Shown piece after piece: positions 1 to 64,000 of a stretch of 64,000 nucleotides of DNA. Positions within the stretch are counted from its first letter, which is position 1; each line of letters begins with the position of its first letter. Where the stretch lies: assembly GCF_964355755.1 (NCBI RefSeq), contig NC_092676.1, positions 30,391,871 through 30,455,870 on the forward strand, read 5' to 3'. This DNA is from Antedon mediterranea (taxonomy: Eukaryota; Echinodermata; Crinoidea; Comatulida; Antedonidae). The position numbers were made by a program, and so were the translations under genes. Under the pieces are notes generated by a model. The model saw only the letters and a list, made by a program, of their open reading frames with translations, was not told the DNA's origin and did not search any database.

Positions 1-200
1 TCGAGGAGTTACAGTATACAAAGAAACATGTCTGTAAAATCATCAATTTAAAGGATTTATTTATTTGTTTTTTATGTGTTTCTCCGTCTGAAAGTACTTA
101 TAAATCCTAATTTTAAAGTGTGGTATTCAGGATAAAGTTCGTCAACAAATTTGGAGTCAAAATACAAGAAAGGCAGGTGCGTAAGAAAAACATCCTCTGA
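1..200. repeat. Terminal-arm fragment of an inverted-repeat transposon (family D)
   Basis: This stretch resembles the right arm of the element near 36374-36525 and the inverse of the left arm near 34955-35045. Shared segments include GTAAAATCATCAATTTAA, GTGTGGTATTCAGGATAAAG and the GGCAGGTGC end. The copy enters from outside the window, so its length and its second arm are unknown. No coding potential was recognised. From about 200 to 505 I see only A/T-rich sequence and a few degenerate GGTCTTAG repeats at 420-490. Confidence 0.6.
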
Positions 201-504
201 ACCAACACAATGGAGTAAATATATACCAACAAACAACCCGTCAAGTTTGTTTGTTGTAAAAAAAAATATACATTTACTCAACGGGCGGAAATAATGTTAG
301 TTTATCTATGTTTTGCGGTAGTATTTAATTATATTTATGGTAATAAATGAAACCGTACTGTGTTTAAAATTATGTATGGATAAACAAGTATTGTTTTTAA
401 GCTGTAGTATATCTTAGAATTTGTAATCTTAGGTCTTGGGTCTTAGCTTTCGTGATCTTAGGTCTTAGGGGGTCTTAGCTTTCGTGCTCTTAGGTTTCGT
501 GACA

Positions 505-1292
505 CCCTATTAGTTAGGCATAAAGTAGCCTATGTTGATACCATATTAGTTAGGCATAAAGTAGCCTATGTTGATACCATATTAGTTACGCATTTTAAAG
601 TAGCCTATGTTGATACCATATTAGTTACGCATTTTATTTTGCCCAGATGTAACAGATTCTTTCCAGGCATAAAGTAGCCTATGTTGATACCATATTATGC
701 CCAGATGTAACAGATTCTTTCCAGGCATAAAGTAGCCTATGTTGATACCATATTATGCCCAGATGTAACAGATTCTTTCCAGGCATAAAGTAGCCTATGT
801 TGATACCATATTATGCCCAGATGTAACAGATTCTTTGCAGGCATAAAGTAGCCTATGTTGATACCATATTATGCCCAGATGTAACAGATTCTTTCCAGGC
901 ATAAAGTAGCCTATGTTGATACCATATTAGTTAGGCATTTTAAAGTAGCCTATGTTGATACCATATTAGTTAGGCATTTTAAAGTAGCCTATGTTGATAC
1001 CATATTAGTTAGGCATTTTAAAGTAGCCTATGTTGATACCATATTAGTTAGGCATAAAGTAGCCTATGTTGATACCATATTAGTTAGGCATTTTAAAGTA
1101 GCCTATGTTGATACCATATTAGTTAGGCATTTTAAAGTAGCCTATGTTGATACCATATTAGTTAGGCATAAAGTAGCCTATGTTGATACCATATTAGTTA
1201 GGCATTTTAAAGTAGCCTATGTTGATACCATATTAGTTAGGAATTTTAAAGTAGCCTATGTTGATACCATATTAGTTAGGCATTTTATTTGA
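505..1292. repeat. Tandem repeat array, ~37 and ~61 bp units
   Basis: Units share the core TAAAGTAGCCTATGTTGATA followed by CCATATTAG. Two unit types are interleaved: a short one joined by TTAGGCA, and a longer one carrying CCCAGATGTAACAGATTC with TTTCCAGG before the core. The longer type forms a homogeneous block at about 640-900 inside the short type. This looks like a non-coding minisatellite, probably in an upstream NT5DC1 intron. Confidence 0.9.
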
Positions 1293-1433
1293 TGTATACT
1301 GCTTTACTCATTAGTAGATCATTCATTCTTTCATACACATTTATTCAGTTATTTGACAATGAGTATTGATTCCAGTCAAAATTGGCTTTCTTGATAGAAA
1401 CACTTAATTATAATGTTCAGAAGTCTACAATGA

Positions 1434-1690
1434 TGATTTTAATAATAAAAGAGTCATGAAGGTTTGAAATGAATAATGTATAGTTGATAATATAACAGTA
1501 GAATTGTTTATACTAAGATGGATGTGGTATTCTATGTAGTGTTGAATTTTAATAATAAAAGAGTCGTGATGGTTTGAAATGAATAATGTATAGTTGAATA
1601 CAACAACAGATATGAGTCCATTGAAGCTTGTATTGTGTAATTGAAATACAATTAGCCTAGTGTTTAATAATAGAAGAGTCATGATTTAAT
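1434..1690. repeat. Three dispersed copies of a ~45 bp repeat
   Basis: The segment TTTTAATAATAAAAGAGTC, followed by a GGTTTGAAATGAATAATG stretch, occurs at about 1434 and 1547, and a shortened form occurs near 1662. Spacing is 110-115 bp. No gene is apparent. Confidence 0.6.
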
Positions 1691-1862
1691 TAAATGTTAA
1701 AAAGTTCGTGCTTTCGTTCATTATTATCTCAGGTCTAAGCTGATAAACTATCAGATGTCTTGTGTACTTCTTTATTAATTTATTCTCGCATCATTAAGTA
1801 TTCAAAACGCACTTAACGTAATTTAAATACATCCTGCACCCCTTAAATGTTCAATTTTTTGG

Positions 1863-2146
1863 CAACCAATATTTTCTGGCCGTAATCAACCTTTTCTGGT
1901 CAAGAGACAACCAATATTTTCTGGCCGTAATAACCTTTTCTGGTCAAGAGACAACCAATATTTTCTGGCCGTAATCAACCTTTTCTGGTCAAGAGACAAC
2001 CAATATTTTCTGGCCGTAATCAACCTTTTCTGGTCAAGAGACCAACCAATATTTTCTGGCCGTAATCAACCTTTTCTGGTCAAGAGACAACCAATATTTT
2101 CTGGCCGTAATCAACCTTTTCTGGTCAAGAGACCAACCAATATTTT
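1863..2146. repeat. Tandem repeat, ~45 bp unit, about 6 copies
   Basis: Each unit reads CAACCAATATTTTCTGGCCG, then TAATCAACCTTTTCTGGTCA, then AGAGA. The unit contains an internal near-repeat of TTTTCTGG. It appears non-coding. Confidence 0.9.
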
Positions 2147-2531
2147 CTTGTGATTAGATTTTATGATAATAATAATATAAAAAAAAACTTGTCTGTTCCA
2201 AATGTGACTTTTTGTTTTTGCAGTTGAATACATAATGACGTATACTTGATTTGAAACCGACTTTAGCCCATATTTATTCCCAATAGCAATTCGATGATCT
2301 ACATTTAATGATGGTGAATTAACTTATTGACATAAACTATATACTAACTTTTGATGCATCGATTTGCTGTATAAAAACAGCCTCTGGCATGGCACAGTAA
2401 ATGAATCAGTTTCTGTCGTTAGTATTATCTCTTTCAATTTTAATAACAGATATCAAACTGCATGTTCTAGATTTAAATCAGGCTATTTTTGATGATCAAT
2501 CAATTTCTTAAAATGTCATTTTCTATTTACT

Positions 2532-2716
2532 GAAACAATAATAACTCTGTACAATAGCTCTTGGAAATGATAGTATAGTAGTTAGGGTGATAAACAATAA
2601 TAACTCTGTACAATAGCTCTTGGAAATGATACTATAGGGTTAGGGTTAGGGGTTAGGGTTAATAACTCTGTACAATAGCTCTTGGAAATGATAGTATAGT
2701 AGTTAGGGTGATAAAC
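2532..2716. repeat. Three copies of a ~60 bp unit around a TTAGGG-like tract
   Basis: AATAACTCTGTACAATAGC with flanking sequence is repeated at about 2532, 2597 and 2660. The last two copies are separated by a tract of GGTTAGGG repeats at 2637-2661, which resembles interstitial telomere-like sequence. From 2717 to 3319 I see only A/T-rich sequence with no gene. Confidence 0.75.
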
Positions 2717-3319
2717 ATTAAAATGTTTGATGGTAATTTTGTACACTACCAGCTAATTCTTTTGTCACTTGGAGGTGTAAAAGTTATATTGTACAAAACA
2801 GTAATCTGTGTATTTCTTCACAGTGATGATAATTACCAAATTGTAAATCATAAATATTTGATATTTGGTTAAATTTTATATTTGAGATCACATGATACTG
2901 GCATGCAGAAACATCATAAAATATTTCCTATACGATAAGTGACATTCTTGATGTAATAAGATTTCTCATTGCAAATATTCAGTTTACATTAATTTTTACA
3001 AACAGGATATAACTTATAAATACCATAGAATTGCTTAATATCAGATTTGTTGATGTTTTTTATACCAAAAATATTTGGTGCAAACATCGAAAATACTACA
3101 TTAAATTTCTATTTTTAATTTTTAGCATATTTTATAATAGCATACTGTAGTTATTTCAGCTTAATTCTGATTAAATAAAGTTTAGCACCTTTTTACATAT
3201 TGAATTTTATATGTTTATATAATTTACTTTAAGATGACACATTGTTAATAAGGCTATCAGTATCACTACAGAATAAAAACCTAACCATGCTTAAATAATC
3301 ACATTAGTTCTTAAATCTG

Positions 3320-4222
3320 TTAGACAGTGCTTACAATTTCATGAATGCTAATATTCTCATACAATGGAACTTCTCGTATACGTCTTGGACGTTTTACCTT
3401 TGGTATCGGTCTAAGTGATGCATCATGGGAATTTTTCCATGCATAAATTATCTCAAAATCCTCTTGTTTATAAGATTTTGGTTGAATAAGTAGTTTTTCT
3501 TGTCGATTTCGCTTTGTCCAGCACCATACCCAGATGAAATTATTCACAAATAAAATTCCAAGAAAGCCAAAAGTGATGGATTCTGCTAATAATGATTTGA
3601 TAAACCATAAATCACAATCGTCACAAATTGTTTGTTGTTCATCAACTATTACAATTTTTAAATAATCAATTACAGTTGAGCAATTCTCTGTTGATAAACT
3701 GCTGCAGTTGTCCATCGTCATTGGATTGCACATTGAACTATTTTGCATTAATTGTTTTTCTTCGATGTCCTCCACCAAAATATTTGGATCACAATTCTCA
3801 AGATTTACTTCATTTTCACATTTAAATTTCCATGTACTTCCCTTTGGCTCGATGGCATAATAACAAAAGTCTGAATCCGATGCCGTTTTGATACAAGGCA
3901 TTTTTTTCAAAACAAGAATTTCCAGTTTTTGTTCATTCAATATTGTAGCATTTATTTGTCCTTGGTTAATTGATGAAGTATTTGAATTTTTTGTTGAATT
4001 CATCTTTGAAATACCTGTAGTCTTCACATCATTTTGTTTTTGCGAGTGAGGTATTGGTAGTAGTGATATCGTTGAGGTTTGTACACCTTCTGTGGATATC
4101 ATGTGTGTCTGGGCTGCAGAATGTATTGTTGTCATTTTTACCACACATTCTATCACTGGTAGTAATGCTGATATACAGATTAAAATCAAAGTAAATCTTG
4201 CTCTTACATCATGCCACCCCAT
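3320..4222 (-). CDS. Uncharacterised single-pass type I membrane protein, intronless
   Basis: A single 300-residue frame. It starts with a hydrophobic signal-like segment (about residues 9-26). A Ser/Thr/Asn-rich region with several N-x-S/T sites follows, then a cysteine-containing extracellular part (Cys near 110, 120, 135, 144, 165, 173, 181, 200 and 203). One hydrophobic segment spans about residues 207-234, followed by a basic stop-transfer stretch (KRNR) and a ~65-residue cytoplasmic tail. The tail holds a YENI site (YxN type) and ends in S-T-V, which fits a class I PDZ ligand. I do not recognise the family. The gene lies antisense upstream of the first visible NT5DC1 exon, probably inside an earlier intron, because the NT5DC1 N-terminal exons are not found in the window. 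Its architecture parallels the two intronless Ig receptors downstream. The coding call rests on length, a coherent topology and the lack of repeats. Confidence 0.65.
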   Translation of the reverse strand: MGWHDVRARFTLILICISALLPVIECVVKMTTIHSAAQTHMISTEGVQTSTISLLPIPHSQKQNDVKTTGISKMNSTKNSNTSSINQGQINATILNEQKLEILVLKKMPCIKTASDSDFCYYAIEPKGSTWKFKCENEVNLENCDPNILVEDIEEKQLMQNSSMCNPMTMDNCSSLSTENCSTVIDYLKIVIVDEQQTICDDCDLWFIKSLLAESITFGFLGILFVNNFIWVWCWTKRNRQEKLLIQPKSYKQEDFEIIYAWKNSHDASLRPIPKVKRPRRIREVPLYENISIHEIVSTV

Positions 4223-5628
4223 ACTTGATTTGTAGTATTCAATTTGTAAACAACTTATTGCACTCCTGAAAACATTCTTGTAAAAATTGACATTCTGATT
4301 GATTTGCCTTTAAAATTCACCGAGACTAAAAGTCAACAACGTACATTTCAACGAAACTGCTGACAGCCAAATTAATTTTCTATTTGAAAACTCATCACAC
4401 TAGCTTCTTTCTTGCCTATAAATGCGGACACTTAAATTCCCCGAAGACATTTTTAACCATTAACCGACCAAGCAGTTAAGATGGATGACCTCATTACATT
4501 CGTGTCCGTTTCACAATAGATTTTCATTTAAGATAACAAGTTTGATCATTTGTTGTTGTGTCTTCGTTGTGTCCTCTAGCATACGTCAACTTTTGTCATA
4601 TCCATTGATTATTGGATGAGCATTCTTGGTGTCATCATCTATCTAGTGCGATAATCATTAAATTATGTTTATCGTAAAATAGAAATGACAAAAAAATTCC
4701 TCACAAGATGTATGTTCTATTTCCAAGTCGAATTTGTTTAGGCTTGAAAGTATGACAATCTTCTTTTATATAACAAATAACATTTCATTTCTTGCTCGGG
4801 TTACAGACAAATTCTCCTGCATGTGAGATGATTTTCTATGTTGCTCTTAAATCAAAAATATTCCTGAAATGTTTAATGTTTGTTCTTTTTCAAACTTAAT
4901 GTGGTCTGGTTAACGTTAGTTTTGGAAATGAAGCCATGATCATCATCGTCGGTGAATTTCACTACTATAATATTGATGAATTCAAATTCCCTGAAGAGTT
5001 ACAAAATTAAGTTGGTGTTTTCCTCAAAGTCCTTTCTCAATAAATCTGCATAAAGTAATTATCAAATCCCCATCTGCCTCTTGGCTAATTTGCATTCGTT
5101 TTCTATGCATTATGATAGCGTTCATTTATCAGTGTAACTGTGTTCAACCAAACACGACATTTTCACAACCATGTGTGTCGCATGTACAAACACTGTAAAT
5201 TCAGCATTTTATACATGCTGACGCCGGAGCTCTATTGTGGGAAACATGATTGTTTTTCAAGATTCCTGATTTAAATGTAATGTTGATATATTTGGTTTCC
5301 CACTACTCTGACAGCTTTCTATGTGTATATATGTACATGAATAGTGAAAAGTTTAATTGATATTTCCTTTTTTTTAAATGTTTTTGTTTTTATTTATAAT
5401 ATTGATACTTTTCACTTTTTGGAGGTTAGCATTTTTTACACTGCCATCATGTAGGTCTTCAGATGTTTTTATTTCATTATTTGTTTACAAATCTAAAGCG
5501 AGATGATTTGTACTGGTGGTAACTTCAAAACGCAAACTAGCTTATTCACATGTTAATCAAGATAAAGAAATGGGTACTACAAATGTGATGGCCCCAAACT
5601 ACCCCATTAACAAGTCATTTTTAGTGTA
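4223..5628. other. Non-coding stretch, no feature recognised
   Basis: A/T-rich sequence between the membrane-protein gene and a small MITE. It would contain the promoter of the upstream minus-strand gene. I see no clear TATA box, repeat array or exon of NT5DC1. Confidence 0.5.
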
Positions 5629-5734
5629 AAGCTCTGTCTACACTATCAAAATAGTTTGACAAAGAGTGTGATATGGGCATATCACATTTTTTTGGCACAT
5701 AAAGTTTGATAGTGTAGTCGACAGAGCTTTATTA
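5629..5734. mobile_element. Short MITE with ~22 bp terminal inverted repeats
   Basis: Begins AAAGCTCTGTCTACACTATC and ends in the inverse (GATAGTGTAGTCGACAGAGC). The flanking bases read T-A on both sides, which would fit a TA target or a TIR that includes it. The centre contains GTGTGATATGGGCATATCAC, itself a partial palindrome. Related pieces occur at about 12256-12325 and 13857-13985. Confidence 0.75.
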
Positions 5735-6220
5735 CAATGTTAATTCTCAGTTTTTTTTAAAAAGTAATTCTTATTTTAATTTAAGTAATATAAGAGATAA
5801 TATAATTGTTTATCTTATATAGTGATATATGATAATTGTATTTATATGATAATATATAGTGATATATGATAATTGTAAAGCCTGTATTTCTAATCTTGCA
5901 ACATATTCACACTTGAGCAGTTTTCAATTTTGTATCACACTGAAATGTATACACACATGAATGATTCTATATTACATTAGAGAATACATGGTCACATTTT
6001 CCTATAAACCTACTTCCAAATGTCATTCAATATTTTGGATCTATTTCTGATAGTTTTACTGCGTTTCAATATTAATCTCCATCGTGTAATCGATGCTCAG
6101 TGTGTCAAATATATTTGTGTACGTCACAAGTTTCCCAATACTAACGTGTACTAGTTTTTTTTCAATATTTTATTATTTCTACCAAATACATTTCCTTTTT
6201 CTCAATATTTTTTTTCCTAG

Positions 6221-9200
6221 CCTCTGTACGATTCTTTGAAAACTATTTTGACATGCCTGGATCGCTGGTATTTGCTCGAATGGTTGATGCTGCTGATAAA
6301 AAGGTTTGAATTTTTATGGTGATTTGTTTTAGTGTTGTTTTTTACCAATGTATCTTCCCAGTATCAATATCTTTTATTTTATTCTATTTTTCCCAACAAA
6401 ATGAATATTTTATTGTTGGCTATACATGTTTTAATGATTATAATAAGCCATAGTAAGGTAACCATCAATTAACAATCCACCATATTGATCATAAGTTGAT
6501 TACACTGCTGTTGCCGAAGGCAGTATAAAACAGCAATGAAGTGTGTGTAAATTGTGTTTTTGTCATTTACCTTTCAGTACTTGCAGTCTGTTTGCAGTAG
6601 TTAATTGCTCGTATTATTGCTGGCTGATTATTCTTTATTGCTTATTATTGCTTGTTTCATATATATCAATATAGCTGTCTGTTATGAATACAAACTGTAT
6701 ACAGTACTTCTAAGCCAGCTATTTTAATGATCACCATACAACTGTATCATATCAATATTTTTTTTATTGTCTATCATAAGCCATTTCTTCTTTTCTCTTT
6801 CACTTTTTGTCCTTTATTTTGAATATACATTATCAAATGTGTAATAAAACAACACTGTATGCAATAGTAGACATTTTATTTACAGTAAATAAATGATCAA
6901 TGAAAACAATCAACTTATTTATTCTAATGTTCTTATATTTTAATGATTTTAGGCTGGAAAGCGGCTTTATGAATATAACTTCTTAAAAGAAATCTCAGCT
7001 TCATTTCTAAGGGTTTACAGATATCAAGCTTATGCTGGTTTGTTTATTTTTATCATTCTTAGAATTAGTGGTTATACAATCTTTGTACATTAAACCAGTC
7101 TTTAGTCCCTGTGCATTAAATCTATAAAAAAAAAAACCAACTAAATAATACTTTTAGAAATGTAAGTTTACTTCTAAAAACACTTGTTTTACCAAAACGT
7201 AATATACTGTATCATGTAATCACCTGTCATATTTGAAACTTATATTTTATAATAATTTATGTTTAGAGAATTCAGGAGGTTACTTTCCAAAATACAAAGA
7301 GGACCCTTTGCAGTTGATATATCCATGTAGTGACAGCGTCAAGAGCTTTTTACGACGACTTAAACAAAGTGGAAAATTTGTTTTTTTAATGACAAGTTCA
7401 AATGATGACTATGGCATTTCATTGCTTGAGCATACTCTAGGGTAAGTAATTTAAACATTGAAATTTAATTCTCAATAATTATTATACCTGGGTAACATAA
7501 ATACAATTATTTATTTATTCACAATATTTTACCAGGTTGACGCAAACAGTCTGGTCTTTTTTGGGGCCCTTGTTACATAAAAAAAATATATTATAAAAAA
7601 AAGTAACAGTAATATATGATACAAAACTTATACTACCGTAATAATGTATTACTCTTAGCAATAAAAATGACAACATATTTATAATATTTTTTTTTTTTCA
7701 GAAAGGATTGGCAAAGTTATTTTGATGTCTGTTTATTTTTAGCAAGGAAACCTGGATTCTTTACCGAACCAGACCCAACTAAGCGGCCTTTTCTGGATAT
7801 TAGTAAGTTTACAATTGATTTTAGCCAGACACAAAAGTAGCATTCTAGATAAAAAATTCTCTTAATAAATTTACCACTAAAACATTTATAACTACAAAGA
7901 ATTCAGTAACAATTGGATAGAAGCAAATTTTCAAAATCTTATAATTTTATTTTGTTGTATTTCCCTATACTCCAAATAAAAAAAAGTTTATTTGTTTCAT
8001 GTAAAGTTGATACTATTGGGGGCGCTGTGTAAAAATGGATTGAAAAATTGTTAAATATCAACTTGGCAAAATCTAAAATATTTGAGGATCACATGATGTT
8101 AATTGTCAAATCAAAGTAGACATTCATTAGCTGTTAAAAACAATTTATGGAGAATATTATATTAGAAATTATACATGAAAAATTAATACTCTTTTAACTT
8201 TAACTGTGTTTTGTTTGTGTCCACAATGTATTTATGGAGAGTAGGTCTGTGCGGATTGTGTTTGTAACTGTGTTTGTGTTTGTAACTGTGCGGATTGTGT
8301 TTGTAACTGTGCGGATTGCGTTTGTAACTGTGTTTGTGTTTGTAACTGTGATTGTGTTTGTAACTGTGTTTGTGTTTGTAACTGTGCGGATTGTGTTTGT
8401 AACTGTGTTTGTGTTTTGTCAACTGTAATTTTACTTTGCTTTAGGTTCTCTTCATTCTGAATATTCTGAACATTACAGTATTCCGTGTCATGTTGATATC
8501 TGATCGTTGAATTTTCGTCACTGGACAAATTTTCCTCATGTGTGATAGGTTGATTCCTTGATGCATGTGGTGGTATAAGGAAACGTTTGGAAAAACATAA
8601 AACCACAGCTGATATGAAGATAACGAATAAGCTACCAAGAATTATACAAGCAATAAACAATATATTAATAATATCAGATTGTTCTTCATATTTATGTAGG
8701 GCTATACTGCACATTTTTATATCCAAACCACCATCACAATTTGTCCACTGTGATTCACAAAAATAATCACCAAAATGATCCTCTTGTAATATAAAGCTAT
8801 AACTGAGTAGTAACGTACTGTTAGTGTCACTCCCAATAATATTAGTTAATGTTTTATTATTCCTTGTCCACTGAAATTGAATTGGAGGGTTACTACTGAT
8901 GCTAATGCATGTGAGGTTGACTACAATGCCTAGTGAGGGTTGTACAGGCTCCTGATGGCATTCTGGCACACCCGCAGAGAATAACACATTTAGTATCACG
9001 CCAGAAGAACTTAAAATTAAATGTTCGTTGTTATCAAACACCATACAAGTGTAATTATTTTGATGTAGATATCGACCACTTTGTATGTTTGCATAAATTT
9101 CGATTTCATTTGTGTCTGTACCCAAAGTGTATGCAGATTGTTCTTCTGTTGGTAATCTGTCTTTCAAGAGAACTCCATCTTTATAAATGGCGGTCAACTC

Positions 9201-12200
9201 CTCATTTTGATTCTTACGAAACCAGTAAACTGACTGATCATTTTCCAACTGTACAAGATCACAGTACAGGTGAAATGAAGATCTACTTCCTTCACATAAA
9301 TAACCAGTATCATCACTTACACTTTTGAAGCTTACACCACTGGCAGAATTAAGTATGCCGTAGAGCAGCAGGCAAAGCACGGTGTAAAACATGTTTTGTT
9401 AAACTGTTCCTCCATGGTTAAACGTCATGCTACAGTACAAGCTATCCTTGTCATGTGGTTGTGTTGACTTGGCTTTTGTGTTTATTTCCCTGTTCTGTGG
9501 GTTTCTATGCTTGTTTCCTTTCTATACTTATTTGAGTGACTTGACAGGTCATTGTTGTATACTTAAAGGTTCACTGATTTCAGAAGAAGAGCTGAATAGA
9601 ATACAGAAATACACAAACTATTTCATTAATGACTCACTAATAAAACTTCAGATTTGAGTTAACCAAATTGTTGATTTATTGTTTTATACTTGTGTAATGA
9701 TTATACAGATTTCCTCCTCCATGAGGATTTTGTTTATCATCAGCATGATAGCCATCATAGATAAAGTTGTCAACTGTTCCAGAGTCCTCTAATGATGGAT
9801 CAACTGACTTTGTCACTGGTTCTATGGGATCCAATTGTACTTGCTGCTGTCCTGCTGATGTACCACTGGTGGTAGTTGAGTCTCTCCTTTTGCATGTACA
9901 AACACCAATCAGAATGCATAATGCAAAGAATACAACACCTCCAATGCTTACACCAATGACAAATATTAAGTCTAAAGAAGATGGTACATTTGTAGGCTGA
10001 GCTTGTGGATTTATTGTTGAGATAGTAGTTTTCTGTTCATTATAAATGCAACTGCTGATGCCATTATTACACTTAAAAGTACTATTTAAATCGTCAGCTG
10101 TTAGTGTAAACGTGTAATTTAAGTAAGTGAAAGTAGTAGTATCTTCCTGCTCAATATCTTGAATTCTTTTGTTATTTTTTAGCCACTCTAGCTCCACACT
10201 TTCACCAAGTCCAGTAGCTTTTGAATTACCAGGTTCAGAATAGCAGGACATCGTAATCTTTGAACCAATGGAATCTGTTGAAAAGTCACTTGACTCACAG
10301 ATTGGGTAAATCAGTGATGGAGTATATTTAGCAAGTACAATAACACCAGATGATATTCGTACTACCTCACCTGTAGAATTGAGACTTACTTCACATGTGT
10401 AATTATTACCATTAAGTAAATAACCAAGATCTCGTCCAAGTACTTGTCTTATTTGAACATCATGTGCACTATGGTTGCTGTATGCTTCTTGTTCTCTTCC
10501 CAAGTTGTTCAGTATCAACATTCCATCTCTGTAAATGATTGTTCTGTCACCATTTCTTGTTTCTCTATACCATGAGATTGAATATTCTGTCATGTTTGAT
10601 ACTGAGCATTTTAGTTGGCCTGTTGCACCCTCACCCATATTTATAGAGCCTATACTTGCACTAAATCCTAGGTCATCTTCAACTGAATTAACAATAAGAA
10701 GTCTTGAGATGACAAATAACAGTGTAAAATGTCGGTCCATAATATTATGTTATCTCCTAACCTACCTACTACATATTATAATTGTTTGCATTTTTATTTA
10801 TATTCTTACCTAGTTTCCTTATTTTTATATTATTTCCTTATTGGAATACCATTAGCTTTGTTAACAACTCCAGGAATTATGTCTCATGCGTAAAATAATA
10901 ATGAATTGTACATTCAACCTTGTCGAGTCATTGTTTATTTCACACCTACAGTATTATTCAGATTTAGTAGGCGTTGCAGTAGAAAATACATTTAAAACAA
11001 CTTTTAAGAACCACTTGTTTTATAATCCATTATTTGGCAGTCATAAAGAAAATAATGATACCATGTCATGAGGTGTTGGTGATTGGGCTTCCTTGTTTTA
11101 TTCGTGTTTTCTTGTTTTTTAAAATCATTGTTTTGAATCATTGCTGTTAATTGTAAAAAAAAATGAAATTCAGTTTTAACCGGGAAGATGATTTTTTAAT
11201 AAATAAATAAATGGACGCCTTTATCCAGATCTGTTTCTGTCATTTATGGCAACCTGTAGAATATTTTCCCAAATGTTAACTCTACAAAAATACATTTACT
11301 TGTGTGCAATAGTAATATTTTCATTCAAATTTTAATTGTAACACATTTACAGAATATCATTTATATATTATTTATAAAGCATCATTGTGGAGTGTATAAT
11401 ATAATAGGTGGTTGATAACTGTTTTAATTTGTTTTTGTTTACAGAAAACAAATCTTTAATTGTAAATGAACTTAAAGTTGGACAGAGTTATTCACAAGGA
11501 AATATAGATTATTTTATGAAGTTTATAAATAAATCTACAGACAAGACAAATGCTAAGGTAATCTGTGATTGGGCACGGCATTTCCTTTCTTCCAAAGTCC
11601 TACAAATCTTATTTTACATTATATCCAAAAGGAAGTGGCCAATTGCAAGATAAGTTTATAAAATATTACATATTTTACTGTAAAACTGTTCTGCTATTGT
11701 TTCAAACGTTTAATTCTACACGGGCTAAATTTAGTTTTTGATATAGCACGAAAATAAAAATCTGAAGTGGAATATTTGCACCACAAACGTAAAGTTCAAG
11801 GTTAATGACCTATATACACAGATAAAATGTTTTGCAACACCATTTATTTTCAATACTCTATTTAAATGCCTCTCTATTCACAGAATTTATGTACAAAAGA
11901 ATAGGGATTTTACTGGGTAATTTTATGCTTTTAAAAAAATAAGGAAACTATAGATAATGATTATTGGAATGTACAGTATGATCAATAGACTTTGCTTTGT
12001 TGTTGTTGTTTCATTAAACATCTTTCTTTACAGGTAATGTATATTGGTGATAGTTTACGGTCGGACATATTTCCACCATCACAATATGCAAACTGGACGA
12101 CAGTAGCTATCTTGGAGGAAATGAAACATGAAGGAATTATGGGATATGAAGATGATGACGAGCCTAGCTCAAAGAAGTGCAAAATGTCTGTAAGTGACTG

Positions 12201-13076
12201 TTGGTATAGTTTGTCATCATTATGACTAATGTTTTAATAAGTTTCTTAATGAGTGGAGTATTGTACACTATCAAACCAGTTTGACAAAAAAGGTGTGATG
12301 TGCCCAAATACGGTAATGATATGCTGTAATATGGTAGTGAAAAGCTTAAATATTGTAGTGAAATGACATTTGTAATCACCTAAAATCAGACTCATAAATA
12401 ATAGAAACTCTCGAAATTGTGATTGCATTTCTTTCAGCCACAAAATGTGCTAGAACATGAAATGATCGTGTCAAAGCAATGGGGATCGTTTTTTGTAGAA
12501 AAAAAACAAGAAAATGTAGAACATATTCACGAGGGTTTTGTTGCCATGAACACACTATGGGGTTATTTTATCAAGACTCACGCCACGTTTGCCATTCCTC
12601 AACTCGAATATATTGCAGGTTTGTTTCCAAGTTGATTTATAATAGCAATAATAACTATCTATATATAATTCTTTATGTTAAACCATTCATGAATACGTAT
12701 GTGTGCAAAGTTTCGACTAAAACTATAAGATATTAAGCTTGTAGTTTTAAAATCCCACAATTTTACATTTTAAGTTCTGCTTGGTGGTAAACAACTTGTT
12801 TCTATACATTATAGAAGAATGAACTTTTAATGAATATCTTTGGTGTAACTCTTTGTACTGTATTCTTATCCAGTAACCAACTTTTTGGCCCAGCAGTATT
12901 CATTGTTTTGGTGTAGTTGATGTTTTTTTTTTTCATTTTATTTAATGTTAAGCCATTTATTTTTGTTTGTTTCAGATTTACCAATTGAATACAGATTTCA
13001 CACATTTTCTCATCCAGACACAAATGTTGGTGGATTCTATCCCAGTGTACCAAAACCTTTACAAGAATTCCTTTAG
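6221..13076 (+). CDS. NT5DC1: NT5DC1-like 5'-nucleotidase domain-containing protein (3' eight exons)
   Basis: HAD-superfamily cytosolic 5'-nucleotidase-like protein of the NT5DC group; its physiological substrate is not established. Coding exons read from splice sites and frame: 6221-6303, 6953-7037, 7267-7441, 7702-7802, 11445-11557, 12034-12189, 12438-12618, 12976-13076 (TAG stop). They join in frame to about 330 residues. Matches to the NT5DC1 family include NYFDMPG, GGYFPKYK, MTSSNDDYG, KPGFF, SYSQGN, the late HAD motif YIGDSLRSDIFP and KKWGSFF-like KQWGSFF. The N-terminal ~125 residues, including the DxDxT nucleophile motif, are not found and should lie upstream of the window. The fourth intron (7803-11444) holds two antisense intronless Ig receptor genes. 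Transcription ends tail to tail with MIS18A. An AATAAA lies at 13243-13248. Confidence 0.9.
8232..9392 (-). CDS. Two-Ig-domain type I membrane receptor with Gln/Thr repeat tail, intronless
   Basis: A 386-residue single-exon protein. A signal peptide covers about residues 1-19. Ig domain 1 has Cys44, Trp57 and the YTC Cys116. Ig domain 2 has Cys162, Trp175 and the YFC Cys212. A transmembrane segment spans about 241-266, then a cytoplasmic tail. The tail contains YCNV (Tyr305), a YxNx site of the type bound by Grb2-like SH2 domains, and ends in about 60 residues of QTQLQ/QSAQLQ repeats encoded by a minisatellite. It is a paralogue of the neighbouring gene at 9676-10740: both have the same Cys-Trp-Cys spacing in domain 1 and a similar W(F/Y)R...IY(K/R)DG stretch. 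The gene lies antisense within an NT5DC1 intron. Ligand and function are unknown; a cell-surface recognition role is inferred from architecture only. Confidence 0.85.
   Translation of the reverse strand: MFYTVLCLLLYGILNSASGVSFKSVSDDTGYLCEGSRSSFHLYCDLVQLENDQSVYWFRKNQNEELTAIYKDGVLLKDRLPTEEQSAYTLGTDTNEIEIYANIQSGRYLHQNNYTCMVFDNNEHLILSSSGVILNVLFSAGVPECHQEPVQPSLGIVVNLTCISISSNPPIQFQWTRNNKTLTNIIGSDTNSTLLLSYSFILQEDHFGDYFCESQWTNCDGGLDIKMCSIALHKYEEQSDIINILFIACIILGSLFVIFISAVVLCFSKRFLIPPHASRNQPITHEENLSSDENSTIRYQHDTEYCNVQNIQNEENLKQSKITVDKTQTQLQTQSAQLQTQTQLQTQSQLQTQTQLQTQSAQLQTQSAQLQTQTQLQTQSAQTYSP
8241..8418. repeat. Coding minisatellite, 18-21 bp units
   Basis: Alternating GTAACTGTGTTTGTGTTT and GTAACTGTGCGGATTGTG-type units, roughly nine to ten copies. 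All units are multiples of three, so the receptor frame on the minus strand stays open and gives QTQ/QLQT/QSAQ repeats. Copy number is likely variable between individuals. Confidence 0.85.
9676..10740 (-). CDS. Two-Ig-domain type I membrane receptor, intronless
   Basis: A 354-residue single-exon protein. It has a signal peptide (about residues 1-19), Ig domain 1 (Cys45, Trp57, YTC Cys116), Ig domain 2 (Cys166, Trp186, Cys224) and a Thr/Pro/Gln-rich stalk. A transmembrane segment at about 257-283 ends in CTCKRR, and a ~70-residue tail follows with several tyrosines (IYDGYH, LYNHYT). Extracellular N-x-S/T sites are frequent. It is the tandem paralogue of the gene at 8232-9392, 283 bp away in the same orientation, and it is also antisense within the NT5DC1 intron. 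I cannot assign it to a named vertebrate receptor. Both copies lacking introns suggests an intronless founder followed by tandem duplication. Confidence 0.85.
   Translation of the reverse strand: MDRHFTLLFVISRLLIVNSVEDDLGFSASIGSINMGEGATGQLKCSVSNMTEYSISWYRETRNGDRTIIYRDGMLILNNLGREQEAYSNHSAHDVQIRQVLGRDLGYLLNGNNYTCEVSLNSTGEVVRISSGVIVLAKYTPSLIYPICESSDFSTDSIGSKITMSCYSEPGNSKATGLGESVELEWLKNNKRIQDIEQEDTTTFTYLNYTFTLTADDLNSTFKCNNGISSCIYNEQKTTISTINPQAQPTNVPSSLDLIFVIGVSIGGVVFFALCILIGVCTCKRRDSTTTSGTSAGQQQVQLDPIEPVTKSVDPSLEDSGTVDNFIYDGYHADDKQNPHGGGNLYNHYTSIKQ
10890..11212 (+). mobile_element. Possible 3' end fragment of a non-LTR retrotransposon
   Basis: A 61-residue frame at 10886-11071 ends with a TFKTTFKNHLF-like stretch that resembles the extreme C-terminus of jockey/CR1-group ORF2 proteins. 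An A/T-rich 3' segment follows, closing with a TAATAAATAAATAAAT tract near 11199-11212. No reverse transcriptase motif remains, so this is a weak call. Confidence 0.3.
12256..12330. mobile_element. MITE fragment related to the 5629-5734 element
   Basis: TACACTATCAAACCAGTTTG followed by GTGTGATGTGCCCA matches one half of the small MITE family. The opposite end is not evident. It sits within an NT5DC1 intron. Confidence 0.5.
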
Positions 13077-13242
13077 TGAACATCATTTGTTTAGTAATTT
13101 TGGAATGCATATTGTATGGTTTAGGGATTTGCATACATTTGGATGTTGCAATTGAAATCAAGACTAGAATCTAGTGGTTGGAAAACTTGTATACAATATT
13201 TTAATTTCAATTTGCACGTAAAAGTCTCCGTATCTCTGCCTT

Positions 13243-13248
13243 AATAAA
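13243..13248 (+). terminator. Polyadenylation signal of NT5DC1
   Basis: A canonical AATAAA 167 bp beyond the NT5DC1 stop codon and about 260 bp before the convergent MIS18A stop. Confidence 0.6.
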
Positions 13249-13505
13249 CGCCTTCAATAAGTTGGTTATTTATTCAACAAAACGGGTGCTCAGTGGATTC
13301 ATTACTCTAATAAAAATCAAATGATTCATTCAATGTATAACTAGTTAAATGACAAATAACAGCAATAGAGTACACAATTGGAAAGACCAAAACTATAATA
13401 ATTTAATACAGAATTAATTAAATTAATATCTGTTCAAAATATTTGCTATATGAAGCACTTAAAGGCTGATTTTAAAATAAAGCGTGAATAACAATTTAAT
13501 AAATA

Positions 13506-16500
13506 TTATCGTGTGCGTTTTCTCTTTACTCTTGCTGGACTCTTGCCTAATTTTTTACTATTATTTACATCAAAATCAGGCATGCCCTCGTATGAGGTAA
13601 ATCCTCTTGCTTTGCCTGTTTCGGTAACCACATCATCTTCCATTTTTTCCTGAGGCTTTTCTTCTTGATCTGTGTCATCACTTTTCAAAACGTTTTCTAT
13701 GTTGATAATTCGTTTGTTTAGTGAGCATATTGTAGCCTTTACCTGAAAAGCATCAAATAAATCATTAAATATTAATACTAATAACATCAGGCTTTTATTG
13801 CTTAGTGCTGCTTTATTTATTTGTAATGATTGATGATAAGAACACATGATCATTGAAAAGCTCTGTCTACACTATCAATCTTTATGTTATAAAAAATGTG
13901 ATGTGCCCATATATGGACATGATGTTATATTACCATATTTAGGCATATCACACTTTTTTTGTCAAACTAATTTCATAGTGTAGACATTTGAACTATAAAC
14001 AAACCTTATAAAGGTCATCTTGTAAGGATCTGGCAGATGGAAGGTCAATAATACTGTCGGTGTCAACTCCTGCTGTTTTCTCTCCACTACCAATGTGATA
14101 GCTGAGTTAAAATATACAGAAAACAAATAACATCATTTAATTAAGAAAACAACCAACATATCCACTGTAAATTCTTATGGTCACCTTTTTTTTACACATT
14201 TTTGTTGCTATCATTCCTCATCTGTCATCACCATTATTAACAGTAACATTGTCAACAGTACCTTTGTATTTTGTTGATATCATTCCTCATCTGTCATCAC
14301 CATTATTAACAGTAACATTGTCAACAGTACCTTTGTATTTTGTTGATATCATTCCTCATCTGTCATCACCATTATTAACAGTAACATTGTCAACAGTACC
14401 TTTGTATTTTGTTGATATCATTCCTCATCTGTCCAGGCCCGTAGCCAGGGGGGGTTTTTATGGTTCGGGCGAACCCCCCCTTTACAGCGAACCCCCATCC
14501 CCGACATGCCCAATACCTCACCCTCATCTCCAAAAATCCTCCAAATACGTGCCCCACAGTACAAAAAGTTGTTGGTAAATTGAAAAGTTCGTGAACTTGT
14601 TCGTGAACCTTCTTCTCTGTATGAGCGTCAACTAGTGATACGTGTCTGTAAATTTCTAAAAGCTGCAAATGAATTGCCGATTTTAACCTGAAAAATAAAT
14701 GTTTGGTCCCTGCATGTAACATGATATTGACGCGTCTCATAGCGAGCTGGCGCACGAACGATTCGTACAAAGGACACCGCCAGACAACTGCGTACCTATA
14801 ATTGTTTAGATCACTGGCAGTCAGGCAGCATGCATAAAGTATATAGCCTTCCGACGTACATCAGTATTTATGTGTGACTATGAAGTATAATGTATCATAG
14901 AGGATTATAGTGAATATTAATATTTTACACTATAATATCTATGGTATCAAGTACTGACGTAGTTCACATTATGGCATCCGATTATTTTTTTCTAGACCAC
15001 CAGCCAATACGTACTAAAATGTATCAATATCACCTATTTACATATTTATATTCCTCAACAAATTGCTGTAAATAAATATTATAGATAGAGCTAGCAAATA
15101 GCATTCGCCTTCACCCAGTGTGCTTTTTTCGGGGCTGCTCCTAGATATACGTTCGCATTGAACTTGAACGCAAAACAAAATACGGAGTAAATGATCAAAC
15201 AATCGGCGGTTCCGCACAGAGCACGCGCATCTAACATACGGCAACAAATAGTTATCGTCATTTAAATTATCGACGTGTTTGAGGAGGAGGAAAAAAGTAT
15301 GATCTTTTTGCTCATTGGTTATATAGCATGCTGCACGAGAGTGTCTTTTCCGGCCATCTAGGGGTGTCATTTAACAAAATTCGCTTCGCATCAGGCTGGG
15401 TGAAGGGGGGGGGGGGGTAGGGGGTTTGACCCAAATATTTAGTGTCCGAACCCCCCCTTGACAGATCCTGGCTACGGCCCTGCTGTCATCACCATTATTA
15501 ACAGTAACATTGTCAACAGTACCTTTGTATTTTGTTGCTATCATTCCTCATCTGTCATCACCATTATTAACAGTAACATTGTCAACAGTACCTTTGTATT
15601 TTGTTGATATCATTCCTCATCTGTCATCATCATTATTAACAGTAACATTGTCAACAGTACCTTTGTATTTTGTTGCTATCATTCCTCATCTGTCATCACC
15701 ATTATTAACAGTAACATTGTCAACAGTACCTTTGTATTTTGTTGCTATCATTCCTCATCTGTCATCACCATTATTAACAGTAACATTGTCAACAGTACCT
15801 TTGTATTTTGTTGATATCATTCCTCATCTGTCATCACCATTATTAACAGTAACATTGTCAACAGTACCTTTGTATTTTGTTGCTATCATTCCTCATCTGT
15901 CATCACCATTATTAACAGTAACATTGTCAACAGTACCTTTGTATTTTGTTGCTATCATTCCTCATCTGTCATCACCATTATTAACAGTAACATTGTCAAC
16001 AGTACCTTTGTATTTTGTTGATATCAAGGGTAAACACATCCCTTAAATTGTCGAGTGCTCTTGGCGTGGTCTGGTATATTCGCCCAATCATCTCGTCACA
16101 TACGCAGAAAAGTTTTTGATATGTACTAAAAAAAAAAACAATTTATAAAACTTTTGAAAACAATTTTTACCAAATTGAATAGAATTTACTTATTTGACTT
16201 GCCTTCCAATATCTACACCTTTCTCTGATGTAATCAGGTCTTGTTCAATCTCTACCACTTTTGTAACACCTAAATAATTACAACAAGAATAAAAATATGA
16301 TATCAATTGCTACAGATTACTATAAATAGCATGTTCATATCTCGCCTATCGTAGTAACTGCTGCTAATCCCCAGGTAAATTAACTTGATAGTATTTTGTT
16401 TGTAGCTTTTGAAAATGTTTGTTTTTAATCTTTTTTATATTATTTTATTTAATATTATTATATTATTTATTAATAATATTACTACTAGGCCTACGTGTTA

Positions 16501-17691
16501 TTTAAAATACCAGTCCATGCATAATTTAAAAATAGGCTAGGCAACATGAAACATAATAATAACTCATTCGGCCTGAAATGAAATACCAACAATCATTCAG
16601 ATATGAATGATGGTTGGTATTTCCCATGGCTCTCACGGGCCATCATGGCTACTTATTCTACTCACGCACGACACTAGCTAGTTTTAGTTAGTAGGAGGAG
16701 GGCCTAGCCTAGCGGTAGCCGATCACTCCGGCCGCCGTATCAGTTTAGCGCGATGTTATGCACTCCGGCCGCTATTCAATTCGACTTCCTGTGCAAAGGG
16801 GCCGTTAGTATGGAGCGCCCATATCTACGTTTTCTATACTGTTCAGTGTTATAACAAATTCTTGGTGAATTTAAATGGAACTAGTTGAATATTTATTAGC
16901 AACAATTTTTATAACACTTTATCTTGCCAGTACCCATACTTACTAATTATAGTTAATAACAATATGTAAAATATTAATTTATTTATTTCAAATAATCAAT
17001 TATTATTGATGTTTGTTATAGAATTATTACAGTTAATAACAATATTTACAATATTAATTAATTTATTTCAAATAATCAAATATCCGTCTAATTAATGTAA
17101 CCTGTTAATTAATATATCATTTTTGTACAGTCCAATTTAGAATGATTTTATATTTTAATTTATATATGATAAAAATAATATGACATATAGGGTACATTGC
17201 AATAAATTACATTAATTAATCACATTACAATTAATATACTAGCCTATTATACATTGGATAAAACACAAATTATTTTGTTTTAGCATTAGACCTAATTTAA
17301 AACACTTGCTATGTTGTTGTGATCCTGAAAGAGAAAAAATATACTGTATGATTTATACAAATGTTTATTTTGATTCTCTACAAAAAACGTTTCTCCGTTG
17401 TAAAAGACTCATTGGGCGCTCCATAGCTGCGGCCGGATTGAAGCGCGGCCGGAGTGAAGCGCGGCCGGAGTGATCTGTAATGTATTCAGCCTAGCTAGGC
17501 CTTTAGCTAACTTGTACTTCCTTCTTTTATTACTTACGTCGCATAGTTATTGTTTTAAGGTCATTATTAGCACATATCCATGAACAAGAGTCGCCCAGTA
17601 TATTACCACATTTTAAACATACTATGACTATTGGATATTCTTCTTTTTCACTGATTGTCGAACCCTCCTCCTCTAAAGATCTTCCATCCAT
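13506..17691 (-). CDS. MIS18A: MIS18A-like kinetochore/centromere licensing protein
   Basis: Mis18-alpha homologue. In characterised animals the Mis18 complex primes centromeres for CENP-A deposition. Exons on the minus strand: 17691-17538 (ATG), 16269-16203, 16125-16006, 14101-14005, 13742-13506 (TAA). They join to 224 residues, close to the usual vertebrate length. The Mis18/yippee-like fold is shown by CLKC (Cys25/Cys28) followed by GNILGDS, and by IGRIYQTTPRALD before SYHIGSGEK. The second zinc knuckle reads C-V-C (81-83) rather than the expected CxxC. A coiled-coil-like C-terminus and a basic KRKRTR end follow. The exon 2 donor is AG|GCAAGT, a GC-AG intron; only this choice keeps the frame. 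Intron 1 holds a 774 bp transposon, and intron 3 holds a 69 bp minisatellite split by another transposon. Confidence 0.85.
13857..13985. mobile_element. MITE related to the 5629-5734 element
   Basis: Starts AAAGCTCTGTCTACACTATC and ends near ATAGTGTAGACA. The centre has ATGTGCCCATATATGGACAT. It lies in MIS18A intron 4. Confidence 0.6.
14190..14433. repeat. 69 bp minisatellite, left block (MIS18A intron 3)
   Basis: About 3.5 copies of a 69 bp unit (GTCATCACCATTATTAACAG ... TTTTGTTGATATCATTCCTC). On the minus strand each unit contains the last ~20 nt of MIS18A exon 3 and its donor (AATACAAAG|GTACTG). The array is interrupted at 14434 by a transposon and resumes at 15483. Confidence 0.9.
14434..15482. 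mobile_element. TIR transposon inserted in the 69 bp array
   Basis: Left end CAGGCCCGTAGCCAGG, right end the inverse of CAGGGCCGTAGCCAGG. The repeated host bases CTGTC (14429-14433 and 15483-15487) suggest a 5 bp target duplication, although the host is itself repetitive. Both ends carry runs of G/C next to GAACCCCCCC. No transposase was recognised in the 1049 bp interior, so it is non-autonomous. Confidence 0.8.
15483..16027. repeat. 69 bp minisatellite, right block reaching MIS18A exon 3
   Basis: About eight copies of the same 69 bp unit. The outermost unit merges with the 3' end of exon 3 (16006-16125): the exon terminus and its donor are unit-identical. Each unit therefore presents an additional copy of the exon end plus 5' splice site on the minus strand. 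Confidence 0.9.
16714..17487. mobile_element. Inverted-repeat element, family B (CGGCCGGAGTG ends), copy 1
   Basis: A 774 bp element flanked by the 8 bp duplication AGCCTAGC (16706-16713 and 17488-17495). The left end is GGTAGCCGATCACTCCGGCC; the right end carries two to three GCGGCCGGAGTGAAGC units, then GGAGTGATCTGTAATGTATTC. Just inside each arm is a TATGGAGCGCC core (16809; inverse at 17412-17425). The interior is A/T-rich without a coding frame. It sits in MIS18A intron 1, its target duplication ending 42 bp from the exon 1 donor. Confidence 0.85.
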
Positions 17692-18390
17692 GGTTTCGCG
17701 CGCTGACTGTCAAAATTTGAACTTCAACCTCTGACACATTACGTAATTTTATATGACGTCGATTAAAAGGGGAAATTCTCTTGCTTGATGCATTATGCCA
17801 AAGATAGATCTTTGATTATGCCAATCAATAGGTTTATTCTAATTAATAGGCTAGGCCTAGTAATAACAGATTCAAAATAGCTGATAATAAAATAATAATA
17901 ATATAAAAGACATTGATAACATTTTGAAAACTCATTTTATAAACTACAAAAAATAAATAAAAAGTACTAAAAGTCACGTGATGGTGTGAGGTCAAAAATA
18001 CACAACGTGTTATTGTTATTTGTGTCAACAACATTCTTTTTTTGGTGTCTGTGTATAGAAAGTACTATAAGTTTTAACCTACATCAGACATTTGTAGGTA
18101 TAAAACTACTACCTACTTTTTAAACCAAAACATCAATAAGTAAGACCGGTTATTTACTATAAACATAATTCATTTGATAAATAAGGCGACTACACTGCAC
18201 TGGTTAGGATAGCCTATCTATAATCTAGTGTATCTACAGTATGTATCCCGACGATATGTATACTATACTATTTTACTACACTCTGTATATAACTAGGCCT
18301 ACTATGACGTGTGTGTATTGCAGTGTAGGCTTACTTTACCTCTTCTAGCACAAATGTTGATATTTTTTTTTTCAACAGCTGCTGTCAAAC
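17692..18390. promoter_or_regulatory. Divergent promoter region of MIS18A and MTRES1
   Basis: The two start codons face away from each other across 699 bp, with no other gene between them. Visible motifs include the palindrome ATTACGTAAT near 17739, TGACGTC near 17754 (CRE-like) and the E-box palindrome TCACGTGA near 17974. A pyrimidine tract with CAG just before the MTRES1 ATG (18364-18377) suggests a spliced 5' UTR exon. No TATA box is evident. Transcript starts are not visible from sequence. Confidence 0.5.
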
Positions 18391-19415
18391 ATGCTCTGTT
18401 TCCAAAATCTCAAATTGTTTCATAGACCATGGAAATTACCACCATTATTTGTACAGCCACAGCATAATATTAATAATGGAATGTGTTTTGTCAAAAATAA
18501 ATATCTAAGTTTTATAATAAGTAAAAGTTGCATCTTTTGTTATGAAGATAAAAACAGAAATACTTGTGAAGAAGGTAGGCCTGCTCTGAAATCATTTTTG
18601 CCAATAAAGAAAGTAGATTCAGGTGCATGGTTGATGAAACATGATCTATTGGTGACGACAAAAACCAGTAATTGTGTGCTTGCTACAAGGAAGTACTCGG
18701 TTTTTGGAAGTCAAAATGTTTGTGTACGATATTATGTATCAAGAAAGAAACAGAAAGAAACAAAATCAACAGAGGAATTGGAATCTGATGAGGAGGAGGA
18801 GATGGATGATGATGAAGAGGAAGAAGTTGATTTACTACCAAAAGGGTGGAAAAATATTGTACAGGTAGTTCCCTCTCTTCGTCTGGACAGTGTGCTAAGT
18901 TCTGGACTTGGAATTGCCAGAAAGTAAGTCATAATAATAAACTAATATCTCCATATAATGTTCTGTATACTCAGATCAAGATCATAGTTCACCATATTTA
19001 TGCACTTATTTATTTATATATAAGTTTGACATGATGCATACTAAGCATAGATACTAAATTTAAATTGCCTTACAATCTTTCAGAAAAGTTGAAGATGCAT
19101 TTCTTAAAAGTAGATTACTTGTAAATAATGAACGAGTTTCAAAGAAAAGCAAAATGGTAAGGAAATATTCCATTGTACTATTTTAGAGTTTTTTACAGAA
19201 AATGATAAGTTAAATGACATTTTATTTTTTTCTTTACATTGTAGGTGAAAGCAGGTGATGTTCTTGATATGATAAGAGATGATGATAATGACAACATAGT
19301 TATGCGTGTTGTTGTGTTGAAGGTTGCATCTGAAAAGACAAGTAAAAATCAAATTAAAATAAAACTACGTAGGTGGAAAAAACTTGACTTACAAGGGGAA
19401 GAATCAAAGACCTGA
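18391..19415 (+). CDS. MTRES1: MTRES1-like mitochondrial transcription rescue factor (S4 domain)
   Basis: Homologue of MTRES1 (C6orf203), a mitochondrial RNA-binding protein with an S4-type domain, linked in vertebrates to mitochondrial transcription and ribosome-associated quality control. Exons 18391-18923, 19084-19156 and 19245-19415 (TGA) join in frame to 258 residues. The N-terminal ~120 residues are basic and poorly conserved, compatible with a mitochondrial presequence. A strongly acidic Glu/Asp stretch follows, then the S4 domain: GWKNIVQVVPSLRLDSVL, SGLGIARKKVEDAF, SRLLVNNERVSKKSKMVKAG, and a C-terminal basic KIKLRRWKK strand. An AATAAA is near 19534. It is divergently arranged with MIS18A. 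Confidence 0.88.
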
Positions 19416-19531
19416 AAAAATGAATTCATTGGCATAAGAATTGGTGATAATATATAGATAAAATAAGGTGTGTGTTTGTTGATTTCAAGTGGGTGAAAAT
19501 CACTCGAACTGTCATGTCAGTCAATATAGGC

Positions 19532-19540
19532 AAATAAAAT
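19532..19540 (+). terminator. Polyadenylation signal of MTRES1
   Basis: The sequence AAATAAAATAAAA about 120 bp after the MTRES1 stop contains AATAAA. Confidence 0.5.
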
Positions 19541-19634
19541 AAAACAGAAGCCTTTGTAATCTTTGTTTCTTTTATATAAAGTTTTTTATTTTAAAAAATG
19601 GCCAACAAATATTTAGTTGCAATCGACAGCGGCA

Positions 19635-19672
19635 AACCAGGGAGGTATAAAAATAATAGTATACACCTCCCT
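19635..19672. repeat. Small hairpin
   Basis: CCAGGGAGGTATA and its near-inverse TATACACCTCCCTGG are separated by about 10 bp. It lies between the MTRES1 3' end and the foldback element. Its role is unknown. Confidence 0.6.
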
Positions 19673-20189
19673 GGGCAAACCTTACAGGACTCATGACACT
19701 GATTGTACTATCTTTGAAACGTCCCTGGGGATGACCCTGGACAGTAAATCACGTGCTTGTACAAACATGGTATCACGTGATAGTACTTGTAAAACTACAA
19801 CAACACGACCAAATTGGCGAGTAAATCATGTTTTACTTTAAATTAAATTTATACGCTCTTCCACAAGGTCAATTGTTAGTTATACATACAGACTATATTA
19901 AAACAATGATTTTGAACACGTAGGGCATTTCTTTGAATTCTTTCCTATTGTCGTTTTGTGGTAATTTACAGCTTTTTATATGTTTAACAAACGTACATAA
20001 TCAATTGCGTCTGCATCATGCTAGACTACAACTTCCGGTAGTGACGTAATCAGCATATTTTTGGTAATAAAACTTTTTCACTAAGCTAGGGAATCTTCTG
20101 ATATCAATATTCATTAGACCGTACTTTAGTTAGCCAATCAAAATAAACGTATAAACAATTTTGCGGCGATGTTGTTGAGGTAAAATATA

Positions 20190-22730
20190 CTGTGTTTTAC
20201 AATAACCAATTTGGTTAGAGTAAAACACAATGATAAAGAATAGGAAACATTTAATAATATGATAAATGTCAATTACATAGCAATTTATCACTGTGTTTTA
20301 CTATAACCAATTTGGTTAAAGTAAAGCAGAATGATAAAGAATAGGAATTTAATAATATGATAAATGACATTTACATAGCAATTTAGCACTGTGTTTTACT
20401 ATAACCAATTTGGTTAGAGTAAAACACAATGATAAAGAATAGGAAACATTTAATAATATGATATATGACATTCACATAGCAATTTAGCACTGTGTTTTAC
20501 TATAACCAATTTGGTTAGAGTAAAACACAATGATATAGAATAGGAAACATTTAATAATTTGATAAATGACATTTACATAGCAATTTAGCACTGTGTTTTA
20601 CTATAACCAATTTGGTTAAAGTAAAACACAATGATAAAGAATAGGAAACACTTAATAATATGATAAATGACATTTACATAGCAATTAGCACTGTGTTTTA
20701 CTATAACCAATTTGGTTAAAGTAAAGCAGAATGATAAAGAATAGGAATTTAATAATATGATATATGACATTTACATAGCAATTTAGCACTGTGTTTTACT
20801 ATAACCAATTTGGTTAGAGTAAAACACAATGATAAAGAATAGGAAATATTTAATAATAATGATTATTTACATAGCAATTTAGCACTGTGTTTTACTATAA
20901 CCAATTTGGTTATAGTAAAACACAATGATATAGAATAGGAAACATTTTATAATATGATAAATGACATTTACATAGCAATTTATCACTGTGTTTTACTATA
21001 ACCAATTTGGTTAGAGTAAAACACAATGATAAAGAATAGGAAACATTTAATAATAATGATTATTTACATAGCAATTTAGCACTGTGTTTTACTATAACCA
21101 ATTTGGTTAAAGTAAAACACAATGATAAAGAATAGGAAACATTTAATAATATGATATATGACATTCACATAGCAATTTAGCACTGTGTTTTACTATAACC
21201 AATTTGGTTAGAGTAAAACACAATGATATAGAATAGGAAACATTTAATAATTTGATAAATGACATTTACATAGCAATTTAGCACTGTGTTTTACTATAAC
21301 CAATTTGGTTAAAGTAAAACACAATGATAAAGAATAGGAAACACTTAATAATATGATAAATGACATTTACATAGCAATTTAGCACTGTGTTTTACTATAA
21401 CCAATTTGGTTAGAGTAAAACACAATGATAAAGAATAGGAAATATTTAATAATAATGATTATTTACATAGCAATTTAGCACTGTGTTTTACTATAACCAA
21501 TTTGGTTATAGTAAAACACAATGATATAGAATAGGAAACATTTAATAATATGATAAATGACATTTACATAGAAATTTATCACTGTGTTTTACTATAACCA
21601 ATTTGGTTATGGTAAAGCACAATGATATAGAATAGGAAACATTTAATAATATGATAAATGACATTTACATAGCAATTTAGCACTGTGTTTTACTATAACC
21701 AATTTGGTTAAAGTAAAACATAATGATAAAGAATAGGAAACATTTAATAATATGATAAATGACATTTACATAGCAATTTATCACTGTGTTTTACTATAAC
21801 CAATTTGGTTATGGTAAAGCACAATGATATAGAATAGGAAACATTTAATAATAATGATTATTTACATAGCAATTTAGCACCATGTTTTACTATAACCAAT
21901 TTGGTTATGGTAAAGCACAATGATATAGAATAGGAAACATTTAATAATATGATAAATGTCATTACATAGCAATTTAGCACTGTGTTTTACTATAACCAAT
22001 TTGGTTAGAGTAAAACACAATGACAAAGAATAGGAAACATTTAATAATAATGATTATTTACATAGCTAGCAATTTAGCACAATGTTTTACTATAACCAAT
22101 TTGGTTATGGTAAAGCACAATGATATAGAATAGGAAACATTTAATAATATGATAAATGTCATTACATAGCAATTTAGCACTGTGTTTTACTATAACCAAT
22201 TTGGTTAGAGTAAAACACAATGATAAAGAATAGGAAACATTTAATAACATGATAAATGACATTCACATAGAAATTTAGCACTGTGTTTTACTATAACCAA
22301 TTTGATTAGAGTAAAGCACAATGATAAAGAATATGAAACATTTAATAATATGATAAATGACATTTACATAGTAATTTATCACTGTGTTTTACTATAACCA
22401 ATTTGGTTAGAGTAAAACATTTTAACTATGATAAATGATATTTAGCACTGTGCTGGATACAGTAAAACACAAATTAAGAATAGGAAACATATAATAATAT
22501 GATACATTTACATACAAATTTAGTATTGTGTTTTACTATAGCCAATTTGGTTACAGTAAAACACAATGATAATGAAACATTTATTATATGATATTATTTA
22601 CATAGCAAAATATTATATTAAACATATCTTATTATCTAAACGTTATGAAAAGAATAGGATACATATAATGTAATAATATAATAAATACAAGTTACATAGT
22701 TTATCATCTTGTTTTACAGAACCAATTTGG
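20190..22730. repeat. ~100 bp palindrome-bearing satellite, left array (about 25 copies)
   Basis: Each unit contains a ~37 bp near-perfect palindrome, GTGTTTTACTATAACC centred on AATTT then GGTTATAGTAAAACAC, followed by AATGATAAAGAATAGGAAAC and a GATAAATGACATTTACATAG segment. Copies vary mainly at the base following GGTTA (A, T or G). Units near 22400-22780 are increasingly degenerate toward the element centre. Confidence 0.95.
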
Positions 22731-22770
22731 TGACACAGTTAAACACAGTGATAAAGAATAGATACTGTTT

Positions 22771-23180
22771 TAGGTTATATAACCCTAACCCTAGTTTGAA
22801 GCGACATAATAAATTCATCGCGAAAAAGTACGTATCGTATTTAGAAACTTTTGAAATTTGTTAGATATGTTTAATAGGTTCTTACGTCTATAAAACAAAC
22901 AAAAAATATAAATTTCACAAAAAATTCGTGATTTTAATAATTTGCATTTCTAAAAATGTACACTTATGAAATACCATACATTTTCCAACACATTTTTACT
23001 TCATTGATGATTCCCAGAAATCAAAATAAAACAAATTATGATATTTCTTTTACATTATAGATGTAAGAACCTATATTGAACATGTACCAAATTTCAAACG
23101 TTTTTTAAGACGATACGTATTTTTATCGATGAATTAAGTATGTGATCGCTTCAAACTAGGGTTAGGGTTAAATAACCTAA
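22771..23180. mobile_element. Palindromic MITE-like insert with TTAGGG-like ends, copy 1
   Basis: A ~410 bp imperfect inverted repeat. The left arm begins GGTTATATAACCCTAACC then CTAGTTTGAAGCGA; the right arm ends in the inverse TCGCTTCAAACTAGGGTTAG then GGTTAAATAACC. Internal arms share ACGTATCGT/ACGATACGT and AGGTTCTTACGTCTATAA / TATAGATGTAAGAACC. No coding frame. Confidence 0.8.
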
Positions 23181-23390
23181 CAGTTCATTCTTTAACACTG
23201 CGTTTAACTTTTAACCAAATTGGTTTTAGTACAGCACAATGATAAACTATGTACATTTTATTTTTCATATGACATTATAGGATACATATAATGTAATAAT
23301 AATAAATACAAGTTACATAGTTTATCATCTTGTTTTACAGAACCAATTTGGTTACACAGTTAAACACAATGATAAAGAATAGACACTGTT

Positions 23391-23806
23391 TTAGGTTATA
23401 TAACTCTAACCCTAGTTTGAAGCGATCACATACTTAATTCATCGCGAAAAAATACGTATCGTATTCAGAAACATTTGAAATTTGGTAAATATGTTCAATA
23501 GGTTCTTACGTCTATAAAACAAACAAAAAATAAAAGTTTCAAGACAAATTCGTGATTTTAATAATTTGCATTTCTAAACATTTACACTTATGAAAGACAA
23601 TACATTTCCAACACATTTTTACTTCATTGATGATTCTCAGAAATCAAAATAAAACTATTAGGATATTTCTTTTGCATTATAGATGTAAGAACCTATATTG
23701 AACATATCTACCAAATATCAAACGTTTTTCAAGACGATACGTATTTTTAGCGATGAATATTAAATATGTGATCGCTTCAAACTAGGGTTAGGGTTAAATA
23801 AACTAA
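23391..23806. mobile_element. Palindromic MITE-like insert, copy 2
   Basis: About 90% similar by eye to the 22771-23180 copy, with the same CCCTAACCCTAGTTTGAAGC end and inverse end. The ~200 bp between the two copies is degenerate satellite, so the pair may be a duplication of insert plus flank. Confidence 0.8.
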
Positions 23807-24109
23807 AACAGTTCTATTCTTTATCACTCACTGTGTTTAACTTTTAACAAAAATGGTTATAGTAAAACACAATGATAAACTTATATGTCAATTTTATTTT
23901 TCATAACATAAAATGTTTGATATTCTTTATAATATTTAATATTATATTTTAGGCCTACTATTAATGACGTATAAATGCACACTACATCTGAAATAACTTT
24001 CTACTTCATTGGCGATTCTTACCAAAAAAAAGAACTAATTTTGTTATGTATATAGAGCAACCTATTATAACATGTCTTGTATGATTTTTATCTCGTTTCA
24101 ATGACATTT

Positions 24110-24400
24110 TATACTACAATTCAAATGAAAAAGCATCACAAAAAAATACGTCTGGTATTCAAAAAGTTTCTAAACTCGGTACACAGAAAAAAGGAAATGT
24201 TGAAAATGTATGGTCTTTCATAAGTGTGAATTTTTTGAAATGCAAATAATGGAAATCATCGATTTGTCTTGAAATTTATAATTTGTTTTGTCTTATTGAA
24301 CATATCTATACAAAATATCAAACGTTTCTGAATACGATACGTTTTTTTTCTCGATGAATTTATAATGTTGCTTCAAACTAGAGGGTAGGGTAGTAACCTA
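24110..24400. repeat. Degenerate third copy of the palindromic insert
   Basis: Retains AAAAAATACGTCTGGTATTC on the left and GAATACGATACG ... GCTTCAAACTAGAGGGTAGG on the right. The left terminus is eroded. Confidence 0.55.
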
Positions 24401-24816
24401 ACAAGTATCTATTCTTTATCACTATGTTTAACTGTGTAACCATATTGGTTCTAATAAAAAACAATGATAAACTATGTAAATTGTATGTTTCATATATTAC
24501 ATTTTTGCCAAAAAAAATTATTGGGAATGTCAAATTTCTTTTTCATGACATAGATCTACAAATTTCAGAAGCTTTTGAGTACGAGTATTTTACGCGATGT
24601 TTTTTTATCCTCATTTTAATATTTTGGTAATGTAATTCACATAAAGTTTTGTATCCAAAAATTGTTTATTCTTGGGTAGAAATGAGGAAATAAATAGTAT
24701 TCCTGTATAATATAATAATCAATAATAAAGTATAAAAAAAAGTGTTGTGTAAACGAATGTTTTTTACGCTTCGAATTTTCTGTTACATTATGTTTGAATT
24801 GAAGCTACGGATATTG

Positions 24817-24857
24817 AATCATGGACCTATAAATTAGTAATTTATAGGTCCATGATT
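24817..24857. repeat. 41 bp near-perfect palindrome
   Basis: Arms AATCATGGACCTATAAATTA and the exact inverse flank a single G. It is capable of hairpin or cruciform formation. It lies in the central, non-satellite part of FB1. Confidence 0.9.
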
Positions 24858-25136
24858 GAACATATCGTCACTCACCACACATTTTTTGTTTTGTATTTCG
24901 AAAGTATTTATTCTAAAGAACAATTGATGCAAACATCAACTGCGTATCTTATTTCATTAATTAATTATATTAATTATAATTTGGCGATTATTCGTCACAC
25001 GAAGAGTCGAATATCGATTCGTCTCGTCATGGGAAGAAAACGTGCATTGCGCACACTGTTTACGCGCCTCAACAATAAACGGCGAATATGCGATTCGTCA
25101 CTTATGGAACGCCGTTTTACACAAGTTTTTGGCGAT

Positions 25137-25345
25137 GATAAAAATTGCGTCGATGATGAAATTGCGTCGATGAAAATTGCATCGACGCAATGTAGATTGC
25201 GTCGATGCAATGTAGATTGCGTCGACGCAATTTACATTGCGTCGATGAAAATTGCATCGATGAAAATTGCGTCGATGAAAATTGCGTCGATGAAAACTGC
25301 ATCGATGAAAATTGCGTCGATGAAAACTGCATCGATGAAAATTGA
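25137..25345. repeat. GCGTCGATGAAAATT minisatellite (one orientation)
   Basis: About 13-14 units of 15 bp alternating GCGTCGATGAAAATT and GCATCGATGAAAACT. GTCGAC and ATCGAT palindromes recur. A repetitive open frame across it is a repeat artefact. Confidence 0.9.
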
Positions 25346-25769
25346 TGTGATGAATTTAATTGATTATGAAAATTCCAAATGGTTTTAATTCAATCAATGA
25401 TGAAAATGACTACTAGTAAAGTAAATGATGATGTTAATAATGATGTTAATAATGTTATTATGTTGCTAAAAATTGACGGTTTCTGAATATTTTGATATGA
25501 TAAACATGTTTACCGCTTGCGCTAGCGCGCGTTATAGACAAGCGCACAGTGATCGCGCACTAAAACAATGTTGAAATATATGCACTGATTAACATTTTAG
25601 TGATTTATTGTCAACACATTTTAGCAATGGATCCATTATTGTCCTTTCGGACACATTATATCTTCTAGCTAATTGCTTCCGTTAATCCACCAGTTCAGTA
25701 CATAAAATCCAGATGTCCAGCATCCATGACATCATATTCAAATCATACCGGCAGGGAGATCGCAATTTT

Positions 25770-26005
25770 CATCGATGAAAACTGCATCGATGAAAATTAT
25801 TTTTTTTTTCATCGATGCAGTTTTCATCGATGCAGTTTTCATCGACGCAATTTTCATCGACACAATTTTCATCACATTAACGCAATTTTCATTACATCGA
25901 CGCAATTTTCATCGACGCAATGTTCATCACATCATTACATCAATACTATATTCATCGACGCAATTTTCATCACATCGACGCAATTTTCATTGCATCATCG
26001 ACGCG
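25770..26005. repeat. GCGTCGATGAAAATT minisatellite (inverse orientation)
   Basis: The same 15 bp unit as at 25137-25345 but on the other strand (TTTTCATCGACGCAA). The two arrays form an inverted pair around a ~420 bp spacer at 25346-25769. Confidence 0.9.
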
Positions 26006-26404
26006 ATTTTATCATCGCCTAAACTGGCATTCCATACTAATTGCGTGTGATCTGATTGGTGTATTATAAATAAATTCATCGCGATGAATTTTTCAGTAGA
26101 TGTAATGAGACAGTTCAGTAGATGTAATGACAGTTAATTTAATTGTTCTGCTCTTTTTGTACAAATCTATACTACTTTATATTATGGATTTTGTAGTACT
26201 GTTAAAATTATTAAATCTCTGGAAGTGTGTTTTACGAGTATGTCCGCAAATTTATGCGTTTACGGTTTTAAAATGTGAGTTTTAAATAGCGAACATGATC
26301 TTGTTAGGTGCACTACGCACGCAGTATTCCAAAATGTCTTACTAATTGGGAGAAAATCATATTGTATCATATCATATTATATCCATTCTTTAAATTCATA
26401 TTCT

Positions 26405-27830
26405 TTATCCAAAACTAAATTGGTATAGTAAAACACAGTGCTAGCAATTTATCATATTATTAAATGTTTCATATTCTTTATCATTGTGTTTTACTCTAAT
26501 CAAATTGGTATAGTAAAACACAGTGCTAAATTGCTATGTGAATGTCATTTATCATATTTTTAAATGTTTCCTATTCTTTATCATTGTGCTTTACCATAAC
26601 CAAATTGGTTATAGTAAAACACAGTGCTAAATTGCTATGTAAATGTTATATATCATATTATTAAATTCCTATTCTTTATCATTGTGTTTTACTCTAACCA
26701 AATTGGTTATAGTAAAACACAGTGATAAATTGCTATGTAAATGTAATTTATCATATTATTAAATGTTTCCTATTCTTTATCATTGTGTTTTACTCTAACC
26801 AAATTGGTTATAGTAAAACACAGTGATAAATTGCTATGTAAATGTAATTTATCATGTTAGTAAATGTTTCTTATTCTTTATCGTTGAGTTTTACTCTAAT
26901 CAAATTGGTTATAGTAAAACACAGTGCTAAATTGCTATGTAAATGTTATATATCATATTATTAAATGTTTCCTATTCTTTATCATTGTGTTTTACTCTAA
27001 TCTGATTGGTTATAGTAAAACACAGTGCTAAATTGCTATGTGAATGTCATTTATCATGTTATTAAATGTTTCCTATTCTTTATCATTGTGCTTTACTCTA
27101 ACCAAATTGGTTATAGTAAAACACAGTGCTAAATTGCTATGTAAATGTCATTTATCATGTTATTAAATGTTTCTTATTCTTTATCATTGTGTTTTACTCT
27201 AACCAAATTGGTTATAGTAAAACACAGTGATAAATTGCTATGTAAATGTAATTTATCATATTATTAAATGTTTCCTATTCTTTATCATTGTGTTTTACTC
27301 TAACCAAATTGGTTATAGTAAAACACAGTGATAAATTGCTATGTAAATGTAATTTATCATGTTATTAAATGTTTCCTATTCTTTATCGTTGTGTTTTACT
27401 CTAATCAAATTGGTTATAGTAAAACACAGTGCTAAATTGCTATGTAAATGTTATATATCATATTATTAAATGTTTCCTATTCTTTATCATTGTGTTTTAC
27501 TCTAATCTGATTGGTTATAGTAAAACACAGTGCTAAATTGCTATGTGAATGTCATTTATCATGTTATTAAATGTTTCCTATTCTTTATCATTGTGCTTTA
27601 CTCTAACCAAATTGGTTATAGTAAAACACAGTGCTAAATTGCTAAATGTCATTTATCATGTTATTAAATGTTTCTTATTCCATATCATTGTGTTTTACTC
27701 TAACCAAATTGGTTATAGTAAAACACAGTGCTAAATTGCTATGTAAATGTAATTTATCATATTATTAAATGTTTCCTATTCTTTATCATTGTGTTTTACT
27801 CTAACCAAATTGGTTATAATTTATTTAATT
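26405..27830. repeat. ~100 bp palindrome-bearing satellite, right array (about 14 copies)
   Basis: The same unit as the 20190-22730 array in inverse orientation (ACTCTAACCAAATTGGTTAT then AGTAAAACACAGTG). Copies are more homogeneous than on the left and show higher-order repetition; for example, a ~400 bp block containing the CTAATCTGATTGG variant recurs near 26995 and 27505. Confidence 0.95.
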
Positions 27831-27879
27831 TCATTTCAAAAGACATTTACCTAAATTGCTATTTAATTATAGTAAAACA

Positions 27880-28220
27880 CTGTGCTAAATTGCTATTGTA
27901 TTAAGGACGAGTTCCGAGAAGATGTATTCAAAGCTACAACCAATCAGAACAGTGTTAATCAATATAGTCCATGGCTACAGCCAATCAGAAACGTCCAAAT
28001 CGCAATAACCCCTAGGCTAATAGAAATTATTGGTCCGAGTAGCCTTTTCAACCAGACGTTGCGAGGTTTAAAAAGTAAAACATGATTTACTCGCCAGTTT
28101 GGTATAGTTTATATACCTGAACACGACGATTGTTTATGACTAGTCACTAGACGTTTCGGAAGTCCGTCCTGAAGAAATAATTTTCAGGCCTAGGCCTAAT
28201 CCCAATCTCCTATTTTCGAC
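27880..28220 (+). promoter_or_regulatory. Likely NAAA promoter, partly inside FB1
   Basis: Two CCAATCAG boxes (27940-27947 and 27981-27988) and an inverted CCAAT (ATTGG near 28030) lie 190-280 bp before the NAAA ATG. The boxes fall between the satellite array and the right terminal repeat of FB1 (28103). If FB1 is correctly bounded, the element contributes the proximal promoter. Transcript starts are unknown. Confidence 0.4.
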
Positions 28221-31200
28221 ATGAAGGGTTGGAAGAACATAGTATATACATTTTTAACTCTACTGATAGCAGTTTTAGCATCATGTACGCACAGTTTCAG
28301 TGTCGCAGGAGGAGGGTCAGCAGCAGCAGCAGAGTCAATTCAACAACAACAAGCTAGCTGGACGAGGGCTCACACTCTCAGAAAAGAGGACGTTCCCCCG
28401 CGATACGACGTAAATTTAGATCTCCCAGAAGAAGATCGATGGGCACCTGTTTTAGTGCATTACAACAAAACTATGTTGGCACAAATGGTCAAAAATGCTT
28501 TGGCGTAAGTTAAGTTTTACATTTTTATTTATATATTATTAATTACTAAAAATAAACTTAAATAAATTAGTGATTTCCTATTTAATATATTTACTACTAA
28601 TAAAAAGCTATTTATTGAGCTTCTGATCATGGAGTAAAGAATTTACTCTATGATGTTCTGATATATTTTAATATTTAAAATGAATGCAATTTACAGTGGG
28701 CCTAGCTAGGCATACTGACAAATGAGAAAATGTTCCCTTTATTAAATGTCATTCTTTATATAAATTTGTACATTTTTAGACAAACTTATGGTCGGGTACA
28801 ACAACAAAATACAGTATTTGATGTATTTATTTGTAATTTTCTTCATCGTATATTTTCACTAACATAATATAAGATTTATTAATGCATTTAAATTAAAATT
28901 CATCAAATAATTGAATATTTCCATATTGTATTCACCTTTTGAAGTACTGAGTTACCTAAAGAAGCTATTCCACTGGTTGAATTGATTGGATCTGAGCTTA
29001 ACAAGTATATGCCTACTCCATATTCTGGTGAAATAAAAGGCATTGCTAAGTTTCTTAATGTCAGTATTGGAGAAGTGTTTGCACTCAATATTTTATATGA
29101 AGCAACAGCGTAAGTTCTATTTTTTGTGTTGAAATATTTACTTTGATAGCAATGAATGAAAAATATGTACCATTGTGCCTTTACATGTTTCTAGCTTGCA
29201 ACATATCTAATCATTGCTTATTAACACAACTATTTCAGGTTCTGCACAAGTATAGTAGCAGTTGATAGCGATAACATGATATGGCATGGCCGTAATTTAG
29301 ACTACCATTTGGCAGATATCCTACGCAATTTAACCGTTGTATTGGATTGGAAAAGAAACAATCGTGTAAGAAAACTTTGCTGCCAGCTTTGCTATAGTAA
29401 TTTGATGAAATCTAGGACTAATTCAGCAACAGTTCACTTATTAATAAAATATTCTTTTTTTCAGACTGTATTTACAAGTACATCATATATTGGAAATATT
29501 GGTGTATTTACCGGTATGAAACCAAACGTGTTTACAGTATCCATTGATGAAAGAGGTGAATGCGATATTCGTTTAATGGAACAAGTTCTTCTCTAAGACT
29601 GTTATGTAATCTGTACTAAAATTCTTGTATTGTTTTGCTAACAAACAAAAGAATAATGTGATATGTAATTTACTTCAATTCTCTAATATTATGACTAAAT
29701 GGCTTAATGTATCCATAATTTCATAAATATGTCAACAATGTTTTTTTTTTCAGACAAAGGAAATATTTATGAGAATATTATGGGATTGTTAAGTGCATTA
29801 ATGAATGGTACCTCCACATCATTTACAAGCTTTTTAACTCGTGAGGTAACCCCATTTATTTGTTTATTCCTGTACTTTCTCCCACCATAGTTAAGAGAGT
29901 TTACCATTTCTTGGTTCCAACTACCATATTTCTCCATCTAGAATTGAACTTCATTCAATTATATTTATTTATATCTTGCAGGCTTTAGAGTATGATGATA
30001 CATTTAAGAAAGTGTACACTAGACTTGTAGACAGTCATATAATTGCACCTGTCTATTACATCCTTGGAGGAGTGAATCCTGACGAAGGGGTTGTTATAAC
30101 AAGAGCTAGATTAAAAGCACTTGATATCAATATATTAGTCCCATCAATAGACAAGTAAAGTATTCATATTGTTTTACTGACCTACACCTTGGATATCTGC
30201 TTCATTATAACAATAGCTAGACTAAAAGCACTTGATATCAATATATTAGTCCCATCAATAGACAAGTAAGTATTCATATTGTTTTACTGACCTACACCTT
30301 GGATATCTGCTTCATTATAACAAGAGCTAGATTAAAAGCACTTGATATCAATATATTAGTCCCATCAATAGACAAGTAAGTATTTATATTGTTTTACTGA
30401 CCTACACCTTGGATATCTGCTTCATTATAACAAGAGCTAGACTAAAAGCACTTGATATCAATATATTAGTCCCATCAATAGACAAGTAAGTATCTATATT
30501 GTTTTACTGACCTACACCTTGGATATCTGCTTCATTATAACAAGAGCTAGATTAAAAGCACTTGATATCAATATATTAGTCCCATCAATAGACAAGTAAA
30601 GTATTCATATTGTTTTACTGACCTACACCTTGGATATCTGCTTCATTATAACAAGAGCTAGATTAAAAGCACTTGATATCAATATATTAGTCCCATCAAT
30701 AGACAAATAAGTATTTATATTGTTTTACTGACCTACACCTTGGATATCTGCTTCATTTCCATAATAAACATTTAAGGATTGCCACTTAACAAATGACATA
30801 ATCTTTTGTAGATGGTTTGTCTTGGAAACCAACTACGACAGATGGACAACACCACCACCTAGTGATGACAGGAGGTTAGTGTTTAGCTGGCTAAAAGCTA
30901 CACATCTGTGTCATTTTCAAATGAAATTTTACACTCGCAAAGTATCAGCAATACAATTTTGTTTTCTGTACCTCCAGAGATCCAGGAATTAAATATATGA
31001 AAGCTGTTGGCAGAAAAAACATCAATGACAAAACCATGTATCAAGTATTATCAGAGCCACCAGTTCTTAATAAGTAAGTTTCTTGTTATATAAAATAAGT
31101 TACCAAAATATTAAGATTGTTATTCCCTAAGAACAATCTTAATATTAGTATTAAAATGTGCCACTCCTTAATGTATTGACTTTATTATTATTTTCAGTAA

Positions 31201-31273
31201 AACTACGTACACAACATTGATGACAGCAGCACAACCTGGTTTGTTTCAAACGTACATCCGTCATTATCCCTAA
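28221..31273 (+). CDS. NAAA: N-acylethanolamine acid amidase-like Ntn hydrolase
   Basis: Lysosomal amidase of the acid ceramidase/NAAA family, which cleaves fatty acid ethanolamides after autocatalytic processing at an N-terminal Cys. Exons: 28221-28504, 28945-29109, 29239-29365, 29465-29555, 29754-29845, 29982-30154, 30812-30874, 30978-31073, 31198-31273; 388 residues with consistent phases. A signal peptide (about residues 1-26) precedes PRYDVNLDLPEEDRW, the NAAA-like start of the mature enzyme. The catalytic Cys152 begins the motif CTSI, followed by WHGRNLDY, DERDKGN, YYILGGVNPDEGVVITR, ETNYDRW and DDRR. Overall the match is closer to NAAA than to ASAH1, but a family tree would be needed to separate them. 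The exon 6 end and donor are tandemly repeated downstream. AATAAA lies near 31412. Confidence 0.88.
30096..30760. repeat. ~110 bp minisatellite seeded by NAAA exon 6 end
   Basis: Six copies with starts near 30096, 30207, 30317, 30427, 30537 and 30648. The first ~59 bp of each unit is the 3' end of NAAA exon 6 (ATAACAAGAGCTAGATTAAA ... ATAGACAA), followed by the donor GTAAAG or GTAAGT and ~45 bp of intron. The true exon uses the weaker GTAAAG donor; three of the extra copies carry the consensus GTAAGT, one carries GTAAAG, and the last is mutated (ACAAATAAGT). Every copy has an in-frame TAA right after the donor GT. Confidence 0.92.
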
Positions 31274-31411
31274 AAGTTGAGAAAAAAAACCAGGCCACTA
31301 TGCATACACTAAATGAATATAGTATACAGTGTGTATTCTGTAGCAATAGCATTGTTTTCATGATCGGTTGATTCATTGATTATATTTAAACTCATCACTA
31401 CCCAGAATATT

Positions 31412-31422
31412 AATAAATAAAA
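31412..31422 (+). terminator. Polyadenylation signal of NAAA
   Basis: Overlapping AATAAATAAAA about 140 bp after the NAAA stop. Confidence 0.55.
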
Positions 31423-31897
31423 ACGTATTCAATTCCTTTTTATTAAAAACTCAGTTGATGTATTATTATTATTTCAAGTGTGACTATGTTATATGAAAAC
31501 AGTTGTGTGAAAAGTGTCACTTGCACAAAGAAAAAATACAATTTTCTATTTTTTTTATATAATGTTAATAATGTAAAATAATATAATAATTATATTTTTG
31601 AATTCCTTATTTTGTTATTTGCAGCTGTTAATTAATTATAATAATTGCAATAAAAACTAATTATTATTCATTGACTGTAAATATAACAATTGTAATAGAA
31701 TAAAACTAAACATAAAACCACATACTGTATCCAACTATTTAGTTACAGAATAAAATAATATTTATTTTTTTTTTATTTCTCAACCATGACTTCACAAGGA
31801 GTTGGACAGACGTTGGGTCATGTAATTCTGGAAATTTTAAAAGGGTACTCACGGATAGGGAAAATTTCTATTTATTTCTGGCAAACCTTTATTTAAA

Positions 31898-34800
31898 ATG
31901 GCGGCCTCCGTCTGTCGGACGTGTGCTTCACAGTTTCGTTTTAAAGCCTTTAATTTTGTACAAGTAAGCAAAAGTATCCAAAGAAGGTTAAGTACACCAA
32001 TTTCGGTAAGTAGGTTTCTTCCCTCACTTATTTTAAAATAATATATAGGCCTTGGCACCTCTAGTCTAAGGCTAGGCCCTAGCCCCTTAAAACTAGCTAG
32101 CCTAAGCCTAGCTAGGTAGGAGGCTAGGTAGAGTAGGAGGAACCTCTATCCTCACTCAGAACGGACCTAGCCTAGATGAAGATACTAGGCCTAGAGCTGA
32201 GTGAGCAAAGGGTAGGTAACAAAGTGCGAGGGCATGCGAGGCAAGTCAGAAATTTATGCGAGGCATCGTTTTACCATCATCAAAAAATGCGAGGCATCAT
32301 TTTATCATTTCTCAAAATTGCAAGGCAGGAAAGGGTGTGTAGAAAGCGACGACCTCGAATTGAACGACCCGGGCGACCTCGAATTGGACGACCTAGAATT
32401 GGACGACCCATAACACGAAACCGACGACCCCTATAATAGCCTAGCCTAGCCTAGCCTAGGCCTAAGTATGGTATAACATCCCGAAGCCGAACATAACCAA
32501 AGATCTTTAAACCATACCTTATATAATACTTGCAAGCAAGCAATTGATTGAAAAAATACAGAAATATCGCCATTTGATACTGAATGTGTCGACACGAACA
32601 AACGAACAGATATGGAACGCCAAGAGTGCATCATTAAAACTGCATTCGACTCGATTAGCACACGAAATATCATAAACATGGCAAACCAGGCCCTTTTTCA
32701 GCGGCAGGTAAGGTTTGACCATGGAGGTACTCCATGGTTTGACCAGCTCCATGGTTTGGTAAAAATATTTTTATACCTCCATGGTTTGACCGTATACAAT
32801 GCATGTGTGAAATGTAAAGCTTTCTTATGGCCCTCCCCATGCAGGATTAGGCCAAGTTGAGCTGCCGACAAGTTGAGGCGCCGCCAAAAACGTTATTTTC
32901 TATGAAACGCCAAATGCTTACTTTCGCCGGTGCTCGTTTCTATTTAATAGAAGTTCTATTTATATTAATTATTAGATATAACGATGTATATTCCAAAGTT
33001 TATATATCACGGTTTTTAGTATATATTATTAAATATTATAATTAAAGAGAAATAATTATGAATATCTGACTTGTAGATTCCAAAATATAAGGCCTAAAAC
33101 ATGACCGAAAATGATCGTTTTTAGCCAAAAATGACGTAAACATGTTGCCCCCTCAGGCGGCAGTTGAAGTAAAATAATTGCATAAAATCACCGTTTTTTA
33201 GTAAAATATTTTGTGTTTTGTAAAATTCAATAAAATATGATATTAAAAGATAGTAAATAAAAAATAATAATTATTTAACCTCATTCGAAGAATATCAATA
33301 CTCTATTAGTCCTGAGAGACAACGTGATTTTACGTGGTAGGCATACACGCGAGAAAAATATTATGGAGTGCACTGCATTTTTACCTTGAATGATTAAAAA
33401 CAATTAAATTATTAAATATGACTACTTTCCTTTGCTGTTTCAAACCAACAAAATTGTAGTATGTAATTATTATTTATTTTCATGACACAATAAACCTAAA
33501 GACCATGAACTTATGTAGGGCCTACAAATCACTACGCGAAATGTCGTAAAAGACGCACTGGCCGTTTCATAGAAATTACCGGCGGCTCAATTTGTCGGCG
33601 GCCCAACCGGTCATATCCTCCCATGCACATGTTACGCTGCTTGGTAGGCCTATAGTGTTCGTTATAAGAAGACGAGATGTAATTATACGTCCATGGTTTA
33701 ACCATGTATTGTATAATATTTATTTCTTTTTAATTTATTTTTAATATGTCGAATGCAGTTTTAATTATGCACTCTTGGCGTTCCATATATTTTCGTTTGT
33801 TCGTGTCGACACAATCAGTATCAAATGGCGATATTTCTGTATTTTTTCAATCAATTGCTTGCTTGCGAGTATTATATAATAAGGTATAGTTTAAAGATCT
33901 TTGGCTATGTTCGGCTTCGGGATGTTATACCACACTTAGGCCTAGGCTAGGCTAGGCTATAGGGGTCGTCGGTTTCGTGTTATGGGTCGTTCAATTCGAG
34001 GTCGTTCAATTCGAGGTCGCCCGGGTCGTTGGGGTCGTCCAATTCGAGGTCGTCGCTTTCTACACACCCAGGCAGGAAATCACCGAAATTGAAGTAGCCT
34101 AGGCCTAGGCCCGCTAGGCTAGTTTCCTTTTCGCTGTGGCTAAAGATACGGTACCGTATTCTAACTTCTGTTTACTAAAGATACGGTAAAATTGCATTAC
34201 GTCATAACCAGCCAATGGGGTGCTGGTACGTGTGTGACGTCATCGTATAAGGACTTTGTGGATTTCATATCGCGAAAACCATGGAGGTATGGCGAAAACA
34301 GTGATCAACCGCATTTTCTTTATGCTTTATTTATCGCTATTATCGCCGTCGTGTGTGACAAAAACTAAATGTAGCCTACGTCTGTTATTATTATTGAAAA
34401 GCCATGTTGATTTTAATTCTAGAATAGAGAAAACCGTTTTAAAAGAGGCCTAGGCCTACTTACTACGTACTATGTATAACCTCATTATATGAGTTTGTTT
34501 GTGAAGGGAAAGCGATTCCAGGCTGTGGCCAGCTGCATATGTGTGCGCTGATTTCTGTGACTCGTCAGCCCTGGGGCTACACTGCTGTCTAAATCATAGT
34601 ATTTAAGGGCTCCTTTATTGTCCGCATTTGCTTGTTGTTTATGGTCACCATCGTAAACAAAGTTTTAAAAAAATATAGGCCTAAATAGGCCATTTGGAAT
34701 AAAAATAAAACCCTCATCTGCAGCGCAGCACACACATCCACGCAGCCTGGCGCCGCCGATAGGAATTCTCTACATATATAAATACAACCAACAACAGACG

Positions 34801-37800
34801 CGATATGAAAAAAAAATCCCAAGTCCTTATACGATGACGTCACACACGTACCAGCACCCCATTGGCTGATTATGACGTAATGCAATTTTACCGTACCTTT
34901 AGTAAACAGAAGTTAGAATACGGTACCGTATCTTTAGCCACGGCGTTTCCTTTTGCACCTGCCTTGTATTTTAACCAACTTTATCCTGAATACCACAGCT
35001 TAGAATTAGTAGGCCTACTTTAATGAAGAAAAATCACATAAAAGTAACAATAAACGCCGTGGTTAGGATTCCGGCACCGGAACTCAACTGCCCAGCGTTA
35101 GGGATTCCGACACGCTATTGCGCATGCCCAGAGCAAGGTAATCGGCAACTCTATACTTATCAACAGCGATGGATTATTTCATAGCTGCGCCACACGGCGA
35201 ACTAGCCTAGATGCCTTCTAATATGGGATCCACTATTCTAGGCTAGGGCTACCAGTTAGACTACGTAACCAGTGGGCCTATAGTATTTATTTTGTAATTA
35301 AAAAGTGGTTGCTTCATTCATATATAAAATTCATATCATTATGAATTATATAATTACATGACTAGTTTTATTATTTTTCATAACGCATTATACTGTACAT
35401 ATACAACATGCAATCACAAGTTGATTTGTTGACGGCAGCCACCGCGTGGATGTGAAAAAACTGTTCGGGAAGTCAGGATCGCAACGCTAAAAACAGCATT
35501 ACGATTCTTAGATAGATACTGATACTTATTAATATCATTATAATTATTTTAACGCGTGGCGTAGTCATATTTTGATTATTAATTCATGTATGGCATAGGC
35601 CAAGTTTCATCCATCGCTCTCTCGGTCGCGCAACGACTATCTAGGCTACAGTAAATCCCTATAACACTCCGACTCTCCGTGGTGTGGCACTATTATTAGT
35701 GCAAGCTATAATTCACTTCCCAGAGCTCTGGGCATGCGCAATAGCGTGTCGGATTCCCTAACGGTGGGCAGTTGAGTTCCGGTGCCGGAATCCTAACCAC
35801 AGCGAACAATAAATCCATTAAATTGGTGATTTTACAGACGTTGTTTTTCTCGCATTTCGCACACTCAATGTTCAATATTTTGGTTTCTATGGAACGCCAA
35901 AAGAGCAAAATTAATTAGAGGGCTAAAAACTCTGTGGAATCCATTTATATTAAACGCATTATTTGGTGAAAATCAAGTACAATTTCAATAGATTTTGTCA
36001 CTGTCAGTAAGGAAAAATGTTACTGTTGATAATGTACACGGTTTCGTTAACCTTTTAAAGAATAAAATAGAAAAATTCATCATAATATCCTTAGTATAGT
36101 AGGATGTCCTAGGTCTAGACTAGGTAGTGATGTTGATTTAGGATCGATTATTATTCTTTGAAAACAGAACAGTATCAGCAGTAACATATTACAGCATTTT
36201 TATTGACAAATTAACAAATACGGTATATTGAAATAAAACGTGTTTTTCACCAATAAATGCATGAGAAATTGACGCATTCCACTGAGTTTTAGTCCTCTAT
36301 TATCGTTGCTCTTTTGGCGCTCCATAGAAACAAAAATATTGAACATTGAATAAGTGAAATTCGCGAACAGTGTGCGAGAAACACGCCTGTAAAATCATTA
36401 ATTTAAGGATTTATTTGTTACTTTTTATGTGATTCTTTCATTAAAGTACTCATGAGGTATACTTCTAAGGTGTGGTATTCACACGATAAAGTTAGTTATC
36501 AAATTTGGAGTAAAAATACAAGCGAAGGAAACTAGCGCCAGGTTTATTAGTACGTACATGGACAACAATAAATAAAAATCGTTCGTAATATACCTAGCTT
36601 ACTAAAACAGGAATAGTGTATCATTATTAAATATTACACCAATTATTATTTTATCAAAATTGATTAAATTATTTTCTACATAGGCCTCTTATCTAGGTTA
36701 GGGATAAGCATATTAGCTAAAGTTTAATTTTAGGCCTAGTATTACAATTGTCGGACATAAATCTTTTTTCACACGCGCTCCAGAATTCTGTCGCAATTTT
36801 TTTCTTTGCGGCATGTTATTGGATCGCCATATCAGTTACCTTTTATTCATCGCCAGTTATTGAACTTGTCCTGGCAATCGCTGTTCACCTTATTTGTGAG
36901 AGAGGTACACGTGTTGTTCCTAGAGAATGGAATGTCAAAAATGTCTTTCAATTCAATTCAATTCAATAATACATTTATTTAAGATGGTCACAATATATAA
37001 CAAACAATATTACAATAAACAATCATAAACAATTAATATAAGACCATCTTAGGGATCAAAATTAGAAGTAGAACTTGTCTCACATTGACCCCTAAAATAA
37101 TAATAATAATTCAAACAAAAATAAGAACGGTACCGTATAAATATACAAATACAACGCATACAATTAAATAAATTATACAGTGCGCAACATATTTAGTAGG
37201 TTTGGTAACAAGATAAATAAAGGATTTTTATATGCTTTCTAAATGAATTTACAGTATATAAATGATTGATGGCAGTTGAATCTAGATTATTCCAATACGT
37301 TGGTCCTAAATAAGTAATAAAAAACTGGCTTTTTCTAAGTTTAACAAATGGAACATACAATTTATGTGGATTTCTTATGTTATAGGTATGATCTAATAAA
37401 CGATTTGAAAATAACATTGAAACAGACTTTGGTAGTAAACCAGTTACATATTCAAACATAAAAGAAGTAACTTGAAGTTTATGAAGGTCATATATTTTTA
37501 AAATTTTAAGTTTTTTAAACAAAGGTTCTGATGCAGATGTAGATTGTTCAAAGTTTAATAATCGAACAACACGTTTTTGTAAAATGAAAATTCTATGTAA
37601 ATTTGATGGATAATCAGCTGCCCATATAATATTGCAATAGAGTAAATGTGGTAATATAAGCGAATTATACAAAGAAAGTAAAATGTGTTGAGGAAAAAAA
37701 TATTTTATCTGGTTTATAACACCAATGCATTTAGACATTTTGATTGAAATATTTTTCTGATGACCGGTCCAATTTAAGTTTTCATTAATTAAAATTCCAA

Positions 37801-40800
37801 GAAATAAAGTTTCGCTTTTTCGGTCCAGATTTTTACCATTTAGAACAACCTGAATGTTTTTGTTACTTAATTTATGCCTGTTTCGATGGGAGTGAAATAT
37901 AATGAAATTTGTTTTTGAAGTATTAATCAATAATTTATTAGAAGAGAACCAATTTTCAATCTTATTTAATTCTAAATTAAAGGTATTTACTAATAAATCA
38001 ATATTTTTGTTTGAATAAAATAAAGTTGTATCATCGGCAAAGGAAACAATATTCAGTGTATCACTAACAAAGGTTATGTCATTTACGTAAATAAGAAATA
38101 ATAAGGGTCCAAGGACCGACCCCTGTGGTACACCACATGGAACGTTCTTTGCCGATGATTTACAGTTACCAATCTGTACATATTGTTTACGATTACTAAG
38201 ATAACTAATAAACCATTTTAACGAAACACCTCTAATGCCATAACGTAACAGTTTTGAAAGTAAAATATCATGATTAACAACATCAAAAGCTTTGGATAGA
38301 TCAAGAAAAGTGCTTAACAAAAATTCTTTATTTTCAAATGCATTATTAATTGAATGTATAAGTTCAAGCATAGCGTGACAGGTAGAGTGTTTTTTACGAA
38401 AACCATATTGATGATTATTTAGGATGTTATGTTTAGTTAAATATGTATAAAGACGAGTATGCATTAATTTTTCTATTATTTTTGAGAGAATGGGGAGAAC
38501 GGAAATCGGTCTATAATTGTTAAGTAAGTTTGCATTTCCCTTTTTAAAAACTGGGACCACTTTAGCTAATTTTATATGATCAGGTACGATTCCTGTAGTA
38601 AAAGATAAATTGATAACATAAGTAAGAGGAATTAAAATAAAAGGAGTAACTTTTTTAAGAACAGAAGGTGTAAGGGAGTCGTGTCCTGATCCTTTATTAG
38701 AGTCTAGACTGTTGATCATGTTCAACACTTCATTTTCAGTGACTGGGTTAATAAAAAATGAATTAATGGGTGGGGGTGGTAAATTCGACATTGGATCAAT
38801 ATATTATCTGGGATGGAGTTGAGCGTTTTTAAACCGATTTCTGAAAAATAGTTGTTAAAGTGATCACATATAGAGTTAGTATCATAAATAAATTCATCCC
38901 CAATTTTCAAGACTGAGGGATTTTTATTAATTTTTCTAGCTGGATTTAAAACAGAATTGATCACACCCCAAACTTTCTTAATATTTGTTTTGACTTGATT
39001 GAATTTTCTTTCATAATATTGTTTTTTAGCAGTACGACAAAGAGCAATAAACAAATTATTATAACTTGTGTATGTTGTTTTGTCGTTTGGGCTCTGAGAT
39101 TTAATATATTTTTTATAAAGGTAGTGTTTTCATTGACTGCTTTTAAGAAGAGTAGGGGTCATCCAAGGCTGTTTGCATTTTTTATATTTATTTATTTTAA
39201 TTTCTTTAGTGACCAAGTGTCGTTGATAAATACTAAAAAATATATCATTAAATGTATCAATAGCAGATTTATAATCAGCATTATAAACACTTGACCAATC
39301 AGCCTGCGATAGATCAAAATTTAGTGAATTTATGTCTGCAACATAATGTGAGTAATCAATTGAGGTGTTTTTAAAACATAAATCATAGTCAGCACGCCGC
39401 TCAGAGAGAAGTCTGTGCATTGCTGCTGAAACCACGTGCTATAGGAGGGGAATGCACCACAATCCTCTGAGCTGAGGGCTGAATCATTCCGCTACCTGCT
39501 AAATAGTAAAGAGGGATTTTCCATCTCTCGGGTCTACCGGATCTAGGCGCAGGGGTGTGACAAAATATTATTTTCACTCTGCTGTGTTTGAGAGACATGT
39601 GAGTGAACACGCTCGAAATGCCAACAAACATTGCAGTCATTTGATGAGTGTGTCGCTATAACAATTAGTTGAAGACTGTCGTTTGGTTTGGGCACTTTTG
39701 TAAAAGTAAAATTTGACACGATATGACTTGAATGAAAAAACAATCGTTACATAAAAATAAACAACATGATGAGTGTATACACGAATCTATTTAGATACGC
39801 TTGTATCGATTGATTATTAGGCCTATAATATAGCATAATAGCACGTTAAGATATGCCTCGCACCTTTTTGAAATTGTAAACTATATGCCCCGCATGCCTC
39901 GCACTTTTGGAAATGATAAAATGATGCCTCGCACAAATATTTGGCATGCCTCGCTTTCCTCGCTGCCTCGCACTTTGTCAACACTCGTGAGCAAATAATA
40001 GCGGGCTTGCTAGAAATAGAAGTATAGTAAAAACAAATCGTGATTTTTTTTTTTTTTTTGTAATCTGAGGTTTTGGGTTTTTTCTGTCAATGAATGTTAA
40101 ACTTGAAATATCATTATCATTATCAAGAGGTTTAATAATTAATATGGAATCATGTCCAAACGGGTGCAGGTCAACTCGGCCCTAAACGTCTCGGCCAAAG
40201 TCAAGTCGGCCTCAAGTCAACTAATCGGCCTCACGTCAACTCGGCCTCACGTCAACTCGGCCTCGCGTCAACTCGGCCTCACGTCAACTCGGCCTCACGT
40301 CAACTCGGCCTCACGTCAACTCGGCCTCACGTCAACGCGGCCTCAAGTCAACGCGGCCTCAAGTCAACTACTCGGCCTCACGTCAACGCGGCCTCAAGTC
40401 AACGCGGCCTCAAGTCAACTCGGTCTCAAGTCAACTCGGCCAAAAACTAATCTGTCAACTCGGCCTCTAAAAAGTATGGAACACAAAAAGTGCTAATATT
40501 ATAGTAATTCATTTATTACAATGGCAGGATATAGTACGGTATGCCGGTGCTACTGCAGTTTCGCACCACACCATTATATCTTTGATTTCTCACCAAAACT
40601 TTCCTTTTTCACACTCACAACATAATATTATGCAACATGTTTATACGATTCGACCACTTACGAAGTAATTTTTTTTAAATAACAATACTTTTCAAAACAT
40701 TTTAAACCATACTGAACTCGCTGTCAACACACTGCGAAATGTTCGCCATCTTATTATATTTATCACTTAATTGCCAGAATGTATGCTTCATTTTCCCCCA

Positions 40801-43800
40801 AAAATGTAGAAACTATAGAAGGCAGTGTTATAAAATCCGATTACACATATATAGGCCTATTTAGTTTTGAAAGGCAAGAAATATAAAGGGTCATAAGGTC
40901 ATGCAGTGCACATCCATTTCTTATTGTCTTGGTCTGTAATTTTCTGTTAATTTACAAATTATTGGTACTATTTTGTACTATTTTGTTAGGTAGGTTATTC
41001 TGATTATACTTGCTTGCAAGTTTGTAGTTTTTATGGTGTTGACACTTTGTATTTATTGTGAATATTTCTAGGCCTCTGTATCTCCTTGTCAAGTGCTGTC
41101 ATTGTCCAGAAAACGAGATCCCGTTGTTCCATCTTACAATCTAAATGGACATGAACTCATGAACGTTAATGACATTACGTTACTTGGTGTGGTAATATCC
41201 CATAATTTGTCATGGGCACATCAGGTAGATAATGTAACTTTGAAATGCAATAGGATGTTAGGTTTTATACTGTCAATTGCCACAGGTTGTTCTACACCTG
41301 TTTTACTTAAACTTTATAAATGTCTTGTTCTTCCCCATATTCAATATTGCTCCCCTGTTTGGTATCCTTATCGTCAATGTCATATTAATAAGATAGAGAA
41401 AATTCAAAGAAGGGCAAGTCGATTTATCCTTCATCAACGAATCTTAGATCAGCCATATTCTGACCAATTAACTAGATTGAATTTGATGACAGCCGAATCA
41501 AATCGAGATTATTTTACCGTTATTTTTGTTACAAATATATTATACTAGCAATTATACCCGCCCCAGGGCGGGTGTCAAAATTAGTTTACAGTCTTCTCAG
41601 TACATAACACCCGACGCCAGTATCTGTCTATACTCACCAACCTCCACCCTTCTTCAATAATACCCCAGACTGTTTCTTAAAAACAAATTCTTCCCAGTGA
41701 TGGACAAATTCAATTCAAACCTAAGCTTCGAATTGAGAGGAGTATGCATAGCTACGATGGGTCTAATAATGGTTGAAGTACGTTGTAAATTGTGTAAATG
41801 AATAGGTGTCATATTGGCTGATAATTAAAATATGTAATTTAGATACTGCGGTCCCCAGCCTTCTTTCTCCTTTCACCACCCCAGCCACCATCAACAAACC
41901 TTAACTCCTCCCCTGGACAGTTCAAATTTAGTAACTTTTCCTAGTACAATACAATCATATAGGCTACTTCATTACGCTAGTATTTTCGCTCCTCCTCCCC
42001 CTACAAACACACCCCAGATACACTGGGTGATGTGTTGAAGCCGGTTCCAGTACAAATTATGTTATCACTCCCAACCCATAATCCCTCAGTGGCAGTTTCC
42101 AAATGTAGTTTAAAACATTCCAAATACAGTTTCGGTCATGGTGATAGGCCTACATCCCCACCCCAAACTCCCATCCGCTTCCCAGGGATGATTAAATACA
42201 TTTTCCAACCACAATTCTGGTGTAAGCAAAATTTCCACTATCCCCTGAACACAAACTCCCAAACCCACTCTCCCACAATTGACGTTTTTTCCTTGGAGGA
42301 TTGGTGATGTAGTTGAACACAGTAACAGTAAACAACATGTGTATGTTCACACAGGTATGGATGTCTGTAATGAGACAATCCAAGAGACCGATACATAGCT
42401 GGATATGGTTAAAGTACTTTGCTAAATGTGTAAATGAATAGGTGTCATATTGGTTAATGAATAAAATATCTATATCTATATTTCCCCAAACGCCTTGCTG
42501 AGGATAATTAAAATACTGTAAAACTTTTGTAGTATATATTTTACGATTCGATAGCCTACAACCCCAAGCCCTAGCAAAAATGTGACATCACAAACCACCA
42601 CACCACCCACCCCTCCCACAAAAACCCCAGGAGTCGGGGGAATTTTTTTAAATGTAGTTTAAAACCTTCCGGGTACAATTGCCATCATTTTGATACCCCA
42701 TACGTATGGTTACGTGCAGCCACAGAAATTTTTATAACGAACAAACATCGAAAGTGGGGGTTTTGACCACATTTTGGTCCCTAACTTGGATCCTAGGTGG
42801 CGGATGATGTTGAAATATAGCTTAGAACATTCCCGGTACAATTGCGGTCATTTTGATACCCCATATGCAAGATTATGTGCAGTATTTTGTATAACGAACA
42901 AACAGACAAACAAACAAACAAACAGACAAACTCTCTCACTTATAATATAGATAAATTACAGAATAGTTTTATTTTAAATATGTTGATTATCAATTGTAGG
43001 CATTTGGATGTTCTGACTTTTAAACATCTTGCATCCAAAACTGATAGTGGAAAGTATTGTATCCCAACCAGATTTATTCGTCTGTGGAATGCACTACCGG
43101 TCAATATTACAGACGCCTTTGTTTGCGGAAGTTGGGTACAATTTAAAAACATGTTAATGGACCACTTTAAAAACACTATGCCTCTTTAATGTATATAATC
43201 ATAGTATTTATATTACTTATTTACATTGTTTTATGTTTTATTGTATGCTTTGAGTGTTGGTGTGGCACGCCTTATGGCGACAGTGGTCCTTCGACCTCTT
43301 TTGCCACTCCTTGGCACACTCAAAGTCTATGTATTGTTTTAATTGCTAAAAAAATTAATAAAATAAAATAAATAAAAATAAATGTTTTCAGCTGGCGAGA
43401 TAGAGGTTAAATTAATATTTCATTATTAGTATTATTCATATTAAAAGGTCCTATCAATGTTTTATGTACGGACTCATATCGTCGCCGTTTTGATATGTAC
43501 AGCTGGTTCGTTATAAAAACCACTCTTTGCAGTTTAAAAATAAAAACAGAAAATAAAACATACATTGATTTCTGCTCTGGCAATTTTCTGATTCTAAAAT
43601 GGCCACAGTTCGATCAAAGTATTCGCGGAAAAGGAACTGTTTTGAAAGGCATTTTTTATTGTGATAAAGGTAATATAACTAACGGTGGCTAAATCATGGG
43701 AACATGTTACAGAATGGCCCAAAGCTGTATGATGTGGGTGTGAGAAAAAAATTAAGCGAGAAGTCGAAGATATAACAGTGTGGTGCGAAACTGCAGTAGC

Positions 43801-46800
43801 GCCCGGTATGCCTACATAATAGACGAAATAAAACCGAAATTTCAATGTAAATTGTTTAAATGTTTGTTAGATCTATTTTTTTATACAAGAATGTTCCCAG
43901 AAAGAATCGAAATATTCTTAGAAGGCCTATTATATTATATAGATATTATTAGATTAATGCAGTAAAATAAAAATGTTTTTTTTTGTGTATATATTCTCTC
44001 TCAAATTATTAGCAATATGTTACGGTCAAAGTGAATAACTATAATATGTGACATTAAAATGGTATATTACAGTAACAAAATCTTTCAAACATTTATTTTT
44101 TCGGGGGTACAATGACGATGTCAATCAAACTACACCGAAGAGGTTATGGAAACAAATTCGGAATGTTCTGTCATGTTAAAGTTCTATTGCAATTGTGCGC
44201 TATTCAAATTGTTTTATTTACCTCCGCCAAGGAGGTATATGTAATCGGTAGCGTGTGTTTGTTTGTTTGTTTGTTTGTTTGTTAGCAGGATTACTCAAAA
44301 AGTAATTACAAGATCTTTACCAAAATGAATATACAGATAGATATGTGGTCAAGGACCATTCCATTAAATTTTGGGACCATTGTTCCAATTCTGGACCACT
44401 TTTTAGTATACTTTTCGGACCTGCTAGTGTTAAAAGATAGGACAGCCGGCAGTCTTAAAGTAAACAAGTATACTGAAATTGCATTTTCTCGAGAACTAGT
44501 TGTCCAGAAAACTTCATTTTTGTACAAGAGGCAAGAGTTATAATTTGTGATTTGTAATTTTAAAACATAATTTGATTTAATGTGCACGTTTTTTTATGCC
44601 AGTAGTTTAAAAAACCTATTTTCTTTTCAAATTCACTCGTTTGATTTTCGCTTGCTGTTCTATTGTTAGTCAACTGAAACTATTGTTAATTGAAAGGCTT
44701 GTTACATAACCATTACACCAAACTCGCATACACATGCTTGTAGTGAAATTAGCCTAAATCACAAACAGCATTAAGACACAAACAAATATATATATATTTT
44801 TTTTTTTTTACCGGAGAAATCTTATGTAGGAGAATTTTACAGTAGGCGGAGGTATGCACTCTCGGAGTGGCTTTCTAGTTACTTTTGTAATTTGATTATA
44901 ATGGAGTCTCCAATGAATACATTTTATGTATGGAAAATTAATCTAAAAAACACTGTAGAAATCGTCATGGAAAAAATGGCGTATTTTTATTTTGTCAAGC
45001 AAAAACTAAAAAATCTTGTTCGAGTCCTAAACAACGGAATTCCTAAACAACATACTATTGCCTTAGCATTCTCATCCGTTTTTTTAACACCCATGCGCCC
45101 TGTATTGTTCAATAAAATTGATCACCTAAAGGGGCATCCCCACAGTCCTGTTCCGTTTTGCGGAACGGAAGACGGCGCCGTTTTTTTTCAATGTGACGTG
45201 CGCCGCTTGCCGTTCCGTTGTAAACATTCACACCTGTTCCGTTTTGTGACGTATTCCGTGACAACGGGCAAACGTTAAAATGGCAGCCGTATTCTTTCCG
45301 CTATAATTTTAGCCAAAAGAAGGAAAAGAAAATGGGTAAACGAGGTCTGTTCCGAAAGAAAGAAGTTTGGTCAATTTGAAACATTGGTAAAACGTAACTG
45401 GCGACCAATGAAGACGAATTCTTCAATTATTTTAGAATGACGCTTCACCAATACGGTCATCTTGTCAGTTTGATGATATTACAAAACGGGGCACAAGATT
45501 CCCGATGATAGTAACAACACACACCATGACAAATTTCATGAATCCATAATTTAATACATTAAAATCACAATCACATCCCCTCGTGATCAGATGTCTCTCC
45601 AATTCTCGCCGCACTTTTTAAACTTCATGACCCTTGACATAATAAACTAAAGTTATAAGCGATCTGTCAATTCTGTTTTTCACCGGCCGTTCATTTTTCA
45701 CGGAACAGATTTGGTGTAAACCCTGCTATTGTTTTAACGCTTTTCGATTTTCTAACAAAACGGTGCCGTTCTCCATTCCCTGAAACGGAACAGGTGTGAA
45801 TGCCCCTTTAGTCATGAGAATATACAGTTATTTAGCCAAATAACAGTTATATACAAACGTCAGTATTATGTTTGAAAGAACAGTACCTTAAAATTAAGAG
45901 AAATAACAACATGGACTGTCATAGAAGCAAATTTCTCTCTTCCCATGGTGTACCGTATTAATTATGAAGTAGAAACGAAATGAAAATAAAAATGTCATAC
46001 AAAAAAAACCTGTAAGGCGCGCCTATTTGAAAATAATGCACATTCATGTTTGGTGTGTGTGCATGTAACCTATACCCATAATGCTTATACAATTTGTATT
46101 CTTGCCTTTTGATTTGTTATGATTTTAATGTCATTTTATTCTTTTTATATTGATGTATATATACAGTTGTAGACCGAAGTATATTGTTTAAATATTATTC
46201 CTTAAAATAAGATACGATAAGATAAGATAACTTTTATTGATCCTCAAAAAGGAAATTCATTGCTCGTCATAATAACAAAGAAAACACTATAAAAACAAAT
46301 ATAGCATAAAACCATTCATATAAAAACATCTAAAAAATTACAATATAAAATTATCTTCTTGACTTCCTGTTGTACTGGATGATACCGGAGGGAATAAAGG
46401 ATTTAGCAAAACGATTTGTTTTCACACTGAGGAGCCTCAATCTACCACTTGGATTAAGTTGGTCTATGATCACTTTGTGGAGAGGATGAGAGGCATCTGA
46501 CTCAATGCGTTCGAAATCTTTCTGGAGGTGTTCTAGGTGCACATCGGTAAAGGAAGGCAGTTCCAGACCAATCATTTTACCAGCCCGACGGATGAAAGTT
46601 TCAAGGCGTCCTTTATTCCCTCCGGTAACATTACCAGCCCAACAGGAGAGGCAATACGTCCAAACACTACATATAACGGATCTATAGAACGAAAGTAACA
46701 TCAAATCACAGGAGTTAAATTTATATAATGTCTTCTTCGACAGTTATTTCTGTATACAAAATGTGAAGAAATATTTATTTATTTATTTCAAACAATATAA

Positions 46801-49800
46801 ATAAATACTACCTATCAAAAACGAAAAAACCATCAGGCCCAGTGTGTGTGTGTAATTTATATTGAATTTTTCGTTTTATTTCGTCTAATATGTAGGCCCT
46901 AGTCCTAACCGTACTGTGATGTTTTATTTATCTTGCCATTATAATATTATACAAATAATGAATGTTTATGAGTGTAATGGTACAAATAATGGCACGAGGT
47001 GAATGATGAAAGGTTATATCAACGAGGCGATGAGCCGAGTTGATATAACCTTTCATCATTCACCAAGTGCCATTATTTGTACCATTACACGAATACAAAA
47101 CATTCATTATTTGTTTTATATAACATCTAGACGTTTTTTTTTCGTACACAAAAATGTTTCAAAAAGTACTATTTAACGATCGTTAAATAGTACTTTTTGA
47201 AACATTTTTGTGTACGAAAAAAAAAACGTCTCGCGGATGAAAAAAAATCTAGTACACAAATTATCCTATGATATGGCTCTGTACTGTGAAATACAACAGC
47301 GCCACCTGTCGTCTGGTCTCAGTTTCATTTGTAAACACCACCGCGAGATATGCAACAGCAGCAGATATTTGTGTACGATTTGGACATTATGTACTAATTT
47401 CATTCAAAAAGGCATTTAAATTAGCTTTAGATCGTTTTTAGGATTTTGATTAATTAATGGGGACATCCCTACAAGACGTGGAATTGTTGGAAAAACCATA
47501 ATTAGCTTAGATAAGTTCCAATTGTCTGTCGAAGTTTTGCCTTTCAGCCAAGCTAGTACTACTAGGCTACTAGGCCTAGGGTAGCCTAGGCCATGCTAGT
47601 ATTAGGCTAGGCCTAGCCTAGGCGTTTTAGCCTTGCTAGGCCTAGGATTGTTTGGTCGTTTGTTGACATAATTAACACAAAAGTAAGGTGTGTTTACGAA
47701 ATCCATATAAATATAACATTTAATATAAAATTATTAAAAACCAAATGTTACTGTTTTTAATCAATGTGTGTGAATGAAATGTAGTAAGCTTTGGTTAGGG
47801 CTACCTTTTATTTGATTCAAATAACTAGAATTTATATAGATGTTATATAAAACAAATAATGAATGTTTTGTATTCGTGTAATGGTACAAATAATGGCACT
47901 TGGTGAATGATGAAAGGTTATATCAACTCGGCTCATCGCCTCGTTGATATAACCTTTCATCATTCACCTCGTGCCATTATTTGTACCATTACACTCATAA
48001 ACATTCATTATTTGTATACTATAGTAGCACTTTTTGCGTTCCATAGTTTGTAGAGGCCGAGTTGACGGATTAGTTTTTGGCCGAGTTGACGTGAGGCCGA
48101 GTTGACGTGAGGCCGAGTTGACGTGTGGCCGTGTTGACTTGGGGCCGACTTGACTTGGGCCGACTTGACGTGGGGCCGACTTGACTTTGGCCGAGATGGT
48201 TTAGGGCCGAGACGGTTTAGGGCCGAGTTGGATCGAATTCGTCCAAACTATAGAGGGTGATATAACATTTTGAAAAAATACATCAAACCATAGAGGGCGC
48301 TGTTAAATAAAAAATATTGGAATCTATAATTCGTAAACATGGGTGAGCTTGTCCGGAGCGGAGTGGAAATTATTTTTTTTTTTATGTTTATCCATGGGGA
48401 AGAATTGTATTTTATCGGGAGACTCGCGCGATTTAATCACGATAACTTGGAGGTCAGTCTGAACCTTCAGTTGTGTAACATAGTTTAATACATGCGGTTG
48501 AGTCCAACAACTAGGCTATTTTTCATTTGAAAAATTAAATTAAAATTTATAATTTCTTTTTCACCAATTTTTCAGATGAGAATTTTTTCTGGTATTCAAC
48601 CAACAGGTGTGCCACACATTGGAAATTATCTAGGTGCTATTAAACAATGGAAAGATTTACAGGAACAACATAGGCATGTGATGTATAGTATAGTTGATTT
48701 ACATTCTATTGCATTACCACAAGATCCAAAACAACTAAAGACCAGTATCTTGACGACGACTGCCATATTGCTTGCTTGTGGTATCGATCCAGAACGTAGT
48801 ATTCTATTCCAGCAATCGGCTGTAAGTCAAATCTTTTAATCGTGTTGTTTGGAGTTAACTAATATTCTATATTATTTATAGCCTTTTAAACTTTTTAGTT
48901 GGCGGATAACTCCTTGTTATTGTATGGGATCAATATTTTTTTCTGTATTATTATTCTTTCTTTCTCGCTATTTTTGTGCACCTCCTTTTTTGAAAGACGT
49001 CTGAGTTGCGCAACGTGACTTACGCGCTTTTATATGATTGCTCATAGATTAAAAACCAAGCGTAATTTTTTTTTGATACTTGGTGAAAATTTAAGTCATA
49101 TCAAGGTCAAACTTTCTACGGATTAAAAATGGCATGTTTCACAAGAAGTGAAATTTTAAATGAAATTTTACGCGTAAGGTGCGCACGGAGTATGAAAAAC
49201 ATTTTTCTCTTGAATTATATTTTTCAAGCCTTTCTTAGTAATTTTGAAAACAATGTAGACCTTTTCCACTTTAAATAACGCCATACGAACACGTTGAATT
49301 AGACAATTCGCGTGCGTTTTGAATGAAAAAGCTTAAAAAATCGTCAAAATAATGTCTTTTTTAAAACAGTCATAGTTTCTAAAGTAAACCGTGAACTGTT
49401 TATTTTTATTACAAAATCTAGAAGTTGATGAGTTGTAGATATCGGATCATGCATCAATAAGGCTAAACAAACATTGTGACATCATCGTATGGCCACCCGA
49501 ATATAAAATATAGAATCTTTGACTCTTTCGTTATTGCTCATAACATTCAATGGAGCGCATCCCGCTTATCTGTATTCTTTTTTCTCCGAGATTTTAATAT
49601 TGTCTAGGTCAATCAACTTTCGCATGAGATAAAAATATTTTAATTTTTATGACGTCATTATGCCTAACAATTTAAATTACGTGGGTCATTAATTTCATCT
49701 TTACAGTAAATTTTAATCTGTAATAGCTAGTAAGAATAAAATGTGATAATCACGATTAAAACATTTTCTGGAAGCTATTGGATTGTAGATATGAATTCAT

Positions 49801-51374
49801 GTAAACATTTTGCCAATCGGATATTGTGACATCATCATATGGCCACTTGACTTTAAAAGTTGTATTTTCATCTTTTGCGTCATAGTTCATTACATTTAGA
49901 AGAGCGCGCATCAATATTTCACGTATTCAAATTTCTTCTACACGTTAATATTTTGTTGTTGAGATAATTTCCTTCCGAAATTGCTACCTTTGCGTTTCAT
50001 TTTGATACCGTCGCCATGTTAAAAATTGGAATAAATAGCAAGTCCCGTAATTTCACCTATCTACTCTGTATGTGCTATGTATACAGATTATACTGTGTAT
50101 ACTATATGACACAAAATAACAGAATTCAGCAATAAAAACATATCATATTCTTCAGTTCAGGTCATAATGCCATAATCTTTTTCTGTGTGCAATATTCCAA
50201 TGTATGACGTGCACGTGGCGTTTGTGGTGCGGATAACTAACTCGTCTAAGTGACGAGTTTCATGTCTAGTTAAAATTGTTTTTACAGGTAAAAGAGCATG
50301 CAGAGTTAGCCTGGGTGCTTGGGTGTAAAATTACACTGGCTAGACTGAATTCTTTTACACAGTGGAAGGTAAATGCAAGGAGCATTATTTTGTTTTTACT
50401 ATTGTTGAGGACGCTGTGCATTCAAAAAGTCCTTACATGAAGTTGCTGCTTTTGTGGGTGAATGCATCTTTTAATTAATGTATTATATTATTATAATTAG
50501 CTTTACCTTTATTATTGTGTAATTTACCTTCGGGTTTTATTTGTCTAGGCTAAAGTTGGTTCAGACAAGAAAAAAGCATGTGTTGGTTTGTTCACCTATC
50601 CAGTATTACAAAGTGCTGATATTTTATTGTACAAGTAAGTTAATGTTAGAATATCATTTGTACTTTAGTACCCATATCACCTGCTTATACTCTGAGACTG
50701 ACAATCTTGAAATCTGTGACAGGTCAACACATGTTCCTGTTGGTGATGACCAAAAACAGCACTTGGAAATGGCTCAAGAAGTTGCCAGGATATTTAACAA
50801 CAACTATGGTGAATTCTTTCCAATTCCAAAGCCAATTTTTGGTAAGTTTTAGTTTGTTGATCCAATTGGTAATGGTGATTTATATCGTTCTAAAAAATGA
50901 AGACTTTAAATATTTTTTTTTTCAGGTAATGTTACAAAAGTTAAAAGTTTAAGAGATCCAACGATTAAGATGAGTAAATCTGACGACCAGATGTTATCAC
51001 GTATTGAACTGTTAGACACTCATGACCAAATAGTAAAGAAATTAAAAAAAGCTGTTACAGATTTTACGTCTGAAGTGACATATGACCCACAGTCTCGGCC
51101 AGGTGTATCAAATATTGTAATGATACATTCCGCTGTGAGTGGAAAAACAGTTGAAGACATTTGCAATGAAGTGAAAGGACTTGAAACAGCTGAATATAAG
51201 TTAGTTGTTGCAGAGGCTGTCAATGCATTTATTGAACCAATAAGATACAAAGTATCATCATTATTACAAGACAAAGAGTACTTGCAAGATGTTTTAAAAA
51301 CTGGAGCTGATAAAGCCCGTGAAATTGCAGAGAAAAACTACAATGATGTAAAACAACTTGTGGGTTTTATTTGA
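31898..51374 (+). CDS. WARS2: Mitochondrial tryptophanyl-tRNA synthetase
   Basis: Class I aminoacyl-tRNA synthetase charging mitochondrial tRNA-Trp. Exons: 31898-32005, 48576-48821, 50288-50368, 50549-50634, 50723-50841, 50926-51374; 362 residues, all phases compatible, close to the usual length (about 360). Exon 1 encodes only a 36-residue basic presequence (MAASVCRTC ... RRLSTPIS). It joins in phase 0 to exon 2, [20 protein letters not shown], with the HIGH-like HIGN at about residues 50-53. The later KMSKS loop is at about 228-232, followed by [13 protein letters not shown] and the terminal KQLVGFI. Intron 1 is 16.6 kb and almost entirely nested transposons. If exon 1 were skipped, exon 2 itself starts with ATG, which could give a product lacking the presequence. 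Exons 4-6 have a decayed duplicate at 57.5 kb. Confidence 0.9.
32333..34069. mobile_element. Inverted-repeat element, family F, nested in H
   Basis: A 1737 bp element with a 10 bp target duplication AGGCAGGAAA (32323-32332, 34070-34079) that interrupts the left array of H. Termini are GGGTGTGTAGAAAGCGACGA and its inverse. Arms of ~500 bp start with CGACCTCGAATTGGA units of ~15 bp, then TTGCAAGCAAGCAATTGATT, then the core TATGGAACGCCAAGAGTGCA (32611; inverse near 33768-33788). The interior contains CCATGGTTTGACC repeats and element G. Confidence 0.85.
32850..33612. mobile_element. Inverted-repeat element, family G, nested in F
   Basis: Left arm AGTTGAGCTGCCGACAAGTT then GAGGCGCCG; right arm the inverse (CGGCGGCTCAATTTGTCGGC). 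Both arms continue into a CTATGAAACG core (32900 and inverse near 33566). No coding frame. The ends are not delimited by a clean target duplication. Confidence 0.6.
34132..34945. mobile_element. Mutator-like TIR element A, copy 1
   Basis: An 814 bp element with ends CGCTGTGGCTAAAGATACGG and the inverse (TTTAGCCACGGCG) and an exact 9 bp duplication TTTCCTTTT (34123-34131, 34946-34954). The subterminal part contains GGTACCGTA palindromes and GTGTGTGACGTCATCG. No transposase frame; non-autonomous. A 9 bp target duplication is typical of the Mutator superfamily, but superfamily placement is inference. Confidence 0.88.
35055..35804. mobile_element. Mutator-like TIR element A2
   Basis: A 750 bp element with ends CGCCGTGGTTAGGATTCCGG and inverse, and a 9 bp duplication AACAATAAA (35046-35054, 35805-35813). 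It shares only the outer CGCYGTGG(C/T)TA with element A, so it is a second family of the same group. The ends continue into GCACCGGAACTCAACTGCCC and GCATGCGCAATAGCGTG. It interrupts the left arm of D. Confidence 0.88.
36949..39440 (-). mobile_element. 5'-truncated non-LTR retrotransposon (jockey/CR1 group) with reverse transcriptase
   Basis: The main frame at 38791-37193 (532 residues) carries fingers and palm motifs ([36 protein letters not shown]), the catalytic SFADDTTLF, and the LGI..NLNW and C-terminal segments of ORF2. Upstream, the same protein continues in other frames (39054-38722 and 39435-39130), separated by a frameshift near 38790 and further lesions. The endonuclease domain is missing, so the copy is dead. 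The 3' end closes with AAATAAATG, a short spacer and (AATTG)n repeats at 36949-36967. It lies in element H within WARS2 intron 1. Confidence 0.9.
40165..40470. repeat. CGGCCTCACGTCAACT array, left arm of E
   Basis: About 17 units of 16-18 bp, with variants CTCAAGTCAACG and CTCACGTCAACT. The inverse array is at about 48048-48235 with roughly ten units. Confidence 0.92.
41075..43378 (+). mobile_element. Non-LTR retrotransposon fragment (jockey/CR1 group), split by a Helitron
   Basis: The C-terminal part of a reverse transcriptase ORF2 reads from about 41093 to 41544 ([38 protein letters not shown]). It resumes in the same frame at 42952-43189 ([35 protein letters not shown]). The 3' region contains GGCACGCCTTATGGCGAC and ends in an AATAAAATAAAATAAAT tail. 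The catalytic YADD region is absent; the copy is 5'-truncated. A 1407 bp Helitron separates the two parts. Confidence 0.88.
41545..42951 (-). mobile_element. Canonical non-autonomous Helitron
   Basis: Read on the minus strand, it starts TCTATATTATAAGTGAGAGA and ends with the hairpin ACCCGCCC-TG-GGGCGGGT (41556-41573), seven bases (ATAATTG) and CTAG. It sits between A and T with no target duplication. These are the defining Helitron hallmarks. Removing 41545-42951 restores an uninterrupted LINE frame across the junction, which confirms both ends to the base. Near the 5' end are TTTG/TCTG repeats. No Rep/helicase frame is present. Confidence 0.9.
43380..44219. other. Interior of element E, nothing recognised
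   Basis: A/T-rich sequence with short open frames lacking recognisable motifs. Part of the unclassified body of element E. Confidence 0.4.
44220..44878 (+). mobile_element. Non-autonomous Helentron-type (Helitron2-like) element
   Basis: The 5' end ACCTCCGCCAAGGAGGTA is matched by a subterminal inverse GGCGGAGGT at 44845-44853. After it come a hairpin CACTC-TCG-GAGTG, GCTTT and the terminal CTAG. The flanks are T and T. Asymmetric inverted repeats with the 3' copy internal to a terminal hairpin plus CTAG are characteristic of Helentrons. A GTTTGTTTGTTTG tract lies near the 5' end. 659 bp, no coding frame. Confidence 0.75.
45127..45810. mobile_element. MITE with TAAAGGGGCAT ends
   Basis: Left TAAAGGGGCATCCCCACAG then TCCTGTTCCGTTTTGC; right the inverse (GGAACAGGTGTGAATGCCCC then TTTA). 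Subterminal CGTTCCG/CGGAACGG repeats are frequent. 684 bp, no coding frame. The TA at each end may be part of the target site. Confidence 0.75.
46210..46720 (-). mobile_element. LINE 3' fragment with (TATCT)n tail
   Basis: A 117-residue minus-strand frame (46704-46351) with [34 protein letters not shown] and SNRF-like ends resembles the C-terminus of LINE ORF2 proteins. It is followed on the minus strand by a 3' region with GAGGATCAATAAAAGTTATC and a TTATC/TATCT repeat tail at 46212-46235. It belongs to a LINE family distinct from the two others here. Confidence 0.75.
46948..48018. mobile_element. Hairpin-in-hairpin element inside E
   Basis: ~180 bp terminal inverted repeats begin TATACAAATAATGAATG. 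Each arm itself contains a ~119 bp palindrome (46972-47090 and 47876-47995; GTGTAATGGTACAAATAATG ... inverse, loop near AGGCGATGAGCC). A separate 103 bp palindrome lies at 47129-47231. TA-like ends are possible. No coding frame. Confidence 0.8.
47129..47231. repeat. 103 bp near-perfect palindrome centred on CGATCG
   Basis: Arms of ~51 bp (AGACG, T-run, CGTACACAAAAATGTTTC, AAAAAGTACTATTTAA) meet at CGATCG. The only difference is one base in the length of the T/A runs (9 against 10). It has strong cruciform potential. Confidence 0.92.
48901..50269 (+). mobile_element. Probable Helentron-type element in WARS2 intron 2
   Basis: The 3' end has a hairpin AACTCGTC-TAAGT-GACGAGTT (about 50239-50259), then TCATGT and CTAG followed by TT. 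The proposed 5' end GGCGGATAACTCCTTG follows a TT. The segment GCGGATAACT recurs just before the 3' hairpin, but in direct rather than inverse orientation, so the 5' end is uncertain. The interior contains recurrent GTGACATCATCGTATGGCCA (twice) and CGCGTAAGG-like motifs but no protein. Confidence 0.5.
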
Positions 51375-51464
51375 TACTGTTGGTCCACTACAACAACTAC
51401 AAATGAGGTGAGTTTTTTATATTTGGTTTTGGAATTCACAAATTAATCTTGTATGTAAATGTTG

Positions 51465-51520
51465 GTGGTAAGTGGCCGAGCGGTTAAGACAGTGGAACCG
51501 TAATTACGTAGCCATAACTA
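51465..51520 (+). repeat. tRNA-like A-box fragment, possible SINE head
   Basis: GGTAAGTGGCCGAGCGGTTA then AGAC resembles the acceptor/D-arm and A box of a class II tRNA. No B box (GGTTCGANTCC) follows in the next ~80 bp and no cloverleaf closes. It looks like a truncated tRNA or tRNA-derived SINE rather than a gene. Confidence 0.4.
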
Positions 51521-51905
51521 TTTCTATACCATGAACTGTTCTTGTGTGCAACTCCCCTCTCCCACCCATTTACCCTGATGAATATAAAATGAAATATAAA
51601 TAATACATGTGTTAGTTATCAAAAATAATATCAACATTTCATCGCTTCTTAAAAGGAGTGGTTTGACCTTGTTTAAAGGGAGATTAATATTAATTCAAAT
51701 CTAATTCATAAGGTTGTCAAAATTAAGATAAAGATCTGCATTTCTACCAAGGTTATTGAGAACTTTAAAATCTACAGATTTATAATATTGTGCGTTTATT
51801 TTTTAAGATTTTTGATTTAGTCCGACATTCCTTTTTTTTCAGTGAAAGCTTGAATGTGGAGCGCAGAGGAGACACAGAACACTGTTGCCAAAAGTTGCGT
51901 CTCTC

Positions 51906-52090
51906 TAAAGCTTGGTTCCCACTAGAACGTAACGCAAGGACGTAAACGCAACGCAAGCGTTTTAACCAATAACAAGCGAAGTTATAGACAGTTAGCAATC
52001 ACAAGCGAATAAGTCATTGCTTGTGATTGGTCAATTCATTTGTGTTGTGTTACGTCCTTGCGTTGCGTCGCTAGTGGGAACCACGCTTAA
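51906..52090. mobile_element. MITE with GTGGGAACCA ends
   Basis: Left TAAAGCTTGGTTCCCACTAG, right the inverse CTAGTGGGAACCACGCTTAA. Subterminal ACGCAAGGACGTAA / TTACGTCCTTGCGT matches continue the arms. ~185 bp. Confidence 0.75.
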
Positions 52091-52772
52091 CTAATAATAA
52101 AAATTTTAAAAATATGTAAAATTTAAATCTGTACAGATTTGGAGCATATGGAGAAAAATATTGATAAACTATATCCAGAGCTGAAATATTGCATGTAGTA
52201 TACCTATGTTGTTTAATTGTATACTGAAAAAAGCAAATATTAATTAGAGATGATTGAATAAATAAACAAACGAAATGAACCAATATTGCCGTTTAAGAGC
52301 AATGTATATTATTATAGTATATAGTATCCACCCAATTCACATCACCACTTTTGATTGAGTTTGTGTCCATTTTACTTCCCACTTTTTTGTTTATGATTGA
52401 CTTTTACTTCCTTTTGACTCTGAAGAATTAGTCCAATAATCCTTTTGATATCATCTTCATTCAAAACGGTAGTAATTAAATCAAGGATGAATCCGGGATC
52501 TGTTAATAAATACATCTACACCCAACCCTGTGATTAATTGCATCAGTTATACTGTGCGTGGCAACATATACCTGCTAGGCCATATAACCAGAAGTTTGCT
52601 TTATTATCAAGTGCAACACTCAGTTCTTGGTAAGTAGTGTTACTTAAGTTTTACTTCACCACTTTGAGACTATTCAAACATAATAAGTTTTTATGGCAGA
52701 AAGTTACAGAAGTAACTAAGGTGCAGCAAGACGACACACTAACTTGTTTTCCTTGCCTCACATTACAGAGCG
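52091..52772. other. Intergenic region upstream of the WxxW gene
   Basis: No coding frame recognised. CATTACAG just before the ATG at 52773 could be a splice acceptor for an upstream untranslated exon. The promoter is not recognised. Confidence 0.4.
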
Positions 52773-55700
52773 ATGGATACCAAATTGATCCTGGTTGTTT
52801 TTGGAATGTTTGCGGTAATCAATGCAGGTATGTTGTGTTAATCAACCATTGCGGCTTCCATTCTCTTATATGACTACTGTATAAACATGGTCAAACTATA
52901 CTGTATATGCTAAATAGGTAGGAAGAAATATAAGAACAAATGCATTGATGTAACCCTAACCCCAACTATACTGTATATGCTAAATAGGTAGGAAGAAATA
53001 TAAGAACAAATGCATTGATGTAACCCTAACCCTAACTATACTGTATATGCTAAATAGGTAGGAAGAAATATAAGAACAAATGCATTGATGTAACCCTAAC
53101 CCTAACTATACTGTATATGCTAAATAGGTAGGAAGAAATATAAGAACAAATGCATTGATGTTATGTTTCCTTTCCTTATATTTTTTAATGTCGCTGTACA
53201 AAAGGTATTTATAAAGTTATTGGTATTTAAGATAACCTTCTTGGTATTTACAGCCCAATGGACACCCTGGTTTGACCGAGACAATCCATCCGGTACTGGA
53301 GACTGGGAAACTGTGGGCAGTTTGTACAGCGTAAGTGAATTGTCTACGTCTACTTGGTTCTAATACTGTACCATCCTTGCTAATACTTATACAGTATTAG
53401 AAATGTCACACCACACTGTCACAGAGTATGTACATTGTAAAAATAAGTATAAATATAATGTTTTATGTATATTATTATAAGTATAAATATAATGCTGTAT
53501 GTTGTTGATTTCAGGAGAATCCAAATCAAATGTGTCAGAATCCAACAGGCATTCAATGTCAAACTACTAGTGGTGCACATTACACTTCTACTGGAGAGGT
53601 TGTCAGTTGTAGCGCTAGTACTGGTCTTGTTTGTAGGAATGCTGACCAACCTGACAACTATTGTCAGGATTACAGAGTTCGCTTCCTATGTTCAAGTTAG
53701 TAACCCTATAGCTTAACGTAAAGCTTCCTATGTCTAGGTTAGTACTCCTATAGCTTAACGTAAAGCTTCCTATGTCCAGGTTAGTACTCCTATAGCTTAA
53801 CGTAAAGCTTCCTATGTCCAGGTTAGTACTCCTATAGCTTAACGTAAAGCTTCCTATGTCCAGGTTAGTACTCCTATAGCTTAACGTAAAGCTTCCTATG
53901 TCCAGGTTAGTACTCCTATAGCTTAACGTAAAGCTTCCTATGTCCAGGTTAGTACTCCTATAGCTTAACGTAAAGCTTCCTATGTCCAGGTTATTAGTAC
54001 TCCTATAGCTTAACGTAAAGCTTCCTATGTCCAGGTTAGTACCCCTATAGCTTAACGTAAAGCTTCCTATGTCCAGGTTAGTACTCCTATAGCTTAACGT
54101 AAAGCTTCCTATGTCTAGGTTAGTACTCCTATAGCTTAACGTAAAGCTTCCTTTGTTCAGGTTAGTACTCCTATAGCTTAATGTAAAGCTTCCTTTGTTC
54201 AGGTTAGTACTCCTATAGCTTAACGTAAAGCTTCCTATGTCCAGGTTCGTACTCCTATAGCTTAACGTAAAGCTTCCTATGTCCAGGTTAGTACTCTTAT
54301 AGCTTAACGTAAAGCTTCCTATGTCCAGGTTAGTACTCCTATAGCTTAACGTAAAGCTTCCTATGTCCAGGTTAGTACTCCTATAGCTTAACGTAAAGCT
54401 TCCTATGTCCAGGTTAGTACTCCTATAGCTTAACGTAAAGCTTCCTATGTCCAGGTTATTAGTACTCCTATAGCTTAACGTAAAGCTTCCTATGTCCAGG
54501 TTAGTACCCCTATAGCTTAACGTAAAGCTTCCTATGTCCAGGTTAGTACTCCTATAGCTTAACGTAAAGCTTCCTATGTCCAGGTTAGTACTCCTATAGC
54601 TTAACGTAAAGCTTCCTATGTCCAGGTTTAGTACTCCTATAGCTTAACGTAAAGCTTCCTATGTCTAGGTTAGTACTCCTATAGCTTAACGTAAAGCTTC
54701 CTATGTCCAGGTTAGTACTCCTATAGCTTAACGTAAAGCTTCCTATGTCCTGGTTAATTCTACTATAGCTTAACGTAAAGCTTCCTATGTCCAGGTTAGT
54801 ACTCCTATAGCTTAACGTAAAGCTTCCTATGTCCTGGTTAGTACTCCTATAGCTTAACGTAAAGCTTCCTATGTCCAGGTTAGTACTCCTATAGCTTAAC
54901 GTAAAACTTCCTATGCTCAAGTTAGTACTCCTATAGCTTAACGTAAAGCTTCCTATGTCCAGGTTAGTACTCCTATAGCTTAACGTAAAGCTTCCTATGT
55001 TCAGGTTAGTACCTCTATAACTTAACGTAAAGCTTCCTATGTCCAGGTTAGTACTCCTATAGCTTAACGTAAAGCTTCCTATGTCCAGGTTAGTACTCCT
55101 ATAGCTTAACGTAAAGCTTCCTATGTCCAGGTTAGTACTCCTATAGCTTAACGTAAAGCTTCCTATGTCCAGGTTAGTACTCCTATAGCTTAACGTAAAG
55201 CTTCCTATGTCCAGGTTAGTACTCCTATAGCTTAACGTAAAGCTTCCTATGTCCAGGTTAGTACTCCTATATAGCTTAACGTAAAGCTTCCTGATGGTGG
55301 TATTAATAGTACTTAAAATAATTCTATACTGTGTGTTATTTACAGAATACCAATGGACACCCTGGTTTGATCGAGACAATCCATCCGGTAGTGGAGACTG
55401 GGAAACTGTGAGCAGTTTATACAACGTAAGTGAATTTAGAACTAATGTTCTTTGCCTGTCGTGTTTATATATTATATTCATGAAATGTATTATTTGAAAC
55501 TCGTACTTACTTTTTTAATAGCTTATTCATTTGTTTTATTATTGATTGAAAGAAAGAAAATAAATGTTTACGTTGAATTGAATTGAATTGTCTATATCTA
55601 CTTGGTTCTAATACCATCCTTGCTAATACTTAATTAAAAAGGTCACAGAATATGTACATTGTAAACATAAGTATAAATATAATGCTGTATGTTGTTGATT

Positions 55701-55890
55701 TCAGGAGAATCCAAATCAAATGTGTCAGCATCCAGCTACCATTCAATGTCAAACTACTGGTGGTGCACATTACACTTCTACTGGAGAGGTTGTCAGTTGT
55801 AGCGCTAGTACTGGTCTTGTTTGTAAGAATGCAGACCAACCTGACAACTATTGTCAGGATTACAGAGTTCGCTTCCTATGTCCAGGTTAG
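52773..55890 (+). CDS. Secreted protein with two tandem mucin/CILP-type WxxW domains
   Basis: Exons 52773-52827, 53254-53330, 53515-53695, 55346-55425 and 55705-55890 (TAG) join to 192 residues. Exon 1 is a signal peptide (MDTKLILVVFGMFAVINA). Two modules follow, each encoded by an exon pair: WTPWFDRDNPSG, GDWETV, then CQTT.GAHYTSTGEVV, LVC.NADQPDNYCQDYRVRF and LC. This is the Mucin2_WxxW (C8-associated, CILP-like) domain; its function is extracellular and otherwise unclear. The modules are flanked by phase 1 introns, so each is a symmetric shuffling unit, and they are nearly identical (about 90%), implying recent duplication. If intron 3 is not removed, the first module ends at an immediate TAG. 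Intron 3 is filled by a 42 bp satellite containing the exon end. Confidence 0.82.
52893..53160. repeat. ~63-64 bp tandem repeat with CCCTAACCC, about 4 copies (WxxW intron 1)
   Basis: The unit is AACTATACTGTATATGCTAA, then ATAGGTAGGAAGAAATATAA, then GAACAAATGCATTGATGTAA and CCCTAACCCT. The telomere-like tract is part of the unit. Confidence 0.88.
53697..55290. repeat. 42 bp minisatellite seeded by a WxxW exon end, ~37 copies
   Basis: The unit is GTTAGTACTCCTATAGCTTA, ACGTAAAG, CTTCCTATGTCCAG. The last 14-15 bases are the 3' end of the WxxW C-terminal exon (compare 55871-55885, CGCTTCCTATGTCCAG), and GTTAGT is its donor. The array lies in intron 3 immediately after exon 3. Because 42 is divisible by 3, a long repetitive minus-strand frame arises; it is an artefact. 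A few units have 2-3 bp insertions (near 53993, 54447, 55270). Confidence 0.95.
55540..55590 (+). repeat. LINE-like 3' tail remnant
   Basis: AAATAAATGTTTACG followed by TTGAATTGAATTGAATTG resembles the tail of the LINE at 36949-39440, without any coding part. It lies in WxxW intron 4. Confidence 0.45.
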
Positions 55891-56359
55891 TAGCTTAGGC
55901 CAACAATTTACAGTAAGGTATCACAGTATGTGATTAAAGATAGTAGGCCCTATTGTATAGATGATATGACATCCTCTTTGTATTAAAAACACATTTAGTA
56001 TGGTATATAAATCCCCTATTTATTTAGTTATCTAAACATAGTAATTTTTTTTTATAGCATAACTAATGACGTGTTGGTGGTGACATCGTGTGAGGCAAAA
56101 AGAACATCTGAGTCAGCTGCTCTATTATTTTAGTTAGTTACTGGTCTTCTTTGGCCAAATTAATTAACAAAATTAAATAATAATAATGAAAAACTAAGTA
56201 ATAACAAACAGTGTTAAAGAGCTGTATTGTGGGCTAATTAAATTTCATTTGTCAAAAAAACAACAGTGCTATTGTATTTTTTTTTCATTTGTTTAAATAC
56301 ATTTGCTTTTTCAAGTAACAAATTCCTAAATCAATCATCCAGGGAACTAGTCGACACCT

Positions 56360-56914
56360 CTGGGGCGGATTGCTATAAGCGGTCTATAAATGGTCTTAGC
56401 GCATAGACGGCTATAATTTGTGACGTAGCAAGTAGTCTTTATTATAGACCATTGCTTTACCGCGGTCTAACCTGTAAACGGTCTTTAAAATTAAAGCCTA
56501 CTCGAAGGAGTCTTAAAACAGTCTTAACCTCTCTTTTTGTTGCTTATACGTATTATTGATCGTGAAAGACAACCAATTTAACGAGTTTTAAGTGTTAAAT
56601 CAAATATTAACCGTGATTTGATTCTTATATAGGCCTAGTAGAATAGATTTTCTCGCGTATAAATGTACGTACTGTTATGATTGTGAATTGAACAAGCATG
56701 ACGAACATTACCTTATTTTGGTATTCTATGCATAAAATACGCCCTCAATTTGTTACTGTACAAGCTCAATTTACTTTAGGCGATCTTAGTTAAGACTGTT
56801 TTATGGCAATGGTCTAACAGGGGTGGCTATATAAGACCATCTATCTGATAAAGCCGGCTTTAATCGGGGAGTTAACACTATCAGTTAAGACTGTTTTATA
56901 GCAATCCGCCCCTG
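56360..56914. mobile_element. MITE with GGGGCGGATTGC ends
   Basis: Left TGGGGCGGATTGCTATAA with repeated GGTCTATAA/GGTCTTA blocks; right the inverse (TTATAGCAATCCGCCCCTGG). Subterminal AAGACTGTTTTA / GGTCTTAAC repeats. ~555 bp, no protein. From 55891 to 56359 nothing else is seen. Confidence 0.7.
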
Positions 56915-57479
56915 GTTTCAATCATCCCTGTCAAAGCCAAATTACATGGGCTAGGACGATCCAGGCTTTATTAAAACAGATCTCCTTAATGCAATTTGGT
57001 TTTCTGTGGGGTGCACTGTCCAAAAAACTGACATGCTATAATATAAAATGATTTGTTGCGAGGAAACAAATTGCAGAGGATACAGCAGGGATGGGAAGCC
57101 TTTTCTTTTGGTATATCACTCAGAATTTTAAAATTAAATAAGACAATAAATGACAACATTTCAGAACCATGGTGGAACAGCATTTTGAAGAATAAATTAG
57201 TTGCCATAGATGAAGGAAAATTAAGGGTTTACCTGATTGGCTGTTCGTCCAGTCACATGACTAACAAAACAGTAACTTTGCAGTGCCTGCTCATTACATA
57301 ATATTCTAAATGTAGGAATCATATATTTCATGGTGTGGTTATTCAATTTTATTTCAGACAAACTGTATGATACATTAGTGTAACAACCACAAAAAAATGT
57401 GAGAGGACCAAGAACATAGTGCCTCTCTATTTATTTTAATACATTTAAGAATCCATCAATATAGACCTATTTATATAAA

Positions 57480-59115
57480 TTTATATTATTATAATTAGCT
57501 TTACCTTATTGTGTGGTTAATCAGGTTTTATTTGTCTAGGCTAAAGTTTTTCAGACAAGAAAAAAGCATCATCATATCAGTTGTTCTTGAGTACTTGCTT
57601 GCTTATACTCCTTGTGACTGACAATCTTGAAATCTGTGACACAGTCAACACATGTTCCTGTTGGTGATGACCAAAACAGCACTTGGAAATGACTCAAGAA
57701 GTGGCCAGGATATTTAACAACAACTATGGCGAATTCTTCCCAATTCCAAAGCCAATTTTTCGTAAGTTTTGTGGATTTATTAAACAATTGATCCAAATGG
57801 TGATCGATTTATATCATTTTAAAAAACGAAGACTTTAAATGGTTTTTTTTTTTTCAGGTAATGTTACAAAAGTTAAAAGTTTTAGAGATCCAATAATTAA
57901 GATGAGTAAATCTGACGATCAGGTGTTGTCATATATTGAACTGTTAGACACTCCGGATCATCCACTGATCATAACTGGGCCCTCTGGGAGACCAATCTTT
58001 GACTGAAGAGGTCTAGCTCATACGCACTTTAAAGAACCTAGTACATCTTTTGAGATGAGTAGGGGGTTACCCGGTGTACTAGTACATCACAGTAACTGAT
58101 CATAACTGGGCCCTCTGGGAGACCAGTCTTTGACTGAAGAGGTCTAGCTCATACGCACTTTAAAGAACCTAGTACATCTTTTGAGATGAGTAGGGGGTTA
58201 CCCGGTGTACTAGTACATCACAGTAACTGATCATAACTGGGATCTCTGGGAGACCAATCTTTGACTGAAGAGGTCTAGCTCATACGCACTTTAAAGAACC
58301 TAGTACATCTTTTGAGATGAGTAGGGGGTTACCCGGTGTACTAGTACATCACAGTAACTGATCATAACTGGGCCCTTTTGGAGACCAGTCTTTGACTGAA
58401 GAGGTCTAGCTCATACGCACTTTAAAGAACCTAGTACATCTTTTGAGATGAGTAGGGGGTTACCCGGTGTACTAGTACATCACAGTAACTGATCATAACT
58501 GGGCCCTCTGGGAGACCAGTCTTTGACTGAAGAGGTCTAGCTCATACGCACTTTAAAGAACCTAGTACATCTTTTGAGATAAGTAGGGGGTTACCCGGTG
58601 TACTAGTACATCACAGTAACTGATCATAACTGGGCCCTCTGGGAGACCAGTCTTTGACTGAAGAGGTCGCCCAGTATTAATAAAATATTTCAATTCATGT
58701 TGCTATTGTATTTTGCCATAGAAATACAATTGTTGATCTTTAAACAAGAACTATTGACTATTTTTTCTGCTGATTCTATTCCATGAACTGTTCTTGTGTA
58801 CAACTCCCCACCCCCTATACCCTGATAAATATAAAATGAAATATCTATAATTCATAATTATGTGTTATCAAGAATAATATCAACATTTCATGCTTAATCA
58901 TATATAATTCCCTTCTTAAAAGGAGTGGTTTTGACCTTGTTTAAAGGAGATTAATATTAATTCAAATCTAATTGATAAGGTCATCAAAATTAAGATAAAG
59001 ATCTGCATTTCTACCAAGGTAATTGAGAACTTTAAAATCTACAGATCTATAATGTTGTGCGTTTATTGTTTAAGATTTTTGATCTAGTCATAACTAACAT
59101 TTCTTTTTTTCAGTG
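57480..59115 (+). pseudogene. Decayed genomic duplicate of WARS2 exons 4-6
   Basis: 57480-57960 is colinear with WARS2 50484-51020, introns included: the start of exon 4, exon 5 with its donor (FFPIPKPIF) and the start of exon 6 with KMSKSDDQ. Retained introns mean DNA duplication, not retroposition. Lesions include deletion of most of exon 4 (about 50581-50690), one-base losses in exon 5, and replacement of most of exon 6 by a 131 bp tandem array. After the array, 58783-59115 matches WARS2 downstream sequence at 51529-51845. It cannot encode an active synthetase. Confidence 0.88.
57966..58668. repeat. 131 bp tandem repeat, ~5.5 copies
   Basis: Units begin CTGATCATAACTGGGCCCTC, contain TCTAGCTCATACGCACTTTA and AGTAGGGGGTTACCCGGTGT, and end ACTAGTACATCACAGTAA. 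Starts are near 57966, 58097, 58228, 58359, 58490 and 58621. Copies differ at only a few bases. The array interrupts the WARS2 duplicate. Confidence 0.95.
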
Positions 59116-59365
59116 AAAGGATGGAATATTGCCACGTGGTTGGAGAAATTGTAAGTTTGAATTGTGAATCATTGTACTGTACATTTTTTGTTATTTTTAA
59201 ACAATTGTTGAGGAGGATATAGGCCTAGTATTAATTTCATGTCTGGGAAACATGCATTTGGCAATTCTCACCTTTAGTAGAAAAGGCAGCTACAGTAGCA
59301 ACTAAAACAAGTTTTTTATTTATGAACGTACGTTGGGGGCGTAACGTAACCGTAAACAAAACAAA

Positions 59366-62300
59366 ATGGCAACTGAAGGCAAGGAACGTAGATGTTGGGT
59401 TATTGTAAACAGGCAAGATTTAAAAGGTATTGTATTGTAATACTGACTGTCATCTGGCTGTGGTAATGTAGGGTAACGCTACAATAAATAATAAATATTA
59501 TCCAGCAGCACAAAAAAGAACGGATCTCCAAAAGAACATAGGCTAGGCCAGGTGGTAGCCGATCACTCCGGCCGCGCTTCACTCCGGCCGCCGTATCAGT
59601 TTAGCGCGATGGTATGCACTCCGGCCGCTATTAAATTCGACTTCCTGTGCAAAGGGGCCGTTAGTATGGAGCGCCCATATCTACGACGCGTTTTCTATAC
59701 TATTCAGTGTTATAACATGGAGTATTACTCCATGGTTATAACAAATTCTTGGTGAATTTAAATGGAACTAGGCCTAGTTGAATATTTATTAGCAACAATT
59801 TTACTTTTTTCATTAACAATAACATTCAAAGAAGTTGGAACTGCTTTTTCTTTCAAACTAAACTTAACTTAATTAAATTCAATAATAAAATAATAATCAA
59901 ATACCCGTCTAATTAATGCTTGAATAACAATATTTAATTTCTTTCTATGTACATTTATTTTTCGCTGTGGCTAAAGATACGGTACCGTATTCTAACTTCT
60001 GTTTACTAAAGGTACGGTAAAATTGCATTACGTCATAATCAGCCAATGGGGTGTTGGTACGTGTGTGACGTCATCGTATAAGGACTTTTGATTTTTTTTT
60101 TCATATCGCGTCTGTTGTATCAAAGAATATATATCACAAGAATGAGTATTCCGCGATTATTGCATGAGAAATTTGTAACAGAGAGCTCCAGTGAGTGATG
60201 CCCGCCCTCATAAGGGCGGATGTATACATACTAAATAAGACTTGATTTAATAGATATTATACATGTCACATTAAATAGAATTATGATAATAGTTTTTGCA
60301 ATTGTAAACTATTTTATAATACATATTTATTAACAAACTAGTGTACGTTCACTTTTACAGACAATTATTTACTAACATGCTAAGTTAGTTCACAAAAAGG
60401 CCTAACACAGCAACACCAAAAATCAATGAATCGTTACTCAGCACGGCCTATTCTTTACCATTGTCGTGTACTACTCTACGCCCGGTAAAATAAGTATTGT
60501 TTTTATGATATAAATTAGTATAAAATACATGTTATTAATAGGACAAAATGTTAAATGTTATTAACATTTATTTGTTTTACCAGAAACAAGTTAAATATAG
60601 GAATATTATTAAACAATCCTTCGTGAAAACGCGTAAACACCAACACGCCCGGTCACGCTATCGTAGCGCCCGGTTAATAAAGCAAACTGTTTATACGGCA
60701 GTTTTTACTAAATAAATTGCATAAAACGAACAATTAAATATCCAAATAGTATTTAACATGATGTTGGCATGTAGTTGATAACATTTTTTATCATGAAAAT
60801 ACTACCGGTGGTCTAGCCTTTGATTATTGAAACCGTCACAAAAAGTTGTATACATCCCAGATACATCCACACTTATGGCGGCGCCCTACCACATGGACAA
60901 TATTACTGTTACAGGGAAAATCGCGGAATACTCATTCTTGTGATATATATTCTTTGGTTGTATGTAGAGAATTCCTGTCGGCGGTGCCAGGCTGCATGAG
61001 TGTGTGTGCGCTGATGAGGGTTTTATTTTTATTGCAAATGGCCTTTAGGCCTATATTTTTTATTAAACTTTGTTTACAATGGTGACCATAAACAACAAGC
61101 AAGTGCGGACAATAAAGGGGCCCTCAAATACTATGATTTTTAGACAGTAGCCCCAGGTCTGAGTCACAGAAATCAGCGCACACATGCAGCTGGCCCCAGC
61201 CTGGCATCGCTTTCCCTACACAAACAAACTCATAATAATGAGGTTAGAGTACGTAGTAAGTAGGCCTAGGCCTCTTTTGAAACGGTTTTTTGTATTCTAG
61301 AATTAAAATCAACATGTTTTGGCTTTTCAATAATAATAATAATAACAGACGTAGGCTACATTTAGTTTTTGTCACACACGACAGCAATAATAGCGATAAA
61401 TGAAGCATAAAGAAAATGCGGTTGATCACTGTTTTCGCGATATGAAAAAATCCAAAGTCCTTATACGATGACGTCACACACGTACGTATTGGCTGGTTAT
61501 GACGTAATGCAATTTTACCGTACCTTTAGTAAACAGAAGTTAGAATACGGTACCGTATCTTTAGCCACGGCGTTTATTTTTATAGCTTTACATTTATTAA
61601 CATTAAACATTTGTTAAAACCCTTATTTTTATAACACTTTATCTTGCCAGTACCCATACTTACTAATTATAGTTGATAACAATATGTAAAATATTAATTT
61701 ATTTATTTCAAATAATCAATTATTATTGATGTTTGTTATAGTTAATAATAACAATATTTACAATATTAATTTATTTCAAATAATCAAATATCCGTGTAAT
61801 TAATGTTACCTGGAATTGTATCAAGAATTAATATATTATTTTTGTACAGTCCAATTTACAATAATTTTATATTTTAATTTATATATGATAAACATAATAT
61901 TATGACATATGGTACATTGCAATAAATTACATTAATTAATCACATTACAATTATACTAGCCTATTACATTTAATTGGATACAACACATAAATTATTTTGT
62001 TTTAGCATTAGACCTAATTTAAAACACTTGTGATGTTGTTGTGATCCTGAAAGAGAAAAAATATACTGTATGATTACAAATGTTTATTTTGATTCTCTAC
62101 AAAAAAACGTGTCTCGGTTGTAAAAGACTCATTGGGCGCTCCATAGCTGCGGCCGGAATGAATCGCGGCCGGAATGAATCGCGGCCGGATTGAAGCGCGG
62201 CCGGAGTGATCTGTATTCGGCCAGGTTGGTCACACGACAGATAAGAGTGCGAAACGGAACTAGCGCCGAGTGATGTGCATTTCCAATTTTGGCCGGCTAC

Positions 62301-62751
62301 TAGTCAATTCGGCCGCCTGATATGAAACGCCCAAATTCATGAAATGCCAAGAAGGGAAAAAATGATGACAGGTTCATTTCGTCCGCCGGGTATGGCGCGC
62401 CAAATGCCATAATAATTGTATTTCTTTGCTGAATATCAATTATAATTCAATATTATTTTTTTAGTGGCCTGACTGATGGATAAGATAGGCCTACTAGTAA
62501 TATAGGCCTATTACTGTAAGTTATGACCATATCACTGTTTATCATTTCCTTTGTGTACTCCTACTAAATACATAACGTTTTGTTAATGAAAATTTAATTT
62601 TACAGATGACACTGAACATAATGAAGTAACAGAAGTTAATAAGGACAAGAATCCAGTTGCTGTTTTATTCAGCATAATGGATAGTTGCACGGAAGTACAA
62701 AATGCTTTCAGGAAAGCCTGTAATGTCGATAATCAACATTTAATTATTAAG
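59366..62751 (+). CDS. First two exons of an unrecognised gene
   Basis: Exon 1 59366-59426 starts with ATG (MATEGKERRCWVIVNRQDLK) and ends at donor GTATTG in phase 1. Exon 2 62606-62751 follows a TTTTACAG acceptor, continues the frame (DDTEHNEVTEV ... PVAVLFSIMDSCTEVQ ... QHLIIK) and ends at donor GTATTT in phase 0. Together they make 69 residues with no stop, and the gene continues past the window. The clean phases and codon-like composition support it, but I do not recognise the protein. Intron 1 contains the three-level transposon nest 59554-62218. Intron 2 contains the 58 bp satellite. Confidence 0.6.
59963..61572. mobile_element. Mutator-like TIR element A, copy 2, nested in B
   Basis: The same family as 34132-34945, in inverse internal orientation. 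Ends CGCTGTGGCTAAAGATACGG and inverse; exact 9 bp duplication TTTATTTTT (59954-59962, 61573-61581). It is longer than copy 1 because it carries an 836 bp insert at 60121-60956. Confidence 0.9.
60121..60956. mobile_element. Third-level TIR element with 7 bp target duplication
   Basis: The terminal inverted repeat is CAAAGAATATATATCACAAG continuing through AATGAGTATTCCGCGATT. The flanks repeat GTTGTAT (60114-60120, 60957-60963). Copy 1 of element A lacks this insert, which confirms the boundaries. The interior has a CCGCCCTCATAAGGGCGG hairpin near 60202 and paired CGCCCGGT motifs (60478, 60650). No transposase frame. Confidence 0.85.
62227..62420. repeat. Fragments of family B/D/G-like arms
   Basis: Contains GGAACTAGCGCC (as at the right end of D), GATATGAAACGCCCAAA, and GTATGGCGCGCCAAATGCC, variants of the shared core motif, next to GGCCGGCTACTAGTC and GGCCGCCTGA. 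No complete inverted pair could be assembled. Confidence 0.45.
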
Positions 62752-62954
62752 GTATTTTAAACACCTTATTTTCAAAAGCAACAACAAAGCTAAAATCACT
62801 ATGCAAGATTTACAGTAGCTTGCTACAACACAGTAGTACTGTAGAAAGAACTGGTATTATTACTAATTAAAAATGCTTCATTAATGTGAAGGCCATAATT
62901 CCAAATACAATCCAAAGTGCACTTGATAAGAATTTCTGACTACATTGTGTTGAG

Positions 62955-64000
62955 CTGAAATTTGTACACTGTATGGTAGATCACTTTCAGCAGTCTCATT
63001 CAAATATTCTGTTTAATTTGTATACTGTTGGTAGATCACTTTCAGCAGTCTCATTCAAATAATCTGTTTAATTTGTACACTGTTTGTAGATCACTTTCAG
63101 CAGTCTCATTCAAATATTCTGTTTAATTTGTACACTGTTTGGTAGATCACTTTCAGCAGTCTCATTCAAATAATCTGTTTAATTTGTACACTGTATGGTA
63201 GATCACTTTCAGCAGTCTCATTCAAATATTCTGTTTAATTTGTACACTGTATGGTAGATCACTTTCAGCAGTCTCATTCAAATATTCTGTTTAATTTGTA
63301 CACTGTATGGTAGATCACTTTCAGCAGTCTCATTCAAATAATCTGTTTAATTTGTACACTGTTTGTAGATCACTTTCAGCAGTCTCATTCAAATAATCTG
63401 TTTAATTTGTACACTGTTTGTAGATCACTTTCAGCAGTCTCATTCAAATATTCTGTTTAATTTGTACACTGTTGGTAGATCACTTTCAGCAGTCTCATTC
63501 AAATAATCTGTTTAATTTGTACACTGTTTGTAGATCACTTTCAGCAGTCTCATTCAAATAATCTGTTTAATTTGTACACTGTATGGTAGATCACTTTCAG
63601 CAGTCTCATTCAAATAATCTGTTTAATTTGTACACTGTTTGTAGATCACTTTCAGCAGTCTCATTCAAATAATCTGTTTAATTTGTACACTGTTTGTAGA
63701 TCACTTTCAGCAGTCTCATTCAAATAATCTGTTTAATTTGTACACTGTTTGTAGATCACTTTCAGCAGTCTCATTCAAATAATCTGTTTAATTTGTACAC
63801 TGTATGGTAAATCACTTTAAGTTTCAGCAGTCTCATTCAAATAATCTGTTAAATTTGTACACTGTTTGTAGATCACTTTCAGCAGTCTCATTCAAATAAT
63901 CTGTTTAATTTGTACACTGTTGGTAGATCACTTTCAGCAGTCTCATTCAAATATTCTGTTTAATTTGTACACTGTTGGTAGATCACTTTCAGCAGTCTCA
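62955..64000. repeat. ~58 bp satellite running off the window, at least 18 copies
   Basis: The unit is GTAGATCACTTTCAGCAGTC, TCATTCAAATAATCTGTTTA, ATTTGTACACTGT(AT/TT)G. Copies vary between AATAATC and AATATTC and in the bases before GTAGATC (TATG, TTT, TTTG). ATCACTTTCAG|CAG resembles a splice acceptor. The array starts about 200 bp after an exon donor at 62751. Confidence 0.95.

Follow-up and report, generated by a model that had tools for sequence, protein, structure and literature searches.

A short core motif in the ends of otherwise unlike inverted-repeat elements of the crinoid Antedon mediterranea: a putative shared protein-binding site

Each transposon family and its enzyme are normally regarded as having ends of their own. 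In Tm1, a Mutator/Foldback family of root-knot nematodes, the inverted repeats have asymmetric 7-bp tips, tandem units of about 14 bp in varying number and a conserved motif near their inner end; in the portions of its description used here, the family produces 8–10-bp target-site duplications (TSDs) and is mostly non-autonomous (PMC3169594). Tetris of Drosophila virilis is a Foldback element with tandem repeats in its inverted repeats and 8–10-bp TSDs, whose autonomous copy was not found according to the excerpted report (PMC4079207). According to the cited passages, Galileo, of the P superfamily, has long inverted repeats that are themselves repetitive and hold several binding sites for its transposase, the first of them about 70 bp from the tip (PMC3688188). 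IS3EU and GingerRoot elements are given TA..TA termini and 6-bp TSDs in the sections consulted (PMC10045372).

The locus considered here is a 64,000-nucleotide stretch of Antedon mediterranea DNA (the window). A sequence-only reading had proposed that several of its inverted-repeat families share a core, TATGGARCGCC, inside unlike terminal arrays. The shared core is confirmed and occurs far more often than chance predicts, and the positions first read are accurate to about one base in a motif scan. The window holds 14 matches with up to one mismatch for 0.79 expected, a number reached in none of 100 shuffles, and nine of them are exact (16809+, 17415-17425-, 25103+, 32611+, 33777-33787-, 35888+, 36316-36326-, 59665+ and 62135-62145-). 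Genome-wide, the exact core occurs 3632 times versus 34 for the reversed pattern; both kinds of control rule out a chance frequency. The core also extends further, with GC at positions 18–19 (TATGGARCGCC-N6-GC, 2507 sites, none for the reversed control), and the 19-bp motif thus defined, with one mismatch allowed, is found at 6638 sites versus 53 for its reversed control. The features of the window are the following.

16714–17487, no strand: element B, copy 1, with tips GGTAGCC / GAATACA, a CGGCCGGAGTG-type array, cores at 16809–16819 (+) and 17415–17425 (-), and the 8-bp TSD AGCCTAGC
25103–26036, no strand: element G, with an exact core at 25103–25113 (+), a one-mismatch core at 26026–26036 (-) and GATGAAAATTGCGTC arrays inside the cores
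32333–34069, no strand: element D, with tip GGGTGTGTAGAAAGCGACGACC, a CGACCTCGAATTGGA array, cores at 32611–32621 (+) and 33777–33787 (-), and the 10-bp TSD AGGCAGGAAA
32901–32911, plus strand: family K core variant TATGAAACGCC inside D, from the motif scan
35805–36948, no strand: element E, its left arm cut short at 35805, with cores at 35888–35898 (+) and 36316–36326 (-), both followed by N6-GC
40150–48231, no strand: arms of F, with CGGCCTCACGTCAACT arrays and imperfect cores at 40475–40485 (+, TATGGAACACA) and 48035–48045 (-, TATGGAACGCA)
59554–62218, no strand: element B, copy 2, with cores at 59665–59675 (+) and 62135–62145 (-), and the 8-bp TSD GGCCAGGT
62321–62401, plus strand: two one-mismatch cores just outside B copy 2, TATGAAACGCC (62321) and TATGGCGCGCC (62391, family J)

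Some of these features need qualification. The right tip of the first B copy was set by eye owing to a small insertion, and a scripted reading with the tip five bases short finds no TSD. Element G carries the core more weakly, as first read, its right copy being the mismatched one, and inspection by eye revealed no 6-bp TSD abutting its cores. The F cores have two mismatches (TATGGAACACA) and one (TATGGAACGCA); no TSD was found for F by eye. Among the 28 open frames listed for the F stretch, the two submitted to a Pfam scan gave no match and the rest showed no transposase by eye. The insertion site of the window's D element stands uninterrupted in L003, L005, L016 and L081.

The outer arrays and flanks differ between families, as the sequence-only reading held. 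Grouping 108 exact cores from the loci retrieved by their 40-bp flanks (one more was skipped, lying too near a locus end) gave 17 clusters. This number approximates that of the families, since single linkage joined T1 with E, the two B arms formed separate clusters and seven clusters consist of one site each. Among 253 pairs drawn from 23 chosen arms, flank similarity exceeds a z of 4.5 in two pairs inside the core and in six outside it; three of these six are arms of one family or of sister families, and the rest are K-H, H-D and f4868-H. Different families have no common flanks, with almost no similarity on either side of the core. The N6-GC extension, which played no role in choosing sites, is present in nine of the 17 cluster representatives (P about 2e-7 if each site had a 1/16 chance), a tally that leaves out f4868 and f5135, taken from the N6-GC list, and F, whose cores are inexact. 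The sequence AAAAGNGC, first read as often following the core, is the end of this extension; it is missing from both B arms, G, K and four other representatives.

Two families, T1 and T2, have the core as their very tip. Six-bp TSDs adjoin it in 10 of the 12 copies examined: seven of nine in T1 and all three in T2, namely two nested in L020 and paired by their TSDs, and L114, whose site stands uninterrupted in L003, L005, L014 and L016. The 18 T1 ends are identical at tip positions 1–12, partly by construction as they were picked by an exact core or an 18-bp match, and have no fixed base at 14 positions outside the tip (the best is A at -9, 15/18). TSDs of T1, T2, B, C and D were read by eye and then by script, those of H by eye only. 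The termini are TA..TA at both ends in T1, T2 and C (tips TATGGAACGCC and TACGGTGGCC).

B, C, D and H are composite families. Their core is found about 59–374 bp inside the inverted repeats, and their outer tips are bordered by TSDs of three lengths. In B, the TSD is exactly 8 bp in eight of 12 elements, with 9 and 14 matching bases in two and none in two. H has 8-bp TSDs in all three elements, D has 10-bp TSDs in 11 of 13, and C, with outer tip TACGGTGGCC, has 6-bp TSDs in six of eight. B, H and D combine composite inverted repeats, short tandem units (only two are visible in H) and the inner motif; asymmetric 7-bp tips outside the inverted repeat are seen in B only. On their inner sides the two B arms do not resemble each other, and outside the core they have just the array unit in common (z 4.8); both keep TATGGAGCGCCCA. 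In eight D elements picked by their outer tip and not by the core, the 19 bp are unchanged in 10 of 16 arms, the region is missing in four and a deletion starts inside the core in two; because the copies are young, the unchanged cores are weak evidence of constraint. In six C elements picked by tip, five of 12 arms keep the core, and one 94-bp element (L045) has exact tips and a TSD without any core; such arms and elements may be products of later deletion. The long-span D pairs L037–L039 contain additional nested cores, and the E family is a mosaic.

The presence of one core in unlike non-coding mobile DNA, at the tip or further in, points to a putative common binding site. We propose that TATGGARCGCC-N6-GC is a protein-binding site in the ends of non-autonomous DNA transposons, acting either as tip or as subterminal docking site, a proposal to which we give an even chance of being right. 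For T1 and T2, the enzyme would cleave at the outer edge of the core and insert the element at a break with a 6-bp stagger. For the composite elements (B, C, D, H and probably also E, F and K), cleavage would occur at the family-specific tip further out, and the core, on the inner side of the short repeats, would give the transposase or a helper protein an additional place to dock. The position of the tip, the TSD lengths, the arm symmetry in C, D, E and F, the absence of common flanks and the longer motif are observed; binding, its aid to transposition and the nature of the protein are inferred.

The earlier suggestion of one site recognized by a transposase stands in part. Since the core belongs to transposon ends, and is the tip in T1 and T2, a transposase-recognized site is a reasonable reading. 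A single transposase for all families is not supported, as the outer tips differ and an enzyme that always makes TSDs of the same length could not account for families duplicating 6, 8 and 10 bp. Our best guess for T1, T2 and C, on account of their 6-bp TSDs and TA..TA ends, is an IS3EU/GingerRoot-like enzyme, and for B, H and D, on account of 8- and 10-bp TSDs and G-rich tips, a Mutator/Foldback-type (MULE) enzyme. A more specific version, which we consider doubtful, is that one 19-bp module sits in ends moved by different enzymes, as cleavage tip for an enzyme giving 6-bp TSDs and, subterminally, as a docking site for enzymes giving 8- and 10-bp TSDs; this would be mediated by a common DNA-binding domain or by a helper protein used in several transposase lineages.

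The sequence-only reading had called for an autonomous member with a transposase between two cores; none was found in the profile matches and elements listed. Matches in the genome number 36 for PF10551, 77 for PF24764, 11 for PF20700, 11 for PF12762 and three for PF18758, and by eye none of them lies inside one of the core-bearing elements listed (up to 100 places per list). Fifteen distinct places among the 36 MULE matches were looked at, nine of them over only about 1.5 kb on each side, and most are without cores. A one-mismatch core occurs at two of them, in an H-like arm lacking a matching left arm (L023/L035) and, C-like and pointing away, outside the MULE gene of L032. For rva_4, which may be the IS3EU domain, 12 places among 77 matches were looked at in part, most ends not being reached. 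Just two stretches there hold a core with up to one mismatch: L094, which failed to align to R1, and the left flank of a single R1 copy (L063:950). In the R1 group, whose outer ends lie beyond the stretch examined, the inverted arms are long and the left arm alone bears a core, with a mismatch, at its inner end; the tips of R2 differ; along the 8.5 kb of R3 that were covered, which stop short of its right end, no core within one mismatch appears. Merlin and KDZ elements have 8-bp TSDs. Their 11 and three matches are by eye outside all core-bearing elements listed (up to 100 places per list), the nearest (C4:14096972) lying about 5 kb outside a D tip. Seven unpaired families extended by about 3 kb revealed no inward-facing partner core within two mismatches.

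A possible, if somewhat unlikely, alternative is common descent from one ancestral transposon tipped by the core, to which tips and arrays were repeatedly added on the outside by end extension or recombination, so that the inner core is partly a relic and TSD length drifted with the enzyme. Family C fits this history, having an outer TACGG tip, an inner TATGG core and the 6-bp TSD of T1 and T2, as does H, with TAYGG four bases inward of its tip. Inner sequences are also faintly alike by eye (CTGCCT in C, T2 and L067; GTTT.AC in T1 and G), a likeness that is not significant in the arm comparison. However, the near absence of similarity in the flanks on both sides means that survival of the core alone would itself require constraint, and the enzyme would have had to change greatly to produce TSDs of 6, 8 and 10 bp.

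It is improbable that the core instead binds a host protein, or initiates transcription at both ends of the element, and that unrelated families took it up as an aid to expression or tolerance. Its occurrence in families of different TSD length would agree with such a role, and so would its orientation: among the first 100 cores of contig C1, 35 neighboring pairs lie within 2.5 kb, 27 inward, four ++, two -- and two outward. A promoter site need not, however, form the tip as the core does in T1 and T2, and the carriers inspected by eye had no gene of their own.

The core could also be a separate short repeat, or a core-tipped element, inserted within each larger element. Core-tipped families do exist and enter other elements, the T2 copy L114 being inserted within an E arm. 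Yet a direct 6-bp repeat abuts the core in none of 10 composite elements of families B, C, D, E, F and H. Compared as inverted copies, the ten bases outside the core are alike at 8–10 positions in D, E and F. Of two C copies, one reaches this range and one has four matches; H has six and B five, so that in B and H these bases are not clearly inverted copies. Given this symmetry and the lack of 6-bp repeats, nested insertion is rejected in the families tested and we hold it to be very improbable overall. The tetrapeptide Tyr-Gly-Thr-Pro occurs in integrases. Descent of the core from a gene remnant, read as ATG GAR CGC (Met-Glu-Arg) or TAT GGA ACG CC (Tyr-Gly-Thr-Pro), is hardly credible and is rejected: both readings exist and an integrase-like stretch beside L074 carries CATGGAACACC, but the arms written out, mostly picked by exact core, show no synonymous codons and share no sequence beyond the core.

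The core is kept in nearly twenty contexts that share little else, as tip or internally and with three TSD lengths. Core-bearing families form a natural system in which to test how inverted repeats acquire new tips and arrays and whether different transposases can share a docking site, and a single 19-bp pattern provides a simple handle for finding and sorting non-autonomous elements in the Antedon mediterranea genome.

Galileo has a TSD of 7 bp, a length not seen here, where TSDs measure 6, 8 or 10 bp. Its transposase is of the THAP type, on the evidence of the cited passages (PMC3688188). T1 (7/9), T2 (3/3) and C (6/8) resemble IS3EU and GingerRoot in their 6-bp TSDs and TA..TA termini; those groups are defined by their transposase in the sections consulted (PMC10045372), whereas the rva_4 integrase-core matches of this genome were not found between cores. 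The repeat unit of Tetris is about 220 bp, and the excerpted report mentions no motif common to unrelated families (PMC4079207). Open-access searches with the core letters returned no transposon paper, judging from titles and abstract openings, and none of the IS3EU, GingerRoot, foldback and MITE matches listed describes a shared core, which is weak evidence of absence. The sequence-only reading knew of no described family with this layout. Tip, short tandem array and inner motif are in fact known together from the Foldback-type Tm1, and Galileo may be compared, as far as the passages used describe them. The 8–10-bp TSD of the Mutator/Foldback type is shared by B (8/12), H (3/3, by eye) and D (11/13). 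B comes close to the Tm1 plan, with its 7-bp tips GGTAGCC / GAATACA, 16-bp units, inner core and 8-bp TSD; a MULE gene was found in Tm1 (PMC3169594, in the portions used), whereas none is tied to core-bearing elements here. Within these limited searches, we found no description of one inner motif across unrelated families with different TSD lengths that is the tip elsewhere: Tm1, as described in those portions, is a single family whose inner motif is its own, whereas here one motif recurs across many families that differ in tips, arrays and TSD length (6, 8 or 10 bp).

An inward-pointing motif, TATGGARCGCC (the core), recurs in the arms of otherwise unlike inverted-repeat transposon families of Antedon mediterranea. 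The window (C7:30391871-30455870), with a GC content of 25-41% in 2-kb steps, holds 14 sites with at most one mismatch against 0.79 expected, while the genome searched (354 Mb, 18 contigs) holds 3632 exact sites against 34 for a control in which the letters are read backwards. Among the first 100 sites on contig C1, 27 of the 35 neighbouring pairs at most 2.5 kb apart face inward. Since counts lie far above expectation and control, and pairs are mostly inward, the occurrence of the core in several families of the window, as claimed by the sequence-only reading, stands, and the coordinates proposed for it are correct to about one base. The F cores are imperfect, one differing from the motif by two letters and the other by one.

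Depending on the family, the core lies at the tip (T1, T2) or inside composite inverted repeats. Outer tips were placed for C, D, B and H, the other families being E, F, G, K and J.

Core-bearing families with placed ends (TSD, target-site duplication; L006, L010 and L100, fetched genome loci)
T1: core followed by GTTTACG; 252 sites genome-wide; exact 6-bp TSD formed by the flanks in 7/9 copies
T2: core followed by TCCTCTGC; 6-bp TSD in 3/3 copies
C: starts with TACGGTGGCC; 6-bp TSD in 6/8 copies; core 374 bp inward of the tip (L006)
D: starts with GGGTGTGTAG; 10-bp TSD in 11/13 copies, the window copy among them; core 282 bp inward (L010)
B: tips GGTAGCC / GAATACA; exact 8-bp TSD in 8/12 copies, the rest comprising two with 9 and 14 matching bases and two with none; core 62-111 bp inward (window copies)
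H: tips GGATTACGG and GGAGTATGG; 8-bp TSD in 3/3 copies (by eye); core about 59 bp inward (L100)

Across 18 ends of T1, none of the 14 outside positions is fixed (A occurs at -9 in 15), and the inner 12 bases are identical, partly an effect of how copies were picked. One T2 copy breaks a sequence whose uninterrupted form occurs at four other loci. Given these unfixed outside bases in T1, the uninterrupted sites matching one T2 copy and the TSDs at the core edge in both, the core is therefore the transposon tip in these two families. The D copy of the window likewise splits a sequence that stands whole at four loci (L003, L005, L016, L081). Elements are also nested, K being found inside D copies (window 32901-32911; L037, L038, L039), and B often lies within GGCCTAG-like sequence (window copies, L007, L101, L102, L108), a possible target preference.

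Other features of the window
20189-22419 and 26446-27818: 101-bp repeat in two opposite-orientation arrays, arms up to 393 bp at 95%, element G between
53681-55292: 42-bp repeat, 38 copies, largely an open frame that repeats NLDIGSFTLSYRST
50910-51374; 9676-10749: ordinary-gene fragments; class I tRNA synthetase (Trp/Tyr type); immunoglobulin-like domains below the Pfam cut-off

Writing out many arms revealed a longer motif, TATGGARCGCC-N6-GC, with a GC step after six free positions. It is present in 2507 of the 3632 cores genome-wide (reversed control, 0), and its 19-bp form with at most one mismatch occurs 6638 times against 53 for the reversed control. Because large families dominate such counts, 108 cores from fetched DNA were grouped by flank similarity into 17 clusters (T1 joined with E, and B split into its two arms), and GC stands at positions 18-19 in 9 of the 17 representatives (P about 2e-7 at one in sixteen); it is missing from both B arms, G, K, two J-type sites, L074 and L083. 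Flanks show little likeness between families: among 253 pairs of 23 arms, z exceeds 4.5 in two inner and six outer comparisons, three of the latter joining arms of one family or of sister families.

The core may mark a single old lineage whose tips have changed, or a module common to different enzymes. Genome-wide matches to transposase families number 36 for MULE, 77 for rva_4, 11 for Mutator, 11 for IS1595/Merlin and 3 for KDZ; among the matches and elements listed, inspection by eye of these five families found no transposase inside a core-bearing element. An autonomous copy may have been overlooked, since each list is limited to 100 places and the search covered these five transposase families. 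Leads only come from two of 15 fetched MULE places, namely L023/L035, whose right arm is H-like and holds a core with one mismatch but whose left arm is missing, and L032, in which a C-like core, also one letter off, lies beyond the gene and is directed away; and from one copy of the rva_4 group R1, with long inverted arms of which the left ends in TATGGGGCGCC and the right does not, the covered stretch falling short of the outer ends. Another sequence with an rva_4 match, at least some 8 kb long (L087-L090; right end beyond the fetched stretch), was copied recently, being 99.9% identical at C1:1863300-1871800 and C4:14265350-14273850. Arrays of GGGGCGACTTTGCGAT type lie next to an rva_4 gene copy and also next to E elements (L059:1-420; L003:1173-1581 and 5141-5323).

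A small separate repeat dropped into each family, which the sequence-only reading had raised against itself, is ruled out: none of the ten composite elements checked (families B, C, D, E, F and H) has a direct 6-bp repeat abutting the core, and the ten bases outside it match their inverted copy at 8-10 positions in D, E, F and one C copy (4 in the other C copy, 6 in H, 5 in B). A coding remnant is also rejected; Met-Glu-Arg and Tyr-Gly-Thr-Pro readings are both possible, yet no common sequence extends beyond the core.

The core is most likely a protein-binding site of transposon ends, a reading based on known systems. Galileo is described with long inverted repeats in which transposase-binding sites can lie about 70 bp from the tip and recur in the tandem units (PMC3688188); Tm1, a Mutator/Foldback family, with a tip, a tandem array, a conserved inner motif and 8-10-bp TSDs (PMC3169594); and IS3EU families with TA..TA ends always and 6-bp TSDs usually (PMC10045372). 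On this reading the core would serve T1 and T2 as their tip and the other families at a subterminal position. Its position, the TSDs, the symmetry of the arms in several families and the absence of common flanks are observed; we infer protein binding, a role in transposition and the identity of the enzyme. Core-less copies give this binding-site reading no help. Among eight D elements chosen by tip, the 19 bp are unchanged in 10 of 16 arms, the region is missing in four, and two are cut by deletions starting inside the core; six C elements chosen likewise keep the core in 5 of 12 arms, and L045 (C8:4915450-4915750), a C element of 94 bp whose tips and 6-bp TSD are exact, lacks it. Such D and C copies may be deletions later than insertion. 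The MITE-like copies of Tm1 likewise have no inner motif (PMC3169594), which suggests that a motif of this kind may be dispensable for movement.

The proposal of one transposase-recognised site, or of one superfamily with satellite-like tips, was half right; the observation behind it is confirmed and extended here. The layout of tip, array and inner motif is already known, and what is unusual is one site across families with 6-, 8- and 10-bp TSDs. B is close to the Tm1 plan of tip, tandem array and inner motif, and T1, T2 and C have TA..TA ends and 6-bp TSDs in common with IS3EU.
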